51,890 nucleotides of DNA from a virus, in the IMG/VR virus record IMGVR_UViG_3300025890_000039, positions 1 through 51,890 of that record. One strand, written 5' to 3'. Shown here piece by piece: positions 1 through 51,890 of this stretch. The notes beneath the pieces were generated by a model. It made no database searches. It worked only from the letters and a program-made list of their open reading frames with translations, and was not told where the DNA came from. The position numbers were made by a program, and so were the translations under genes. Numbering within the stretch: position 1 is the stretch's first letter; each line of letters starts with the position of its first letter.

Positions 1-855
1 TTTATCACCTTTAACTATTTCTTCATGTGATGTCTGTCTATTGTTAGTGTCTTTGTAGAAATCTACATCAAATGCAGAGATGCTTTCATTTACGGATTCT
101 TTAAATGTTTTCTTAAACTCTTGTGATATCTTATTCAATGACTGCATCAACTTAGGTTCTTTCTTTACTTTCTTATCATATATAGTAATCTTACCATTAG
201 GAGCAATATGAGCTATATCTTTATAGTCACCAGCCTTCTCTTGGTTTCTGTCATATACTGTCATACCATTACCTTTGAATCCTGCTCCAGTATCAAATTT
301 ACCGAATATACCTTCGACTATGGATTCTCGTAAGCTACTAAGTATTTCAGCCTTTTTAGCCGGTTTAGCATTTCTGTAGGTTTTGGATACATAGTCATAT
401 TTCTTCATCATATCAGCAACATCTTTTTTAGTATTACCATATTTTAAAAGTAACTTTTCTACCTTTTTAGCATCAGCTGAGTTTCTTGTTCCTTTATGTT
501 TGCTAATCTTCTTAGACATCATATCGCCAATTCCCTCTTCCAAATCACTCTTCTTAAATTTTTTGAGATTGTTTACAACCTTACTCATTTCTGAATATTT
601 ACCGATTATAAAATCTTTTGATGAAACTCCTAAATCAATAGCTAAATTTGAGTGTACATAAAATGGTAATACATCATTACCAGTTGCTGATTTTACGGTG
701 TAAAATCCACCCCATCTATTATTACCTATCTTTGACTTGTCCATTGGTTTATATTTCAACACTTCGATTCCAGCCTTTTTAAGTGCGCCATCTATAAATG
801 TTTTGATTAACTTATCTTGCCCCTCTTTACTTGGAGCTTCATTTAGTTTATTCAT
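1..855 (-). CDS. Hypothetical lysine-rich phage protein (3' end cut off)
   Basis: Only the first 285 codons are inside the window; the frame runs off the left edge. No family is recognised. The visible part is soluble and lysine-rich, with many KK pairs, and has no membrane segment. The ATG at 855 follows an AAGGA ribosome-binding site at good spacing. It is last in a run of co-oriented basic phage proteins (860-2498), so a structural or DNA-associated role is possible but not shown. Confidence 0.75.
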   Translation of the reverse strand, partial: MNKLNEAPSKEGQDKLIKTFIDGALKKAGIEVLKYKPMDKSKIGNNRWGGFYTVKSATGNDVLPFYVHSNLAIDLGVSSKDFIIGKYSEMSKVVNNLKKFKKSDLEEGIGDMMSKKISKHKGTRNSADAKKVEKLLLKYGNTKKDVADMMKKYDYVSKTYRNAKPAKKAEILSSLRESIVEGIFGKFDTGAGFKGNGMTVYDRNQEKAGDYKDIAHIAPNGKITIYDKKVKKEPKLMQSLNKISQEFKKTFKESVNESISAFDVDFYKDTNNRQTSHEEIVKGDK

Positions 856-859
856 TATA

Positions 860-1294
860 CTATCCTTTTTTCCAACCACCACCAGCGGCTTTATATTGTT
901 TAGCTGCCCAACCATTAGCGTACGCTGATGGATAAACATCGAATTTCTTTTTTGCTTGTGATTTGTAATAAGACCATTTACTCGCATCTGTAGGTACATT
1001 CTTTTCTAAGAACATATTAAGTTTTTGTTCTGCAATCTCTTTCGTCATTACATTCTCCCCTTTATCGTAATAATCTTTTGGGTGGAATTTCATCTCTACT
1101 ACTTTACCATCCTTTGTAATACTTTTACCATCAACTATAATTTCTACTGGATATGGTTTGTTTGGTTTGTCATACCAATAAGCCATTTTGTATCCACCAT
1201 TATCAAGCAGTTTTACTAATAAGCCTCTATCATAATTCTTATCTTCTGCTTTGAGAACTTTAGTCTCTCCTCTTGGTAATACTAAATCAGCCAT
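860..1294 (-). CDS. Phage protein with C-terminal YPSAYANGWA motif (DUF5872-like)
   Basis: 144 residues. The last 30 residues carry KKFDVYPSAYANGWAAK followed by a Gly/Lys tail, a signature I associate with DUF5872-type proteins of marine phages and large viruses; that assignment is from memory and unverified. The N-terminal half looks like a small beta-rich domain. The start ATG has AAAGG upstream and overlaps the TAA of the preceding gene. Function unknown; the basic tail would fit nucleic-acid or virion association. Confidence 0.8.
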   Translation of the reverse strand: MADLVLPRGETKVLKAEDKNYDRGLLVKLLDNGGYKMAYWYDKPNKPYPVEIIVDGKSITKDGKVVEMKFHPKDYYDKGENVMTKEIAEQKLNMFLEKNVPTDASKWSYYKSQAKKKFDVYPSAYANGWAAKQYKAAGGGWKKG

Positions 1295-2142
1295 TATGAA
1301 CCTTTACCTGTTCCACTCTTTTTACCTTTAGTATGAGTAGAAACATTTACTGGCTTCCTACCTTGTCCTTTGATTTTCTTACCACCTCTACCAGCTTTAT
1401 TCTGTGCCGCCCTCTTCCTACGAGTTGCCGATTCTTTTTCTTTTTTAGACATCGAAGCAGCCTTTGATGCTGGTACACATTTAGCATATCCACGTTTATC
1501 TCCACTAGTTCCACAAGCAGGATGTTTACCAGATTTATCTTTCTTACCGATATTTACCCACTTTGATTTGAACCAATTTCTTAAATCTTCATTTACAATA
1601 TTACCACAGTTTACACAAGTATTTTCTTTTATAGCCTTTATTACTTGTTCTGTTTTTGATTTCTTTTTTAGTAGATGAGGTCCTGCTGGTTCATCTCCTA
1701 ACTCTCCGTCAACACCATAACCACAAGTTCCTTCTCTGTAAACTATCTTACCATCTTTAGCTTCTATACCGATACGATGGTTTGGATACCTTGGTCTTAA
1801 AGCAGCTAAGTATGCTGGAATCTCCTTCAGATTCTTTACAGATACTTGTGATACTACTTTATTATTTTTACTTACTATAATAAGCCAAGGTCCTGCTTTA
1901 GGGCCTTTACGAATAGATTTCATCATATCAGAAGTTTTACTTTCTTCTACAGAGTCTTTCTGAGACATATGATGTGTTAGATAATCCTTTACAGAATTCA
2001 TATAGTCTGCTGATTTTGTAATCTTAGCTTCTAGCCATTCAGGCAAATCCATATCCGGCTCTATCATCTTAAATACATCTACAGCATCTTGTGCTATCTC
2101 TTTAGCATCATACTTTGCCATCTTTCCTTCTCTTTCAGCCAT
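1294..2142 (-). CDS. Basic Cys-containing phage protein (DUF5872-like C-terminus)
   Basis: 282 residues from the ATG at 2142, which overlaps the upstream TGA (ATGA); a GTG three bases earlier is the only alternative. The N-terminal 65 residues are acidic and helical. A middle segment (about 75-150) is globular. The C-terminal half has CVNCGN, WFKSKWVNIGKKDKSG, PACGTSG and YAKCVP spacings followed by a very Lys/Arg/Gly-rich tail. The W..I..KDKSG...CG..Y..C layout resembles DUF5872-type domains, like its downstream neighbour. The cysteines could bind zinc. Function unknown. Confidence 0.78.
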   Translation of the reverse strand: MAEREGKMAKYDAKEIAQDAVDVFKMIEPDMDLPEWLEAKITKSADYMNSVKDYLTHHMSQKDSVEESKTSDMMKSIRKGPKAGPWLIIVSKNNKVVSQVSVKNLKEIPAYLAALRPRYPNHRIGIEAKDGKIVYREGTCGYGVDGELGDEPAGPHLLKKKSKTEQVIKAIKENTCVNCGNIVNEDLRNWFKSKWVNIGKKDKSGKHPACGTSGDKRGYAKCVPASKAASMSKKEKESATRRKRAAQNKAGRGGKKIKGQGRKPVNVSTHTKGKKSGTGKGS

Positions 2143-2498
2143 CACTTACTTAGTAACTTACCGATTATTTTTTGTTCTAACTTACCACCAAATTGTCTAG
2201 CATAATGGTCAGCATCAGACTTACTTTGTTTTTTTGGAGCTGCTTTTTTAGGACTGTCCTTCTTTTTAAATTTATCTTTTATTCTTTGAAAGATACTCTT
2301 AGCTTTTTTATGAGCACTTGGATCTTTTGAAGCGTAATTAGTCTGACGAGCAGTATTTACAGATACTTTTTTTCCTTGTGCATTTTGTACTGCCATCCTA
2401 GCTGCAGTTGCTATAACTGCTGGATTTTCGTTTAGAAATGATTCAGTAAAAGATGTTACTTCTTCATGTACTATAGCTTCTAATGTTTTTCTATCCAT
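2142..2498 (-). CDS. Small basic hypothetical phage protein
   Basis: 118 residues starting at MDRKTL, chosen because GGGAGAAC lies just upstream of this ATG; an upstream in-frame start at 2528 would add ten residues but has no ribosome-binding site. Residues about 60-95 are almost a pure Lys/Ala/Ser linker, ending in a short helical tail. Its stop overlaps the next start (ATGA), so it is translationally coupled to 1294-2142. No family recognised. Confidence 0.7.
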   Translation of the reverse strand: MDRKTLEAIVHEEVTSFTESFLNENPAVIATAARMAVQNAQGKKVSVNTARQTNYASKDPSAHKKAKSIFQRIKDKFKKKDSPKKAAPKKQSKSDADHYARQFGGKLEQKIIGKLLSK

Positions 2499-2556
2499 AG
2501 AAAGTTCTCCCGATATAAATGTATACACTTATAAATATAGAGAATATGAAAAATAT

Positions 2557-2676
2557 TTATTTATTCTTTTTATATCCGAACTGTTCTCTGATATATTGTC
2601 GTACAAGCTCTCCTAGATGCATGTCATTAGGATTTTTCTCTACTAACTCTATTATAACTTCTATAGGTTTTTTCAT
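2557..2676 (-). CDS. 39-residue hypothetical protein
   Basis: A short complete frame beginning MKKPIEVIIELVEKNP and ending in a Lys/Asn tail. Its ATG overlaps the TGA of 2673-2945, which suggests translational coupling. It fills what would otherwise be a gap between two genes. It is predicted as one amphipathic helix pair. No function assigned. Confidence 0.65.
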   Translation of the reverse strand: MKKPIEVIIELVEKNPNDMHLGELVRQYIREQFGYKKNK

Positions 2677-2945
2677 TCGTCATCTCTTTTTAGTGTTAGA
2701 CCCAAATCGTTTAGCATCTGTTCCATACTATCTACTTTTAGATTAGATATTACCTTAGCTGCTTCAGAATCTTCGATGAACTCATCAAGTAATTCTTCAT
2801 ATGGTTTTATACTCTCTAACTGTTTTATAAATTCACCTAGTCCTTTGTTATTTACGTTACGTTCTAACAATAAATGTAAACAAGCTATTATCTTATTCAA
2901 TTGCTCTCCAAATATCAGAAAGGCTGAGTTTTTTTTATAGTACAT
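2673..2945 (-). CDS. Hypothetical helical protein
   Basis: 90 residues, all helical and acidic toward the C-terminus, with no recognised domain. The ATG follows AAGGAAAAA. It overlaps the methyltransferase gene upstream by 11 bases and the 39-codon gene downstream by 4 bases, so it is part of the same message. Confidence 0.7.
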   Translation of the reverse strand: MYYKKNSAFLIFGEQLNKIIACLHLLLERNVNNKGLGEFIKQLESIKPYEELLDEFIEDSEAAKVISNLKVDSMEQMLNDLGLTLKRDDE

Positions 2946-3600
2946 TTTTTTCCTTTAGTTTTATTACAAGTCTATTATTTACAGAAAACATATCAACTAC
3001 TCTGTCGGACATACTAATGAATATTTTACTTAGATTTATATGAGACCAATCTTCAGCTTCAAACATCACGCCACTTAGTCCTTTTCCATCTTCATCGAAT
3101 TTATCATAATCATCTACACATATCACGCATTCATTTTTAAAATTATTGTATATCCCTAATAGCTCTTCTTCCAGCGGTACTTGTTCTTGTGATGTTGGAT
3201 TATTATCTTTTCCTTTATGAGCAGTATAGTTTCCAATCCAACTCATAGGACCACTCCAACCATCTTTATATTCTTTGACGCTTTCATCTCCACTCCAGTG
3301 AGCATCAAGATAAAATAAAACTTTTTTATCGGAAAAGTTTTTATTGTAGTCTGATATTAGTTTAGGAAGAATCTCAGCACTGTCTCCTACCCAACAAGTA
3401 ATATTCTCATATCCATTTTCTTTCATACCCTGTTCAGCAAACTTAGACAACTTATCATCTAGCTCTATAGTATGTACTGTATCATACTTATCAGCAAATC
3501 GTTTTGTTGCATGTCCAAGAAAAGTTCCTGTTTCTATTACATCTGTATAGTCTTTAGGTACAAATGTTAAAACTTCGTGTATAGTTTCTGCTCCAGCCAT
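2935..3600 (-). CDS. Class I SAM-dependent methyltransferase-like protein
   Basis: 221 residues. The N-terminal Rossmann signature is visible as DVIETGTFLGHAT (about 20-32), then HTIELDD with an acidic residue suited to SAM ribose binding, then WVGDS and FYLDAHWSGD (strand 4 region). This ETGTFxG...IELD...LDAHW pattern is typical of small methyltransferases found beside glycosyltransferases in phage and bacterial surface-glycan loci. Substrate unknown. It starts one base from the end of the glycosyltransferase gene 3600-4346, so the two likely work in the same pathway. SD AAGGAT precedes the ATG. Confidence 0.8.
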   Translation of the reverse strand: MAGAETIHEVLTFVPKDYTDVIETGTFLGHATKRFADKYDTVHTIELDDKLSKFAEQGMKENGYENITCWVGDSAEILPKLISDYNKNFSDKKVLFYLDAHWSGDESVKEYKDGWSGPMSWIGNYTAHKGKDNNPTSQEQVPLEEELLGIYNNFKNECVICVDDYDKFDEDGKGLSGVMFEAEDWSHINLSKIFISMSDRVVDMFSVNNRLVIKLKEKNVL

Positions 3601-4346
3601 TATTTATCCTTTATGTTTTCCCAACACCTTTTCATATATTCTATTCTTTCACTAGTTTCAGTACCATTGAAATGCCACACATATCCCAAGTCAAGATACA
3701 TATCATTATCTAATATTTTTCTAACCCCAAGTAAATTTAGATTATACTTTTTAGATAAAAAAGTCTTAGGATAATTGTCAGCTATATAGTTTACTGGTGT
3801 TTGGTCTGTACCTCTGTAATCGTTCTTTTCCATCCATACCAAATCTTCTCTATTCTTTTCATAGAAGTCCAGTATCTCTTTACATAATGCTTTAGCAGAA
3901 ATAACACTCTCTGGTAAAACAATCATGCCATTATTTACATACCTTTCCCAATCTAATCTGTCGCCAGGAAAGAATTTCTGATATCCTACTATACTATGAT
4001 GTATCCATTCCAATGTACAATCATCTATAACTCCACCATAATTTCCCTTTGCTTGATCCCATATATTAGGACAGTCAGGATGAACCATTGTATCAGCATC
4101 TACTAATAAAATTCTATTGTATTCTATTCCAGAATCTTCTAGTATCTGATGTACATTCCATCTCTGCCAGGTAGGCATCATATAGTCCGTATCTATGTGG
4201 CTTTGGTTGAATACAAATAATATGTGATTATTTTTCTCACACCACTTCTTCCAAGACTTTATAGCATATGGAGAATACTGCTCTATGTATTTATTTGGGT
4301 CACATCTTTCAGTAACCAATGCTGTCATAAAAACTACATCATGCAT
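3600..4346 (-). CDS. GT-A fold glycosyltransferase with VDADT motif
   Basis: 248 residues. RILLVDADTMVHPDC gives the metal- and nucleotide-sugar-binding DxD of GT-A enzymes. Downstream are DCTLEW, NNGMIV, YRGTDQTPVNY and a C-terminal GYVWHFNG, all shared in order with the protein at 24053-24826, so the two are paralogs 20 kb apart. Likely transfers a sugar from a nucleotide donor; acceptor unknown. Followed immediately by a methyltransferase gene. Confidence 0.83.
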   Translation of the reverse strand: MHDVVFMTALVTERCDPNKYIEQYSPYAIKSWKKWCEKNNHILFVFNQSHIDTDYMMPTWQRWNVHQILEDSGIEYNRILLVDADTMVHPDCPNIWDQAKGNYGGVIDDCTLEWIHHSIVGYQKFFPGDRLDWERYVNNGMIVLPESVISAKALCKEILDFYEKNREDLVWMEKNDYRGTDQTPVNYIADNYPKTFLSKKYNLNLLGVRKILDNDMYLDLGYVWHFNGTETSERIEYMKRCWENIKDK

Positions 4347-4536
4347 TCGATGGAGATAGTATCTTCTTTGATATCATTTGTTGTCCGATTGTTCTTCTAT
4401 CAATAGCATTCAATAGATTTCTTTTTGGACTGTTTTCGTATTTAGCTCTTGCTCTCAGAGTATTCATCTTCTTTCTTTTCAACTTCATCTTACGAATTTC
4501 TTTTAGAGCCCTCTTACTTTTGAATTGACTTATCAC
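4339..4536 (-). CDS. Small strongly basic hypothetical protein
   Basis: 65 residues, extremely Lys/Arg-rich in the first 45 (for example KEIRKMKLKRKKM), probably one long positively charged helix. Overlaps the glycosyltransferase start by 8 bases and the upstream gene by 23 bases. Might bind nucleic acid by charge; no family recognised. Confidence 0.62.
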   Translation of the reverse strand: MISQFKSKRALKEIRKMKLKRKKMNTLRARAKYENSPKRNLLNAIDRRTIGQQMISKKILSPSNA

Positions 4537-4699
4537 TACTTGCTTTCTCCCATAATTTGTTTATTGTAAAATCATTTTCGTTTTGCTTTATAAAAGCATC
4601 TTTTCTTTTCATTATTGTCAACGGAACATCTGCTAGTGACGGTGGTCTTCCCCACTCATCACACATAACTTTTTCTTCTAACCATTCTTGTTTTTTCAT
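4514..4699 (-). CDS. Small hypothetical protein
   Basis: 61 residues beginning MKKQEWLEEKVMCDEW. The compact sequence with WGRPPSLADVP in the middle looks like a genuine folded miniprotein, but no family is recognised. It overlaps its downstream neighbour by 23 bases. Confidence 0.65.
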   Translation of the reverse strand: MKKQEWLEEKVMCDEWGRPPSLADVPLTIMKRKDAFIKQNENDFTINKLWEKASSDKSIQK

Positions 4700-4712
4700 A
4701 TTATAACCATCC

Positions 4713-5036
4713 TTATTTTATTTGTAAATCTTTGAACCACTTAGGAACATTTTCTTCCATATAATGTTGTATAACAAATGCTTCTGCAACGTGTGAGAAA
4801 AACCAAACGAATGTAAGTATTGGAACATAAATTCTAAAGTCCAACTCAATTACAGAAACACCTAGCCAGGTAAGAAATATCATACCCATTGATTTAGTTA
4901 GAAAACTTATTCCACTAAATCCTAAACTGAGTATGTTACCTCTAGCAACTACTATATAAATATTCATAACCAAATGTATTAGGTTTAGAAATGATGGAGC
5001 AATAACTCCCATTAGAAAATACATACTAAATTCCAC
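4713..5036 (-). CDS. Multi-pass small membrane protein
   Basis: 107 residues with three hydrophobic segments (about 5-30, 38-65 and 68-90) and a short charged cytoplasmic tail. The first codon is a GTG that overlaps the TAG of the preceding gene (TAGTG); an ATG four codons later is the alternative start. First of several consecutive inner-membrane miniproteins (4713-5310). Role unknown; lysis, superinfection exclusion or host-membrane modification are possible. Confidence 0.68.
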   Translation of the reverse strand: MEFSMYFLMGVIAPSFLNLIHLVMNIYIVVARGNILSLGFSGISFLTKSMGMIFLTWLGVSVIELDFRIYVPILTFVWFFSHVAEAFVIQHYMEENVPKWFKDLQIK

Positions 5037-5197
5037 TATTTTACTCCTTTAAAAACATATCTTTTTATTATTTCTGCGTGGGCTCTTTTAGTCTTATGAT
5101 AAGTTTCTTCCCACCACTTTGTTTTTTTATATAACTTCCAAATCATATAGGCCTGAATAAGTATCAGTTGGAACACGCCAAATAAAAATAATTCCAT
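5036..5197 (-). CDS. 53-residue membrane-anchored protein
   Basis: MELFLFGVFQLILIQAYMIW forms a single N-terminal membrane helix, followed by a basic, Trp-containing cytoplasmic helix ending KGVK. The stop TAG overlaps the GTG of 4713-5036 and its own ATG overlaps the TAA of the next gene upstream, so coupling is tight on both sides. Function unknown. Confidence 0.65.
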   Translation of the reverse strand: MELFLFGVFQLILIQAYMIWKLYKKTKWWEETYHKTKRAHAEIIKRYVFKGVK

Positions 5198-5310
5198 TAC
5201 TTTTTCTTGAACCTTTCTTCTATCTTATCAGCTATCCAATCTACAATATCTGTAGACCATACTAAGAACATTATAGCAAAAAATGTTCCCCATTGTTCTA
5301 AACCACTCAT
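5197..5310 (-). CDS. 37-residue single-span membrane peptide
   Basis: One hydrophobic segment (GTFFAIMFLVW, about 8-18) and a charged C-terminus ending RFKKK. GGAG lies seven bases before the ATG. The stop overlaps the ATG of 5036-5197 (TAATG). Typical of tiny phage membrane peptides; role unknown. Confidence 0.62.
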   Translation of the reverse strand: MSGLEQWGTFFAIMFLVWSTDIVDWIADKIEERFKKK

Positions 5311-5319
5311 TTGTTTCTC

Positions 5320-5469
5320 CTATGCTAGTGCTATATCATTATTGATAAATTTTATATAAAGAGCCTCTGCTTGTATCATATCTTTCATTTCACTTTTTAG
5401 GTGCGGGCCTTTTGTTATTTCCTCTATCTTTTTTTCTAAAGATCTTGTCGTATTTCTTTTCCCATTCAT
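5320..5469 (-). CDS. 49-residue helical protein overlapping 5390-5545
   Basis: Starts MNGKRNTTRSLEKKIEEI and ends IKFINNDIALA; predicted helical. Its first 80 bases lie inside the upstream gene 5390-5545 in another frame. AGAGGA sits about nine bases before the ATG, and the stop TAG is followed directly by the GGAG that serves the next gene. The overlap is unusually long for this genome. Confidence 0.55.
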   Translation of the reverse strand: MNGKRNTTRSLEKKIEEITKGPHLKSEMKDMIQAEALYIKFINNDIALA

Positions 5470-5545
5470 CTTGACTTATTCCTCTTCTTAGTTTATCGCC
5501 TTTACCGGCATTTGAATATTTTTTATGAAAGTCTGCTTTCGTCAT
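5390..5545 (-). CDS. 51-residue basic hypothetical protein
   Basis: Starts MTKADFHKKYSNAGKGDKLR and ends in a Lys/Arg/Pro tail. The KKYSNAGKGDK segment resembles RKFSNTSKGDN near the start of the adjacent gene product 5523-5843, so the two may share a short motif or origin. Overlaps 5523-5843 by 23 bases and 5320-5469 by 80 bases. Function unknown. Confidence 0.58.
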   Translation of the reverse strand: MTKADFHKKYSNAGKGDKLRRGISQDEWEKKYDKIFRKKDRGNNKRPAPKK

Positions 5546-5843
5546 ATACCTTCCAGTAATAGTTTAGTTGTTCTAATTCCTCTCTGTTTAACTCACCAGC
5601 TCTTTTCTGACATCTAAGACTAAAAGTAAATCTATGCTGCCATTTGTTCTTATGAAATACGATAGAACCAATACCATTCTTTGTTGGTTTATAATCTTTG
5701 ACATAAGATAACCACTTCATCATACGAACTTGAAGTTCCTTAATTTTTGTGTATTGTAACGCTTTATAATTTACAGGTACTTTGTATGGATGAGAACTGT
5801 ACTTATTATCCCCTTTGCTGGTATTTGAAAATTTTCTACTCAC
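5523..5843 (-). CDS. Hypothetical basic protein
   Basis: 106 residues with an N-terminal SNTSKGDNKYSSHPYKVP segment and a globular C-terminal part rich in aromatic residues and Lys. No family recognised. Overlaps the membrane protein gene 5840-6196 by 4 bases (ATGA-type junction). Confidence 0.68.
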   Translation of the reverse strand: MSRKFSNTSKGDNKYSSHPYKVPVNYKALQYTKIKELQVRMMKWLSYVKDYKPTKNGIGSIVFHKNKWQHRFTFSLRCQKRAGELNREELEQLNYYWKVYDESRLS

Positions 5844-6196
5844 AGATTACTTATCTGGATTAGAATGATTGCTAATGCTAATAGTAAACTAATCATTGTT
5901 TTTATAGTTGGTATCTCTCCGATGAACATCCAAGCCATTACGCCAAATACAATTGTACTTATACCAAACCCAGCCAATCTCATATTCCAAAAAGCACCAA
6001 AGTATTCGTATGACCATTTGGTACTGTAAAAGAATAGTGGTGCTATAAATAGACTTGTAGCATACATCCACCATACAGATTGTAACCACGGCTTATTCCA
6101 CACTACCCAACCTTGTAATTGAAAGAAAGCAATCAATGCTCCTACCAATTGAGCACATATAGACCAAGCTAATTTACTGGTTAGAAGCTTTTCCAA
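5840..6196 (-). CDS. Four-helix membrane protein, small-transporter-like
   Basis: 118 residues with four hydrophobic helices (about 8-28, 38-58, 68-90, 97-117). The last helix region, FIGEIPTIKTMISLLLALAI, resembles the C-terminal helix of EmrE-type small multidrug/DMT transporters (a GEx-P followed by a glycine-poor helix), and four-TM length matches that group. This is a weak, fold-level suggestion. The ATG overlaps the 3' end of the PC4-like gene by 16 bases. Confidence 0.65.
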   Translation of the reverse strand: MEKLLTSKLAWSICAQLVGALIAFFQLQGWVVWNKPWLQSVWWMYATSLFIAPLFFYSTKWSYEYFGAFWNMRLAGFGISTIVFGVMAWMFIGEIPTIKTMISLLLALAIILIQISNL

Positions 6197-6393
6197 TTAC
6201 TCTCCTCTACTGTTTGTAAAATTCCTTCTATAACATCCTTAGCCTTTGATGGGTTGAATGAGATACCTTTTTTACTTGGCTTCATTTCACCATTATCATC
6301 GTACCATATTCTCAAATCAACAAACTGATGTCCTTCGTACTCAGAAGCATTTATCCTAATTACTTCTCTACTATTTTTTTGAATCTCTACCAT
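6181..6393 (-). CDS. PC4/Sub1-like ssDNA-binding transcription coactivator
   Basis: 70 residues matching the PC4 (p15) family pattern: an N-terminal REVIRIN strand, FVDLRIWYDDNGE, PSKKGISF and a C-terminal KAKDVIEGIL helix. PC4 proteins are dimeric single-stranded-DNA binders in eukaryotes, bacteria and some phages; the curved beta-sheet with a basic KKG hairpin is the DNA-binding face. Here it could protect ssDNA in replication or influence transcription. Length is close to the minimal PC4 domain. Clear family assignment; phage role inferred. Confidence 0.82.
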   Translation of the reverse strand: MVEIQKNSREVIRINASEYEGHQFVDLRIWYDDNGEMKPSKKGISFNPSKAKDVIEGILQTVEESNWKSF

Positions 6394-6588
6394 CTACTCT
6401 TCCTCTTCCTCTTCAACTATCTCAAAATATTGTTCAGTACATCTGATAGTATTACCATTTACTAATTCTATCGTATACATATTATCCGATGGATAATCAG
6501 GCTCATCTTCATCCGGTAACCATCTTACTGTACCATTACCCAATGATTTTGCTTTGAACTTTACTGTATCGTTTACTTTAGCTTTCAT
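6394..6588 (-). CDS. Small acidic beta-rich hypothetical protein
   Basis: 64 residues beginning MKAKVNDTVKFKAKSLGNGT and ending in a Glu run. The alternating pattern with NGNTIRC suggests an SH3-like small barrel. The stop abuts the PC4-like start. No function assigned. Confidence 0.65.
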   Translation of the reverse strand: MKAKVNDTVKFKAKSLGNGTVRWLPDEDEPDYPSDNMYTIELVNGNTIRCTEQYFEIVEEEEEE

Positions 6589-6883
6589 TATCTATATCCT
6601 TATATGTTATTCTTTCTATCATATTACCTTGATGGTCATGTACATATGTAGAACGACTCCCGTCCCTATGTATATCCCCACCCTCTAACTGATCATCAAT
6701 TACAGCAAAGTGCTGTGGATGTTCAAATGGTAATACTAATGCTAAGTTTGTATTTTCAAACTTTAGTAATGCCCAAGTTTCATCTTCATGCAATACCTCA
6801 CATTTGAAATTCTTTCTATAATAGGTAATACCCTTTCTAATATTTAGAACTGGCACTGCTACATGATCTATTTTATCCAGCAT
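6578..6883 (-). CDS. VOC-superfamily (glyoxalase-like) protein
   Basis: 101 residues from MLDKIDHVAVPVLNI; GGAGAAG upstream of this ATG fixes the start, eight codons inside the longer frame. DHVAVPV at the N-terminus, a central ALLKF strand, and a C-terminal DHQGNMIERI with the final metal-ligand Glu are typical of a one-module vicinal-oxygen-chelate protein. Family members include glyoxalase I, dioxygenases and antibiotic-resistance proteins that act as dimers; the substrate cannot be predicted. Could detoxify or modify a small metabolite during infection. Confidence 0.78.
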   Translation of the reverse strand: MLDKIDHVAVPVLNIRKGITYYRKNFKCEVLHEDETWALLKFENTNLALVLPFEHPQHFAVIDDQLEGGDIHRDGSRSTYVHDHQGNMIERITYKDIDNES

Positions 6884-7091
6884 GCATTCTTCTCCTAAAC
6901 GTTTCACTCAGATTTGTAATGTGTCTACAATTTCTCCTAAACTTATAACCCTTACATCCACAGCTATAACTTCTGTGATAAGGATCCCATTCTACTGTAT
7001 AGTGTTTACCATTTGAACCATCTACACGCCATTGATTGTCTACCATTATCTCGCCATCAAATGTTTCAATTAGTTTATCAAGCAGGTTCAT
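6873..7091 (-). CDS. SWIM-type zinc finger miniprotein
   Basis: 72 residues. Cys44-x-Cys46-x8-Cys55-x-His57 (within SCGCKGYKFRRNCRHI) is the CxCxnCxH SWIM zinc-finger pattern, preceded by a beta hairpin with conserved Trp residues. SWIM fingers bind DNA or proteins and often accompany recombination factors or SNF2 enzymes; here it stands alone. Overlaps both neighbours. Confidence 0.75.
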   Translation of the reverse strand: MNLLDKLIETFDGEIMVDNQWRVDGSNGKHYTVEWDPYHRSYSCGCKGYKFRRNCRHITNLSETFRRRMHAG

Positions 7092-7296
7092 CAGCCCACC
7101 TTTCTATAGGGTCTAATTGTTTATCGGTTATAATAGATTTCTCTATCTCGTCTTTCAGATGGTAAAGAGTACACCGAGCACCATCTATATAACTCTGTGA
7201 ATCAGAGTTAGAATCGTACTCTGGTAAAGAATAGAAAGCGTCATCTAACTCACCTTCTATCTCCATCAACATCTCTAGTATCTTTTCTTTTTTCAT
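7078..7296 (-). CDS. Small acidic hypothetical protein
   Basis: 72 residues, acidic, helical (MKKEKILEMLMEIEGELDDA at the start). No family recognised. Overlaps the SWIM gene by 14 bases, so the two are probably translated together. Confidence 0.65.
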   Translation of the reverse strand: MKKEKILEMLMEIEGELDDAFYSLPEYDSNSDSQSYIDGARCTLYHLKDEIEKSIITDKQLDPIERWADEPA

Positions 7297-7640
7297 TATA
7301 TAACAACTCCTATTTGCTGTTCTAATTCTCCGAACATCAAAAGAGAACTAACGATAACATCATCGTTCTCATCCCAATCAGAATCATATGCTGGTGGTCT
7401 CCAATAGGAACAACCAGTGTCTTGATTGTATATCTCATTGATATGAATCTCACCATCTATATTTTCCCATACAACTGAAAACTCTTCACATTCCATAAAA
7501 GAATGAAACTCATTATTGAACTCAAGCATAAAATCTCTAAATGAAATTTCTCTAATTTTTGGTGAATGATTAGCAACACCTTTTACAACCTCATCTATTC
7601 CGATGATATGTGATTTATTGAATATTGTTTCGTCTAACAT
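7296..7640 (-). CDS. Hypothetical protein, first gene after an early-type promoter
   Basis: 114 residues, acidic, no recognised family. It is the first gene downstream of the promoter at 7668-7696, with a leader of about 20 bases, and heads the run 7296 to 1. Its stop and the next start share bases. Confidence 0.68.
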   Translation of the reverse strand: MLDETIFNKSHIIGIDEVVKGVANHSPKIREISFRDFMLEFNNEFHSFMECEEFSVVWENIDGEIHINEIYNQDTGCSYWRPPAYDSDWDENDDVIVSSLLMFGELEQQIGVVI

Positions 7641-7667
7641 TTATCTTTTCCTTTTTTGTTACAGGTA

Positions 7668-7696
7668 AAGCTACGAATAATTATGCTAAAAGTCAA
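7668..7696 (-). promoter_or_regulatory. Promoter TTGACT-N17-TAGCTT
   Basis: On the minus strand: -35 TTGACT (7696-7691), 17-bp spacer starting TTTAGC and ending TTCG, -10 TAGCTT (7673-7668). Nearly identical to 13260-13288 and 50435-50463. Predicted start near 7661, just upstream of gene 7296-7640. Confidence 0.75.
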
Positions 7697-8151
7697 GAGT
7701 TATTTTGCCTTTTATCGATCTTTTTCTTGAATTGTTTATATAGGTTATTAGCATATATAAATTGTTTCTTTGATAATCCACCCTTAGCCTTTACTTGATT
7801 GATAAAGGAGTCTACCAAGTATTTTCTATCAGCAACATAATTTTCTGTATATCCACACTTATCTACCATAGACCTCAACTTTGTAAGTTTCAGTAATATG
7901 GCTTCGCTTTGTGTTGAATTCTGATTGTAGGTTTTCTTTTTATAAAATCTTATAATTCTACGGATGGCCTTTTCCATCTTTTCAGTAATACGCCTGTTAC
8001 CTATAAGAGCCATATGCATTTCATTTATAAAATGAGCATAGCCATCGTCTATACTCGAAACATAATTTGTATCGGACAATACTTTTCGGAGACCTAGAAT
8101 TTCTCTTCTGTATGCTTCTTTGTTTGTTGGTTTATAGGTAACAGGCTTCAT
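7693..8151 (-). CDS. Hypothetical basic helical protein
   Basis: 152 residues, mostly helical and basic (C-terminal YKQFKKKIDKRQ). No family recognised. The last codons overlap the -35 box of the promoter at 7668-7696. Confidence 0.7.
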   Translation of the reverse strand: MKPVTYKPTNKEAYRREILGLRKVLSDTNYVSSIDDGYAHFINEMHMALIGNRRITEKMEKAIRRIIRFYKKKTYNQNSTQSEAILLKLTKLRSMVDKCGYTENYVADRKYLVDSFINQVKAKGGLSKKQFIYANNLYKQFKKKIDKRQNNS

Positions 8152-8155
8152 ATTA

Positions 8156-8401
8156 TTATGCGGCTTCTAACATTGAGAAAGGTACATTATATAACATACC
8201 ATTCATATCCACAATAGCTTTTTTGATATTCATCTTAGTGATGACGCCAGGAGTCTTTTTAGTTTTCTGAACCACAAAGACATTAGAACCAACACTTAGT
8301 GATGATTTACCCAATAGAGTTTTACACTCACTAACAAATGATGATAAGTCATTTAGTTCTGAAAGACTACTTATTTTTCTAATTTCGTTTTTGATGTTCA
8401 T
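8156..8401 (-). CDS. Small hypothetical protein with KOW/SH3-like segment
   Basis: 81 residues from MNIKNEIRKIS. This ATG is chosen because AAGGA lies upstream and because the longer frame (to 8467) would run through the promoter at 8439-8467. N-terminal helices are followed by a small barrel-like segment SVGSNVFVVQKTKKTPGVIT. Function unknown. Confidence 0.68.
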   Translation of the reverse strand: MNIKNEIRKISSLSELNDLSSFVSECKTLLGKSSLSVGSNVFVVQKTKKTPGVITKMNIKKAIVDMNGMLYNVPFSMLEAA

Positions 8402-8438
8402 ATCGTTTTTTTCCTTTTCTTTGTTTTTGATATACCTA

Positions 8439-8467
8439 AAGCTACAACAATATTTGCTAACATACAA
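8439..8467 (-). promoter_or_regulatory. Promoter TTGTAT-N17-TAGCTT
   Basis: -35 TTGTAT (8467-8462), spacer beginning GTTAGC, -10 TAGCTT (8444-8439). The TTAGC box just after the -35 is shared with several promoters here. Serves 8156-8401. Confidence 0.7.
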
Positions 8468-8476
8468 GGATTATTT

Positions 8477-8722
8477 CTAGATTTCTGGATCTTTTTCATC
8501 CCAATAATTATCGAATGGCTTGTTTATCTTGGTCTCGTACATATCATCCCCACACTCTAATCCATCTTCGTCTATCCCGATATTAAAGTAATCCCACACA
8601 TACCTTTGTAGGTCTTTCGAATTGATGTAAAGTCCGTAGGTGTTGCGTGGACGCGTGGTGGAAAGGGACTCTTGGTCTTTGCTTATTCGCTTGAAAAGAT
8701 ATTCTCCTAACTTATTTACCAT
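8477..8722 (-). CDS. Hypothetical protein
   Basis: 81 residues, N-terminal basic part and C-terminal acidic part with several Trp/Tyr. Overlaps the ASCH-like gene by 7 bases. No family recognised. Confidence 0.62.
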   Translation of the reverse strand: MVNKLGEYLFKRISKDQESLSTTRPRNTYGLYINSKDLQRYVWDYFNIGIDEDGLECGDDMYETKINKPFDNYWDEKDPEI

Positions 8723-8997
8723 ACATTTTTCGTGTGTAAGATTTTACCGATAGGTAAACAATAATGGTCATCTTCTAAATAGAAGCCTTCGTAGGTAACA
8801 ATCATAATAGGTGCTACTTTGGCATATCCGTTACGAAATTGAATAACATCGTAACTTCTTCCTTCGAGTCTCTTACTCCAATACGGAGTGACATCTCTAT
8901 ATTCGATAAGCTTTTCGCCGGCTAGGATTTCGTCAAAGTAAGTTCTATATAGATTCAGGTGTAATACGGATCTTGTAATGTGTAAATGGTTACCCAA
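8716..8997 (-). CDS. ASCH-domain-like RNA-binding protein
   Basis: 93 residues. LHLNLYRTYFDEILAGEKLI then EYRD, WSKRL and DVIQFRNGYA follow the ASCH pattern: a beta-barrel with a K-x-x-E-x-R motif (here GEKLIEYRD). ASCH proteins are PUA-like; they bind RNA or hydrolyse modified cytidines, and phage copies are common near the replication region. Catalytic activity not predicted. Confidence 0.75.
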   Translation of the reverse strand: MGNHLHITRSVLHLNLYRTYFDEILAGEKLIEYRDVTPYWSKRLEGRSYDVIQFRNGYAKVAPIMIVTYEGFYLEDDHYCLPIGKILHTKNVW

Positions 8998-9106
8998 TCA
9001 TAATACCTATAACAAAACCTAACACCCATACAACGGCTAACCATAAGTGTGATACAGTAACGGTCTTTTTTCTTTGTAATAGTTGGTCTAATATTTTATT
9101 TCTCAT
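8990..9106 (-). CDS. 38-residue single-span membrane peptide
   Basis: N-terminal basic segment (LLQRKKTV) then a hydrophobic helix LWLAVVWVLGFVIGIMIG ending at the stop. It overlaps the upstream MazG-like stop (ATGA) and the ASCH-like start, so it is embedded in a coupled trio. Orientation N-in by the positive-inside rule. Function unknown. Confidence 0.65.
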   Translation of the reverse strand: MRNKILDQLLQRKKTVTVSHLWLAVVWVLGFVIGIMIG

Positions 9107-9384
9107 GATAGTAAGTTACTCCACTGCATCAACTTTAGTTTCTTAATTTGTACCCTATTGTTTAGGTCTCTACTACTCAACATTCCTCGGTTCTTCATTA
9201 GTTCTATCATACATAGTACATCGCCTACCTCTTCAATAAGCCTGTCGTTGTTCTTGTAATCTTCACAACGAATAGCTTTACTACAAGCCTCTATCATCTC
9301 ACCGCACTCTTCCATAGTGATAACGAGAAGTTCGGTTTCGTAGTCTAATTTATTATTTATTGATTTTAGTTTCTTATCCTTCAT
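9103..9384 (-). CDS. MazG-like nucleotide pyrophosphohydrolase
   Basis: 93 residues from MKDKKLKS (GGAGAAAG precedes this ATG). The helical EECGEMIEACSKAIR and LIEEVGDVLCMIEL segments give the ExxE...ExxD metal-binding signature of all-alpha NTP pyrophosphatases, and the C-terminal KKLKLMQWS matches the common phage version. It should hydrolyse (d)NTPs, possibly cleaning modified or host nucleotides. Fits with dUTPase and DUF1599 elsewhere in the window. Confidence 0.8.
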   Translation of the reverse strand: MKDKKLKSINNKLDYETELLVITMEECGEMIEACSKAIRCEDYKNNDRLIEEVGDVLCMIELMKNRGMLSSRDLNNRVQIKKLKLMQWSNLLS

Positions 9385-9517
9385 TGACTTCTTTCTCCAG
9401 TGCACATTGTAAGTGCGTTTGCCTATTTACTAAATATTCATAGTCCGTGTGAAAGGTACTTCTTCCACATAGATTACATACCCATCCAGATTCTACTGGA
9501 AATAACTCTAATTGCAT
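9374..9517 (-). CDS. 47-residue zinc-finger-like miniprotein
   Basis: Contains VCNLCGRSTFH and a downstream H-x-x-C (HLQC), so CxxC plus H/C ligands suggest a small zinc site. GAGGAAG precedes the ATG and doubles as the last codons of the upstream gene. Overlaps the MazG-like gene by 11 bases. Function unknown. Confidence 0.62.
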   Translation of the reverse strand: MQLELFPVESGWVCNLCGRSTFHTDYEYLVNRQTHLQCALEKEVNEG

Positions 9518-9519
9518 AT

Positions 9520-9822
9520 CTAACTTCCTCGTGTTGTATAATAAATATAAGTGCTATCATCCCATACGGCTTGTATCTTTTCCCAAGTATGATGAGTAGC
9601 ACAATAACGTGTAACCCTTTCCAAATGTAATAACCTTATCTCTTCCTTGTATAGGTGCTGAATCCCTCTCTTATCCTGTAAGGGTATATAACCCACCGTA
9701 GTACATCCCACTAAAACCAAAAGTACCCAAAGTCTCTCTACGAGAGAACTATACCCGACGCGCTTCACAATACTCTCCAGTAGTTTCAGAATAGAACCTA
9801 TAGATTCTAACAGGCTGAACAT
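9520..9822 (-). CDS. Possible membrane or lipoprotein-like small protein
   Basis: 100 residues from the ATG at 9822. Residues about 31-47 (LWVLLVLVGCTTVGYIPL) form a hydrophobic stretch containing a lipobox-like LVGC, though the 30-residue N-region before it is long for a signal peptide. The C-terminal part is soluble. Codon choice is somewhat richer in G/C than the surrounding genes. A TTG start 11 codons upstream is possible. Overlaps 9749-9925 by 74 bases. Confidence 0.5.
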   Translation of the reverse strand: MFSLLESIGSILKLLESIVKRVGYSSLVERLWVLLVLVGCTTVGYIPLQDKRGIQHLYKEEIRLLHLERVTRYCATHHTWEKIQAVWDDSTYIYYTTRGS

Positions 9823-9925
9823 CCTTCCATAACCAAGACTCGAAGTGGTAGACAAAGTAACTGACTAAATGGGAGTAATAGTCGGAAAGCTTATTTCGAA
9901 CCATATGTAGTTTATTTTTTATCAT
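9749..9925 (-). CDS. 58-residue hypothetical protein
   Basis: Starts MIKNKLHMVRNKLSDYY after an AAGGAT ribosome-binding site and ends EYCEARRV; rich in Tyr/Trp/Arg. Overlaps 9520-9822 in another frame for 74 bases. No family recognised. Confidence 0.5.
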   Translation of the reverse strand: MIKNKLHMVRNKLSDYYSHLVSYFVYHFESWLWKDVQPVRIYRFYSETTGEYCEARRV

Positions 9926-9937
9926 TATGATATCCTT

Positions 9938-10069
9938 TTATATCAAGTTCCTATAGAGAAAAAAACCTGCCTGAATATAAGCGTAGGTAAGACTCTGCGT
10001 CAAAATGTCATACTGCTTCCGATTCACTAGCAATTGCCTCAGGTACCCCCTCTCACTAAGCCTCTCCAA
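9938..10069 (-). CDS. Possible 43-residue protein with TTG start
   Basis: A short frame beginning with TTG inside the end of 10056-10271 and ending YIQAGFFLYRNLI. GGGAG lies about 12 bases before the TTG. It fills the 130 bases between two supported genes, but nothing beyond an open frame supports it. The sequence between 9926 and 10055 shows no other feature. Confidence 0.35.
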   Translation of the reverse strand: MERLSERGYLRQLLVNRKQYDILTQSLTYAYIQAGFFLYRNLI

Positions 10070-10271
10070 TTATCATGCCAAACTCCCTGTAGAAGTAGTC
10101 CCTATCCATTATTATGCTTGGTAAACTTACTTCCATTAGTTCAGCATCTTCTTCTAATAGGTTACCTATCTCCCCTGTAGAGAACAGGGTGACCATATGC
10201 TGTTCGGCCTTATGGAGCAGGTTATCTATCTGTTGTTTGGTTAGTGTAGATTTTTTGTTGTTCTCTTTCAT
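10056..10271 (-). CDS. Small acidic hypothetical protein
   Basis: 71 residues from the ATG at 10271, which has no ribosome-binding site and sits directly after TACTTATATAC; a Met at residue 26 preceded by AAGG is an alternative start. Helical and acidic, no recognised family. Confidence 0.55.
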   Translation of the reverse strand: MKENNKKSTLTKQQIDNLLHKAEQHMVTLFSTGEIGNLLEEDAELMEVSLPSIIMDRDYFYREFGMIIGEA

Positions 10272-10321
10272 GTATATAAGTATCTGGTTAGTTTAGCAAA
10301 AAGTTTTTTATCTGTACCGCT

Positions 10322-10387
10322 CATATTGACTATGGAGTGTCTAGGATTCGAACCCAGCCCTTGTATCACCACTACTCTGTCAATATG
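10322..10387 (-). other. tRNA-like fragment bracketed by an inverted repeat
   Basis: On the minus strand a complete T-arm (CTGGG-TTCGAAT-CCTAG, 10357-10341) is followed by ACACTCC-A, exactly like a tRNA acceptor 3' strand. Upstream is a D-loop-like GTAGTGGTGATACAAGGG reminiscent of class II (Leu/Ser) tRNAs, but no anticodon arm and no matching 5' acceptor GGAGTGT are present. The whole lies between perfect 9-base arms CATATTGAC and GTCAATATG. Best read as a degenerate tRNA or tRNA-mimicking element, not a functional tRNA. Confidence 0.5.
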
Positions 10388-10398
10388 TCATAAAGTCT

Positions 10399-10542
10399 TT
10401 ATTCTTCGGCTTCTTCTACGCCACAATGGTCTTTACACTCACTACATATCATATAGTCATCGTATACTTCAGCCCCACAGCAGCTGCTTACTTCTTCAGT
10501 TTCATCGTCTGCCCAATGGGCAGCCCAGTATTCTGTATTCAT
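10399..10542 (-). CDS. 47-residue zinc-ribbon miniprotein
   Basis: From MNTEYWAAHWADDETEEV, chosen because AAGGA precedes this ATG and a promoter (10569-10597) sits just upstream. Contains SCCGAEVYDDYMICSECKDHC, i.e. CCG and CxxC plus HC ligands in a zinc-ribbon layout. It is paralogous to 12671-12832 (ECCGEIVYDDYDICSEC). The frame stays open upstream past 10656 with a TTG, so an 85-residue version cannot be excluded. Confidence 0.65.
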   Translation of the reverse strand: MNTEYWAAHWADDETEEVSSCCGAEVYDDYMICSECKDHCGVEEAEE

Positions 10543-10568
10543 CGTATATTCCTTATTTATCATATGTG

Positions 10569-10597
10569 ATCTTACACACGAAATGGCTAACATACAA
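10569..10597 (-). promoter_or_regulatory. Promoter TTGTAT-N17-TAAGAT
   Basis: -35 TTGTAT (10597-10592), spacer beginning GTTAGCC, -10 TAAGAT (10574-10569), preceded by TG. Predicted start about 20 bases before the zinc-ribbon ATG at 10542. Confidence 0.68.
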
Positions 10598-10716
10598 GCC
10601 TTTTCTTCATTTATTTCCAGAAAGTCTTTGCCCTGGAGCCGACAGGATCTATCCAATTCCTCAGAGTAGTCAATCCAAGCGTCTAATGTCGGGCATACAG
10701 CGCAGATGCATAAGGT

Positions 10717-10745
10717 AATTTACGAAACTTTGGTCTAACATACAA
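10717..10745 (-). promoter_or_regulatory. Promoter TTGTAT-N17-TAAATT
   Basis: -35 TTGTAT (10745-10740), spacer beginning GTTAG and ending TTCG, -10 TAAATT (10722-10717). It directs transcription into 10716-10598, where no convincing start codon is present but CCGACA and TGTCGG form a 6-base inverted repeat about 50 bases apart. Confidence 0.6.
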
Positions 10746-10746
10746 G

Positions 10747-11274
10747 CTAATTCTCTTGTGAAGAGGAGATATTTGCTGAAAATAGCTGGTTTACGGCGGA
10801 AGTGAACGACTCTACGTTGCTCGGTACACTCGGTCCCTTACTATCCAGCTTGAGTAAGTAGTAACAATTATAACATAACAGCCGTAAGTTACTGAAATCT
10901 TTATTAGTATCGTCATTATCTAAGTAATCCAGCTGCAAGGGCTTAGTCATATCGGAACTTCGGTACTCATCATACCCACAATTACAGCATTCTTCGGCTA
11001 GATAACCTTCCCGTACCAACCTATACTGTAATCTGCTGGTAGAATAGTTCGGATTCTTACCAGAAAGTATATCTGCTAACTCCGTAGGCTTGAATCCTCT
11101 TGGCATTCCTGATTTAAATATAGGTCCACCAGCGTTAGGTGCCCATAATCCGTATTGTTGGGCGTACTTTTTAAAAGTGTTGTAAGCTATTCCGAGTAGG
11201 AGAGCGGCTTGTCTCATACTATTCGTCTCATTTATCGCCCATTGTAGTCTATCTTTACTCAATTTAGTAGCCAT
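10747..11274 (-). CDS. HNH-like zinc-finger protein lacking the catalytic His
   Basis: 175 residues from MATKLSKDR (CAGGAGG precedes this ATG; the longer frame starts six codons earlier). N-terminal helix-turn-helix segment with RQAALLLGIAYNTFKKYAQQ (about 20-40) suited to DNA binding. C-terminal CCNCGYDEY...LQLDYLDND...NLRLLCYNC reproduces the HNH zinc-knuckle frame, but the positions normally His are D/Y and Y. HTH plus HNH layout is that of phage homing nucleases; here nuclease activity is doubtful and a DNA-binding regulator is as likely. Confidence 0.75.
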   Translation of the reverse strand: MATKLSKDRLQWAINETNSMRQAALLLGIAYNTFKKYAQQYGLWAPNAGGPIFKSGMPRGFKPTELADILSGKNPNYSTSRLQYRLVREGYLAEECCNCGYDEYRSSDMTKPLQLDYLDNDDTNKDFSNLRLLCYNCYYLLKLDSKGPSVPSNVESFTSAVNQLFSANISSSQEN

Positions 11275-11302
11275 TTCAGCCTCCTGTGACATTTTGACAT
11301 AG

Positions 11303-11434
11303 TTATAGTAGGAAATTGCTTATAAAGTATTTGCTTTCAGCGATGAAAGGATGTACTATAATACAAGCTCTTCCTGTAATATATAAGTATGTCAATCTGT
11401 CAACTTTCAGTAGAAATACCTTGATAGGTATCAT
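11303..11434 (-). CDS. Possible 43-residue hypothetical protein
   Basis: Starts MIPIKVFLLKVDRL and ends SKYFISNFLL. Its ATG directly follows the TAA of 11435-11533, with GAGG just before, suggesting coupling. Hydrophobic and Tyr/Phe-rich. A plus-strand frame (11316-11561) covers the same DNA; the minus strand is preferred because everything else is minus. Confidence 0.4.
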   Translation of the reverse strand: MIPIKVFLLKVDRLTYLYITGRACIIVHPFIAESKYFISNFLL

Positions 11435-11533
11435 TTACCTCGTATCAAAACCACCCATAGGCTTAGACAGGAACACTCCTATTTCCGTCAGGAACGCTGG
11501 GTATCTAGCGGACAACAACTTCACACACTTCAT
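11435..11533 (-). CDS. Possible 32-residue hypothetical peptide
   Basis: Starts MKCVKLLSARYPAFLTEIG. No clear ribosome-binding site, but it lies about 20 bases downstream of a TATAAT hexamer (minus strand, near 11565) placed after the terminator at 11587-11616, and it ends exactly where 11303-11434 begins. Confidence 0.35.
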   Translation of the reverse strand: MKCVKLLSARYPAFLTEIGVFLSKPMGGFDTR

Positions 11534-11586
11534 CGACTTACAGGATATAACCCCAAGGTAATTATAATTTACCTACTTCAGGGCAT

Positions 11587-11616
11587 AAAAAAAGTCCTAT
11601 AATCTCTTACAGGACT
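11587..11616 (-). terminator. Rho-independent terminator after the TonB-like gene
   Basis: Minus-strand RNA: AGTCCTGTAA-GAGA-TTATAGGACT (10-bp stem including one G-U pair) followed by seven U. The G-U becomes an A-C mismatch on the plus strand, so termination of minus-strand transcripts is favoured. It separates 11631-11939 from the genes to its left. Confidence 0.8.
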
Positions 11617-11630
11617 CTTTTTACTTAGTC

Positions 11631-11939
11631 TTATTCTATTACTATTGGCAACATATATCTAATTGGAACTGGCACCCCATTTTGAATAGCTGGATGGAAC
11701 TTCATACTCCGTACGGCATCTTCTATCGTTGGATTTAGTTTTATATCAAATGTATCTACCACTTGGATTTTACCTACTTCCCCCGCCTTATCTATCCAAA
11801 AGTTTACTATTACCTTACCACGCTCTTCCGTATGTCTAATCACTTCTTGCGGAGATAGGTAAAACTCTTTGATAACTTTGGGCTCTTTGGTAACTCCTCC
11901 ATATATAGTAGTAGCAGCTAATAAGATATTTAATAACAT
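11631..11939 (-). CDS. TonB C-terminal-domain protein
   Basis: 102 residues. A short hydrophobic N-terminus (MLLNILLAATTIYGG) acts as signal peptide or anchor. Then a TonB_C domain: RGKVIVNFWIDKAGEVGKIQ, then LNPTIEDAVRSMKFHPA and GVPVPIRYMLPI, covering all the usual conserved blocks. TonB proteins span the periplasm and pull on TonB boxes of outer-membrane receptors; normal TonB has a longer Pro-rich linker and works with ExbB/ExbD, neither of which is visible here. The phage also encodes a TonB-dependent receptor (50511-51890). Own transcription unit ending at the terminator at 11587-11616; a TATAAT lies in the 104-base upstream gap. Confidence 0.85.
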   Translation of the reverse strand: MLLNILLAATTIYGGVTKEPKVIKEFYLSPQEVIRHTEERGKVIVNFWIDKAGEVGKIQVVDTFDIKLNPTIEDAVRSMKFHPAIQNGVPVPIRYMLPIVIE

Positions 11940-12075
11940 TAGGTTTTCTCTCTACTTTATTTTTTACTTTATGAGAATATTGTACGACCAATCACTTCTC
12001 TTATTATTATATATAAGGTTACCGCTGTTTTATTTCTAAATATTTAAGGGTTTTTTGTTAGAAGTTTGTTAGATA

Positions 12076-12216
12076 TTAGGTATTCTTCCACCATAGCCTC
12101 CATAAGTAAGAAAGAAGTCCCATCAAGTATCCTACTTGGATTGCCTGATGAATACTTTGTGTCTGTGAGTATTGGTAGGCTGTAACCACTATAGCTATTA
12201 TAATGGTGTATCTCAT
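12076..12216 (-). CDS. 46-residue membrane protein (competing frame 12044-12256)
   Basis: MRYTIIIAIVVTAYQYSQ gives an N-terminal membrane helix, then a second hydrophobic stretch IQVGYLMGLLSYLWRLWWKNT. A GTG six codons upstream could also start it. An overlapping frame from a TTG at 12256 gives a 70-residue protein (MSKRIVVSGYLYSN) without ribosome-binding site and with its start inside a hairpin loop, so the membrane reading is preferred. Confidence is modest. Confidence 0.48.
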   Translation of the reverse strand: MRYTIIIAIVVTAYQYSQTQSIHQAIQVGYLMGLLSYLWRLWWKNT

Positions 12217-12228
12217 TACTATATAAAT

Positions 12229-12326
12229 ATCCACTAACAACGATTCTCTTCGACAAGAAGAGGCTTGTTTAGTGGTGGATACTATTAGGTATTATGTCTG
12301 ATGAAATCTTCTTTGAAGATTTTATC
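12229..12326 (-). ncRNA. Structured leader with two hairpins
   Basis: Between 12383-12601 and the membrane protein gene. Hairpin A: arms 12300-12311 and 12315-12326 (GATGAAATCTTC / GAAGATTTTATC, three-base loop; full pairing on the plus strand includes one G-U, on the minus strand one mismatch). Hairpin B: arms 12229-12240 and 12265-12280, enclosing an inner 6-bp stem CTCTTC/GAAGAG with five-base loop. A consensus TTGACA (12353-12348) lies just upstream on the minus strand, without a well-spaced -10. Likely an mRNA leader or small RNA controlling the downstream gene; identity unknown. Confidence 0.5.
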
Positions 12327-12382
12327 TCATTGATAGGGTGTTACGATTGTCAAGCGATAGGCGTATTCATCGAGCTGCGTCT

Positions 12383-12601
12383 CTAATCCAACACCCAATC
12401 CCCATCTTCGACATCATCCCAATCTCCCATCCCATCGGACACCTCTGTATATCGTTCATCTCCACCAAGTAGATATCCCATATAGTCATCTTCCATCAGC
12501 TCTACGTTAGGTTTTTCTTTTACACCAACCAGTTCACCGACATCTTTATTCATATCCAGTATGGCCTGTAGTTTTGGGTCTGTTGTTTTTATTTTACTCA
12601 T
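12383..12601 (-). CDS. Small very acidic hypothetical protein
   Basis: 72 residues, strongly acidic especially at the C-terminus (GDWDDVEDGDWVLD). No family recognised. Such DNA-mimic-like charge is common among phage anti-host proteins, but nothing specific supports that. GGAGAAGAG precedes the ATG. Confidence 0.65.
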   Translation of the reverse strand: MSKIKTTDPKLQAILDMNKDVGELVGVKEKPNVELMEDDYMGYLLGGDERYTEVSDGMGDWDDVEDGDWVLD

Positions 12602-12677
12602 TCTCTTCTCCGTACATTATTATTAGAAATATAAATGGTAGACTAGCTACCAACATTAGTATGATTACATTTAGCAA
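12594..12677 (-). CDS. 27-residue single-span membrane peptide (TTG start)
   Basis: LLNVIILMLVASLPFIFLII then YGEENE: one membrane helix with a short acidic tail. The TTG at 12677 is preceded by GAGG at seven bases. Its stop overlaps the ATG of 12383-12601 and its start overlaps the stop of 12671-12832, indicating a coupled trio. Confidence 0.55.
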   Translation of the reverse strand: MLNVIILMLVASLPFIFLIIMYGEENE

Positions 12678-12832
12678 TGTAGAGCCTCAGCAACCATACA
12701 CTCACCTATCTCTTCAGCTAAATGTTCAAGCTCTTCGTCATCATCTTCCCAAGTATCACAGTGTTCTAAGCATTCTGAACAAATATCGTAATCATCATAA
12801 ACTATTTCTCCACAGCATTCTGAATATAACAT
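12671..12832 (-). CDS. 53-residue zinc-ribbon miniprotein
   Basis: MLYSECCGEIVYDDYDICSE followed by CLEHC and an acidic helical tail. The CCG-x9-CxxC-x2-HC layout matches the protein at 10399-10542 nearly residue for residue, so the two are paralogs. GGAG lies upstream of the ATG. Probably binds one zinc ion; partner unknown. Confidence 0.68.
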   Translation of the reverse strand: MLYSECCGEIVYDDYDICSECLEHCDTWEDDDEELEHLAEEIGECMVAEALHC

Positions 12833-12846
12833 ATATTACTCCTTTT

Positions 12847-13233
12847 TTATATTAGGTAGTTGGGACCAGTCCAACTATAAAATTTATCGTTTGAAAATAT
12901 AGAACCCCTAGACCACTTAGCCGGAGCTCTCCATCCAGCGGCTTTGAATACATCACCTTTCTTATGTGGTATTCCTTTCAGTTCTCCATCACAATTAGCG
13001 ATGAATCCCCATACTGAAGAACCTTGGATTATCTTAGTATACTTCCTACCTATCTTCATATTGATATTCTGATTGAACTCGTCAATCATTCTAAGTCTAA
13101 TTGCTTTGGCATTTCCATCCAAATCTTTAGGGTTATTACCCCAACTAGCATAATCTTTTTTGATACCGACTATTAGGTTATCGATAGCATCCCAAAAGTC
13201 TATTGTTGAATTTTTATCATATATTTTACTCAT
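12847..13233 (-). CDS. Hypothetical protein
   Basis: 128 residues from MSKIYDKNSTID, chosen because GAGGAAA precedes it and the longer start at 13251 would coincide with the predicted transcription start of promoter 13260-13288. N-terminal helical part with DFWDAIDNLIVGIKKDYASW, C-terminal Trp/Lys-rich part. The pattern recalls small phage proteins annotated only as hypothetical. Confidence 0.68.
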   Translation of the reverse strand: MSKIYDKNSTIDFWDAIDNLIVGIKKDYASWGNNPKDLDGNAKAIRLRMIDEFNQNINMKIGRKYTKIIQGSSVWGFIANCDGELKGIPHKKGDVFKAAGWRAPAKWSRGSIFSNDKFYSWTGPNYLI

Positions 13234-13259
13234 TATTTTTTCCTCTTTCATTATACCTA

Positions 13260-13288
13260 AAGCTACGAATTATTATGCTAAAAGTCAA
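13260..13288 (-). promoter_or_regulatory. Promoter TTGACT-N17-TAGCTT
   Basis: -35 TTGACT (13288-13283), spacer TTTAGCATAATAATTCG, -10 TAGCTT (13265-13260). Differs from 7668-7696 at a single spacer base. Serves 12847-13233. Confidence 0.75.
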
Positions 13289-13297
13289 GTACTTTCT

Positions 13298-13525
13298 TTA
13301 TTTATTTGCGTCTATTTCTCTCGCTTCTTCTTCTATTTCTTCCCAAGTAATATTATACTCACTAACTACCTTACCAATTTTGAAAGCATCCTCTGTATTA
13401 TGTGGAGCTGGATTATCCCAATCATACATAGCCAAATAACTAACCAGCCATATACTTTCTCCATTATCATACTGAATAGTATCTCCATCTAACTCAGCAT
13501 TTATACTATCTAATCTATATACCAA
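13298..13525 (-). CDS. Small acidic hypothetical protein (TTG start)
   Basis: 75 residues. The TTG at 13525 has GAGG six bases upstream and overlaps the stop of 13515-13691, so it is accepted. Contains two Trp-rich strands and an acidic C-terminal helix. No family recognised. Confidence 0.62.
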   Translation of the reverse strand: MVYRLDSINAELDGDTIQYDNGESIWLVSYLAMYDWDNPAPHNTEDAFKIGKVVSEYNITWEEIEEEAREIDANK

Positions 13526-13691
13526 AGTGAACCTCAGCTTTCATTTCCCAGTAATCAGCCTCTTTATCAGCCAACTTTTCTACCAACTCATCCATACCAC
13601 ATTTAGGTTCTGGTTCTATACCGATAGCTTTATCTATTTCAGCGAAGAAGTCATCCATATCATTTTGTATTTCTTTTAGTATTTCTTTCAT
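13515..13691 (-). CDS. 58-residue acidic helical protein
   Basis: Starts MKEILKEIQNDMDDFFAEID; helical, acidic, one Cys. Lies directly downstream of promoter 13715-13744 and overlaps 13298-13525 by 11 bases. No family recognised. Confidence 0.62.
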   Translation of the reverse strand: MKEILKEIQNDMDDFFAEIDKAIGIEPEPKCGMDELVEKLADKEADYWEMKAEVHFGI

Positions 13692-13714
13692 AATTTCCCT
13701 TTTTCTTATACCAG

Positions 13715-13744
13715 ATCATACGATATAAATTGCATATGAGTCAA
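13715..13744 (-). promoter_or_regulatory. Promoter TTGACT-N18-TATGAT
   Basis: -35 TTGACT (13744-13739), 18-bp spacer ending ATCG, -10 TATGAT (13720-13715). Second promoter subtype, with CATATG instead of the TTAGC box after the -35; its twin is 14331-14360. Confidence 0.75.
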
Positions 13745-13762
13745 GTGTTTTCGCAATCTTTT

Positions 13763-14101
13763 TTATATTATTTTGAAAGCCACTCCATTCATAGCATCAT
13801 TGAAGTCTGGATTCTCTTCACAATAATCATCCATACTAAACTTACCAGTCTTACAAGCCCTATCTGTCATATCCTCTTCCAACTCCATAAACAATCTCTC
13901 ACGACCTTCTTTACTAAACCAAGCGATATCATGTCTTTGTTCACCGAAATTACCAAAAGCATCTTCTCCATGCCTAACCATCTCAACGATTTTGATATCG
14001 TTACTTACAGAAGATAGAACATACTCAACAACTAACTTATCACTCTCCATAAAAGTAGAAGAGTCTGTTTTACCAAAGTAAAAATCATATGTATATGTCA
14101 T
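13763..14101 (-). CDS. Hypothetical protein
   Basis: 112 residues, mixed alpha/beta, acidic, starting MTYTYDFYFGKTDSSTF. Its start overlaps the stop of 14101-14307 by one base. No family recognised. Confidence 0.67.
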   Translation of the reverse strand: MTYTYDFYFGKTDSSTFMESDKLVVEYVLSSVSNDIKIVEMVRHGEDAFGNFGEQRHDIAWFSKEGRERLFMELEEDMTDRACKTGKFSMDDYCEENPDFNDAMNGVAFKII

Positions 14102-14307
14102 TAGTTTATTTCTCCGTTTATTTGAATTAAATCTTGCGTTAGTTTAGCAGGCTTTCTATTGAATAGAAAGTCTAAAATATCATTAGCAGTTTCGTTCTCT
14201 TCAACTATCTCATTGAGATTGTCAAATAGATTTAGCTGATTTTTATGATTACCATAATCAGTTCTCTCAACTAAATCACCAAAAGCATTTATCACTAAGT
14301 TCTTCAT
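14101..14307 (-). CDS. Small hypothetical protein
   Basis: 68 residues from MKNLVINAFGDL; GGGGACAAT precedes this ATG, and the promoter 14331-14360 would start transcription close to the longer alternative start at 14325. Acidic and Asn-rich. No family recognised. Confidence 0.64.
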   Translation of the reverse strand: MKNLVINAFGDLVERTDYGNHKNQLNLFDNLNEIVEENETANDILDFLFNRKPAKLTQDLIQINGEIN

Positions 14308-14330
14308 ATTGTCCCCTTTTATCATATAAG

Positions 14331-14360
14331 ATCATACGCAGAAATATACACATGAGTCAA
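14331..14360 (-). promoter_or_regulatory. Promoter TTGACT-N18-TATGAT
   Basis: -35 TTGACT (14360-14355), 18-bp spacer beginning CATGTG and ending TGCG, -10 TATGAT (14336-14331). Same subtype as 13715-13744. Confidence 0.75.
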
Positions 14361-14394
14361 GGACTTTCGGTATTTATTTCTTGTTTATTTTATT

Positions 14395-14676
14395 TTATTG
14401 GAATAAGTCGTATAACTGTTTGAAGAATAACCCTATGAACCCAGCACCGATTGTCATGCGCCATTTCTGTGAATCTTGTCGGTGTCTTGTATTCTCTTTT
14501 GTTTCAGCCCACAATCCTTCATGCGGATTGAACATATTCTCTTTGATAAACCGAAGCGACTCTTCTGATTTACCGTGAGCCATAGACATATCGTGTTTCA
14601 TTTCGTCTATGTCTTTTTTGATGTCATCAATCTTATTGTGAATCAAATCGAATTCTTTTCTATCAGTAGCATTCAT
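14395..14676 (-). CDS. Coiled-coil protein with C-terminal membrane anchor
   Basis: 93 residues: an N-terminal coiled coil (FDLIHNKIDDIKKDIDEMKH and on, about 9-50), a Trp/Arg linker, and a C-terminal hydrophobic helix IGAGFIGLFFKQLYDLF. This resembles XhlA-type small holin-associated proteins, a possible lysis role; similarity is architectural only. Confidence 0.65.
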   Translation of the reverse strand: MNATDRKEFDLIHNKIDDIKKDIDEMKHDMSMAHGKSEESLRFIKENMFNPHEGLWAETKENTRHRQDSQKWRMTIGAGFIGLFFKQLYDLFQ

Positions 14677-14684
14677 ATCTATAA

Positions 14685-14975
14685 TTATTCGCCTACCTCT
14701 ATTTTATTTGCCTTTATTTTACCTTTTCTTCTTTTTCGTGGCGTTGGTTTTGATTGATTTGATAGTCTGAATATCTCTTCCTTTAGAGCATCTCTTATAA
14801 CTCTACTATGAATCAACTCAGCCTCTAAATCCCCTATCTTTGAAGCAGCACCAAATGATGATACCATCACTCCAGCAATTACTCCTATTATTATACCTAA
14901 CCATACCCAACCTATTATACCTATATTACTAGACAACCAAGTCAATCCTACGAGAAACATATCTAAATAAACCAT
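14685..14975 (-). CDS. Membrane protein with basic cytoplasmic tail
   Basis: 96 residues. Two hydrophobic segments (about 3-15 and 18-40, with GIIIGVIAGVMV), then a helix and a basic PRKRRKGKIK tail. Might be a spanin- or holin-like inner-membrane protein: it is followed on the message by the coiled-coil/TM protein and preceded by a small lipoprotein, an arrangement compatible with a lysis cassette, but no signature proves it. Confidence 0.62.
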   Translation of the reverse strand: MVYLDMFLVGLTWLSSNIGIIGWVWLGIIIGVIAGVMVSSFGAASKIGDLEAELIHSRVIRDALKEEIFRLSNQSKPTPRKRRKGKIKANKIEVGE

Positions 14976-14977
14976 TT

Positions 14978-15133
14978 TTACATCCTATCCAAATCAGGCT
15001 TTTCACCTTTGTTTCGTTTCTGTTTCTTCTTTTTTTCTGTCTGTTTATCATTGTCTGATTCATAAGGTGCTGACATCCAAGCGCAACTATTGAATAGTAA
15101 CAATGCTAGTGCTATACTAATTATCTTTATCAT
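14978..15133 (-). CDS. 51-residue lipoprotein (possible outer spanin-like)
   Basis: MIKIISIALALLLFNSC is a type II signal peptide with lipobox FNSC (Cys17); the mature part is about 35 residues, Lys-rich. GGAGAG precedes the ATG. A tiny lipoprotein beside an inner-membrane protein resembles the Rz1/Rz arrangement, though it is not nested. Other roles are possible. Confidence 0.65.
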   Translation of the reverse strand: MIKIISIALALLLFNSCAWMSAPYESDNDKQTEKKKKQKRNKGEKPDLDRM

Positions 15134-15134
15134 T

Positions 15135-15212
15135 TTACTCTCCTACTTTGTAGTATTTCAGTATCGCATAGATTGTAGCGATACATATTATAAAAAAACC
15201 TATAAAAATCAT
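15135..15212 (-). CDS. 25-residue membrane peptide
   Basis: MIFIGFFIICIATIYAIL then KYYKVGE: one hydrophobic helix. Its ATG abuts the dUTPase TAG and its own stop overlaps the GGAGAG site of the lipoprotein gene, so it sits exactly between the two. Function unknown. Confidence 0.55.
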   Translation of the reverse strand: MIFIGFFIICIATIYAILKYYKVGE

Positions 15213-15710
15213 CTATTTACCTGTACTTCCAAACCCACCATCGCCTCTTTCTGTTTCTGATAACTCATCCACTATCTCAACCTCAAACTCTTCCAAGTTA
15301 GGTAGGATAATCTGAAACAATCTTTCGCCAGGTGTTATCATATACTCATCATCAGTTGGGTTATCTACCGGCACCATAAGTTCACCTCGATATCCACTAT
15401 CTATAACTCCGATAGAGTTAGCCATTCTAAGTGGTGTTTTGTAAATGCTGCTTCGTGGAACTATAAAGAAACTCTTTGGTATAAGATTCTGATAAGATGG
15501 TAATACCAAGTTCTCCTTCGCAATATCATATTGTACCATTTCAGCTGAAATACCTAATGGTATTAGTACTGTTTCTTTTTCTTGAACAAGCGTTTGTGTG
15601 GGGAAGTGTAAGTCCAATCCAGCATCGCCACTAAGATTTGGCTTGTCCTCATAAAACTTACTCATATCAGATAAGTCATCGTTCAATCTTTTTATATTCA
15701 ATTTATACAT
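15213..15710 (-). CDS. dut: dUTPase (deoxyuridine 5'-triphosphate nucleotidohydrolase)
   Basis: 165 residues with the five trimeric-dUTPase motifs in order: SGDAGLDL (27-34), PRSSIYKT, the substrate-pocket NSIGVIDSGYRGE, GERLFQI, and the C-terminal RGDGGFGSTG arm. Hydrolyses dUTP to dUMP and pyrophosphate, limiting uracil in phage DNA and feeding thymidylate synthesis. Length and motif spacing are normal. Overlaps the Mom-like gene upstream by 8 bases. Confidence 0.96.
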   Translation of the reverse strand: MYKLNIKRLNDDLSDMSKFYEDKPNLSGDAGLDLHFPTQTLVQEKETVLIPLGISAEMVQYDIAKENLVLPSYQNLIPKSFFIVPRSSIYKTPLRMANSIGVIDSGYRGELMVPVDNPTDDEYMITPGERLFQIILPNLEEFEVEIVDELSETERGDGGFGSTGK

Positions 15711-16455
15711 TCTTATTCCTTACCTCTACTTTTATAATTTCTGATTCTGTTATGTTTCTTGTCTTTGGATATGGTAACAGTGGATGTTTCATAGTTTTCA
15801 TCGCCATTCTTTTATCACTCTTATTACCCAGCAAATAAACATACCTATGTTTTCTTAGCTCCTTCTTTACCCAAAAATCCTTCTCTACTAAGTCTTTCAT
15901 TTTTTCTATATCATTTGTACCATAATAAGGAAATATAGTTCTTCCATGCTGCCATTTACCATCTTCCTCAAACCTATATAACCAACTTTCAGACCACCTC
16001 AGATTGTCTCCTTGATATAACCAATTGGTAGCCTGATATACAGTTCCAACATGACCTCTCATTGGGTCTGAGTAAGATATAAGAGCTATTATCTGAGGTT
16101 TATATTTTTTCAGCCACCTAAAACTTTCTCCAATCAGAAAAGATTCAGCATTATTACCATAGCCGTCGTGTACAAACAATCTAACTAACTCATATACTGA
16201 CTTCCTATCTACCGAAGCTGCTATTGAAGCACCTGAGTGTCTACCTATTGGGTCTCCATAACATATTGTACCGATTAGCTTTTCTTCTTTACCCTCAAAA
16301 AATGTATGTTCGTTATCTGTAGTATAATATAAACCCAAAGCAACAGAACATTTAGTCCATTGTTTTGAGTAATGATTATTTACAATCATTTCTTTTGCCA
16401 GCATCCTAGGGATTTCCCTTACTGATAATCTATTAGCGTCTACATATTCAGCCAT
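15703..16455 (-). CDS. Mom-like (GNAT-related) DNA modification protein, copy 1
   Basis: 250 residues from MAEYVDANRLSV; this ATG has GGATACC upstream, whereas the longer frame begins 22 codons earlier in the tiny gene 16440-16532. VNNHYSKQW, YGDPIG, ELVRLFVHDGYGNNAESF, SYSDPMRGHVGTVYQATNW and a C-terminal KHRYVYLLGNK match the phage Mom/adenine-modification family, whose founding member Mu Mom converts adenine to N6-carbamoylmethyl-adenine. Similar proteins at 43901-44542 and 46346-47107. A DNA-modification role is inferred from family. Confidence 0.8.
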   Translation of the reverse strand: MAEYVDANRLSVREIPRMLAKEMIVNNHYSKQWTKCSVALGLYYTTDNEHTFFEGKEEKLIGTICYGDPIGRHSGASIAASVDRKSVYELVRLFVHDGYGNNAESFLIGESFRWLKKYKPQIIALISYSDPMRGHVGTVYQATNWLYQGDNLRWSESWLYRFEEDGKWQHGRTIFPYYGTNDIEKMKDLVEKDFWVKKELRKHRYVYLLGNKSDKRMAMKTMKHPLLPYPKTRNITESEIIKVEVRNKNV

Positions 16456-16532
16456 GTGGTATCCGACATAATTAGTCCTAAAAGATATCCAATCATTACT
16501 CCGATTGCAACACCAACCCAAATATAACCCAT
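16440..16532 (-). CDS. 30-residue membrane peptide
   Basis: MGYIWVGVAIGVMIGYLLGL then IMSDTTWLNM; one membrane helix with glycine zipper spacing (GxxxGxxxG-like). Overlaps the Mom-like start by 16 bases. Weak ribosome-binding site (CGAAAAG). Function unknown. Confidence 0.5.
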   Translation of the reverse strand: MGYIWVGVAIGVMIGYLLGLIMSDTTWLNM

Positions 16533-16545
16533 CTTTTCGTCGTGA

Positions 16546-17082
16546 CTAAGATTTTTCAATATCAACCTTCATCACACACTCTGATAACAAAATGGATTGT
16601 AAATCATTACACTCATCGTAAAACTCCTCTATCAAGTCATCGTAATTTGTACCGTCCTCTTCACATTCTTCTTCAAATGGTCTTTCAGGACCATCAGCAT
16701 CTTCTTCCCAATGAAATCCATTCTTACTACCATAACCAGCAAACCAAAAGTCATCCGATTCTTCGTCTCCGACAAAAGACATACAAGCCTCACTATCTAT
16801 AGCTTGTATAACTGAATTGAGTTCTTCTAAGAATCCTATTGCTGGTGACCAAGCCGAACAAAAGTTTATATAACTCGAATCTTCACCAAAGTCTTTATCT
16901 TCTATAATAACCCACTTAGAACCTACAACATCTGTGCTATATTTGAAGCCCTTACCGAACACAGGCTCTACAACTCCTTTTACATCGTTATACTCTAACT
17001 TATCCCACCACTTTTCCAGTGTTCTATGTACCTCTTCTTTTTCAGAGTTTACAGTTACTCTTTGCCATACATGATTAGCCAT
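16546..17082 (-). CDS. Hypothetical acidic protein, possibly DUF1281/Api92-like
   Basis: 178 residues beginning MANHVWQRVTVNSEKEEV, then mixed alpha/beta with many aromatics and a very acidic C-terminal half. The NHVWQRVTV opening and FCSAWSPAIGFLEEL core recall the Api92/DUF1281 ferredoxin-like family in which N..NR.. and W.P...... motifs occur; this is a tentative memory-based match. Function unknown. Confidence 0.68.
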   Translation of the reverse strand: MANHVWQRVTVNSEKEEVHRTLEKWWDKLEYNDVKGVVEPVFGKGFKYSTDVVGSKWVIIEDKDFGEDSSYINFCSAWSPAIGFLEELNSVIQAIDSEACMSFVGDEESDDFWFAGYGSKNGFHWEEDADGPERPFEEECEEDGTNYDDLIEEFYDECNDLQSILLSECVMKVDIEKS

Positions 17083-17256
17083 TTATTCCTCTTCTTCGTT
17101 TTCTAAAAATTCTGAATCTTCATGAACAACTATTATACTACCACTCTCTTCCGATGGTGTATTTTCATAGTCCAACCTCATTTGAATAGCTTCAGCCTCT
17201 ATTTCAGCTGCTAGCATTTCTAATTCTTTTTCTTCTTCTTTTGTCAACTTTTTCAT
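17083..17256 (-). CDS. 57-residue acidic protein
   Basis: Starts MKKLTKEEEKELEMLAAEIE; N-terminal helix, acidic throughout, ends EEEE. Its stop and the next start are adjacent (TAAATG), and its ATG overlaps the stop of 17256-17525. No family recognised. Confidence 0.62.
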   Translation of the reverse strand: MKKLTKEEEKELEMLAAEIEAEAIQMRLDYENTPSEESGSIIVVHEDSEFLENEEEE

Positions 17257-17525
17257 TAGCTATCAAATCCCTCATCAGGTTCTGTCGGCTCTTCTTCCCA
17301 CCATTTGTATTTCAACTTCTCATTCTGCCTATTATATAAATTGTTTTTGAAATTCTCTTCATATTCTTTTTTACTAACTACATTCCATATACCATCAAAT
17401 GCTTTTTCTTTATCTACCATAAGTTTTCTATGTATAAAATACATTCTGGCATCTTCATCTGATTCCGCACTGTGTTTGCTGATTATATTATCTGTATATT
17501 TATCAATCAAATAGTACTCTGTCAT
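17256..17525 (-). CDS. Small hypothetical protein
   Basis: 89 residues from MTEYYLIDKYTDN; GGAGAGTG precedes this ATG (a GTG two codons earlier is less likely). N-terminal strand-helix resembling small ferredoxin-like domains, acidic C-terminus with WWEEEP. No family recognised. Confidence 0.66.
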   Translation of the reverse strand: MTEYYLIDKYTDNIISKHSAESDEDARMYFIHRKLMVDKEKAFDGIWNVVSKKEYEENFKNNLYNRQNEKLKYKWWEEEPTEPDEGFDS

Positions 17526-17535
17526 TATCACTCTC

Positions 17536-18171
17536 CTAATCTAAAACGATACTAAATTCCCCAATAGTTTCTTCTAATTTCCAATCATCATAATATGAAT
17601 AAAATATAGACATAGTATCTCCCCTCATACTTCTTACTGGAGCAATCATTGTATTGACTTCACCATGCATATCAGAATACGAAGCACCATTTACTACTGG
17701 AACTTCAAAGCCTTCAAACCAAGTTATATAAGTTGTATCGTATCCTACATACCAAAAATCATCTGAGCCTGTATTTTGTATCACATAGCCCATAGTATCT
17801 CCAAGCATCCAATAACGATTTGAATTCCAAGAAACCTTTATCACATTCACACCAACTGAGTCTCTTGTCACTACACTTGTTACTCTATGTAATGTCTGCC
17901 ACTTAGTGGTGTCTATAGGTAGATGATAAAATCCATTACCATCTAATTCTAAATCTAATAATAAATTGAACATAACTGAAGAAAGAGTATCTTCAGCAAT
18001 TTCTGTAGTGTCTGTGTCACTACCATAAATATGTACATTTGACTCATCACTTGATTCAAATGTTATATCAGCTATAGGATTCTCACATCCTATTATACTA
18101 AGTACGCCTAGGGCTGTTACTAAACCTACCGTCCTTTTTACGAAATCCATATTCTTTAGAGTTTTGTTCAT
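17536..18171 (-). CDS. Secreted lipoprotein of unknown function
   Basis: 211 residues. Type II signal peptide with TVGLVTALGVLSIIGC (lipobox SIIGC, Cys29), then a Ser/Asp/Thr-rich linker and a beta-rich domain of about 150 residues with repeated D-T/S-T dipeptides (DTTKW, DTMGY, DTTYITW). The sequence style resembles lipoproteins of Bacteroidota-related bacteria, where it would be outer-membrane anchored. GGAGTAAAG precedes the ATG. A candidate partner for the TBDR or a superinfection-exclusion factor; both are inference. Confidence 0.72.
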   Translation of the reverse strand: MNKTLKNMDFVKRTVGLVTALGVLSIIGCENPIADITFESSDESNVHIYGSDTDTTEIAEDTLSSVMFNLLLDLELDGNGFYHLPIDTTKWQTLHRVTSVVTRDSVGVNVIKVSWNSNRYWMLGDTMGYVIQNTGSDDFWYVGYDTTYITWFEGFEVPVVNGASYSDMHGEVNTMIAPVRSMRGDTMSIFYSYYDDWKLEETIGEFSIVLD

Positions 18172-18274
18172 CTTTACTCCATTCCTTTTTCTTTTTCTTT
18201 GGTTTCTTTTTTGGTTTTATTTTATCGTTGTAAGCTTCTTCTTCAAGCTCTTCAAGATAATCATACTTTCCCAT
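18098..18274 (-). CDS. 58-residue basic protein overlapping the lipoprotein gene
   Basis: Starts MGKYDYLEELEEEAYNDKIK, continues with a long Lys run and ends NSPRRT. Its last 74 bases lie inside 17536-18171 in another frame. GAGGGG precedes the ATG but this lies at the predicted transcription start of promoter 18287-18315, so translation would need a transcript starting further upstream or weak initiation. Confidence 0.5.
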   Translation of the reverse strand: MGKYDYLEELEEEAYNDKIKPKKKPKKKKKEWSKDEQNSKEYGFRKKDGRFSNSPRRT

Positions 18275-18286
18275 TTTCTACCCCTC

Positions 18287-18315
18287 AAGTTACGAATAAT
18301 TATGCTATCTGTCAA
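18287..18315 (-). promoter_or_regulatory. Promoter TTGACA-N17-TAACTT
   Basis: Perfect -35 TTGACA (18315-18310), spacer GATAGCATAATTATTCG (TAGC box conserved), -10 TAACTT (18292-18287). Positioned to drive 18098-18274 and the lipoprotein gene, separating them from the glycan island. Confidence 0.75.
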
Positions 18316-18547
18316 GCATTATTTTCCATTTTCTTATAATATCTAAGAATTCCGTAATGGTATAAGATTTCTTTTTCTCATCAATTATTTTTACATTCTG
18401 TAATGCTTCTGGCTCTGATTGTACCATTTTGTTTAGTGCTATAAAACCATTTCCCGTATAAAACTTTCCGAATGACTCTTCACCCAAAATATTTTCATCC
18501 CATAAATCAGCTTCGGTTTCGCCTTCCATTAAAATATAATATATCAT
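18305..18547 (-). CDS. Small acidic hypothetical protein
   Basis: 80 residues; the ATG at 18547 directly follows TACTTATATAT with no ribosome-binding site, and a second Met at residue 7 is an alternative. Ends inside the promoter 18287-18315. No family recognised. Confidence 0.55.
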   Translation of the reverse strand: MIYYILMEGETEADLWDENILGEESFGKFYTGNGFIALNKMVQSEPEALQNVKIIDEKKKSYTITEFLDIIRKWKIMLDR

Positions 18548-18563
18548 ATATATAAGTATATAT

Positions 18564-19751
18564 TTATTTCACTAAAATCAAATCTTTTTCGTAAGTTTTT
18601 AGAGAATTTATATAAAATGTAAAGATACCATATTCCATTACACCAACTTCTCCGCTGTCCTCTAATATTTTAGGAAGATTAGTTATAACATCAATTTCTT
18701 TTTGAGTTATACGACTAGCGTCAAAGTCTATAACAATGTCTGCGAACTTTGTTATATCAGCAGTACCATACAGTTTTATCTTTTCGTTTATATCAATAGT
18801 AGTATTTAGTTTCTCCTCTCTTATATATTCACCCATATAATCAGAACCAAAATCTAAATAAATTTTATCACACCAAACTTCCAATTCCCTTAGTAAATGT
18901 TTGTTACATCTACGAGCAATGAATGCTATATTATATTTAGGTGAAACTATTGGCTTCATATGTTGGTCGTGTTGTACCATTGTTCCCCACTTACGAATAA
19001 AATTCCTCATATTCTTTGTAGTAGTATATATCCACTCAGGTGAATCTTTGCCTGGCGCTCCACCTGAAGATGGGTTGAACCTACTACCTCTACTTGTCAT
19101 ATGATATACAAGACCTTTCCAAGTCTGTATAAACTCTAATCCTAGCAGATGAAACCTATTGAATATGTCTGAATCCTCTTTTGATTGTGGAGCAAACAAC
19201 TCATCATGACCACCTGTTTTCCAATAGTCCTCTTTGTATATTGCCCACGGAGCAAATACCCCCTCAGTAGTTTTATCTTCACAATTCTTTGAAAACTCAA
19301 TCAAACCTAACTCATCGAACTCTTCAGGTTCTATACCAAAGTCTTTCATTATCTTTTCAGGACCATCCGGATGTAATGATGGTTCTATTCTAGTCGCTGA
19401 TACAACCTTTCCTTTTTCTAAGTGTCTTAGTATCTCAGTATCTAAGTTAGGACAAGCATACATATCTGCGTGAAAGAACATAACGATATCATTACTCGCC
19501 TTTTCACATAAGAAATCATACCAATATACGATACCTTTTCTTTCAGGACCATCATTTCTGAATATCTGTACATTAGGGTCTTTCTTCTGTATCTTCTCTA
19601 GCCACTCCCAAGTCCCATCATCAGAGAAATCATCTCCGAACATTATTTCGTGTCTGTAACCTAAGTTCTTTCTGATACTATTATAAGACCACTCTAAATA
19701 CTTTAGATTATTTCTACTTGGTTGTATAAAACTTATAACCTTATTTGACAT
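18564..19751 (-). CDS. Family 2-like glycosyltransferase
   Basis: 395 residues. GT-A/GT2 features: ISFIQPSRNN at the N-terminus, GDDFSDDGTWEWL, FFHADMYA (DxD equivalent), and a downstream acidic KEDSDIFNRF catalytic-base region. The C-terminal 130 residues form an extra Rossmann-like domain (IAFIARR...KIYLDFGSDY) of unknown role. Last gene of the glycan island in transcription order; overlaps the epimerase gene by 11 bases. Confidence 0.87.
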   Translation of the reverse strand: MSNKVISFIQPSRNNLKYLEWSYNSIRKNLGYRHEIMFGDDFSDDGTWEWLEKIQKKDPNVQIFRNDGPERKGIVYWYDFLCEKASNDIVMFFHADMYACPNLDTEILRHLEKGKVVSATRIEPSLHPDGPEKIMKDFGIEPEEFDELGLIEFSKNCEDKTTEGVFAPWAIYKEDYWKTGGHDELFAPQSKEDSDIFNRFHLLGLEFIQTWKGLVYHMTSRGSRFNPSSGGAPGKDSPEWIYTTTKNMRNFIRKWGTMVQHDQHMKPIVSPKYNIAFIARRCNKHLLRELEVWCDKIYLDFGSDYMGEYIREEKLNTTIDINEKIKLYGTADITKFADIVIDFDASRITQKEIDVITNLPKILEDSGEVGVMEYGIFTFYINSLKTYEKDLILVK

Positions 19752-20613
19752 AATTCTCCTTTATGTACTCTATTATATCTATAGTAGGATTCCACTCCAA
19801 TACTTCTTTAGCTTTAGTATCTGTATTTAGTGTCTCTCTAACTTCGCCAGGCCATTCTGGAATATACTTTATAGGATAGTCCTCACCAAAAGCAGCTGCT
19901 ATTTCATTGATGGAATAGTTCTTACCCCTACCTAACTCAAAGGATACAGCTTCCCATTTATTGATTGAGTCCAATTTCATATACTCCATAGATTTTACCA
20001 TACCATCTACTATATCATATACATTCGTAAAGTCTCTTCGTTGTTCCCCATCGCCTGTAACAGATAATGGTCTGCCTTCATTATATAATCTCTCAAAGAC
20101 ACCTAATACGTTACAATAAGCACCATCTGTCGCTTGATGTTTTCCATAAACATTATAGAACCTCGTTATTATTGTAGGCACATCATATATTTTGGAATAC
20201 ATTTTGATTATCTCTTCGCCTAGCCATTTTGTAAAGGTATATGGGTTAGCATACTTATCTCCGTGTATCGAAGAAGAACCAGCATAAACTACTGGACACT
20301 TTGTCTGTCTAGCCCATTCCATTATATTCTGAGTCCCAAGTGAATTAGCCTCAAAACTCTTCGTTGGATGTTCAAATGATGGCTGTATCCTAGCCAAAGC
20401 TGCTAAATGAAATATAGCATCTGGCTCAAAGTCATATTGTTTTTTTTCCGCTATATCTAAATCAAAATACTTTACACCCTTTCTTTCTACCTCATTCTCT
20501 ACTTTTCCAGTAGAGTAGTTATCGAATGATATTACTTCATGACCATCATCTAATAATCTATTTATTAAATTAGTACCGACAAATCCAGCACCACCTGTGA
20601 CTACACATTTCAT
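19741..20613 (-). CDS. NAD-dependent sugar-nucleotide epimerase/dehydratase
   Basis: 290 residues. Extended SDR: GGAGFVGTNL nucleotide loop near the N-terminus, an acidic residue in SFDNYSTG, FHLAALAR, GSSSIHG and the catalytic YTFTK (YxxxK). Closest in style to UDP-glucose 4-epimerase-type enzymes; substrate unknown. Starts within 4 bases of the end of 20610-21560. Confidence 0.88.
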   Translation of the reverse strand: MKCVVTGGAGFVGTNLINRLLDDGHEVISFDNYSTGKVENEVERKGVKYFDLDIAEKKQYDFEPDAIFHLAALARIQPSFEHPTKSFEANSLGTQNIMEWARQTKCPVVYAGSSSIHGDKYANPYTFTKWLGEEIIKMYSKIYDVPTIITRFYNVYGKHQATDGAYCNVLGVFERLYNEGRPLSVTGDGEQRRDFTNVYDIVDGMVKSMEYMKLDSINKWEAVSFELGRGKNYSINEIAAAFGEDYPIKYIPEWPGEVRETLNTDTKAKEVLEWNPTIDIIEYIKENYVK

Positions 20614-21560
20614 TGTTTACTCCAATTTTCCAACCACTTCTTTTCAGTATAATTTTGGTTGAATCGTTTATTTATTGTTTCGTTACATAGTTTATAAAAT
20701 TTTTCGTTGTTTTTCAACTTATCAGCTATATTTTTGGCTTTCTCTAAGTCACCGATATCCACAGTAGTCAATGGATGTAATATTTCCTGTGTATCTAATC
20801 CCTTATAGCCAATACAAGGTATTCCGTGATAAGCACAATTCATAGCAAATGTACCAGCAGCATGTGTTCTCATCAGATGAACACCTATATTATAATTACC
20901 CAAAGTTTCAATCCATTCTCTCCAACTCATATAAGGTAGATAGTTTATATCTTCAATTGAATCTTCTTGTTCATGCTTTCTACCCATCGATGGTGCTGAT
21001 ATAGGATATCCTATTTCCCTAGCAACCATATAAGAATCAAACCCACCATACCAACTTACAAAATTACCACCAATCATTACCTTTGGCTTCTCATATGATT
21101 TTGGACTTGGTAAGTCACCATAACTATCAATTAAATTTTCACTTCTTTTTGTTAGTCCATTGGGTATCATCAGACTTCGCATAACTCTTACATCTTTACA
21201 CCCCAGCCCTAAGTAATAAGTCACATCGCTTTCATTGTGACAATAAACCCAATCAGCACTCATCAATGTATTATAGTAATGAAATTGTTGTTCTACCGAA
21301 TAGTCCTGAAAATACCAATGTGGGCCTTCTTGCATTACAGCAACCTTATCACAAGCCTCTCTGATACTATCTAAATCAACATCAGGCTTTGTCTTAGGAA
21401 CAATAACAATACCCAAATCAAACTTCTCATTTGGTATGTTATTTATATTATAATGTGGAGCATCTAAAGCCATCATCCAAGCATACTCAGTTCTAGCATT
21501 TGGAAAGTCCCTTGGAATCTTTCCCATAACTTGACTCTCTGAAAAGAATCCTATATTCAT
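20610..21560 (-). CDS. GT-B-like glycosyltransferase
   Basis: 316 residues. Two-domain layout with N-terminal NIGFFSESQVMG, a linker near 155, and a C-terminal MIGGNFVSWYGG...YPISAPSMGR followed by HLMRTHAAGTFAMNCAYHGI and PCIGYKG, the donor-binding region of GT4-type enzymes. Family assignment below GT-B is uncertain. Confidence 0.78.
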   Translation of the reverse strand: MNIGFFSESQVMGKIPRDFPNARTEYAWMMALDAPHYNINNIPNEKFDLGIVIVPKTKPDVDLDSIREACDKVAVMQEGPHWYFQDYSVEQQFHYYNTLMSADWVYCHNESDVTYYLGLGCKDVRVMRSLMIPNGLTKRSENLIDSYGDLPSPKSYEKPKVMIGGNFVSWYGGFDSYMVAREIGYPISAPSMGRKHEQEDSIEDINYLPYMSWREWIETLGNYNIGVHLMRTHAAGTFAMNCAYHGIPCIGYKGLDTQEILHPLTTVDIGDLEKAKNIADKLKNNEKFYKLCNETINKRFNQNYTEKKWLENWSKQ

Positions 21561-21982
21561 ACATACCTCACTATAAAATCACTACATATACCAGCACAAT
21601 TTTCTGTATCAGCTATCTGTAATTCTGGCAAAACACAAATGGATTTATTGGTTATCTGTGTGTTTGGGTAGTTCCAAAGATATCCTTTTGATGTCAATGT
21701 TACAGCATCGTTTTGATGCCAAAAACAATGAACTCCACCCACCATCATACCATATAAAGCATCTATGTTTTTTGCATGACACCACAACTTATCATTTTGT
21801 AAAAAATCGGAATCGATTCTATATTGTGGTTCGTCATGACCTAAATACCATTCCACTTCATTTACTTTCCATACATCAATCTCAACATCAAAATCATGTG
21901 CTAAAGCAGTTTCAATATGGTCTGGATGATTCTCATCCTTTGACTTACCACTCAAATTTCCTCTGTGGGATATTAGTATCAT
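21557..21982 (-). CDS. Glycerophosphodiester phosphodiesterase-like protein
   Basis: 141 residues from MILISHRGNLSG, whose ATG overlaps the upstream TGA. HRGN, an ExD in VEIDVW, GHDEP and HAKN reproduce the metal- and phosphate-binding motifs of the GDPD/PI-PLC TIM-barrel family, but the length is roughly half of a full barrel. Such short phage and surface-glycan-locus versions are recurrent. Possible role: cutting or transferring glycerophosphate groups on a glycan. Confidence 0.78.
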   Translation of the reverse strand: MILISHRGNLSGKSKDENHPDHIETALAHDFDVEIDVWKVNEVEWYLGHDEPQYRIDSDFLQNDKLWCHAKNIDALYGMMVGGVHCFWHQNDAVTLTSKGYLWNYPNTQITNKSICVLPELQIADTENCAGICSDFIVRYV

Positions 21983-22641
21983 ATTTCTTTTGGCGTTCCA
22001 TATGGCTGTACATTGAGATACTTCTTCCAAGGTTGTCCTTTGTCTATCCTTCTGAGAGTTCTGAATCCTCTTTTTCTATAGATTATATTATCACCTGATT
22101 CATATCTACCATTGATACATTCTAATATAACTTCAGCGACTGACTTAGTTGTTAGTCTCGTTCTGGCATCTTCATTAGGGTAATCGTTTTCTCTCATCTT
22201 AGTATCAACTCTACCTGGACTAACAGCGTAAGCATTATAACCCTCAAATGCTAATGACTGAACCAAAGATATCGTTCCACATTTAGAAGCACAATATCCA
22301 CTGTGTTCTGGCTTACCATATTTTCCAGCAACAGATGCTATAAAAACCATATCCATGATACCTAAGTTAGCACACTCTCTAGCTATTCTGTAACTGCCTA
22401 TTAGGTTTACATTGATTTCATTTTCCCATAATTCAATGTCTGAATCTTTTATCAACTGAACATTAGATACCCCAGCACAATTAACGACTGCAGTTGGTTG
22501 ATGATGTTCTAAGCAATCTCTTATAGAATTAGAATCTGTAACATCGCATTCAGCATAAGATATGTTGATTGTATTTGGTTCTATCTCTTTGATTGCTGAT
22601 GCTATATCACTCTCTCCACCGAAAATAACTATTTTAGTCAA
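21979..22641 (-). CDS. Short-chain dehydrogenase/reductase
   Basis: 220 residues from a TTG (LTKIVIFGGESDI): GGAGG lies six bases upstream, and the ATG five codons earlier overlaps the end of the preceding gene without a site. GGESDIASAI nucleotide loop, VNCAGVSN, ASVAGKYG and YCASK catalytic motif. NAD(P)-dependent sugar oxidoreductase by context. Confidence 0.83.
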   Translation of the reverse strand: MTKIVIFGGESDIASAIKEIEPNTINISYAECDVTDSNSIRDCLEHHQPTAVVNCAGVSNVQLIKDSDIELWENEINVNLIGSYRIARECANLGIMDMVFIASVAGKYGKPEHSGYCASKCGTISLVQSLAFEGYNAYAVSPGRVDTKMRENDYPNEDARTRLTTKSVAEVILECINGRYESGDNIIYRKRGFRTLRRIDKGQPWKKYLNVQPYGTPKEI

Positions 22642-23365
22642 GATAAACCTCCTCATCTTCTACTTTATCTAAAAATATTCTGAGTTCCTCTGGTGTCCCA
22701 AGCATATGTTTATTATTGACATCTATTTCATACATCGAAACTATTTTATTAGGTAACTTCAGCATCTCATTATATACTGGACATATATAAAATTCATTAT
22801 TGGTTCTGATGTTCTTTTCAATCATAGCATAAGAACTATGTACATAATCAGAACCTCTTTTGAAATAATAAATACCAGCAGAAGCTTTATCTGATATAAC
22901 AATCTTTTCTGCAACATCCATTACTATACCTTTCTTACACCTAACATAGCTATGATGTGGATTAGTAGAATTGAAAGTAACTAAGCATCCATCAAAAGAC
23001 CTCGAAAACTTTATAAAGTCAGCAAAGTCCCATTGTAGATACTGGTCACAATTAGCAATAACCAAATCATCATCATTATCTATAAACTCCTCAGCTAATA
23101 ACACAGTACAAGCTGCTCCTTCCGTTAGCTTATCAACAACAACTATATCACCTCTACCATCTAAATAATCAGCCAATCCCATATCTAAATGTTCTTTTAG
23201 TGCTAAAAAGATAAAATTAGTATCTAAGTATTCTGTATCTAATGAGTTTATAACTCTTTCAATCATTGGTTTGCCACATACATCAATTAGTGGTTTAGGA
23301 AGTTCATATCCTTGTTCTTGAAATCTAGCACCAGCACCAGCCATTGGTATCACTACATTTATCAT
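22634..23365 (-). CDS. Sugar-1-phosphate nucleotidyltransferase
   Basis: 243 residues. MINVVIPMAGAGARFQEQGY with the downstream PKPLIDVCGKPM is the nucleotide-binding G-x-G-x-R...K/PKPL signature; IANCDQYL supplies the Mg-binding Asp. Activates a sugar 1-phosphate to a nucleotide sugar, the entry step of a glycan pathway. Nucleotide and sugar unknown. Confidence 0.88.
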   Translation of the reverse strand: MINVVIPMAGAGARFQEQGYELPKPLIDVCGKPMIERVINSLDTEYLDTNFIFLALKEHLDMGLADYLDGRGDIVVVDKLTEGAACTVLLAEEFIDNDDDLVIANCDQYLQWDFADFIKFSRSFDGCLVTFNSTNPHHSYVRCKKGIVMDVAEKIVISDKASAGIYYFKRGSDYVHSSYAMIEKNIRTNNEFYICPVYNEMLKLPNKIVSMYEIDVNNKHMLGTPEELRIFLDKVEDEEVYLD

Positions 23366-23375
23366 TTTTTTCTCC

Positions 23376-24056
23376 TCATTGTTCTAATAACAACCTTATA
23401 AACATTATATTCTGTTCACCAACATCACTACCTATGTAATTGACTTTACCCTTACTCTTTTCTAAGTATTCTCTACAATATTTTCCAATCTCATAGTGAG
23501 CCCCACCTTTATTATGTCCAATTTGATTGCCAACAGTATAATCACCTAAACCATAATCAAAGAACTCTGAAATATGTCTCATCATTTCAGCACCTGATAA
23601 AAAGTATACATCATTCATTTCTGTTGGTCTTTGTTCACCAGCTATGTAAAGATTATTATTATCTAAATTATCAAAATCAAAATTGATTCCGAATGCCACA
23701 TCAAATCTAGTAACCATATACCAATCATATTCTACCTCGCTATTCAAGGCTAATCTCAAAGCCTCACACTTAGAATACCATTGACTATACCTACTATCTA
23801 AAATGCCATCATCCTCACCTTTTTGCTTTTCTATAACATATTTTTTGGGTTTGTATGTTTTAAGTATTTCATCTTCTCTTTCAACATCCCAACTATGTAT
23901 ATAAGTATCAACATCTTTGTCTTGAATAAAATATTTTTCTAAGCTTTCATAGCCAATTCCAATCGGTAAAGGTTTTGAATCTTGCGAATCAACAGAACCT
24001 ACTTTGAACTGATTCATATAACCGATATAGCCTGACATACACAGTGCTATCTTCAT
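23376..24056 (-). CDS. Putative glycosyltransferase-related protein
   Basis: 226 residues starting MKIALCMSGYIGYMNQF. YDWYMVTRFDVAFG (DxxxG and R-x-D) and the absence of membrane segments resemble uncharacterised glycosyltransferase-like proteins in phage and algal-virus glycan loci. Overlaps 24053-24826 by 4 bases. Function tentative. Confidence 0.65.
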   Translation of the reverse strand: MKIALCMSGYIGYMNQFKVGSVDSQDSKPLPIGIGYESLEKYFIQDKDVDTYIHSWDVEREDEILKTYKPKKYVIEKQKGEDDGILDSRYSQWYSKCEALRLALNSEVEYDWYMVTRFDVAFGINFDFDNLDNNNLYIAGEQRPTEMNDVYFLSGAEMMRHISEFFDYGLGDYTVGNQIGHNKGGAHYEIGKYCREYLEKSKGKVNYIGSDVGEQNIMFIRLLLEQ

Positions 24057-24826
24057 CCGTACAACTCCTCATATGTTCTTTCTATCCAGTATTGTTGATT
24101 TCTATCCTTCGGATTAGGTGGTATCGCATTGAAATGATAAACCCACCCAGCATCCAAATAGTATAACTTATCTTCCATCCAGTGTTGATGTTCTTCGTCT
24201 AATACAATTAGGTTCTTTCTCCATATGTCTTGTAAGTTATAACAATTTGGTAATATTTTCATATCAATATTATGTTTATCCAACATAAAATTTAGTATAG
24301 TTTGGTCTGTACCTGCTTGTACCTCAGCAATTACTTTTCTTATGTTTTCCGCATCACCTTCATAGTATTTTTTCATCTCATCAAAAAACCATCGATGTTC
24401 TTTATTAACAATCTGAAATCCACCATTTATGTATCTATGTGGCATTATTTTATGTCCATCAAATAGCTTAGCACCAAACTCTCTGATACTTCTTCCAGTC
24501 CATTCGTAGCAACCATCGTTCATAACTCCACAATACTTATTCTCCGACTCATCAAAGAAGTTAGGACAATCAGGATGGACAATCGTATCAGCATCTACCA
24601 TTAATATTTGATTATAATCTATACTATTTTCCTCTAAGAAATCAAATAGATAATACCTTTGCCAAGTAATCTTCATATAGTCTACTGGAAACAATAAATC
24701 TTCCCATACCAGTAATTCACAGCCATTCTTATCACAAAAATATTTCCAGCTATCAACTGAATATTGATAAGAATCATTTCTACCATCACCTATTGTGATA
24801 TTTGGTATAAAGACTATATTCTTCAT
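24053..24826 (-). CDS. GT-A fold glycosyltransferase, paralog of 3600-4346
   Basis: 257 residues. QILMVDADTIVHPDC, DGCYEWTGRSI, INGGFQIV, AGTDQTILN and GWVYHFNA align in order with motifs of the protein at 3600-4346. DxD-containing nucleotide-sugar-dependent enzyme. Flanked by coupled glycan genes. Confidence 0.83.
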   Translation of the reverse strand: MKNIVFIPNITIGDGRNDSYQYSVDSWKYFCDKNGCELLVWEDLLFPVDYMKITWQRYYLFDFLEENSIDYNQILMVDADTIVHPDCPNFFDESENKYCGVMNDGCYEWTGRSIREFGAKLFDGHKIMPHRYINGGFQIVNKEHRWFFDEMKKYYEGDAENIRKVIAEVQAGTDQTILNFMLDKHNIDMKILPNCYNLQDIWRKNLIVLDEEHQHWMEDKLYYLDAGWVYHFNAIPPNPKDRNQQYWIERTYEELYG

Positions 24827-26400
24827 TTTTTACTAATTACTAATCCACATTCCCTAAAGTAAAGATAGTCTATATCAGTACTCCAAAAGGTACTCAATGC
24901 GTGTTCAGGTGTTTCTACTATGGGTTCTCTGTCATTGAAGCTAGTGTTCAATACTAATGGAACTCCTGTCTTTTCATAAAACTTAGTTATGAATGAATGA
25001 TACCATTCATTGTCCTCTTTCTTTACAGTCTGTAATCTAGCACTGTTATCAAAGTGGACGACTGCTGGAACCTTATCTACTTTGTCCTCTTTCCATTTTA
25101 GACAAAAACTCATATAAGGGCTGTCTATATCGTGTTCAAACCATTCTCCAACATGCTCTCTCAATATAGATGGAGCAAATGGTCTAAACCATTGTCTATG
25201 CTTCACCTTTTCATTTACAATGTCTTTATTTCTTAAAGACCTCGGGTCTGCTAATATACTTCTATTACCTAAAGCTCTTCTGCCTGACTCTGAGCCACCA
25301 CCAAAAACAGATACTATTTTTTCGTTTATCATCTCATCTATAATAAAGTCATCGTTTTGAGTAAATATTACCATACCATCTTTATTTTTCTGATACATAT
25401 TTTCTACAGCATTTGCTATTTCTTTTTCACTATAAGTCTTACCAAGATAAGGTGTGGCATTCTGTACACTATTATATATTCTTGGATTATCAAGAACATC
25501 GTGATAGATATATCTAGCTGAGCCAATTGCTAGCCCAGCGTCATATGGTATTGGGTCACAAAATACATTTATGCCAGGATACCAATCGAACAACTTACCA
25601 ACAAAAACACAATTCAAAGAAACACCGCCTGATAAACATAGATTCTTTGGTTTATGTTCTTCCATCAACCTATCAAATATAGACTTCAAAACATCCTCAG
25701 TTGATTGTTGTAAAGCAGCGGCTATATGAAACATTTCTTGTTCATCAGACTTTGCTAACTCAGATAATTGTTTCCAAGCTGCAGGTAGTTTCTGTCCTTT
25801 ATTCGGTACATGCATATATTTGAAGTGTTCAATATATTTATCAGCATTTCCTAAAGCAGCCATACCCATTACAGTTCCTTGTTGGGATGGGCTTCTATGT
25901 GATAGACCAAATATTTTTACAGTACATCCACTCCATATGCCACCTAAATGTAGAACATTCGGATCCCAAATCTCTACCTCTTCTATTTTATTGTCCTTAC
26001 CATTCCATACTGTAAAACAAGTTCTCCAATGCTTTTCTTGTACCGTACTATAATCTAATCCACCACCATCGATAGTGACTATCAAAGCCTCTTTGAAATC
26101 ACTACTATAAAAAGCATTAGCTGCGTGTGATTGGTGATGTCCTGGTTGAATCCATTCTTTACCAAGAGTCTTATATTTTTCAAATGACTTTTTATATGTC
26201 TCCTCTCTTTTACTACCAATACAATGTGTGTAATAATCTACATCATCAGCATCGTATGTATCAGAAAGAAACTCCATAGAGTCTCCCTCTGTGTCTTTTA
26301 TTCTATTAAATCTTTCTAATTCATTATGTACTTTAGGTACACCATCTTCTAATATACCATAAGCAGCATCATGACCTGAACAAAACCCCGCTATCTTCAT
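24823..26400 (-). CDS. NodU/CmcH-type O-carbamoyltransferase
   Basis: 525 residues. Full-length family member: N-terminal GFCSGHDAAYGILEDG, the Fe/metal-site GHHQSHAANAFY, IDGGGLDYS, LCLSGGVSLN, and the C-terminal GGGSESGRRALGNRSILADP and LNTSFNDREPIVETP motifs that form the carbamoyl-adenylate site. Transfers carbamoyl from carbamoyl phosphate to a hydroxyl, here probably on a sugar. Starts within 4 bases of 24053-24826. Confidence 0.93.
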   Translation of the reverse strand: MKIAGFCSGHDAAYGILEDGVPKVHNELERFNRIKDTEGDSMEFLSDTYDADDVDYYTHCIGSKREETYKKSFEKYKTLGKEWIQPGHHQSHAANAFYSSDFKEALIVTIDGGGLDYSTVQEKHWRTCFTVWNGKDNKIEEVEIWDPNVLHLGGIWSGCTVKIFGLSHRSPSQQGTVMGMAALGNADKYIEHFKYMHVPNKGQKLPAAWKQLSELAKSDEQEMFHIAAALQQSTEDVLKSIFDRLMEEHKPKNLCLSGGVSLNCVFVGKLFDWYPGINVFCDPIPYDAGLAIGSARYIYHDVLDNPRIYNSVQNATPYLGKTYSEKEIANAVENMYQKNKDGMVIFTQNDDFIIDEMINEKIVSVFGGGSESGRRALGNRSILADPRSLRNKDIVNEKVKHRQWFRPFAPSILREHVGEWFEHDIDSPYMSFCLKWKEDKVDKVPAVVHFDNSARLQTVKKEDNEWYHSFITKFYEKTGVPLVLNTSFNDREPIVETPEHALSTFWSTDIDYLYFRECGLVISKK

Positions 26401-27258
26401 TTATATCAACTCCATTATTTGTTTTATAGTGAACTTTTTAGCATCCTCTGAAGAAAGTCCATCTGCTAATATCTTTTCATGCAAATTCTCACCTTTTCCT
26501 AAACCAATAACTTCTGGTTTTATATCTTTGTCCTTTGCGTATTTGTTTATCATCGCTTGTAATAAATCTCCCATAGACATAGATTTCATATCAGGAACAT
26601 AAGGAGATGAATCAGAAGCATAATGCATACAACTCCATATCAAATCAACTGCTTGATCGATAGTCCAAAAGAATCTTGTAGCCTTTGGTTCTGTAATTAC
26701 TGGCGTCTCCCCTTTTTGTAATAAGTCCTTCCACTTACATAAAACTGAGCCAGTAGAGTATAATACATTACCATATCTCACTATTCTAAATTTTGTTTTT
26801 GGAAAGTTTGTTTCGAATTGTCTGTATAAAGCTTCCATCAGAAACTTAGAAGCACCATACACACCTGATACTATAGCTGCTTTATCTGTACTGATACCTA
26901 TGTTGAAATCCAGACCATACTCAGCAGTTAGTTCTAATAAGTTTAGAGAACCAATAGTATTAGACATAATACATTCACGACTCTGTGTTTCAGCAATACC
27001 CACGTGTTTGAAAGCTGCTAAATGAAATATACCATCAACTTGTCTAACTGCTTGTTGACAATTGAATCTATCAGCAATATCACCTGTAAGAAAATCTATG
27101 TATGGTAGTTCTTGTTTTAGCTGAATAAGTTTACCTTCATCTCTAGCCATAGTAAGAACTTTACCACCTTTTTCGTGTATCCTTTCAATAGTTTTCTTTC
27201 CAAGAAACCCACTACCACCAGTTACCAAATATGTTTTACCTTTATCAATTGTAATCAT
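26401..27258 (-). CDS. CapD/PseB-like sugar-nucleotide dehydratase/epimerase
   Basis: 285 residues. Extended SDR with TGGSGFLGKK, FHLAAFKHVG, STDKAAIVSGVYGASK (the serine-Thr-Asp-Lys and YGASK typical of FlaA1/PseB/CapD enzymes) and RYGNVLYSTGSV. Likely acts on a UDP-N-acetyl-hexosamine. No partner aminotransferase is visible in the window. Confidence 0.88.
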   Translation of the reverse strand: MITIDKGKTYLVTGGSGFLGKKTIERIHEKGGKVLTMARDEGKLIQLKQELPYIDFLTGDIADRFNCQQAVRQVDGIFHLAAFKHVGIAETQSRECIMSNTIGSLNLLELTAEYGLDFNIGISTDKAAIVSGVYGASKFLMEALYRQFETNFPKTKFRIVRYGNVLYSTGSVLCKWKDLLQKGETPVITEPKATRFFWTIDQAVDLIWSCMHYASDSSPYVPDMKSMSMGDLLQAMINKYAKDKDIKPEVIGLGKGENLHEKILADGLSSEDAKKFTIKQIMELI

Positions 27259-27267
27259 TTTTTTCTC

Positions 27268-28035
27268 CTAATAATCACTAAGCTTTAATCTATTTACTCC
27301 GATTTCATTTACCAAATCGTAATTTTCTTCTTCAGGTCTAGCCTTATACCAAGCCTTTGTTCTAGTCTCATTGAATGAATCCTTACATAGCATCGTATAC
27401 ATAAAAACTCTTCTATCTTTATTTACATGCGGTATTCCGTGATTTGAAAATTCTGAGTTTTCAAATATAACTACCCTATTGAATTTTGGTTCTATCTGTT
27501 TCCAACACTCTTTCATATCATCTGTCCAAAACTCTAAATAACCTGTATCTTCTGGCATCCATCCTTTATTCATATAACCAACTACAGTTATTCTTTTCTC
27601 TAAGTTTAGATGTGGATGTAATCTAGCATCACTATGTACCAATTGAAACCCATCTTTCTTTATGTATCGTAAGCCACTCCATTGTCCAATCTCATTATAA
27701 TCATCAGGTAATAAATTATCTACACCAGTAACCTTTGTCATCCAATCAACACTTTCTTGAGTCTGAAATTTTCTAAATACATCACCCCATTTACCAGGCA
27801 TATCTTCTACTTTACTAATACCATAGTTATTTGGTTCAAGCAAATTATCTTTATCAAATATTTTATTTCTGAATTTATACCATCTATTATCTTCTACAGG
27901 TGGTATGTAATTGTATAACTCTTCAGCTAATTTCTTATTGAAGAAATTATCAACAACCACGTATCTGTAATGTTTCCATTCATAATTGAACTTTTTGTTC
28001 AAATCTTCAAAATTTACTTTTCCTAATATATCCAT
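27268..28035 (-). CDS. 2-oxoglutarate/Fe(II)-dependent oxygenase-like protein
   Basis: 255 residues. LVHSDARLHP gives the HxD iron ligands; VIFENSEFSNHGIPHV and KDRRVFMYT give the distal His and the Arg that binds 2OG. Middle GYMNKGWMPEDTGYLEFW is typical of prolyl-hydroxylase-like folds. Could hydroxylate a sugar or a small molecule; phages also use such enzymes on bases. Confidence 0.83.
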   Translation of the reverse strand: MDILGKVNFEDLNKKFNYEWKHYRYVVVDNFFNKKLAEELYNYIPPVEDNRWYKFRNKIFDKDNLLEPNNYGISKVEDMPGKWGDVFRKFQTQESVDWMTKVTGVDNLLPDDYNEIGQWSGLRYIKKDGFQLVHSDARLHPHLNLEKRITVVGYMNKGWMPEDTGYLEFWTDDMKECWKQIEPKFNRVVIFENSEFSNHGIPHVNKDRRVFMYTMLCKDSFNETRTKAWYKARPEEENYDLVNEIGVNRLKLSDY

Positions 28036-28826
28036 TACTGTTTCCTACACCAATCACCAAGATGTTTCACTGGTGGTATATGATTTACATCTCTCCACTG
28101 TCCATACACAAAGCATCCCCATCTTTTGTGAGTTCCTTTTTTACCTAATAGTTTCACATCACGTAGTGCTATCTGTTGTAACTCTTTCTCTAAATGACTC
28201 GTACCCTTAGTTTTATTTGTCCAATATTGTAAATGTAATGGTTTGTAGAAATTCCTACACTTACTAATCTTAGCTATGTGTGGATTGCCAGAATAAAATG
28301 TACATTGAGTTAGCGGTAAATCTATTTCATCTTCTACCTCAAAGTGTCCACCATCGTGTCTATCCCAATGTGAAGGACCATCAGGACCCATATAAGAATG
28401 TGGAAACCTGACATAATTGAAATGTCCATACTCATCCATCTTATCTAGTATAGATTCAGTTGGAATGTTTTCCGTAAATTCCCAATCATGTTCTAAAAAT
28501 AAAAAGTAAGGTGTATCACAATTATCTATCATATGCCACCAATTACCACGCATTAGTTCTTGTCTATCCTCTACAATATCAACATTTATGTGACTAAACT
28601 CATTGACTAATCTACTCTGTATATTATCATAGTATTGTTTGAAAAGTTCAGGATACTTATCTTCCATAACCTTATCTATGTAAAGATAATATTTAGCGTT
28701 ACCAAGTCCAAGCTTTTCATGCGAACTCTGTATCGTATCGAATAACATAGTATTTTCTAAATATGGGTCTGTGACAACATTGACAATATGTGTCATAACC
28801 ATAACCGATATTCTATCTTCTATCAT
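28035..28826 (-). CDS. GT-A-like glycosyltransferase
   Basis: 263 residues with ISVMVMTHIVN, YYLYIDKVM, and FLFLEHDWEF (acidic motif in the DxD position). Downstream HDGGHFEVED and CTFYSGNPHIAK. Short GT2-type protein by pattern; donor unknown. Shares one base with the 2OG-oxygenase start. Confidence 0.68.
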   Translation of the reverse strand: MIEDRISVMVMTHIVNVVTDPYLENTMLFDTIQSSHEKLGLGNAKYYLYIDKVMEDKYPELFKQYYDNIQSRLVNEFSHINVDIVEDRQELMRGNWWHMIDNCDTPYFLFLEHDWEFTENIPTESILDKMDEYGHFNYVRFPHSYMGPDGPSHWDRHDGGHFEVEDEIDLPLTQCTFYSGNPHIAKISKCRNFYKPLHLQYWTNKTKGTSHLEKELQQIALRDVKLLGKKGTHKRWGCFVYGQWRDVNHIPPVKHLGDWCRKQ

Positions 28827-28828
28827 TA

Positions 28829-30145
28829 TTACCTCAAGTTACTATTTGCTTGAAAGCCGGTTTTTATACCCACTTCAAATGGAAAATTATTTATTTGTAA
28901 ATAATGATGTAGTGGAGCTTTATATTGTTTATTCTTCAGTTCTACTGATAACCATAAAAACTCCTGTACCAAATCTTTATCTAAAAATGGATACCTCGTT
29001 TCTATGCCAAATGAACCAGCAACATACTCTTCTTTATTCAAGTATTGTATCTGTGTTCCGTCATAGAAACTATGCCAAGGAAAGAATCCTTCTAAGTCTT
29101 TTGGAAACTTACCACCAAAGGAACTATGATCATAAATTTTATCACCATTGAATCCGTAATCAGATATAATCTCATCTGCACCTTGTCCTGAAAAGTATAT
29201 CTTCTGCTCTCTTTTAGCAGCCCTATCACATATAGCTGCTAATCCAACAGAAGCCTTATCATCTTTAATATTATAATTCTTATACATATCCTTATATGTA
29301 AACTCTTCACAATAGTCTTTATTCCCAGCAAAAAGTTTATCATATTCTAACTTAGTCAAATGTATTATCTCACCATCATCTACAAGATTATGTCTAGCTT
29401 TGATTATATCAGGATTCTCTCCACTCATTATAGTATATGCTGTATACTTTTTTGATTGTTTATTCAACTCACAAGTAATAGCACCACTATCGTAACCAGC
29501 ACTCAAGCCTAAAAACATTTCCTGTTTTGTATTTTTAGTTCGTTTTTTTATTGAGTTTTGAAATGCTGTAACCCAATCGTCATAATTATCTTTGTGTTGT
29601 ACGATATCAAACTCTACTAATTGTTTTGAGCCTATCTGTTCCATAGTACTTAGCTTGAAATTCCAAACATAATTACCCAACATTTTAAAACCATTACCAT
29701 ATCCACACATTTCTACGGAACTCTGATAAGAGCCCACAGCAAATTCATTACCACTACTTTGTATCCAAAGTGGTTTTGTAGCAAAGGTATCATTTACCAA
29801 AATCAATTCATCTTTTTCAAAGTCAATGATTACTATAGCAAACTCACCATCTAACTTCTTTGCGAAGTCCATTCCATATTCTCTGTAAAGTGGTAGAACA
29901 CACAATACATCACTCTTATAGTCTCCAAAGCTTTTATAATTATATATCTCGCCATTCATAACACATACTAAATCACCATCTACAATTGGCTGTGGCGTTG
30001 ATTCTCCTGTAATCTGTAATAAGTTATGAAGCACCTTCACTCCATTTACTTCAATTACTTCAGTTAAATCAGGACCTCTTTTTTGTGAAAAATAATTGGT
30101 GTTTTGTAAGTCTATGTTTTTATTTGTTATGGTAAAACTACACAT
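28829..30145 (-). CDS. Asparagine-synthase-type glutamine amidotransferase
   Basis: 438 residues. Met-Cys start puts the class II glutaminase nucleophile at Cys2 after Met removal (MCSFTI), with NGEIYNY and GEFAIVII in the glutaminase domain. The synthetase domain has FLGLSAGYDSGA (PP-loop) and a conserved SGQGADEI. Shorter than AsnB (about 550); similar compact versions amidate sugars or peptides in glycan loci. GAGG before the ATG. The 35 bases upstream hold only the preceding gene's stop region. Confidence 0.9.
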   Translation of the reverse strand: MCSFTITNKNIDLQNTNYFSQKRGPDLTEVIEVNGVKVLHNLLQITGESTPQPIVDGDLVCVMNGEIYNYKSFGDYKSDVLCVLPLYREYGMDFAKKLDGEFAIVIIDFEKDELILVNDTFATKPLWIQSSGNEFAVGSYQSSVEMCGYGNGFKMLGNYVWNFKLSTMEQIGSKQLVEFDIVQHKDNYDDWVTAFQNSIKKRTKNTKQEMFLGLSAGYDSGAITCELNKQSKKYTAYTIMSGENPDIIKARHNLVDDGEIIHLTKLEYDKLFAGNKDYCEEFTYKDMYKNYNIKDDKASVGLAAICDRAAKREQKIYFSGQGADEIISDYGFNGDKIYDHSSFGGKFPKDLEGFFPWHSFYDGTQIQYLNKEEYVAGSFGIETRYPFLDKDLVQEFLWLSVELKNKQYKAPLHHYLQINNFPFEVGIKTGFQANSNLR

Positions 30146-30180
30146 TATATAACCTCATTATGTATATAAGTATCACGCAA

Positions 30181-30915
30181 TCAACTAAAATCAAAATATT
30201 TTTTTATCAAATCCGAAAAATTTGGAGACTCTATAAGATACTTTCTCAACCTAGCATCTATCTTTCTATCTACTGTAGCACTCTTCAAATGAATAATATA
30301 TGTATCGTTACTAAATTCAGTTTCATGATGAGTACTGACTAAAATTCTGTCAATGTCTCCTATATTTACCAAGTGCCTGTTTTCATCAGCAACCTCACTC
30401 AATGATGGGCTTTCACGAGGAATATTAGTTGGTTTAGTTGCTATCCTATCAATCCACCGTTTCATAAATTCATATGTACATATTCTAGGCTGTCCGATTA
30501 CAAATGAACCTAAGTATGGCGTACCCGTATCTCTTTTACATAATTGTATATCATACTTATTGTCAATCAACGGAGACAAGTCTTTGACAAATATACAGTC
30601 ACCATCAACCATTATCAATGGCATTTTAGTTGACTCCAAAAGATGTTTGAATATAATAGTTTTTGCTCCAACATTTTCTTGCCATCCTTTACCCCAAGCA
30701 CCACCTTCATTGAAGTCTGTATCTAATCCTGAATCGTATATGAATACTTGCTCTCCTTTGCTGTAAAAGTAATCCTTTTGATATTCCTCCAGTCCAGTAT
30801 CTACTATAAATACTTTATCCACTTTTGTCATATCATTATTTTCATACAATGAGTTTATCCATACTTTACCGAATGGAAAGTATGAAGAATTGAAAACTAC
30901 CATTATATTATACAT
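30181..30915 (-). CDS. GT-A-like glycosyltransferase
   Basis: 244 residues. MVVFNSSYFPFGKVWINSL opening, KVFIVDTGL, and PLIMVDGDCIFV (DxD in VDGDC) match GT8-like family members, with a His-rich C-terminal STHHETEF. Overlaps 30908-31723 by 8 bases. Confidence 0.8.
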   Translation of the reverse strand: MYNIMVVFNSSYFPFGKVWINSLYENNDMTKVDKVFIVDTGLEEYQKDYFYSKGEQVFIYDSGLDTDFNEGGAWGKGWQENVGAKTIIFKHLLESTKMPLIMVDGDCIFVKDLSPLIDNKYDIQLCKRDTGTPYLGSFVIGQPRICTYEFMKRWIDRIATKPTNIPRESPSLSEVADENRHLVNIGDIDRILVSTHHETEFSNDTYIIHLKSATVDRKIDARLRKYLIESPNFSDLIKKYFDFS

Positions 30916-31723
30916 CTAAGTCTATCCTTTTTATCTTTTTATATGCTGGATTTGTATCCGAACATATATTCAACTCTATTTTATTTTCTTCTAAAAAGTA
31001 ATGTAAGCCTTTTGTAGAGTCTATAACCATTTTTGTCTCTTCGTAACTCATACCAGCAGAGCCACCGACTGGTAACTTCTTCACATTTACATCGTCATAT
31101 TCTGTTTTATGCCCGTCTTTACCATCAGCATAGAAATGGTCGTATCTTACAAACTTTTTACCTTTATCCTCTTCATTCAAAACTCCTATATCCCATCCTA
31201 TAGTTACAATCTTTTTACATCCAGCATACAATGCTATCGGTAATCCACTTTCGTACATTATGCCAGAACCCCAAGGTCTTTCAAAGGAGTTTTCAATTAG
31301 TAGACTTTCGAAGTCTCCTTTATAAGCTATTGTATTTTCATAACCACCCCAGTTTCTTGTGAGCGGCAACATAAAGTCACATCTCATATTATTTTCAATG
31401 AGATAATGAGGTTGATTTTGCATAAATACTATCCAAGAAACTATTGTTGATTCATTGTATTCATAATCTTTATAGTTACAAAAATTCATAAGATGTATAT
31501 CTGTAACATCAGAATATAAATCATACATCTGTTTTATTCCGATTACAAACTTATCAGATAAAAACTTTCTTAGTTTTTCTTCATCATGCTTTCTAAGAGA
31601 AGGACCTGGAGCAACTATGTAAGCAGTCTTATCATTGTAACGATTCTGTAAGCACTGTAATCTACTGAAAGACTCGTCTGATTGTAACATTTCCTGTCTA
31701 ATATCTTTAGTTCTATCTAACAC
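30908..31723 (-). CDS. DUF115/CST-I-like glycan protein (GPSL motif)
   Basis: 271 residues. AYIVAPGPSLRKHDEEKL holds the GPSL loop typical of DUF115/MAF-like and GT42 sialyltransferase-type proteins; IVTIGWDIGVLN and HFYADGKDG follow. May transfer a nonulosonic-acid-type sugar, which would fit the NeuA-like protein at 34515-35159, but the substrate is not shown. Confidence 0.72.
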   Translation of the reverse strand: MLDRTKDIRQEMLQSDESFSRLQCLQNRYNDKTAYIVAPGPSLRKHDEEKLRKFLSDKFVIGIKQMYDLYSDVTDIHLMNFCNYKDYEYNESTIVSWIVFMQNQPHYLIENNMRCDFMLPLTRNWGGYENTIAYKGDFESLLIENSFERPWGSGIMYESGLPIALYAGCKKIVTIGWDIGVLNEEDKGKKFVRYDHFYADGKDGHKTEYDDVNVKKLPVGGSAGMSYEETKMVIDSTKGLHYFLEENKIELNICSDTNPAYKKIKRIDLDV

Positions 31724-32651
31724 TCTCTAATCTCCTCGCAAATTTTTGACATTCATCATTGAAGTTAGCTTCAGCAACCTTCAAAAACTCTTTCTTCATA
31801 ACATTACCACCATCACCAAGTGTATTATCGCTAAGCATCTTTACATATGGATTCTCAAACTTATACTTTTTATTCTCCATAGTTATTATATTCTCAATAA
31901 CATATTGCTGTATGTCGTACTTTTGTTGTAACATATGTTGACAACAAGTAGCTACAAACGTATCATCCAATCCATAGCCAGGAAAGGTATCAGGAATATC
32001 TACCAGCTTCAATAAATTAGAAGAGAATGTCGTAAATAGTCCACCACCAAATTTAATAGTAGGAATTGGTTTTATATTTACCTCATCTAAGTAATCAAAG
32101 CACTCTTTATCTAAAGCATAATGATCATATGATTTCCAAATAAAAGAATCAAATCCATAGTCTAACCATCTATCATTTGAAATTACATCCCAACTAGCAT
32201 CCCATAACTTTAATATTTGTGGATTTATAATATGATACTCATTGTTTACTTGGTCTATACTTCTGAATATATAACTTAGCATATAAATTGGAAAGAATAT
32301 ATCGCAATCCATATAAGTAAAGTGTGATGTTGTATCAGCATACTTTCTAATACTATTTCTTCTCTTATCATTACAACCAAGAACAGAATTATCATCGACT
32401 ATATCGAATATATTTTTATGACTCCAATCAGCCTTTCTCTCCATCATTTCCCATTTTGCCACAAAGTATTCCTTTGGGATTTTACTATTTTCCCAATTTG
32501 TTAATTTATCTGATAGATTCAATGTAGCATCTAATACTACCTCATCACCCTTTTCTAAAAAATGAGCAGACCTATGTAAGTGATCAAGCATTCTATCAAA
32601 GTCATCTATTTCTCTTGGTAAACAATGTGATATAATATGTAGTCTAGCCAT
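31713..32651 (-). CDS. Glycosyltransferase, GT2-like
   Basis: 312 residues. FTYMDCDIFFPIYML (DxD), KFGGGLFTTFSSNL, and FPGYGLDDTFVAT (acidic base region seen in GT2-type enzymes). Overlaps the epimerase gene 32644-33537 by 8 bases. Confidence 0.8.
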   Translation of the reverse strand: MARLHIISHCLPREIDDFDRMLDHLHRSAHFLEKGDEVVLDATLNLSDKLTNWENSKIPKEYFVAKWEMMERKADWSHKNIFDIVDDNSVLGCNDKRRNSIRKYADTTSHFTYMDCDIFFPIYMLSYIFRSIDQVNNEYHIINPQILKLWDASWDVISNDRWLDYGFDSFIWKSYDHYALDKECFDYLDEVNIKPIPTIKFGGGLFTTFSSNLLKLVDIPDTFPGYGLDDTFVATCCQHMLQQKYDIQQYVIENIITMENKKYKFENPYVKMLSDNTLGDGGNVMKKEFLKVAEANFNDECQKFARRLESVR

Positions 32652-33537
32652 TTATAGTATCCTCAGCATATTTATAGAACAACTCTATTCCCTTTTCAAT
32701 TGATATTGTAGGTTTCCAATCAAGTAATCTCAACTTCTCATTGTTACCAGTACAACCAAATTGGTCTCCATCAGGTGAACCGATATTCTGTATGTCGAAT
32801 TCCTCTTCATCCCTGCCACTGTTCTCTATTAGAGTTTTTATGATGTTTCCTATTGTTATTTTATTCATGCGACAAAGATTATATACTTCGCCATTCGTAT
32901 CTTTTTTAAGTCCAAGTAACAGCGCATTGATATTATCATCTATATAAATTAGACTTCTGTATCTATCCAAGCTACCAGTAACTTTTATAGTATTGCCCCT
33001 CACAACCTGATTGGCAAATGCAGCAACAACTCCTTGCCTCTCAACATGCAAATTCTGTCCAGCTCCATATGTGTTAAACACTCTGAATATTGTATAATCA
33101 ATTCCATATTGTGAATATGATTTCAAACAATACTCTCCGTACAACTTTGATAAAGCATAATTTGATAATGGATTCAATTCTGCCTCTTCATTTACACACT
33201 CACCTTCACCATAAACAGCCATTGTAGATGTGTATATTATCTTCTTCACATCCATATGCTTAGCAAACCTACATACATTCAAAGTTCCTTTTACATTCCA
33301 ATCCACATCCAATTCAGGCTCAACCATAGACCTATGTCCATATGATTGTCCAGCAGTATGGTATATAACATCAATCGGTGTATTATATAATTGTTGAAAG
33401 TTATCGTATACTGAAATATCAAATTGATGATCAGCACCCCATATTTTATCAACTGTAACTACATTATGTCCTAGCTCTATGAGTCTTTTAGTTAGAGCCT
33501 TTCCAATAAAACCATTACCAGTAACCAATATATTCAT
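32644..33537 (-). CDS. NAD-dependent sugar-nucleotide epimerase
   Basis: 297 residues. ILVTGNGFIGKAL nucleotide loop, VIYHTAGQSYGHRS, IYTSTMAVYGEGE and the catalytic YALSK. UDP-glucose 4-epimerase or dTDP-type SDR; the substrate is not determined. Directly precedes the SIS-HAD fusion on the message in reverse order. Confidence 0.88.
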   Translation of the reverse strand: MNILVTGNGFIGKALTKRLIELGHNVVTVDKIWGADHQFDISVYDNFQQLYNTPIDVIYHTAGQSYGHRSMVEPELDVDWNVKGTLNVCRFAKHMDVKKIIYTSTMAVYGEGECVNEEAELNPLSNYALSKLYGEYCLKSYSQYGIDYTIFRVFNTYGAGQNLHVERQGVVAAFANQVVRGNTIKVTGSLDRYRSLIYIDDNINALLLGLKKDTNGEVYNLCRMNKITIGNIIKTLIENSGRDEEEFDIQNIGSPDGDQFGCTGNNEKLRLLDWKPTISIEKGIELFYKYAEDTING

Positions 33538-34512
33538 CTAAGCTGGGCCTTGTCCATTATGCTCCTTCCAATATTCTGACCAAGATGTGAACCTCACACC
33601 CTTATCATCAATATATCTAACAGCCCTTGGTTTTTCAGCAGTAACCTTCGTTACAAATTTATCCATATCATGCTTTTTCAGCCACTCCCAAACTAATTGA
33701 GTACCAGTCTTTCCATTGATAAGTCCTCTATCTGGTTTAGCCTTTGCTGTAAAAATAACAACATCATAATTTTCTGATAACTTTTGCAGTGATGTTCTGG
33801 CACCCTCTATCGGTTCGTCATAGACTGTACCATCATAATATCCTTTAGAATTTTTATGAACTACACCATCAAAATCTACAGCAATATTCTTTAGTTCATC
33901 AGGAAAACTGTGTTCTCTTATTTCACCATTAGTATTGTAATGTGCAATATCTTCAGGCCTATTACCACCTATTGGCGGACATACCTTTCCACTTCCGTGA
34001 GTCAATTCGTATTGTAATAATAAAGATAATACTTCGATAGTGTGATAATATTCACATTCTGCCACAACCTCTGTTAGATTAGGAACTCTATCCACTAATG
34101 GCTTTGCTGTTAGACAAGCCATTGGTATGTCGTTTGAATAACACCATTGAAATGCTTTTATCAAATCTCTAGATGTACCTGATGATGAAAATCCTAAGAC
34201 TAAAGACCGCTTTTTCTGTTCTTTAGTTTTTGTCGAAGTAACCATCTTCAACCATTGATGCATCCAATGGTCAAAATCAGTATCATTTATTAGTGATGTA
34301 ACCACTGTAGCACTATCTGGACACACAGCATTCTTAGTACCATTACTAAGTCTTGATATGTCTATTGCTGAATGACTAGCAACTGCTAAATTACCACCAT
34401 GCCCTAAACAATAAATGTCATCAGCGTTGTTAAACTTTTCTTGCATTTCAGACCACTCATCTGAGTTTACTACATTGTAATATATCTGTTCAATGTTTTC
34501 GATATCTAGCAT
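33538..34512 (-). CDS. SIS-domain isomerase fused to HAD phosphatase
   Basis: 324 residues. N-terminal 200: SIS domain with YCLGHGGNLAVASHSAIDIS, CPDSATVVTSLIND and LGFSSSGTSRDLI, in the style of phosphoheptose isomerase GmhA. C-terminal 110: HAD domain with IAVDFDGVVHKN (nucleophile DxD) and IFTAKAKPDR (motif II), RYIDDKGVRF (motif IV). In heptose synthesis these are separate proteins (GmhA, GmhB); a fusion would make a two-step activity. Product sugar unconfirmed. Confidence 0.85.
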   Translation of the reverse strand: MLDIENIEQIYYNVVNSDEWSEMQEKFNNADDIYCLGHGGNLAVASHSAIDISRLSNGTKNAVCPDSATVVTSLINDTDFDHWMHQWLKMVTSTKTKEQKKRSLVLGFSSSGTSRDLIKAFQWCYSNDIPMACLTAKPLVDRVPNLTEVVAECEYYHTIEVLSLLLQYELTHGSGKVCPPIGGNRPEDIAHYNTNGEIREHSFPDELKNIAVDFDGVVHKNSKGYYDGTVYDEPIEGARTSLQKLSENYDVVIFTAKAKPDRGLINGKTGTQLVWEWLKKHDMDKFVTKVTAEKPRAVRYIDDKGVRFTSWSEYWKEHNGQGPA

Positions 34513-34514
34513 TA

Positions 34515-35159
34515 TTACTCCTTTATATTTTTATAAATTGCTTCGGCGATTTGCCAATCAAATTCTGTGTCTATATCTGTAGACTCTATTTCATCAAGTG
34601 TTATAAAACCAGGATTGTCACCAACCAATCCAGCCTTTTGAAACATGACATCTTTATCTATAATAGATATACCATAAGTTAGTTTTACGATATCTGGTAA
34701 GTCTTGACTGTTTGGTACATCGTCTAAATCGTAGTTTATAGGTTTACCATCTAACCATAAATGATTTTTTACCTCAGCAACCGAAGTTACACTATCGAAT
34801 CCACCACAATAATAGTCTATAGCATCTTGATGTGATTTTACAGTTACGAATGGAGCACATACTGGTGCTAAAAATACGATATCCGTTTTCGTTGTTTCAG
34901 CTATGTTTTTATGAAACTCACTATTTGTTGCTTTAGAACTCGCATAATACTCATCTCTTTTATGAGTCTTTGTTCCGTATTGTCTACCAATAGCTAACAT
35001 ATCATCACAATCTGAATTTACTAATATCTCATCTATTCCATTGATTTGTAAAAGCACTTTCAGTTTCATCTCAAGTAAATTAGATTCACCAAATGGTTTT
35101 ATATTTTTATTGGGAACTCTCTGAGAACCTTTTCTAACTGCTACAACTGCTGTAATCAT
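34515..35159 (-). CDS. NeuA/KdsB-type CMP-sugar synthetase
   Basis: 214 residues. MITAVVAVRKGSQRVPNKNI is the N-terminal nucleotide loop of acylneuraminate/KDO cytidylyltransferases, with PVCAPFVT and a C-terminal DIDTEFDWQIAE (metal Asp) typical of NeuA. Makes a CMP-activated acidic sugar. No NeuB-type synthase is visible in the window, so the sugar may come from the host. Confidence 0.9.
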   Translation of the reverse strand: MITAVVAVRKGSQRVPNKNIKPFGESNLLEMKLKVLLQINGIDEILVNSDCDDMLAIGRQYGTKTHKRDEYYASSKATNSEFHKNIAETTKTDIVFLAPVCAPFVTVKSHQDAIDYYCGGFDSVTSVAEVKNHLWLDGKPINYDLDDVPNSQDLPDIVKLTYGISIIDKDVMFQKAGLVGDNPGFITLDEIESTDIDTEFDWQIAEAIYKNIKE

Positions 35160-35821
35160 AATTGTCCACCATTTATATCAATCGTTGTTCCAGTAATATA
35201 AGAAGCCCCATCTGAGCATAAGAATACTATTGGATTTACAACCTCATCTATTTCAGCAAGTCTACCCATTGGTATTACTTCTTCTAATTTTTTTATCTCT
35301 TCTTCTGTTACTGTTTTCAATAACATATCCGTTTTGGTTTGACTTGGACAAACAGCATTCACATTTATACCACGACCAGCAACTTCAAATGCCACTTGCT
35401 TAGTCAATCCTATTATACCAGCCTTACTAGCCGTATAATGTACACCACTGGTATAGCTTCTGTGTCTACCCGCAATCGAAGAAACATTTACTATCTTACC
35501 ACCATCAGGCATAATATCTAAGGTCTTTTTTATTATGTAATAGTATCCTCTAAGATTCACATCCAATACTTCATCCCACTCATCAAAACTAACATCCTCT
35601 ATTTTGTTTGAGTAGTTTATAGCGGCTACATTGACTAAAATATCTACTGATTCAAAATCAGAAAACCATTTATCAATATCTTCTTTTTTAGATATATCAC
35701 AATTAGATGTATTTATACCAAAAACATCAGCACCCTTATGAATAAACTCATTATATACTCCCCTACCTATTCCTCTAGAAGAACCTACAACAAGTACAAC
35801 CTTATCTTCAAAATTATACAT
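35156..35821 (-). CDS. Short-chain dehydrogenase (FabG-like)
   Basis: 221 residues. VVGSSRGIGRGV loop, NVAAINYSN, NVSSIAGRH and YTASKAGIIGLTK catalytic motif, ending in the usual TGTTIDINGG. FabG-type SDR enzymes in glycan loci usually reduce or oxidise an activated sugar. Start overlaps the stop of 34515-35159 by 4 bases. Confidence 0.88.
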   Translation of the reverse strand: MYNFEDKVVLVVGSSRGIGRGVYNEFIHKGADVFGINTSNCDISKKEDIDKWFSDFESVDILVNVAAINYSNKIEDVSFDEWDEVLDVNLRGYYYIIKKTLDIMPDGGKIVNVSSIAGRHRSYTSGVHYTASKAGIIGLTKQVAFEVAGRGINVNAVCPSQTKTDMLLKTVTEEEIKKLEEVIPMGRLAEIDEVVNPIVFLCSDGASYITGTTIDINGGQL

Positions 35822-36236
35822 ACACGTGTTCTACATCTGGTTTTGTTATAGCATATCTAGCACCAGGACCATTCACACAAGTGATGAGATGTGGTACTTT
35901 TTTTGGTACGACTATTATATCCTTAGCCCATACCTTTTTGGTTCCTTGTCCTTCAATCCACCATTCCCATTCTCCATCAAGAATCACCCAATTTTCATCA
36001 GCGTTAGGGTGGTAATGTTTTCTATTACCTTCGCCTGATTGTTGGTTTATTATTACACCACCGAAAGCTTCATTGTAAGCAATCCTTACAGCCCAAGAAT
36101 TGTAAGCCCCAAACTCTGTTCTAAGTTCGTCTAAGTTTGTTGTTGTGGCATTCTGATATTTTTCTAATTGCTCCCAGCTAATGTCCTCTAAACCATCATC
36201 CTTTAGAACCTTTACTACATCTGTTTCTGAATTCAT
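35814..36236 (-). CDS. Cupin-fold protein
   Basis: 140 residues. NRKHYHPNADENWVILDGEW and the downstream VVPKKVPHLI give the two cupin metal-binding boxes (HxH...E and a distal His). Probably a sugar isomerase or epimerase accessory or a small-molecule-binding cupin. Confidence 0.85.
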   Translation of the reverse strand: MNSETDVVKVLKDDGLEDISWEQLEKYQNATTTNLDELRTEFGAYNSWAVRIAYNEAFGGVIINQQSGEGNRKHYHPNADENWVILDGEWEWWIEGQGTKKVWAKDIIVVPKKVPHLITCVNGPGARYAITKPDVEHVYV

Positions 36237-36793
36237 TATAACCCCACTATTGGTTTCTTTGATTGAGCATCCCAGTGATGTACTGGAATACCTCTTTCTC
36301 TAATTTCTGTCCTTATTTTTTTAGTTTCATCTCTTTCTTTATGAACCTTCTTTCCATGAAACTCAGCATATACAATATCTATATAATCTATTGAGCCATC
36401 TTGTATCATCTTAGGTAACACTTCATACTCAGCACCTTCAATATCCATCTTCATTATTATGTAGTCATCTTTACTAAAGTTTTCTGTAATCCATCTGCTG
36501 ATATCAACTGACTCTACTGTTATGGGATTATCAAAATCTAAGTTACCACGAGTCTTTCCGTGTATCAGAGACGAAGAAGCAGCATGACCTAAATAAAAGT
36601 CTTGCGTACCATCTTCTATCCAAACTGCTTTGTTATGAAAAGTTATACCATCTGTACTTTGTAACACTTCTGTAAATCTTGGGTTACATTCAAATGAAAT
36701 TATTTCATACTCATCGCTGTTTGGGTACTCTTCTCTGAACTTCTTTACTGATATAGCTGCATGTGCGCCTAAATCTAAAAATACTTTTCTCAT
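36236..36793 (-). CDS. FkbM-family methyltransferase
   Basis: 185 residues. KVFLDLGAHAAIS (SAM loop), SFECNPRF, and IMKMDIEGAEYEVLP, the hallmark of FkbM methyltransferases. Methylates hydroxyls on glycans or metabolites. Start one base before the stop of the adjacent cupin. Confidence 0.9.
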   Translation of the reverse strand: MRKVFLDLGAHAAISVKKFREEYPNSDEYEIISFECNPRFTEVLQSTDGITFHNKAVWIEDGTQDFYLGHAASSSLIHGKTRGNLDFDNPITVESVDISRWITENFSKDDYIIMKMDIEGAEYEVLPKMIQDGSIDYIDIVYAEFHGKKVHKERDETKKIRTEIRERGIPVHHWDAQSKKPIVGL

Positions 36794-37449
36794 TTCCGTA
36801 TATTCATTTCCTTACTAAAGTTCTCATTGTAAAACATATTTTGTTTAGTCTGCTTTTCTATAGTTTTTGGATGGTATAGACTCAATGCTTCTTGTGGTGG
36901 TAGGTGAGCATATGTTTTTATTCCTGTAATATATTCATGTAGTGGTCTAGTCCATCTTATAGATTCATCTCTTCTAAACACACGAGCTTGATAATCAGGA
37001 TAGTTCACCCAGTTCTTTTCTGTAACTCTCCAACCCCACTTCTGTATATCTTCTTGTGCCATACCCTCTACTGTATTTACTCTTGGTATCCACATCAAAT
37101 CTACATTATCATTCATTTCTATTATTCGTTTTATTTGAAGTAATAAAACTTTATGTGGGTATTCATCAGCATCTATATGAAAGATATAATCACCACTTGA
37201 CTTTTCTATAACTGAGTTTTTTTGAGCAGCAAAGTCACCGTTGAGTTTTCTATCATAGACTATCATAGACTTATGAACACCACTAAACTTTTTAGTATAG
37301 ACATCCAATTCAGACCGTACAGCATCATCATCACCATCTACACAAACAACTACCTCATCATCGTCATCCATAGTTTCGTATATAACTTCTAATAACCTCT
37401 TTAGTTCTTCAGCCTCATTGTGGACTGTAATACCGTAACTAATTTTCAA
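36790..37449 (-). CDS. Family 2 glycosyltransferase
   Basis: 219 residues. SYGITVHNEAEELKRLLEVI and VVVCVDGDDDAV followed by FHIDADEYP (DxD) and WTRPLHEYI are classic GT2 motifs. Last glycan gene before two phage hypothetical genes. Confidence 0.9.
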   Translation of the reverse strand: MKISYGITVHNEAEELKRLLEVIYETMDDDDEVVVCVDGDDDAVRSELDVYTKKFSGVHKSMIVYDRKLNGDFAAQKNSVIEKSSGDYIFHIDADEYPHKVLLLQIKRIIEMNDNVDLMWIPRVNTVEGMAQEDIQKWGWRVTEKNWVNYPDYQARVFRRDESIRWTRPLHEYITGIKTYAHLPPQEALSLYHPKTIEKQTKQNMFYNENFSKEMNIRK

Positions 37450-37957
37450 ACTTACCCTCTTCTAATAAATTTATTGTATATGGTTTGATAGTTATCGGTT
37501 CAAGATATACTGTCATACCCCTAACTTTATTCCAGTCATATGTTCTGTATCCACCAGTAAGCATCCCACCTCTTTTTGAACTTTTAGTAAAATTTTCTAC
37601 ATAACTTTTTATTCTATTGAAGTCTCCTTGAACTCTTCTTTTAGAAGATACTCCACCTATGTCTACTCTTATGATTGCTTCATTTGATTTTGTCTTTCGT
37701 AATAGTACTACAGTACCTAACTTTTTCATTTCTTTTAGAAAGTTATCGGATTGAAATGCAGTTACCGGCATATTTCTACTCTCTATTTTCAAGCCAACAA
37801 GATGTTTATTATTAGTACCATCTTTTTTAGAATATGGTATCTGTACACCCATTACAAGTATACTATGTAGTTTCAGTTGTCCTTTAGTTCTGTACCTAAA
37901 TGATATTATATCACCCGCACCAACTTTACCCCAACTCGTTTGCTGTCTCATTGACAA
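37439..37957 (-). CDS. Hypothetical basic phage protein
   Basis: 172 residues, beta-rich and basic, with no glycan-enzyme motif. It interrupts the glycan island together with 37926-38396. Overlaps both neighbours by 11 and 32 bases. Confidence 0.7.
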   Translation of the reverse strand: MSMRQQTSWGKVGAGDIISFRYRTKGQLKLHSILVMGVQIPYSKKDGTNNKHLVGLKIESRNMPVTAFQSDNFLKEMKKLGTVVLLRKTKSNEAIIRVDIGGVSSKRRVQGDFNRIKSYVENFTKSSKRGGMLTGGYRTYDWNKVRGMTVYLEPITIKPYTINLLEEGKFEN

Positions 37958-38396
37958 TTACTCCCATAGCTTGACAAGCTTTCATAAATTCAAATTGACC
38001 AAACTTCTGAGGATTTTCTATGTCCAGTCGCTTATCCATGCCATCATATTTGTCTCTATCTTCTTCCTCGACATCTACAACTGAAGCATAGTTCCAATAC
38101 CAGTCAGTAGGAACTCCTTCAGGATATATGATGCCCTTTTCACCCATATTGATTACAGACGGAAACCAGACAAGTCCTTTTTCATCATCAATAACTTTTA
38201 AGTCATTCATTAGTTCTGTATTATTAGAAACCATCTCTTCTAAATGTAAACTATCTAAAGCAAAATTGCTGTTAGTAGTCATTCCACAATCAAAGCATAA
38301 ATAGGATTCAAATGGTTCGCCTTTGATTTCTGTTTTTTCTACAACACATTTATCTGATAAGTCCATGCATACAGGACATTTTGTTTTTTGTTCCAT
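37926..38396 (-). CDS. Zinc-ribbon protein of unknown function
   Basis: 156 residues. N-terminal CPVCMDLSDKC and CFDCGM give two CxxC pairs (about residues 8-11 and 34-37), a four-Cys zinc ribbon, followed by an acidic domain. Such proteins are common in T4-like phage genomes but uncharacterised. Confidence 0.75.
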   Translation of the reverse strand: MEQKTKCPVCMDLSDKCVVEKTEIKGEPFESYLCFDCGMTTNSNFALDSLHLEEMVSNNTELMNDLKVIDDEKGLVWFPSVINMGEKGIIYPEGVPTDWYWNYASVVDVEEEDRDKYDGMDKRLDIENPQKFGQFEFMKACQAMGVIVNETANELG

Positions 38397-38397
38397 A

Positions 38398-39732
38398 CTA
38401 CACCTTTTTTAGTTTAGGAAGTTTCATTTTATTTGGCTTACCGACTTTCTTCAACTTAGGTAAATTCAAACTAACTGCTTGTGGTTGTTCTTCAAACTTA
38501 GGTAAGCGATTATCTAATATACTACTAAATTCTACTGTCATAGCATCCAATGAGAATTTAGACTTATTCGCAATTGCCTGCTTCTTTGAGGGCGAAGCAT
38601 ACTTTTTATAATTCCTAAAAATGTCATTTATATACCTAGCAGCCTGTTGATAGTTTACAGTAAACCATTGAGCGCCCTTTACCAACATTTCTTTTGGTAA
38701 TGACGATTCGTCCACATCAGTTAGTACGCCTGGTAGCAATACTGAATGTTGTTTGTTTAGGAAGTCTACATGACCACTCCAAGCAGAAGCAACAACAGGC
38801 TTTTCAGACATACTAGCTTCTAACAATGGTCTTCCAAATCCCTCTCCATGCGTAAATGTAATATGAGCTTTTACTTTCGGGTGATTATACAGCCCATTCA
38901 TTTCTTCATCTTCCAAGTCACCATGCAACAGATAAACATTAGGTAATATACTGTCTCTACCAACATCATCTTTTATCATATTAATTTTATCAATCATCTG
39001 CTTTCTATCTGTAACAGAAAATGTAGCACCACTTGTTTTTAGTATTAGTCCTGGAGCATTCTTTTGATTTTTGAATGTCTCTAAGAATACTTTTAGTAGC
39101 ATACTCAAATCTTTTCTGTCATGCCCAAAATTACCTTGTAACCAATGACCAACAAATAAAAAGTTCCAATCGTTTTCTACTTTATCCATCTTCTCCAAAA
39201 GATATTCAGAAAACTTATTTGTTTTTTTATAGATTGAAGTATCAGTACCTTCAAACAAAACTTCCATTGGCTTAGTAAGCTTTACTATTCCTACTTTCTG
39301 CTTACTTTTTTCATCTATCTTCTCATACTCGACCTTTTCAAATCCATCCTTTACAAATTTTGATGGTACTAAATTTAAGTCCATTCTGTTCAGACCCTCT
39401 ATCCACTCTGGTTTAGGAAGAGTATTTTCTATACCAGCAGTAATTCCTATGTTGTATTTACCTATTGGCTGAAATTCATTTGGGACACTAATATGGATAT
39501 GAATTTCAGGTTGTCTTTCTAACTTTTGTTCTGTGAGTATCAAATCGATAATTTTCTTATCCTCAACATCATTTGCACTCAAAGCATTCAATGGACAATT
39601 ACCCCATCTCATAGAATTTATTTTGATATCAAACCTATCCATAGCTATCAAACTTCTAACTATATCTCTACTATGTGAACCATATCCACTTCTTGTAGCA
39701 ACAGGTCCTGTAACTAATAATAATGGCTTCAT
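38398..39732 (-). CDS. GT4-like glycosyltransferase with repeated C-terminal tail
   Basis: 444 residues. N-terminal VTGPVATRSGYGSHSRDIVR, a linker, LFVGHWLQ, and HITFTHGEGFGRPLLEASMS (EGFGRPLLE, the donor-binding E-x7-E of GT4). The final 25 residues repeat LPKLKKV twice (LPKLKKVGKPNKMKLPKLKKV), a basic tail that could anchor the enzyme to DNA, membrane or another protein. Followed by the second GT4 gene 39940-41331. Confidence 0.87.
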   Translation of the reverse strand: MKPLLLVTGPVATRSGYGSHSRDIVRSLIAMDRFDIKINSMRWGNCPLNALSANDVEDKKIIDLILTEQKLERQPEIHIHISVPNEFQPIGKYNIGITAGIENTLPKPEWIEGLNRMDLNLVPSKFVKDGFEKVEYEKIDEKSKQKVGIVKLTKPMEVLFEGTDTSIYKKTNKFSEYLLEKMDKVENDWNFLFVGHWLQGNFGHDRKDLSMLLKVFLETFKNQKNAPGLILKTSGATFSVTDRKQMIDKINMIKDDVGRDSILPNVYLLHGDLEDEEMNGLYNHPKVKAHITFTHGEGFGRPLLEASMSEKPVVASAWSGHVDFLNKQHSVLLPGVLTDVDESSLPKEMLVKGAQWFTVNYQQAARYINDIFRNYKKYASPSKKQAIANKSKFSLDAMTVEFSSILDNRLPKFEEQPQAVSLNLPKLKKVGKPNKMKLPKLKKV

Positions 39733-39930
39733 CTAACCCCCAAACTCTTTTATCATTTCTTTGCTTCTATCATACTTTCCATCTAAATCACTCATATCTA
39801 AATACCAACCCTTTTTACCATCTATGCCGACATTTATATGAGCAACAATCAGATTAGCTAAATCTTCATTACTTACCCTTTTCCTACCAGTATTATATTT
39901 ATCTAATATATTTTTTATTAGTTTTTTCAT
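39733..39930 (-). CDS. Small hypothetical protein
   Basis: 65 residues, helical and basic, starting MKKLIKNILDKYNTGRKR. It lies between the two GT4 genes. No family recognised. Confidence 0.65.
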   Translation of the reverse strand: MKKLIKNILDKYNTGRKRVSNEDLANLIVAHINVGIDGKKGWYLDMSDLDGKYDRSKEMIKEFGG

Positions 39931-39939
39931 ATTTAGTTC

Positions 39940-41331
39940 CTATACTTTGTGCATCTCGTATCTACTACGAGGTGTCCATTTATCTAATGCGTTATCCATA
40001 TGTTCTATAAATAAGTTAGACATAGCAGTTGCTGACATACTAGCATCGTCACTCATAACAAATTCATGACCTAACTTACCACATCTTTGTCTTTCTTTAT
40101 CTCCCATATCATACCACTCTTTTAGAGCATCAGCAAAATCTTCTGCTTTTGGTCTGTCATCAAAAATATATGGCGTTGGTATTGAACCTTGTAAACTTCG
40201 ATTGGATGGCCATACTGGTTTACACCACTCGCCCCAACTCAAATCATCATTGTCTTTCCATTTCTTATCGTCATGTAAAGTTTCAATCCAATCATAATCT
40301 TTATATGTTATAAGTTTATCTTTATATCTAAATCCACATTGGTCTTGTAACCCACCTGTAACATTTACTGATATTGGCGTACCACACATCAAAGATTCAG
40401 CAGTTCCTAAACCAAAGCCCTCATTGGAAGCCATATTGATTGTAACATCAGCCATATTATATAAATAACATAACTCCATATCACTTAGTCCTGAATGTGA
40501 GAATATAACATCATATTCCGAACAAATTGCTTCAACTACTGCTGGTAAATCTGTACCATTTGGGTCTTTGGGTGATGTGTGCATTACCAATAAGCATTTT
40601 TCAGCTTCTTTCTTTGGTAACATATCACAAAAATGTTTGTAAGCCATTATAACATCACCTGGTAGTTTTCTTCGAATATTTCTATTGTTCCAAAATACTA
40701 TGTATTTATAGTCTTTACCCATAGTGACTTTCTTCTTATAGTCCAAATACTTTTTATACTCTTTATGAGCAGAATCAATTGAGAAAAACTTATTTTCGTT
40801 TATTCCGTGTGGTATGTAGGTAGAGTCCCAATCTGTTCTTGGTTTATTTGTACATACCTTCTGTACTATATTATGAGTTTGTTTACTGATATTCATAATC
40901 AAATCACAAGACTCATAGAATGGTTCGTTCCATTTTGGATAAGGTAAGTCGTCCCATATATTATAATAGAAAATAGGAATTTCTTGTCTTATCTCATGCT
41001 CCATTTGATACAACCAGTCCCAAAATCTAGGGTCTGTGTAATGGAGTATAGCATCTGGCTTTTCTAAATGCATAACCTGTCTGAGCATATCTTGATTTCC
41101 ATAACCACTAACAGGATATAATCTAAGATAGCTATCTTTTATACCCATTTCTTTTTCTAATGATTCAGCCATATCAACAATCTTTCCCTCATCGGGATGT
41201 TTTATTGCTCCAGCAACTTGAGCCCAATCATAATGTTGTAGAGTCCCTATCACAAACTCACGAGACATAGTAGCAATACCACTATGCATTCTCAAATCAT
41301 CTGCTAATAATAGAATCTTTTTCTTAGCCAT
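39940..41331 (-). CDS. GT4-like glycosyltransferase
   Basis: 463 residues, GT-B fold. KKILLLADDLRMHSGIATMS, a middle IVFWNNRNIRRKLPGD, and NMASNEGFGLGTAESLMC with the catalytic E-x7-E. Compared with typical GT4, an extra acidic/aromatic insert lies near residues 355-400. Member of the glycan island; its stop lies just before 39930. Confidence 0.88.
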   Translation of the reverse strand: MAKKKILLLADDLRMHSGIATMSREFVIGTLQHYDWAQVAGAIKHPDEGKIVDMAESLEKEMGIKDSYLRLYPVSGYGNQDMLRQVMHLEKPDAILHYTDPRFWDWLYQMEHEIRQEIPIFYYNIWDDLPYPKWNEPFYESCDLIMNISKQTHNIVQKVCTNKPRTDWDSTYIPHGINENKFFSIDSAHKEYKKYLDYKKKVTMGKDYKYIVFWNNRNIRRKLPGDVIMAYKHFCDMLPKKEAEKCLLVMHTSPKDPNGTDLPAVVEAICSEYDVIFSHSGLSDMELCYLYNMADVTINMASNEGFGLGTAESLMCGTPISVNVTGGLQDQCGFRYKDKLITYKDYDWIETLHDDKKWKDNDDLSWGEWCKPVWPSNRSLQGSIPTPYIFDDRPKAEDFADALKEWYDMGDKERQRCGKLGHEFVMSDDASMSATAMSNLFIEHMDNALDKWTPRSRYEMHKV

Positions 41332-41464
41332 GCAAAACCTCTTTTTTCTTTGTTACTTTCTTTTTTTTAGCTGGTTCTAATTTTGCTTCAATTTTTGACA
41401 ACTTTGATTCTATTGATGATAATAAGTTTATCATAGAATTTAATACATTCTCTAAATCTTTCAT
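41324..41464 (-). CDS. 46-residue coiled-coil protein
   Basis: Starts MKDLENVLNSMINLLSSIES; heptad-like helix, then a Lys-rich tail. Its stop overlaps the start of 39940-41331 and its ATG overlaps the stop of 41464-41658. No family recognised. Confidence 0.62.
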   Translation of the reverse strand: MKDLENVLNSMINLLSSIESKLSKIEAKLEPAKKKKVTKKKEVLHG

Positions 41465-41658
41465 TATAATCTACTCCCACTTGGTTTTAAATTTTCCCAC
41501 TCGACTATTGTTTTTTTGAATGTCTCATCTTTCACATATAAGTCCATAGACCTATTGACAAGCTTTTGTAAAGTAAAGTTATCTTCTAAATTTGATATTT
41601 TAAATTTTTTATATAAATCATTCAACAACTTTACGGTAGTTAGTTTTACGTTATTCAT
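41464..41658 (-). CDS. Ribbon-helix-helix-like small protein
   Basis: 64 residues. VKLTTVKLLNDLYKKFK then FTLQKLVNRSMDLYVKDE resembles the beta-alpha-alpha fold of Arc/MetJ-type proteins as found in cyanophages (TLQKLVNR is a recurring piece). A DNA-binding regulator is plausible. Preceded by GGAG and by a predicted promoter at 41688-41715. Confidence 0.7.
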   Translation of the reverse strand: MNNVKLTTVKLLNDLYKKFKISNLEDNFTLQKLVNRSMDLYVKDETFKKTIVEWENLKPSGSRL

Positions 41659-41687
41659 AACTTTCTCCGTTTATATACATATATATA

Positions 41688-41715
41688 AATATACGAAACT
41701 AATTTATTATTACAA
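41688..41715 (-). promoter_or_regulatory. Promoter TTGTAA-N16-TATATT
   Basis: -35 TTGTAA (41715-41710), 16-bp spacer ending TTCG, -10 TATATT (41693-41688). The TCG before the -10 recalls the other phage promoters. Drives the small DNA-binding protein and perhaps the glycan island beyond it. Confidence 0.5.
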
Positions 41716-42100
41716 CTTTTTTTTCTCTTTTTGTAGCTTCATGCAAAGCACTTTCAGTACCCTTTGAAACCACATCTTTTGGTAAGAAAGCAACCATTAC
41801 ATCACAATATTCAGCTATCTGTTTATTTCTATGGTGGTAATGCCAAGTAGCATATTTCCTACCATAGTTATAACTTTCTAAAACACAGTGCTGATTATAT
41901 TGATAATGTTTTGGTGGAAACTCTGAGTAATTTACATCGAACTCTAAAGAATACTTTTTAGCATACCCATCAGCCCCATCTACTTGTCCACCACTTACAA
42001 CCTCTAATTCATTACCCCACTTTTGTTTTAGTTTGAAAACGAACTCTTGAATTTTTCTACGATTAGTATACTTTCTACTGCCTACTATTGCTACTTTCAT
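41699..42100 (-). CDS. SLOG-domain (DUF2493-like) nucleotide-binding protein
   Basis: 133 residues from MKVAIVGSRKYTN. VAIVGSRKY and VVSGGQVDGADGYAKKYSLE match the DUF2493/YspA-like SLOG superfamily; TESALHEATKREKKVVIIN ends it. SLOG proteins bind or sense nucleotide-derived molecules such as cyclic ADP-ribose and can be part of phage-host conflict. The MKVA start has AGGAATG upstream; a Met two codons earlier is also possible. Confidence 0.8.
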   Translation of the reverse strand: MKVAIVGSRKYTNRRKIQEFVFKLKQKWGNELEVVSGGQVDGADGYAKKYSLEFDVNYSEFPPKHYQYNQHCVLESYNYGRKYATWHYHHRNKQIAEYCDVMVAFLPKDVVSKGTESALHEATKREKKVVIIN

Positions 42101-42506
42101 AGTCATTCCTTTTTTGTTTTTTTGGTTTTTCGCCAGAGCAAAATACAGCACAATCAGAAAATGATTTCAGACATCCTATCAGCTCTTCAGGTGCTGTGTA
42201 GTTATGTACAAATCTTCTACCATCTCCCATTTGAGTATCATCGTCTTTTTTTATTATATCATACCATATAAAATCATTAGCACCTAACATTGGCGTAGAT
42301 TTTATAACTGTTCTGATATGTAATTTATCTTTATTATCATCAGCAAATCTTTGTATTGTATCTACATCTATTTCGCCCTCATTACACCAAAAGTTTAGAA
42401 AGAACGGCAATCTAATATGGCAGGTATCTATGTAGTTCATTATTAGTGCTTCATGATCAGTATTAATAAATTCTGATAGTTTCATTCGTAAAGATACTTT
42501 ATGCAT
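42075..42506 (-). CDS. Hypothetical protein
   Basis: 143 residues, alpha/beta, no recognised family; C-terminus basic and Ser/Asn-rich. Overlaps its neighbours. Confidence 0.65.
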   Translation of the reverse strand: MHKVSLRMKLSEFINTDHEALIMNYIDTCHIRLPFFLNFWCNEGEIDVDTIQRFADDNKDKLHIRTVIKSTPMLGANDFIWYDIIKKDDDTQMGDGRRFVHNYTAPEELIGCLKSFSDCAVFCSGEKPKKQKRNDYESSNSRQ

Positions 42507-43372
42507 TATTTTACTCCCGCGTCACATAAATCGGTTTGATTAAAATCACACCACTTGCAATTTTTCTTTGACGCCTCTTTACTATAAGTATGTTCAATAT
42601 TATATTCTCCTTCAGGAGTAAAGCATTCTTTAAGAAAAGAATCTAATCTTTGTACAACTTTATTTATCGATGGTTTACCATTAGCAGGTACAAACTTCTG
42701 AACTCTCTTTTGTGGAAAGTCTAAGTTCTCATATAACTTTCTCTTTACAATAAAGTATTCAACTTCTATTTTATCTAATGGATGATCATATTGTCTAGAA
42801 TAAAATTGCTTATACAACAATAGTTGGTCTGTTTTATTTCTATCAGCTTTTTGCCACTTGTTCCAACCCATAGTAGATGTTTTGATATCATATATTTTGA
42901 TTACATTTCTTACAGTATCTTTGATAACAATATCTAAGTATCCAATAAACTTTATATTATTTGGCATATCATAGTCTAACTTGACTTCAATTCCCAGTAA
43001 CTCATATCCCTTTTTACTGAAATATTGTCCTCTCCTCTTCTTTAGAAAATCTAATATTTCTGTACCATGCACATAAAATTCCACCATATCCTTTTCAGTA
43101 CAAAACATCTCACCACCATTTTGCTTGAGAGCAGACTCAAAGTTCTTCTTCATTCTCACTCTCAACAAATCTTCTAAGTCCAACGAATCGGCCTTTTTAG
43201 CAGTCTCTGTATACATTACATGCAAATATGTTTGTATTACTTCATGCATCGAAGTTCCAAAGAGTGTATGTATACTCTCTGTAAACTCTCTGTGTCCATC
43301 CACATACGCTGTTTTCCATCTATGGGGACATTGTGCCCACATTGAATATTGACTATAACTTATTCTTTTCAT
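42506..43372 (-). CDS. PD-(D/E)XK nuclease with Fe-S-type cysteine cluster (Cas4/AddB-like)
   Basis: 288 residues from MKRISYSQYSMWAQCP. GTSMHEVIQ provides the early His, FIGYLDIVIK the Asp, and KIYDIKTSTM the E/D-x-K core; four Cys (CP near residue 16 and CKWCDF...LCDAG at the C-terminus) form the Cas4/AddB-type iron-sulphur arrangement. Likely a recombination or end-processing exonuclease of the phage, in the same module as gp43/44/45/62. Confidence 0.88.
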   Translation of the reverse strand: MKRISYSQYSMWAQCPHRWKTAYVDGHREFTESIHTLFGTSMHEVIQTYLHVMYTETAKKADSLDLEDLLRVRMKKNFESALKQNGGEMFCTEKDMVEFYVHGTEILDFLKKRRGQYFSKKGYELLGIEVKLDYDMPNNIKFIGYLDIVIKDTVRNVIKIYDIKTSTMGWNKWQKADRNKTDQLLLYKQFYSRQYDHPLDKIEVEYFIVKRKLYENLDFPQKRVQKFVPANGKPSINKVVQRLDSFLKECFTPEGEYNIEHTYSKEASKKNCKWCDFNQTDLCDAGVK

Positions 43373-43491
43373 TAGTCCATCCACTTTCCGTGTTTTCTAA
43401 AATGCCATAGTCTATGTGTAAACATCTCCCACAGCAAACCAAATAGAGTATCCGATTCATATACTCCAGCTTTACATTCATATTTATACAC
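43372..43491 (-). CDS. 39-residue conserved-looking phage protein (GTG start)
   Basis: Begins with GTG (MYKYECKAGVYESDTLFGLL) and ends FRKHGKWMD. GGGGTAA overlaps the end of the upstream gene as ribosome-binding site. KYECKAGVYESDTLFGLL recalls a short protein I know from cyanophages; that match is from memory. Stop overlaps the next ATG (TAATG). Confidence 0.68.
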   Translation of the reverse strand: MYKYECKAGVYESDTLFGLLWEMFTHRLWHFRKHGKWMD

Positions 43492-43874
43492 TACTTACCC
43501 CACTTACCATTCTTTACGATTGTAGCCATAATACCATAGTTAGATACATCTAAGTAAGCATCTTCCATTGGTTCACCTTGTACTGCATTATCTCTACCAC
43601 TCATTAGTAAAGTTTTTAGTCTTTGTATTTTATCGTTCATACGAAACCATAAACCAGTAAGTGCTAGATGTACTTCTTCTTCGGTCTGTAATTGTGTTCC
43701 TACGGAAATATTACCAGGACCATAATCATGTTGCTTTTTTAGAAACAATTCGTATTGCTCTCTTTGTAACCTACGGAACTCTTTAGTCATTTCAGGCCAT
43801 TCTTTCTCCATCTGTTCGACTATAGGATGCTCTTCTGTATAAGATACACTTTTTGATTCTTTTATATTCTTCAT
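43491..43874 (-). CDS. DUF1599/Nmad1-like nucleotide-modification-associated protein
   Basis: 127 residues from MKNIKESKSV: GAGGAATAC precedes this ATG, while the Met six codons earlier would lie at the predicted transcription start of the promoter at 43898-43926. KKQHDYGPGNISVG, LTGLWFRMNDKIQRLKTLL and YLDVSNYGIMATI are the DUF1599 signature, a family linked to nucleotide modification in phages. Next to a Mom-like gene. Confidence 0.85.
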   Translation of the reverse strand: MKNIKESKSVSYTEEHPIVEQMEKEWPEMTKEFRRLQREQYELFLKKQHDYGPGNISVGTQLQTEEEVHLALTGLWFRMNDKIQRLKTLLMSGRDNAVQGEPMEDAYLDVSNYGIMATIVKNGKWGK

Positions 43875-43897
43875 GTATTCCTCATTTTCCATGCATG

Positions 43898-43926
43898 ATC
43901 TTACACATTTTTACTGTATAAGTCAA
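43898..43926 (-). promoter_or_regulatory. Promoter TTGACT-N17-TAAGAT
   Basis: -35 TTGACT (43926-43921), 17-bp spacer ending TGTG, -10 TAAGAT (43903-43898). Overlaps the last codon of the upstream gene and feeds 43491-43874. Confidence 0.75.
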
Positions 43927-44542
43927 GCTTTTTTATTTGTCTTTTGATTTTTTTATTTAGATAGTAAGTATAAATATGTTTTGGTTTTCTCTTCTTCCAA
44001 AATATATTTTCATCGCCAGCATCGTATCGTCTTTTTATTTCTCTGCTATATGGTCTGTGTATTTGATTCATAGACCTACTATGCATTTCTTTACCATCAA
44101 CTATCAATACTCTAGCACCAGCAGTTTCTCCTAAATAATCAAAGTTACTAGCTTTATATATTACACCTGAATGTCCATGGTGTTGGTCAGCAAAAGAAAC
44201 TACAACTTCTTTATCAGTATTTTGTTTTAGCCATCTAAGAGTCTTACCTATAAAGTAACTTTCTGTATTGGTTGGTGTGTCATCGATACAACACAATCTT
44301 CTTAGTTCTAAACATCTATTTGGATTGATTGGATTATACTTTTCAGCAGTTGCTGGCATTGATGGGTGTGCGTACATCATAGCCCCAATCATTTTTGGTA
44401 ACCCAAACGTACCCTCACCATATAACCCAAAGTGATATAAAGATTGTACACCATTTACATTATGTGAGTAATGGTACTTCTCTATAAATTGAACTAAGGA
44501 TTTTCTAGGTATTTCCTCTACAGCAAAATCCCTTACAGACAC
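43901..44542 (-). CDS. Mom-like DNA modification protein, copy 2 (divergent)
   Basis: 213 residues. IEKYHYSHNVNG, RLCCIDDTPTNTESYFIGKTL, SFADQHHGHSGVIYKASNF and GARVLIVDGKEMHSR match the Mom-like family but with more divergence than copies 1 and 3: no KHRYVYLLGNK tail and a shorter C-terminus. Might modify a different base or be a diverged paralog. Confidence 0.8.
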   Translation of the reverse strand: MSVRDFAVEEIPRKSLVQFIEKYHYSHNVNGVQSLYHFGLYGEGTFGLPKMIGAMMYAHPSMPATAEKYNPINPNRCLELRRLCCIDDTPTNTESYFIGKTLRWLKQNTDKEVVVSFADQHHGHSGVIYKASNFDYLGETAGARVLIVDGKEMHSRSMNQIHRPYSREIKRRYDAGDENIFWKKRKPKHIYTYYLNKKIKRQIKKLDLYSKNV

Positions 44543-45003
44543 TATATAAGTCCTAGCTTCCTTACTTCTTTTTCTTCTGTACCATATTTGAATAGTACAT
44601 CAGCTATCTCTGTTTGCCCACCAGCAGTCATTTCTAATACTTCGACAGCAGATACTGCTTGTTTTATACTTACTTGCATATCCTTAGCAATTATTTCATA
44701 AACCCATTTTGGATACTTCATTTTCTTATCTCCTTTGATATATTTTAGCCATTGTCTCCCCTTTGGAAAAATATTAGTATATAGTTTATACACAATTTCA
44801 GGCTCTAAATTATACTTTTGAACCTCATTCACTATGTCTATCCAATCCACCTTCATAGATAGAAAGCGATTCACCATATAATTAGACCAAGACTTTTTAT
44901 CTTCATCGGATATATCATTCCAATAATTTGGCTTTTGATGATCAGTTATTTGTTTTATGTGGTCAAATAGTGATTTAGCCTTCAGAGCTTTTGTCTTTGC
45001 CAT
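44542..45003 (-). CDS. 62: Clamp loader small subunit (gp62-like)
   Basis: 153 residues from MAKTKALKAKSLFD, with GGAGAGG before the ATG. WSNYMVNRFLSMKVDWIDIV, LPEIVYKLY-type segments and KYIKGDKKMKYPKW are typical of T4-type gp62, the small helical subunit that, with gp44, loads the gp45 clamp. Immediately downstream in transcription from gp44 and two small genes. Assignment from memory of family sequences. Confidence 0.82.
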   Translation of the reverse strand: MAKTKALKAKSLFDHIKQITDHQKPNYWNDISDEDKKSWSNYMVNRFLSMKVDWIDIVNEVQKYNLEPEIVYKLYTNIFPKGRQWLKYIKGDKKMKYPKWVYEIIAKDMQVSIKQAVSAVEVLEMTAGGQTEIADVLFKYGTEEKEVRKLGLI

Positions 45004-45223
45004 CTGCAAATACCTCTCCACAATTACCACAACTAAATACTTGAACAGGTACTATAGCTTCTTGACCAGTCGGAGACATTAGTGCTGATATTCTCTTTAG
45101 GAAGTAGCTTTGTATGTAAGAATAATTACCACATTTACATACAATATTTTCTGCTTGTGACAAATCAACAGTAACCTGTTGTTGTTGATTTCCACCTATA
45201 GGTTTCATTGGCTTCATACTCAT
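44975..45223 (-). CDS. Small zinc-ribbon protein
   Basis: 82 residues. VCKCGNYSYIQSYFLKRISA and SCGNCGEVFADG give CxC and CxxC pairs, a zinc ribbon. Located between gp44 and gp62 genes and overlapping gp62 by 29 bases. Could be a transcription coactivator-type protein, but function is unknown. Confidence 0.72.
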   Translation of the reverse strand: MSMKPMKPIGGNQQQQVTVDLSQAENIVCKCGNYSYIQSYFLKRISALMSPTGQEAIVPVQVFSCGNCGEVFADGKDKSSEG

Positions 45224-45426
45224 TATATTACCTCTAATATTCTAGACTCTTTTACAACCTTTACTTCAAATATGGATGGGCTATCCTTTAGATATTCATT
45301 TATCTTTGCTTCAGCTACACTAACAGCATCACAATCAACAAGATAATTGCGTCTTACTTTTTTTTCTTTTACACCATTCTTTGTCTGTATCTCCTCTACA
45401 AACATAACTTGTACTTCGTAATACAT
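45223..45426 (-). CDS. DUF4494-like protein
   Basis: 67 residues. YEVQVMF..., KKVRRNYLVDCDAVSVAEAKI match the DUF4494 pattern (YLVDA.S.TEAEARI), a family mostly seen in Bacteroidota and their phages. Beta-rich. Role unknown; useful as host clue. Confidence 0.75.
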   Translation of the reverse strand: MYYEVQVMFVEEIQTKNGVKEKKVRRNYLVDCDAVSVAEAKINEYLKDSPSIFEVKVVKESRILEVI

Positions 45427-45434
45427 TCGTACTC

Positions 45435-46358
45435 CTATTTTATTATTGTTAATAATTTTACCATTGTAGCCATAAAGTTTATCTCTTTATCCACTACGAC
45501 TATATCATCTCGCTGCCCTTCTGCTAATACTAAAATTGATTCAGCAGTATGTCCACTAGCCCAGTCATCTAACGTATCATATAACAACCTGAATCCATCA
45601 GAGAAATCAGTAACTTGACTGTCTGCTAATAACTTTCTTATCTTTTTGAAAGCATCCTTCTTATTATCATTTTTCAATATTTCAATCAATGTTAGTTTAT
45701 AATCATTCTCCATCAATGCCTGTTCATCGATAACTAACAAACCATCTACCACTTGCCTTTGAGCAGAATTTATAACTCTACGGATATCAGGATACCCCGC
45801 ATTTACCAAGCTAACGACATCATCCATCTTACAAGCAACTTCTTCTTCTTTCAATATATTGTTGAGATGAACAGCAACTTCTTTCTTTGATGGTGGTACA
45901 ATCTGAAATGATTGACAGCGACTTTGTATCGGATCAATTATTCTTTCTACAAAGTTACAAGTCAATATGAACCTACAATGTTTAGAGAAAGTCTCCATAA
46001 GGTTACGCAAAGCGGCTTGAGCGTTAGGTGTAATGTAATCACACTCATCTAATATTATTATCTTCATATCTTTGAATCCAATTGTAGAAGCAAAGTTACG
46101 AACCTTATTACGAACTGTATCTACACTATTCTCATCTGAAGCATTTATATATAGATAATCACATTCTATGCTATTTACCAACATCTTTGCTAATGTGGTT
46201 TTACCAGTACCAGCCTTACCAAATAATAATAAATGTGGCATATCACCACTTTTCAAATAAACATCTACCTTACTCTTTAGATGTTCATTACCAATATAGT
46301 TTTCTAATTTTGTTGGGCGATATCTCTCAACCCATAAACTATGTTCTAATCTTTCCAT
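45435..46358 (-). CDS. 44: Clamp loader large subunit (gp44)
   Basis: 307 residues. AAA+ ATPase: GKAGTGKT (Walker A, 47-54), ILDECD (Walker B, 102-107), sensor 1 ILTCNF, and the SRC arginine finger (146-148) typical of RFC/gp44. Five-subunit loader with gp62 opens the gp45 clamp using ATP. Full length. Confidence 0.95.
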   Translation of the reverse strand: MERLEHSLWVERYRPTKLENYIGNEHLKSKVDVYLKSGDMPHLLLFGKAGTGKTTLAKMLVNSIECDYLYINASDENSVDTVRNKVRNFASTIGFKDMKIIILDECDYITPNAQAALRNLMETFSKHCRFILTCNFVERIIDPIQSRCQSFQIVPPSKKEVAVHLNNILKEEEVACKMDDVVSLVNAGYPDIRRVINSAQRQVVDGLLVIDEQALMENDYKLTLIEILKNDNKKDAFKKIRKLLADSQVTDFSDGFRLLYDTLDDWASGHTAESILVLAEGQRDDIVVVDKEINFMATMVKLLTIIK

Positions 46359-47107
46359 TTGTTATTTTCCACTGTTATTTTAGTTATTGTAACATCATGT
46401 ACATAATTCTTAGGATAATCCATCATCGGATGTTTCATCATTTTTTTGAAGTGTCTATTTTCTCTTTTATTACCAAGAAAATAAATGTATCTATGTTTAC
46501 TAGCTTCTTTCTTCAACCAAAAGTCTCTTCCAATTGCTTTCTTTAGATTCTCTGGTGCAGCTGAACCATATTTAGAATACACACTTCTACTATGCATCCA
46601 ATCATCATCCTCATTTACTCTCAATGAGTATGTAGGTGCTAACTGAAAATCACCACATCCTTGGTATATCCAATTAGTGGCTTGATAGATAGCACCATCA
46701 TGACTCTGCTCTGGATCTGCGTATGAGATTAGAACCTTTATATTCTCTGCGAACTCTTTCATCCATTTGAAAGATAAAGATATTGCCAGTGATTCTATAT
46801 TCTTTCCATACCCATCGTGTATGAATAATCTAGTAAGTTCCAAAATATTTTTATTCTGTATAACCTCTTCTGAAAATATAGAACCGACAACTCTTCTTCC
46901 AACAGGAAAACCATAGCAAGCCACACCAATTAATTTTTCATTCTTATCAAAAAATTGATGTTGACTATCTTCTTCGTAAAATAACCCCAAAGGATACCTA
47001 CAAGAAGATAGTCTCCCACTATAATGATTCTTCTCAATCATATCTCTGGCTATTCGTTTATCGATTGGCCTGATAGATACTCTTGATTTATCTACATACG
47101 ATTCCAT
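46346..47107 (-). CDS. Mom-like DNA modification protein, copy 3
   Basis: 253 residues. IEKNHYSGRLSS, YGFPVG, ELTRLFIHDGYGKNIESL, SYADPEQSHDGAIYQATNW and KHRYIYFLGNKRENRHFK align closely with copy 1 at 15703-16455. Placed between the gp44 and gp45 genes; overlaps gp44 by 13 bases. Confidence 0.82.
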   Translation of the reverse strand: MESYVDKSRVSIRPIDKRIARDMIEKNHYSGRLSSCRYPLGLFYEEDSQHQFFDKNEKLIGVACYGFPVGRRVVGSIFSEEVIQNKNILELTRLFIHDGYGKNIESLAISLSFKWMKEFAENIKVLISYADPEQSHDGAIYQATNWIYQGCGDFQLAPTYSLRVNEDDDWMHSRSVYSKYGSAAPENLKKAIGRDFWLKKEASKHRYIYFLGNKRENRHFKKMMKHPMMDYPKNYVHDVTITKITVENNKWKD

Positions 47108-47824
47108 TTAGTCATTCGTCTCAGCTACTAAATAATACAAAGCATCATAGTCATCTACTTTGAATTGTATTCTAGCAAGCCCCTTTGACGAAATCTCAAG
47201 TGTAGCACTTTCACACTCTTTATTAGCAGTTAGAACATCTTTCAATAGATTGGAACTGAAAGCAACATTTTCTATTTTAGATAGTTGTTCTGTTTCAACA
47301 GGAATAGTAACCCTATTAGTGTTCATCTCTGCGTACCCAATAACTATCTTACACTCATCATCGGATGATAATACAGTAAAATTACCAGCATCAGGAAGAG
47401 CAGATACGCCTGATATAAACTTACTCATAAAAGACTTATCGACTTTTATCTTTAGTTCAAAATCAGGAACACTTTTCATATTAGGTGCTTGATTTATAAC
47501 AGATAAATCAGAAAGCATATAGTTTACATCTGATTTACTATCTGATACTTTTAGTGATACAGCCTTCTCACCAGCTTTCATCAAATCAATACTAATTTTA
47601 TCATTTAGTACTGAAAGTAACTTCACCAATTGTTCTGTGTTATAAACACCCATTTCAACCGAATCAAATGAAAAATTATCCATAGATAACTCTCCAAGTA
47701 AATTCTTATCACCAGTTATAAAACGAGTAGATAGTTTATTCCCATCACTCTTTAGTACAACTGATGAACAGTTTCCACTCAGATAGTATTTTTCAATGAA
47801 ACGTGTTATAGAGACTTTATTCAT
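47108..47824 (-). CDS. 45: DNA polymerase sliding clamp (gp45)
   Basis: 238 residues, length and layout of T4 gp45 (two beta-alpha-beta halves per monomer in a trimeric ring). DNFSFDSVEMGVYNTEQLVK, SLKVSDSKSDVNYMLSDLSV and the C-terminal IQFKVDDYDALYYLVAETND are characteristic. Tethers gp43 to DNA. AAGGAG upstream of the ATG; own promoter predicted at 47856-47884. Confidence 0.93.
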   Translation of the reverse strand: MNKVSITRFIEKYYLSGNCSSVVLKSDGNKLSTRFITGDKNLLGELSMDNFSFDSVEMGVYNTEQLVKLLSVLNDKISIDLMKAGEKAVSLKVSDSKSDVNYMLSDLSVINQAPNMKSVPDFELKIKVDKSFMSKFISGVSALPDAGNFTVLSSDDECKIVIGYAEMNTNRVTIPVETEQLSKIENVAFSSNLLKDVLTANKECESATLEISSKGLARIQFKVDDYDALYYLVAETND

Positions 47825-47855
47825 TATTTTTTACTCCTTATTTGTTAATATGATA

Positions 47856-47884
47856 TATACATATATATCAAAGTTATTTGTCAA
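47856..47884 (-). promoter_or_regulatory. Promoter TTGACA-N17-TGTATA upstream of gp45
   Basis: -35 TTGACA (47884-47879), 17-bp spacer, -10 TGTATA (47861-47856). The -35 overlaps the polymerase stop region. The surrounding 45 bases are an AT-rich inverted repeat TATATATGTATATATC. Confidence 0.5.
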
Positions 47885-47886
47885 AA

Positions 47887-50385
47887 TCAAAAAAATCTTT
47901 CCAATGATGTCTTTTTATTTACTGGAACATCCCATTTTAGAGATTCATAAAACATCATTATCTTTTTCTCTAACATTTGAGTATACATTCTTTTATGGTC
48001 AATATATGTCTTTATAAATTCAATAATTTGTGGAGGATCTTCATACCCTTTATATCCACAGGATTCCATAGCTAATGTATTTTGTTTTAGATATACCCAT
48101 TTTATTTTTTGAGCTTCGTTTATCTTTTCAAATTGTTTACCCAAACCAAAGTGACCTAATAAGTCATTGTAATTTATAGCAGCCTTTACATGTGCCGGAG
48201 AACCTTTTGCGAAATTTGTAAAGTGACCATTCTTACCAGCACTATACTTCTTCAGATTCTTTACACCAGTTGGCATTGCTATCCTATCAAAGTCTAATAG
48301 TTTCATAGATTCTTTGAAGTTTATAATTCTTTCATCAATCTTTTCTTTTGGAACAGTAGCCAGAATATCTTCCAACACACTCTTCAGTAGTTCACCCATA
48401 GCCTTTGGAAAGTTACTACGAACTAAGTCCAAACCTTTTACATGCAGTTTGTTTACCTTTACTCCATTGTCATTGATAATCTTCATACCATATCGTTTCT
48501 TCACAATGAACAAACCTGACTTAGCTATCAACTCCTGCTTTATCTCAAACCTATGTTTATCTAAGTTCAAAAACTTCTTACCGAAGTAATCATAAGATTT
48601 ATTTAGGTAAGTCTGTATCTCATCAGCAACATCTAATATCCTCTTACTCATTAGAGTTTCACTGTCATAATCAATATTAGGAAATCGCTTCTTTACCAAT
48701 GGAAGTGCTGAATAGAAAACCGAATCAGTATCGATATAAATACAATAGTCCTTATCAGTTTCAAGTTCATTATTATAAAAATGATTACCAATCTCTTTAG
48801 TAAATTTTATCAGTTCTTGACCAGTAAGTGTTGTAGCCTCAGCATTATCTAAGTCATAGAACCTAAATACTGGCAAACCTAATACACCATAGAGAGAGTT
48901 TAGTACAACCTTTTGTATTAGCTGACGACTTTTGAAGTATGTGTACTTTTCTTCATCACCAGCATCACCGAACTTCTTCATCAAGCGTCTATACTCCACA
49001 CGAGTATCAAACCATTTTTCTAATAGAGCTGGAATCAATCCTTTCTTATCACTACGATATAGAACACCATTTGAAGATACTGAAACTTTGTTGTTCTCAA
49101 AGAAATCCTTTAGTTCTGTTTCAGTAAGTTTACCCATCTCTTTTTCACCTGACATAAGAGTATAAGTTTTCTTAGTACCCTTCATAAATTCTTTAGCATT
49201 CCAACCTGTAAGTTTACCCATCTTTGTTTCAGGCGAAACATTTAGAGACATAATAACTGATGGATACATAGATGTAATATCTAAATCAAATACCCAATCA
49301 TGCTTTCCTCTTTGTGGTGGTTGAACATAAGCACCAGCAAACTTTTCTCCATCATCTAACGACTTAGGTCTTGGTGGTTTATTTGGAGCAACTACTCCTA
49401 AGTTCTTTAGATAAACTAAAATAGCACCTTCTAAATATCTTGATGAGAAATAAACATCTTCATAAGGAACATGACCTACGTGACATACACCTCTAGCCAT
49501 ATCAATGAAGTCTAATTTATCATGCATCCTCTTTACCAGCCTCACGTCATGAATGTTATATTCTACAAACTTATCTATATCGTTTTCGTATAAATCATTT
49601 AGTGTGCCAGTATATTCTATTTTTTTATCACCCAATTCAAATTCAGCAACAGCATCTAATCTATAAGATGATAGCTGGGTGTAAGTAAATAGTCTGTATA
49701 ACGAATAGTAATCTAAACAACTAACACCAGCAAACATAAATCTTTTACGATGCTTGTTCCACTCTACAATTCGTATCGGTGAAATTAAATCAGCTATATC
49801 CTTTCCAGCAACAACCACCATTCTATTATATAGGTATGGCATATCAAATGTGTCTATGTTCCAACCAGTAATAATAGTAGGAGCATCATCTAAATAGACT
49901 TCCATCAGGCGTTTAAATAAATCTAATTCATTTTCAAAGGATTCGATTATCATATTATCCTTTGATTTTAATCTTAGTTTCTTTTTTTCATCTAATACAA
50001 AAGCATAGTATGTATCTGTAGATGATAGGTGTACTGCTATAGAAGTAATTTTATTAGTAGCATTACGATAGTCTGGAAAACCATCTGTAACCTCTACCTC
50101 AATATCAAGTGTAAATATTTTATGTCCTTTGGATAACTCTTCTGATTCAGTATACTTATCAACCAATACACGAGTTTCTGGTGGTACATCTGATTCAAAT
50201 AAATTAGGTGTGCCTGGTTGAAATCTAGTAACCTTTTTTAGTTTGTCCCCATATAGAGATATATGAGTTCCATTTCTATCTTTTACATAAGCGTAAGATT
50301 GATAAGGGATATTGTAGTACCCAAGCTCATCGTCCCAAATATGAACCTTTCTTTTTTTATTGTCGTAATATAAATTTTGGTATAT
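47887..50385 (-). CDS. 43: Family B DNA polymerase (gp43), apparent ATA start
   Basis: 832 residues. Exonuclease motif LDIEVEV (about residue 94), Y-H-D exo III, DLDITSMYPSVI (motif A, near 370), KVVLNSLYGVLG (motif B, near 495), YIDTDSVF (motif C, near 550). C-terminal SLERFF fits the clamp-binding tail. The conserved N-terminus (IYQNLYYDNKKRKVHIWDDE) is in frame back to 50385 but has no ATG, GTG or TTG between the stop at 50401-50403 and a TTG deep inside the domain at 50166; GGAG (50395-50392) is followed after six bases by ATA at 50385-50383. Its own promoter is at 50435-50463. Start codon is an inference. Confidence 0.95.
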   Translation of the reverse strand: MYQNLYYDNKKRKVHIWDDELGYYNIPYQSYAYVKDRNGTHISLYGDKLKKVTRFQPGTPNLFESDVPPETRVLVDKYTESEELSKGHKIFTLDIEVEVTDGFPDYRNATNKITSIAVHLSSTDTYYAFVLDEKKKLRLKSKDNMIIESFENELDLFKRLMEVYLDDAPTIITGWNIDTFDMPYLYNRMVVVAGKDIADLISPIRIVEWNKHRKRFMFAGVSCLDYYSLYRLFTYTQLSSYRLDAVAEFELGDKKIEYTGTLNDLYENDIDKFVEYNIHDVRLVKRMHDKLDFIDMARGVCHVGHVPYEDVYFSSRYLEGAILVYLKNLGVVAPNKPPRPKSLDDGEKFAGAYVQPPQRGKHDWVFDLDITSMYPSVIMSLNVSPETKMGKLTGWNAKEFMKGTKKTYTLMSGEKEMGKLTETELKDFFENNKVSVSSNGVLYRSDKKGLIPALLEKWFDTRVEYRRLMKKFGDAGDEEKYTYFKSRQLIQKVVLNSLYGVLGLPVFRFYDLDNAEATTLTGQELIKFTKEIGNHFYNNELETDKDYCIYIDTDSVFYSALPLVKKRFPNIDYDSETLMSKRILDVADEIQTYLNKSYDYFGKKFLNLDKHRFEIKQELIAKSGLFIVKKRYGMKIINDNGVKVNKLHVKGLDLVRSNFPKAMGELLKSVLEDILATVPKEKIDERIINFKESMKLLDFDRIAMPTGVKNLKKYSAGKNGHFTNFAKGSPAHVKAAINYNDLLGHFGLGKQFEKINEAQKIKWVYLKQNTLAMESCGYKGYEDPPQIIEFIKTYIDHKRMYTQMLEKKIMMFYESLKWDVPVNKKTSLERFF

Positions 50386-50434
50386 AACTAACTCCGATTG
50401 TTATAGGATATAAAATCCCCATTTTCAATACTTA

Positions 50435-50463
50435 AAGCTACAAAGAATTATGCTAAAAGTCAA
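50435..50463 (-). promoter_or_regulatory. Promoter TTGACT-N17-TAGCTT upstream of gp43
   Basis: -35 TTGACT (50463-50458), spacer TTTAGCATAATTCTTTG, -10 TAGCTT (50440-50435). Nearly identical to 7668-7696 and 13260-13288. Leader of about 43 bases holds a 21-codon frame (50422-50357) overlapping the polymerase start; a ribosome-binding site for it is not visible. Confidence 0.75.
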
Positions 50464-50500
50464 GTCTTTTTTAGATAATGGGGGGAAATAAATCCCCCCA
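50464..50500 (-). terminator. GC hairpin after the TBDR gene
   Basis: GGGGGGATTTATTTCCCCCC (minus-strand arms 50499-50494 and 50485-50480) lies between the TBDR stop and the gp43 promoter, followed by ATTATCT and only then A/T-rich DNA, so a poor U-tract. Stable hairpin likely acts as terminator or insulator. Confidence 0.65.
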
Positions 50501-50510
50501 AGTTTATCAT

Positions 50511-51890
50511 TTAGAAATTAACAGATAGTCCTAAGTTGAAGTGTCTTGGAGAACCAAGAAATACTTCAGCGTTATGAGCTAAGTGAAGTTTATCACCATA
50601 CCCATTGTACTGACTGTTATCAACTGCATCTTGAACATATACATCATCAAGAACATTGAATACATGACCACTAATAGTCATATTCAACCCAGCAATTTCT
50701 GGCAGTTTGTAAGATAAATGCATGTCTAACTTACCATACGATGGAGTTTTCCATACTTGTGCTCTATCTACATCCTCACCGTCAACCTCACGAGAATCAG
50801 GACTCCAATCAGCATAATGATTATCATACCATTTGTAAAGACCCTGTACACGTAAACCTTCAATTGGCTTTAGTGTAAGACCACCAACATAAGATGTCTG
50901 TGGCATATCACCAACCTTTAGATTGCTTAGAGCATATTGATACTCAGTAGATGTCTGACCAATGACTTGATTGTCATCATTGTATTCCATCTCTGTGTAA
51001 TCACCTTTAGCATCGCCATCAAAGTACCAGTCACCAAAACTTACAACGAAATCTACATCAACCATTTCGTGTAGAGCAACTTTAGACTCAACTTCGACAC
51101 CAGAGTGACTTTGGTTTACACCAGTAAGATAAATAATATCAGAGTCTCCTGAATCACCTTGACCAGTCGTTACCGACTTAGTTAGGTTTCTATCATTCCA
51201 CTTAGTGTTATAGTAACTACCTTTGATAGAAACTAAATCACTATTATATTCTCCACCGATTTCCATAGATGTAAATTTCTCATTACCTGGATCTGAAGAT
51301 ACATTTCCATCATAATCAATTACATTGTCAAGAATTGGTGGTTTTTGAAGATACCCAATATTAGCAAATGCTGATAGTCTATCATCAAGATTATATCTAC
51401 CACCGCCTTTCACTTGGAAAGTAGTAATAGCATCAGCCTCAACAACTTCTTTTTCAACTGAGAAATGGTCTTGATAGGTATAACCAATAGTGGATATTCC
51501 ACCCATACCATACAAGTTAATTTTTTCAGTATCATACTTACCTTGTAAGAAAGCACCAAACCAATCAACTGTGGTTTCATTGTGATAAGCGATAATATCA
51601 CCTAACCCAACTTTCTTACCATCAGGTGCGTTATCATCGGCATAGTCTACATAGTAGTCTCCACCTAATAAATCACGAACCTCACGAGCGTGTTCAATAC
51701 CAGCAGTTCTCCAATCAATACCAATCTGAACTTCAAGTTCATCTGATACATCATAGTTCAACTTAGAAATTAATCCAATTGTACTTTGACGATTGATTGA
51801 ATTACGAAGAATACCAGTAGAACGATTTTCGGTATCAGAGAAAGCAGAATCTACATTAGCAGAGTTCTGTGCAATTTCTCCATCCCAATC
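50511..51890 (-). CDS. TonB-dependent receptor, C-terminal barrel (5' end beyond window)
   Basis: 459 residues visible, in frame through the right edge, so the plug and most of the barrel N-terminus lie outside. Features of a 22-strand TBDR barrel: alternating strand pattern with aromatic ends, YNLDDRLSAFANIGYLQKP, LTLKPIEGLRVQGLYKWYDN, LNMTISGHVFNVLDDVYVQD and the terminal Phe in NLGLSVNF required for BAM assembly. TBDRs import siderophores, B12 or glycans using TonB. The phage encodes a TonB_C protein (11631-11939). Substrate unknown. Codon use does not stand out as recently acquired. Confidence 0.9.
   Translation of the reverse strand, partial: DWDGEIAQNSANVDSAFSDTENRSTGILRNSINRQSTIGLISKLNYDVSDELEVQIGIDWRTAGIEHAREVRDLLGGDYYVDYADDNAPDGKKVGLGDIIAYHNETTVDWFGAFLQGKYDTEKINLYGMGGISTIGYTYQDHFSVEKEVVEADAITTFQVKGGGRYNLDDRLSAFANIGYLQKPPILDNVIDYDGNVSSDPGNEKFTSMEIGGEYNSDLVSIKGSYYNTKWNDRNLTKSVTTGQGDSGDSDIIYLTGVNQSHSGVEVESKVALHEMVDVDFVVSFGDWYFDGDAKGDYTEMEYNDDNQVIGQTSTEYQYALSNLKVGDMPQTSYVGGLTLKPIEGLRVQGLYKWYDNHYADWSPDSREVDGEDVDRAQVWKTPSYGKLDMHLSYKLPEIAGLNMTISGHVFNVLDDVYVQDAVDNSQYNGYGDKLHLAHNAEVFLGSPRHFNLGLSVNF

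Follow-up and report, generated by a model that had tools for sequence, protein, structure and literature searches.

Introduction

On what acceptor, and to what end, would a T4-related phage build glycans with a block of 27 consecutive genes? Large LPS-type sugar gene sets have been known in marine T4-like phages since P-SSM2, and their role, even whether they are functional, is open (PMC3037559). The cyanomyoviruses P-SSM2 and S-SSM7 carry such sets (PMC3037559, PMC2984593), and uncultured marine T4-like phages, the pelagimyophages, possess a hypervariable host recognition cluster that includes glycosyltransferases (PMC7029224). Glycosylation of the capsid and tail tube is an established phage strategy, as cited for mycobacteriophages in PMC12619734.

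The window analysed here, a 51,890-bp linear IMG/VR virus record from a marine T4-like phage, contains such a block. A preliminary description had read it as a near-complete glycan pathway that could decorate virions, replace host surface glycans, or modify DNA. Here, we describe a computational analysis of this locus and its relatives. The sequence comparisons presented below show the block to be a glycan locus that Far-T4-type phages carry and pass on vertically, in which a constant frame encloses an exchangeable cassette. New within the literature searched are this fixed frame with its exchangeable cassette, a candidate regulator, the placement among Far-T4 phages, one of them available as a cultured model, and a link to Marinimicrobia; the preliminary description had recorded none of these. 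Since the locus has a fixed frame and a candidate regulator, and one carrier, phage immuto (Flavobacterium sp. LMO8), is in culture, its purpose is directly testable.

Results and Discussion

Gene content of the island

Pfam matches identify T4-type neighbours, with gp44 at 45435, gp45 at 47108, and gp43 at 47887. The island follows gp43-gp45-gp44 and a nuclease gene, which places it in the replication region, and none of its genes was recognisable as coding for a tail fibre. As the preliminary count of about 27 consecutive minus-strand genes had indicated, it comprises 27 contiguous minus-strand ORFs (18564-41331), which in the ORF list are tightly packed and mostly overlap or abut. A megablast search of the island against phages returned no match. 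The locus reaches a little past the ends noted earlier, to a regulator gene and tandem element at 41464-41695 on one side and to an ORF at 18305 and a lipoprotein gene at 17536 on the other. The following members were assigned by profile matches:

18564 and 36790 (-), GT2, firm Pfam
39940 (-), GT1, firm Pfam
38398 (-), GT1, slightly below the Pfam cut-off, with PHROG glycosyltransferase support
19741, 21979, 26401, 32644 and 35156 (-), five NAD(P) sugar/SDR enzymes, firm Pfam
22634 (-), nucleotidyltransferase, Pfam
34515 (-), nucleotidyltransferase by Pfam, PseF-like by a match below the NCBIfam cut-off
24823 (-), carbamoyltransferase, firm Pfam
36236 (-), FkbM methyltransferase, firm Pfam
28829 (-), Asn-synthase-type amidotransferase, firm Pfam
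27268 (-), 2OG-Fe(II) oxygenase, firm Pfam
35814 (-), cupin, firm Pfam
30181 (-), Nucleotid_trans, slightly below cut-off
30908 (-), MptE/Maf-like, weak match below cut-off
33538 (-), SIS/GmhA-like hints (SIS plus HAD-like), weak

These enzymes and the gp44/gp45/gp43 neighbours bear out the proposal of a very large glycan island inside a T4-related genome, one that far exceeds T4 with its DNA glucosyltransferases. Nucleotide-sugar activation, claimed for 34515 and 22634, agrees with the nucleotidyltransferase matches at both, the PseF-like call at 34515 being sub-threshold. The NAD(P) sugar enzymes were correct in type and number five by Pfam rather than four, and the eleven or so glycosyltransferases proposed are reduced to about four firm and three to four probable ones. 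Carbamoyltransferase, methyltransferase, amidotransferase, and oxygenase tailoring genes were recovered by Pfam; the GDPD identity of 21557 was dropped, as this ORF had no Pfam match even at E<=10 and its HRG...E.D motif is seen by eye only. Two specific pathways were also considered but not adopted, CDP-ribitol (NTP-transferase 22634 with SDR 21979) and GDP-heptose (SIS/HAD 33538 with an NTP-transferase), the matches being generic and a kinase missing. Parts of a Maf-type system for CMP-nonulosonate protein glycosylation may be represented by PseF-like 34515 and MptE/Maf-like 30908, both sub-threshold; no NeuB match was found in the island of the window. The products of 37926 and 37439 are not recognised as sugar enzymes, yet are members of the locus.

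A constant frame encloses a variable cassette

Relatives were retrieved by IMG/VR scans, in which at least 577 stretches are candidates for Far-T4 islands; the core set consists of 11 viral contigs on which both borders are present, namely the window and ten relatives. The frame glycosyltransferase located about 80 IMG/VR loci; because some of these may stem from overlapping datasets, locus counts are not fully independent, and denominators are the testable cases. The frame genes, their borders, and the variable region are as follows:

42506-43384 (-), PD-(D/E)XK nuclease, constant gene bordering the locus on its upstream side (PF12705, E=1e-20)
41699-42151 (-), SLOG/YspA-like protein, constant neighbour (PF10686, E=1e-7; 11/11 genomes)
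39940-41331 (-), frame glycosyltransferase GT1a (PF00534; 11/11 genomes at 71-79%)
38398-39732 (-), frame glycosyltransferase GT1b (phrog_2170, E=5e-19)
37926-38396 (-), small CxxC...CxxC frame protein, zinc-ribbon-like by eye (54/54 loci; immuto gp179, E=7e-25)
37439-37957 (-), beta-rich, fast-evolving frame protein (47/50 loci; AF2 pLDDT 82.6)
36790-37449 (-), frame GT2 (PF00535, E=1e-12; 47/47 loci; immuto gp178)
20610-36793 (-), hypervariable cassette region (family clustering across islands; Pfam for content)
24053-24826 (-), GT8-like transferase (PF01501, E=1e-4, below cut-off)
20610-21560 (-), GT-B-like transferase (WsaF_C hint, E=0.14; 11/11 islands; immuto homologue, E=7e-17)
19741-20613 (-), NAD-dependent nucleotide-sugar epimerase, closing frame (PF01370, E=1e-41; 9/11 genomes; immuto gp170)
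18564-19751 (-), closing GT2 of the frame (PF00535, E=5e-15; 11/11 genomes; immuto gp169, 53%)
18305-18547 (-), 80-aa border ORF (11/11 genomes)
17536-18171 (-), putative lipoprotein, far border (lipobox Cys29 invariant in 11/11; in 17/26 relatives)

All 11 bordered contigs carry an island of 17-32 kb at the same site between the PD-(D/E)XK nuclease and the putative lipoprotein. The nuclease lies upstream of the frame glycosyltransferase in 75 of 75 testable loci and is present in immuto and in phage Mel-JY01 too. At the head of the locus the order nuclease, ribbon-helix-helix (RHH)-like protein, GT1a, GT1b, Zn-ribbon, beta-rich protein, GT2 is near-constant over 80 loci, with GT1b after GT1a in 57 of 58. 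Identity of GT1a to that of isolates is 47% for immuto, 44% for Mel-JY01, and 28.5% for phage RM378; the immuto and Mel-JY01 copies of GT1b are 44-45% identical. A fold search of the 37439 protein against PDB gave no significant match, and the AF2 model of the lipoprotein was poor.

Behind this head, 314 ORFs of 49 loci fell into 124 families, 76 of them singletons. The 11 islands comprise 107 gene clusters, 50 of which occur in one genome only and nine in all; the latter include GT1a, GT1b, the Zn-ribbon-like and beta-rich proteins, GT-B, the closing GT2, and the GT8-like gene, which lies inside the variable region yet is kept in 11/11 islands. Among the genes in the cassette region of the window (20610-36793) are those for a CMP-sugar synthetase, epimerases, a PseB/CapD-like protein, GT8, and an NTP-transferase. 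Cassettes of relatives contain FdtA, a DegT aminotransferase, and a C-methyltransferase, predicted functions that imply different sugars, and PEP-mutase matches with an EDKxxxKxNS motif in three relative genomes possibly denote phosphonates. When the window is compared with its relative G005, the nucleases are 96% identical, the frame glycosyltransferases 69-78%, and about half of the cassette genes are unrelated; so close a nuclease beside divergent frame genes and cassettes indicates that islands or cassettes are exchanged.

Highly variable content would suit passenger DNA. This could be headful stuffer, as has been suggested for the LPS clusters of cyanophages (PMC3037559), or a set of accessory genes that are under loose selection and share no single integrated function. 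We consider passenger DNA very unlikely indeed, since the frame order is near-invariant over about 80 loci, reaching a cultured phage, and the ORFs are intact and tightly packed. The layout and enzyme content also resemble an O-antigen locus, as they would if a host chromosomal island had been joined to a phage contig by misassembly. This is hardly conceivable given collinear borders in 11 viral contigs and an isolate genome and the phage-like codon usage. The checks suggested in the preliminary description point the same way: ten other viral contigs show the same borders as the window, and apart from marginal matches the frame transferase is missing from Marinimicrobia chromosomes, which rules out a host origin of the block; gene order compared with other phages shows the locus at the same site, collinear in immuto; and the GC content of the islands (31-33%) and their codon usage both match the phage core.

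A hallmark of bacterial O-antigen and capsule loci, constant flanks around a variable centre of sugar and transferase genes, is present here. In the islands sampled we saw no evident gene for a flippase, polymerase, transporter, or priming transferase, and the claim of a near-complete pathway, in the O-antigen sense, does not stand. A hydropathy scan, which picks up proteins with 2-3 TM segments elsewhere in the window, found no ORF with at least three TM segments among 343 island ORFs, and one, a short ORF of 148 aa, among 627. The lack of a flippase, polymerase, and transporter speaks against a self-contained pathway of the Wzx/Wzy or ABC type but is no argument against LPS-core chemistry.

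The gene set is far beyond that of T4, as had been claimed, but it is not unprecedented, since the cyanophages P-SSM2 and S-SSM7 and the pelagimyophages carry large LPS-type clusters (PMC3037559, PMC2984593, PMC7029224). With these it shares a large glycosyltransferase set in a T4-like genome. The cyanomyovirus LPS clusters, however, sit elsewhere, near hli03/phoH, and hold only distant homologues (carbamoyltransferase, about 31%), whereas the pelagimyophage cluster, flanked by VrlC and gp14, includes tail fibres and this island sits in the replication region.

Phage lineage and cultured carriers

Placement by gp23 was made from a relative, G003; the window, itself without gp23, is linked to the group through its polymerase and synteny. 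The G003 protein is 51% identical to that of Mel-JY01, 49% to that of immuto, and 34.5% to that of RM378 over the full length, other T4-likes matching in part. By this capsid protein, tested in the relative, the phages belong to the Far-T4 group, which is widespread in the oceans. Among isolates, Microcystis phage Mel-JY01 has the closest polymerase (46%).

A cultured REPRESENTATIVE, Flavobacterium phage vB_FspM_immuto (NC_055915), carries the same locus at gp183-gp169, with collinear nuclease, RHH-like gp182, GT1a, GT1b, Zn-ribbon gp179, GT2, variable genes, epimerase, and GT2. Unlike the window, its locus spans about 11 kb and contains other cassette genes (WecE aminotransferases, a pilin-glycosylation protein); orthologues of the lipoprotein, SLOG, and beta-rich protein were not found in immuto. 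The literature searched yielded no discussion of the immuto locus. Identity between the two lineages is 47% for GT1a, 44% for GT1b, and 53% for the closing GT2, compared with 49% for gp23 and 41% for the nuclease. By this comparison the frame genes have diverged about as far as the core genes of the phages, though the hosts represent different phyla.

Mel-JY01 (PP395634) resembles the window in that, at the same replication-region site, its nuclease gene precedes GT1a, here divided into two ORFs, and then GT1b and GT2, but its block is small, with about eight genes, and neither the closing epimerase nor the RHH-like protein was found in it. Rhodothermus phage RM378, a Far-T4 reference, has GT1a and weak GT1b and GT2 homologues nearby; unlike the window, it shows no cassette island within the 20 kb examined. 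In the Far-T4 papers searched by these terms, glycosylation and Marinimicrobia are not mentioned, nor is TonB in those of them searched for it.

A probable Marinimicrobia host

Upstream of gp43, phages of this clade encode a full-length TonB-dependent receptor of 912 aa (L019:6932-9670), the C-terminal part of which lies in the window at 50511-51890. Matches to this phage receptor were found at 59 bacterial loci, most of them from Marinimicrobia, and in a tree the phage receptors form one region nested within Marinimicrobia sequences. Two MAG rows, L182 and L229, also fall in the phage region and are probably misbinned phage DNA. Given where the conserved phage receptor falls in the tree, an uncultured member of Marinimicrobia (SAR406) is the most likely host. 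This is phylogenetic evidence of a Marinimicrobia host for an abundant Far-T4 clade, and none such is reported in the literature searched. The frame glycosyltransferase occurs in 6 of 149 Marinimicrobia genomes; five matches are marginal, and the sixth, on a contig end with GT1b adjoining, is probably phage. The phage also carries a TonB C-terminal protein.

The acceptor of the glycan

Across host phyla, the transferases expected to contact the acceptor have evolved together with the phage. This points to a phage-encoded acceptor, and the absence of obvious membrane export machinery from the 343 and 627 island ORFs fits a soluble cytoplasmic one. With a DNA acceptor disfavoured, a virion protein is the first choice and the host LPS core its main rival.

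The rival holds that during infection the LPS/LOS core is rebuilt at the inner leaflet by soluble transferases and exported by host MsbA/Lpt, and that the altered surface, in concert with the lipoprotein and the TonB-dependent receptor of the phage, would prevent superinfection or change how receptors are displayed. This is the published reading of the P-SSM2 and pelagimyophage LPS genes (PMC2984593, PMC7029224). LPS-core transferases are also soluble, and GT8, GT1, and GT2 are typical of the LPS core, so that the missing membrane proteins are compatible with LPS remodelling. The GT8-type gene is kept in 11/11 islands, a putative lipoprotein with an invariant lipobox borders the island, and the TonB-dependent receptor is of Marinimicrobia origin; together with the TonB C-terminal protein, the lipoprotein and receptor show an interest of the phage in the host envelope. 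Host remodelling is thus a serious rival but appears the less likely to us, because the frame transferases, the expected recognisers of the acceptor, are conserved across Flavobacterium and Marinimicrobia phages, diverge like the core, and were not found in Marinimicrobia chromosomes beyond marginal matches.

The phage encodes three Mom-like proteins, which makes some form of DNA modification likely, and the glycans found on phage DNA can vary widely (Pyle 2024, as cited in PMC12619734). A T4-style glycosylation of the phage's DNA, in which exotic sugars would shield it against restriction, is nevertheless very unlikely: the thymidylate-synthase/dCMP-hydroxymethylase (PF00303) and C5-methylase (PF00145) families were each found in none of ten relatives, mostly fragments, by searches that detected their positive controls, and no island protein matched the T4 alpha/beta-GT Pfam families. 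A Tet/JBP search (PF12851) gave no match, as did its positive control.

We give an even chance to the model in which the frame builds a stem on a phage-encoded acceptor, probably a virion protein, and the cassettes add strain-specific sugars, generating phage "serotypes". The frame transferases would attach and extend the constant stem in the cytoplasm, most likely on one or more virion proteins; we infer both this acceptor and the order in which the transferases act. The cassette would then supply the strain-specific outer sugars, here carbamoylated, methylated, amidated, or oxidised, and in relatives FdtA-type 3-amino sugars, C-methyl sugars, or possibly phosphonates. Strains would show differing particle glycans, and recombination would swap cassettes or whole islands. 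Several of the transferases rest on sub-threshold matches, which counts against the virion-glycan model. That Far-T4 phages coat their own virions by means of a self-regulated, serotype-like locus, with a constant stem and outer sugars swapped by cassette exchange, we propose tentatively, its chances falling somewhat short of even. Such a locus would be comparable to bacterial O-antigen loci, though it would belong to tailed phages that infect Marinimicrobia and Flavobacteria. The self-glycosylation of chloroviruses and mimivirus offers comparable cases.

A candidate regulator and tandem element

Two features precede GT1a:

41464-41658 (-), 64-aa RHH-like protein, candidate regulator (79/80 loci; directly upstream of GT1a)
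41665-41695 (-), AT-rich tandem element, candidate operator/promoter (precedes the RHH-like ORF; degenerate in the window)

The RHH assignment of the 64-aa protein is weak: the Pfam RHH_10 matches were sub-threshold (E 0.01-0.25) in five of six sequences scanned, and a PDB profile search with the small protein gave no RHH match. The immuto protein gp182 is 45% identical to it. The T4 late-promoter motif TATAAATA showed no consistent pattern upstream of the island. The RHH-like protein and the tandem TATATA element would probably time expression of the locus. In relatives the element consists of three TATATAYN boxes followed by GGAG (consensus TATATACTTATATACATATATACGGAG); it was found in 45 distinct contexts in 2.3 Mb of loci, mostly directly before the RHH-like ORF, with none in Markov controls, and in the wider locus set the tandem boxes were detected in 31 of 79.

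Receptor, envelope and DNA-modification genes

Beside the replication gene gp43 the phage encodes a TonB-dependent receptor, which is conserved across the phage clade. In a phylogeny of TonB-dependent receptors, the phage receptors are placed inside those of Marinimicrobia. Its role might lie in host range, in the uptake of nutrients or in superinfection. A TonB C-terminal domain is encoded elsewhere in the window, so that alongside the receptor the phage has a TonB-like piece as well.

50511-51890, minus strand: TonB-dependent receptor, adjoining gp43; also on contig L019 (6932-9670)
11631-11939, minus strand: small protein with TonB C-terminal domain (PF03544, E=2e-10)

Contigs of this clade (L181, L240, L241, L243 and L246) were found binned in MAGs, the bins being labelled Flavobacteriales, Euryarchaeota and a Marinimicrobia-phylum genome (G171).

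The phage T5 lipoprotein Llp blocks its receptor, and a similar role is possible, by analogy, for a conserved putative lipoprotein at the island border, in which the lipobox cysteine is invariant.

17536-18171, minus strand: putative lipoprotein

Because PEP mutase lies within the islands of relatives, its presence suggests that the glycan made there may carry phosphonate decoration.

Islands of G001, G004 and G007, and L260:19087-20388: PEP mutase, motif EDKIGSKRNS/EDKIGNKRNS

Three Mom-like DNA-modification proteins are encoded on this single fragment, one of them inserted between gp45 and gp44 (phrog_1384; PF25680 Mom, E=9e-44).

15703-16521, 43901-44542 and 46346-47107, minus strand: Mom-like proteins

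A methyltransferase-like and a GT8-like reading frame occur outside the island, toward the fragment's other end; the GT8-like one (3600-4346, minus strand) resembles the island transferase at 24053.

2935-4346, minus strand: methyltransferase-like and GT8-like ORFs
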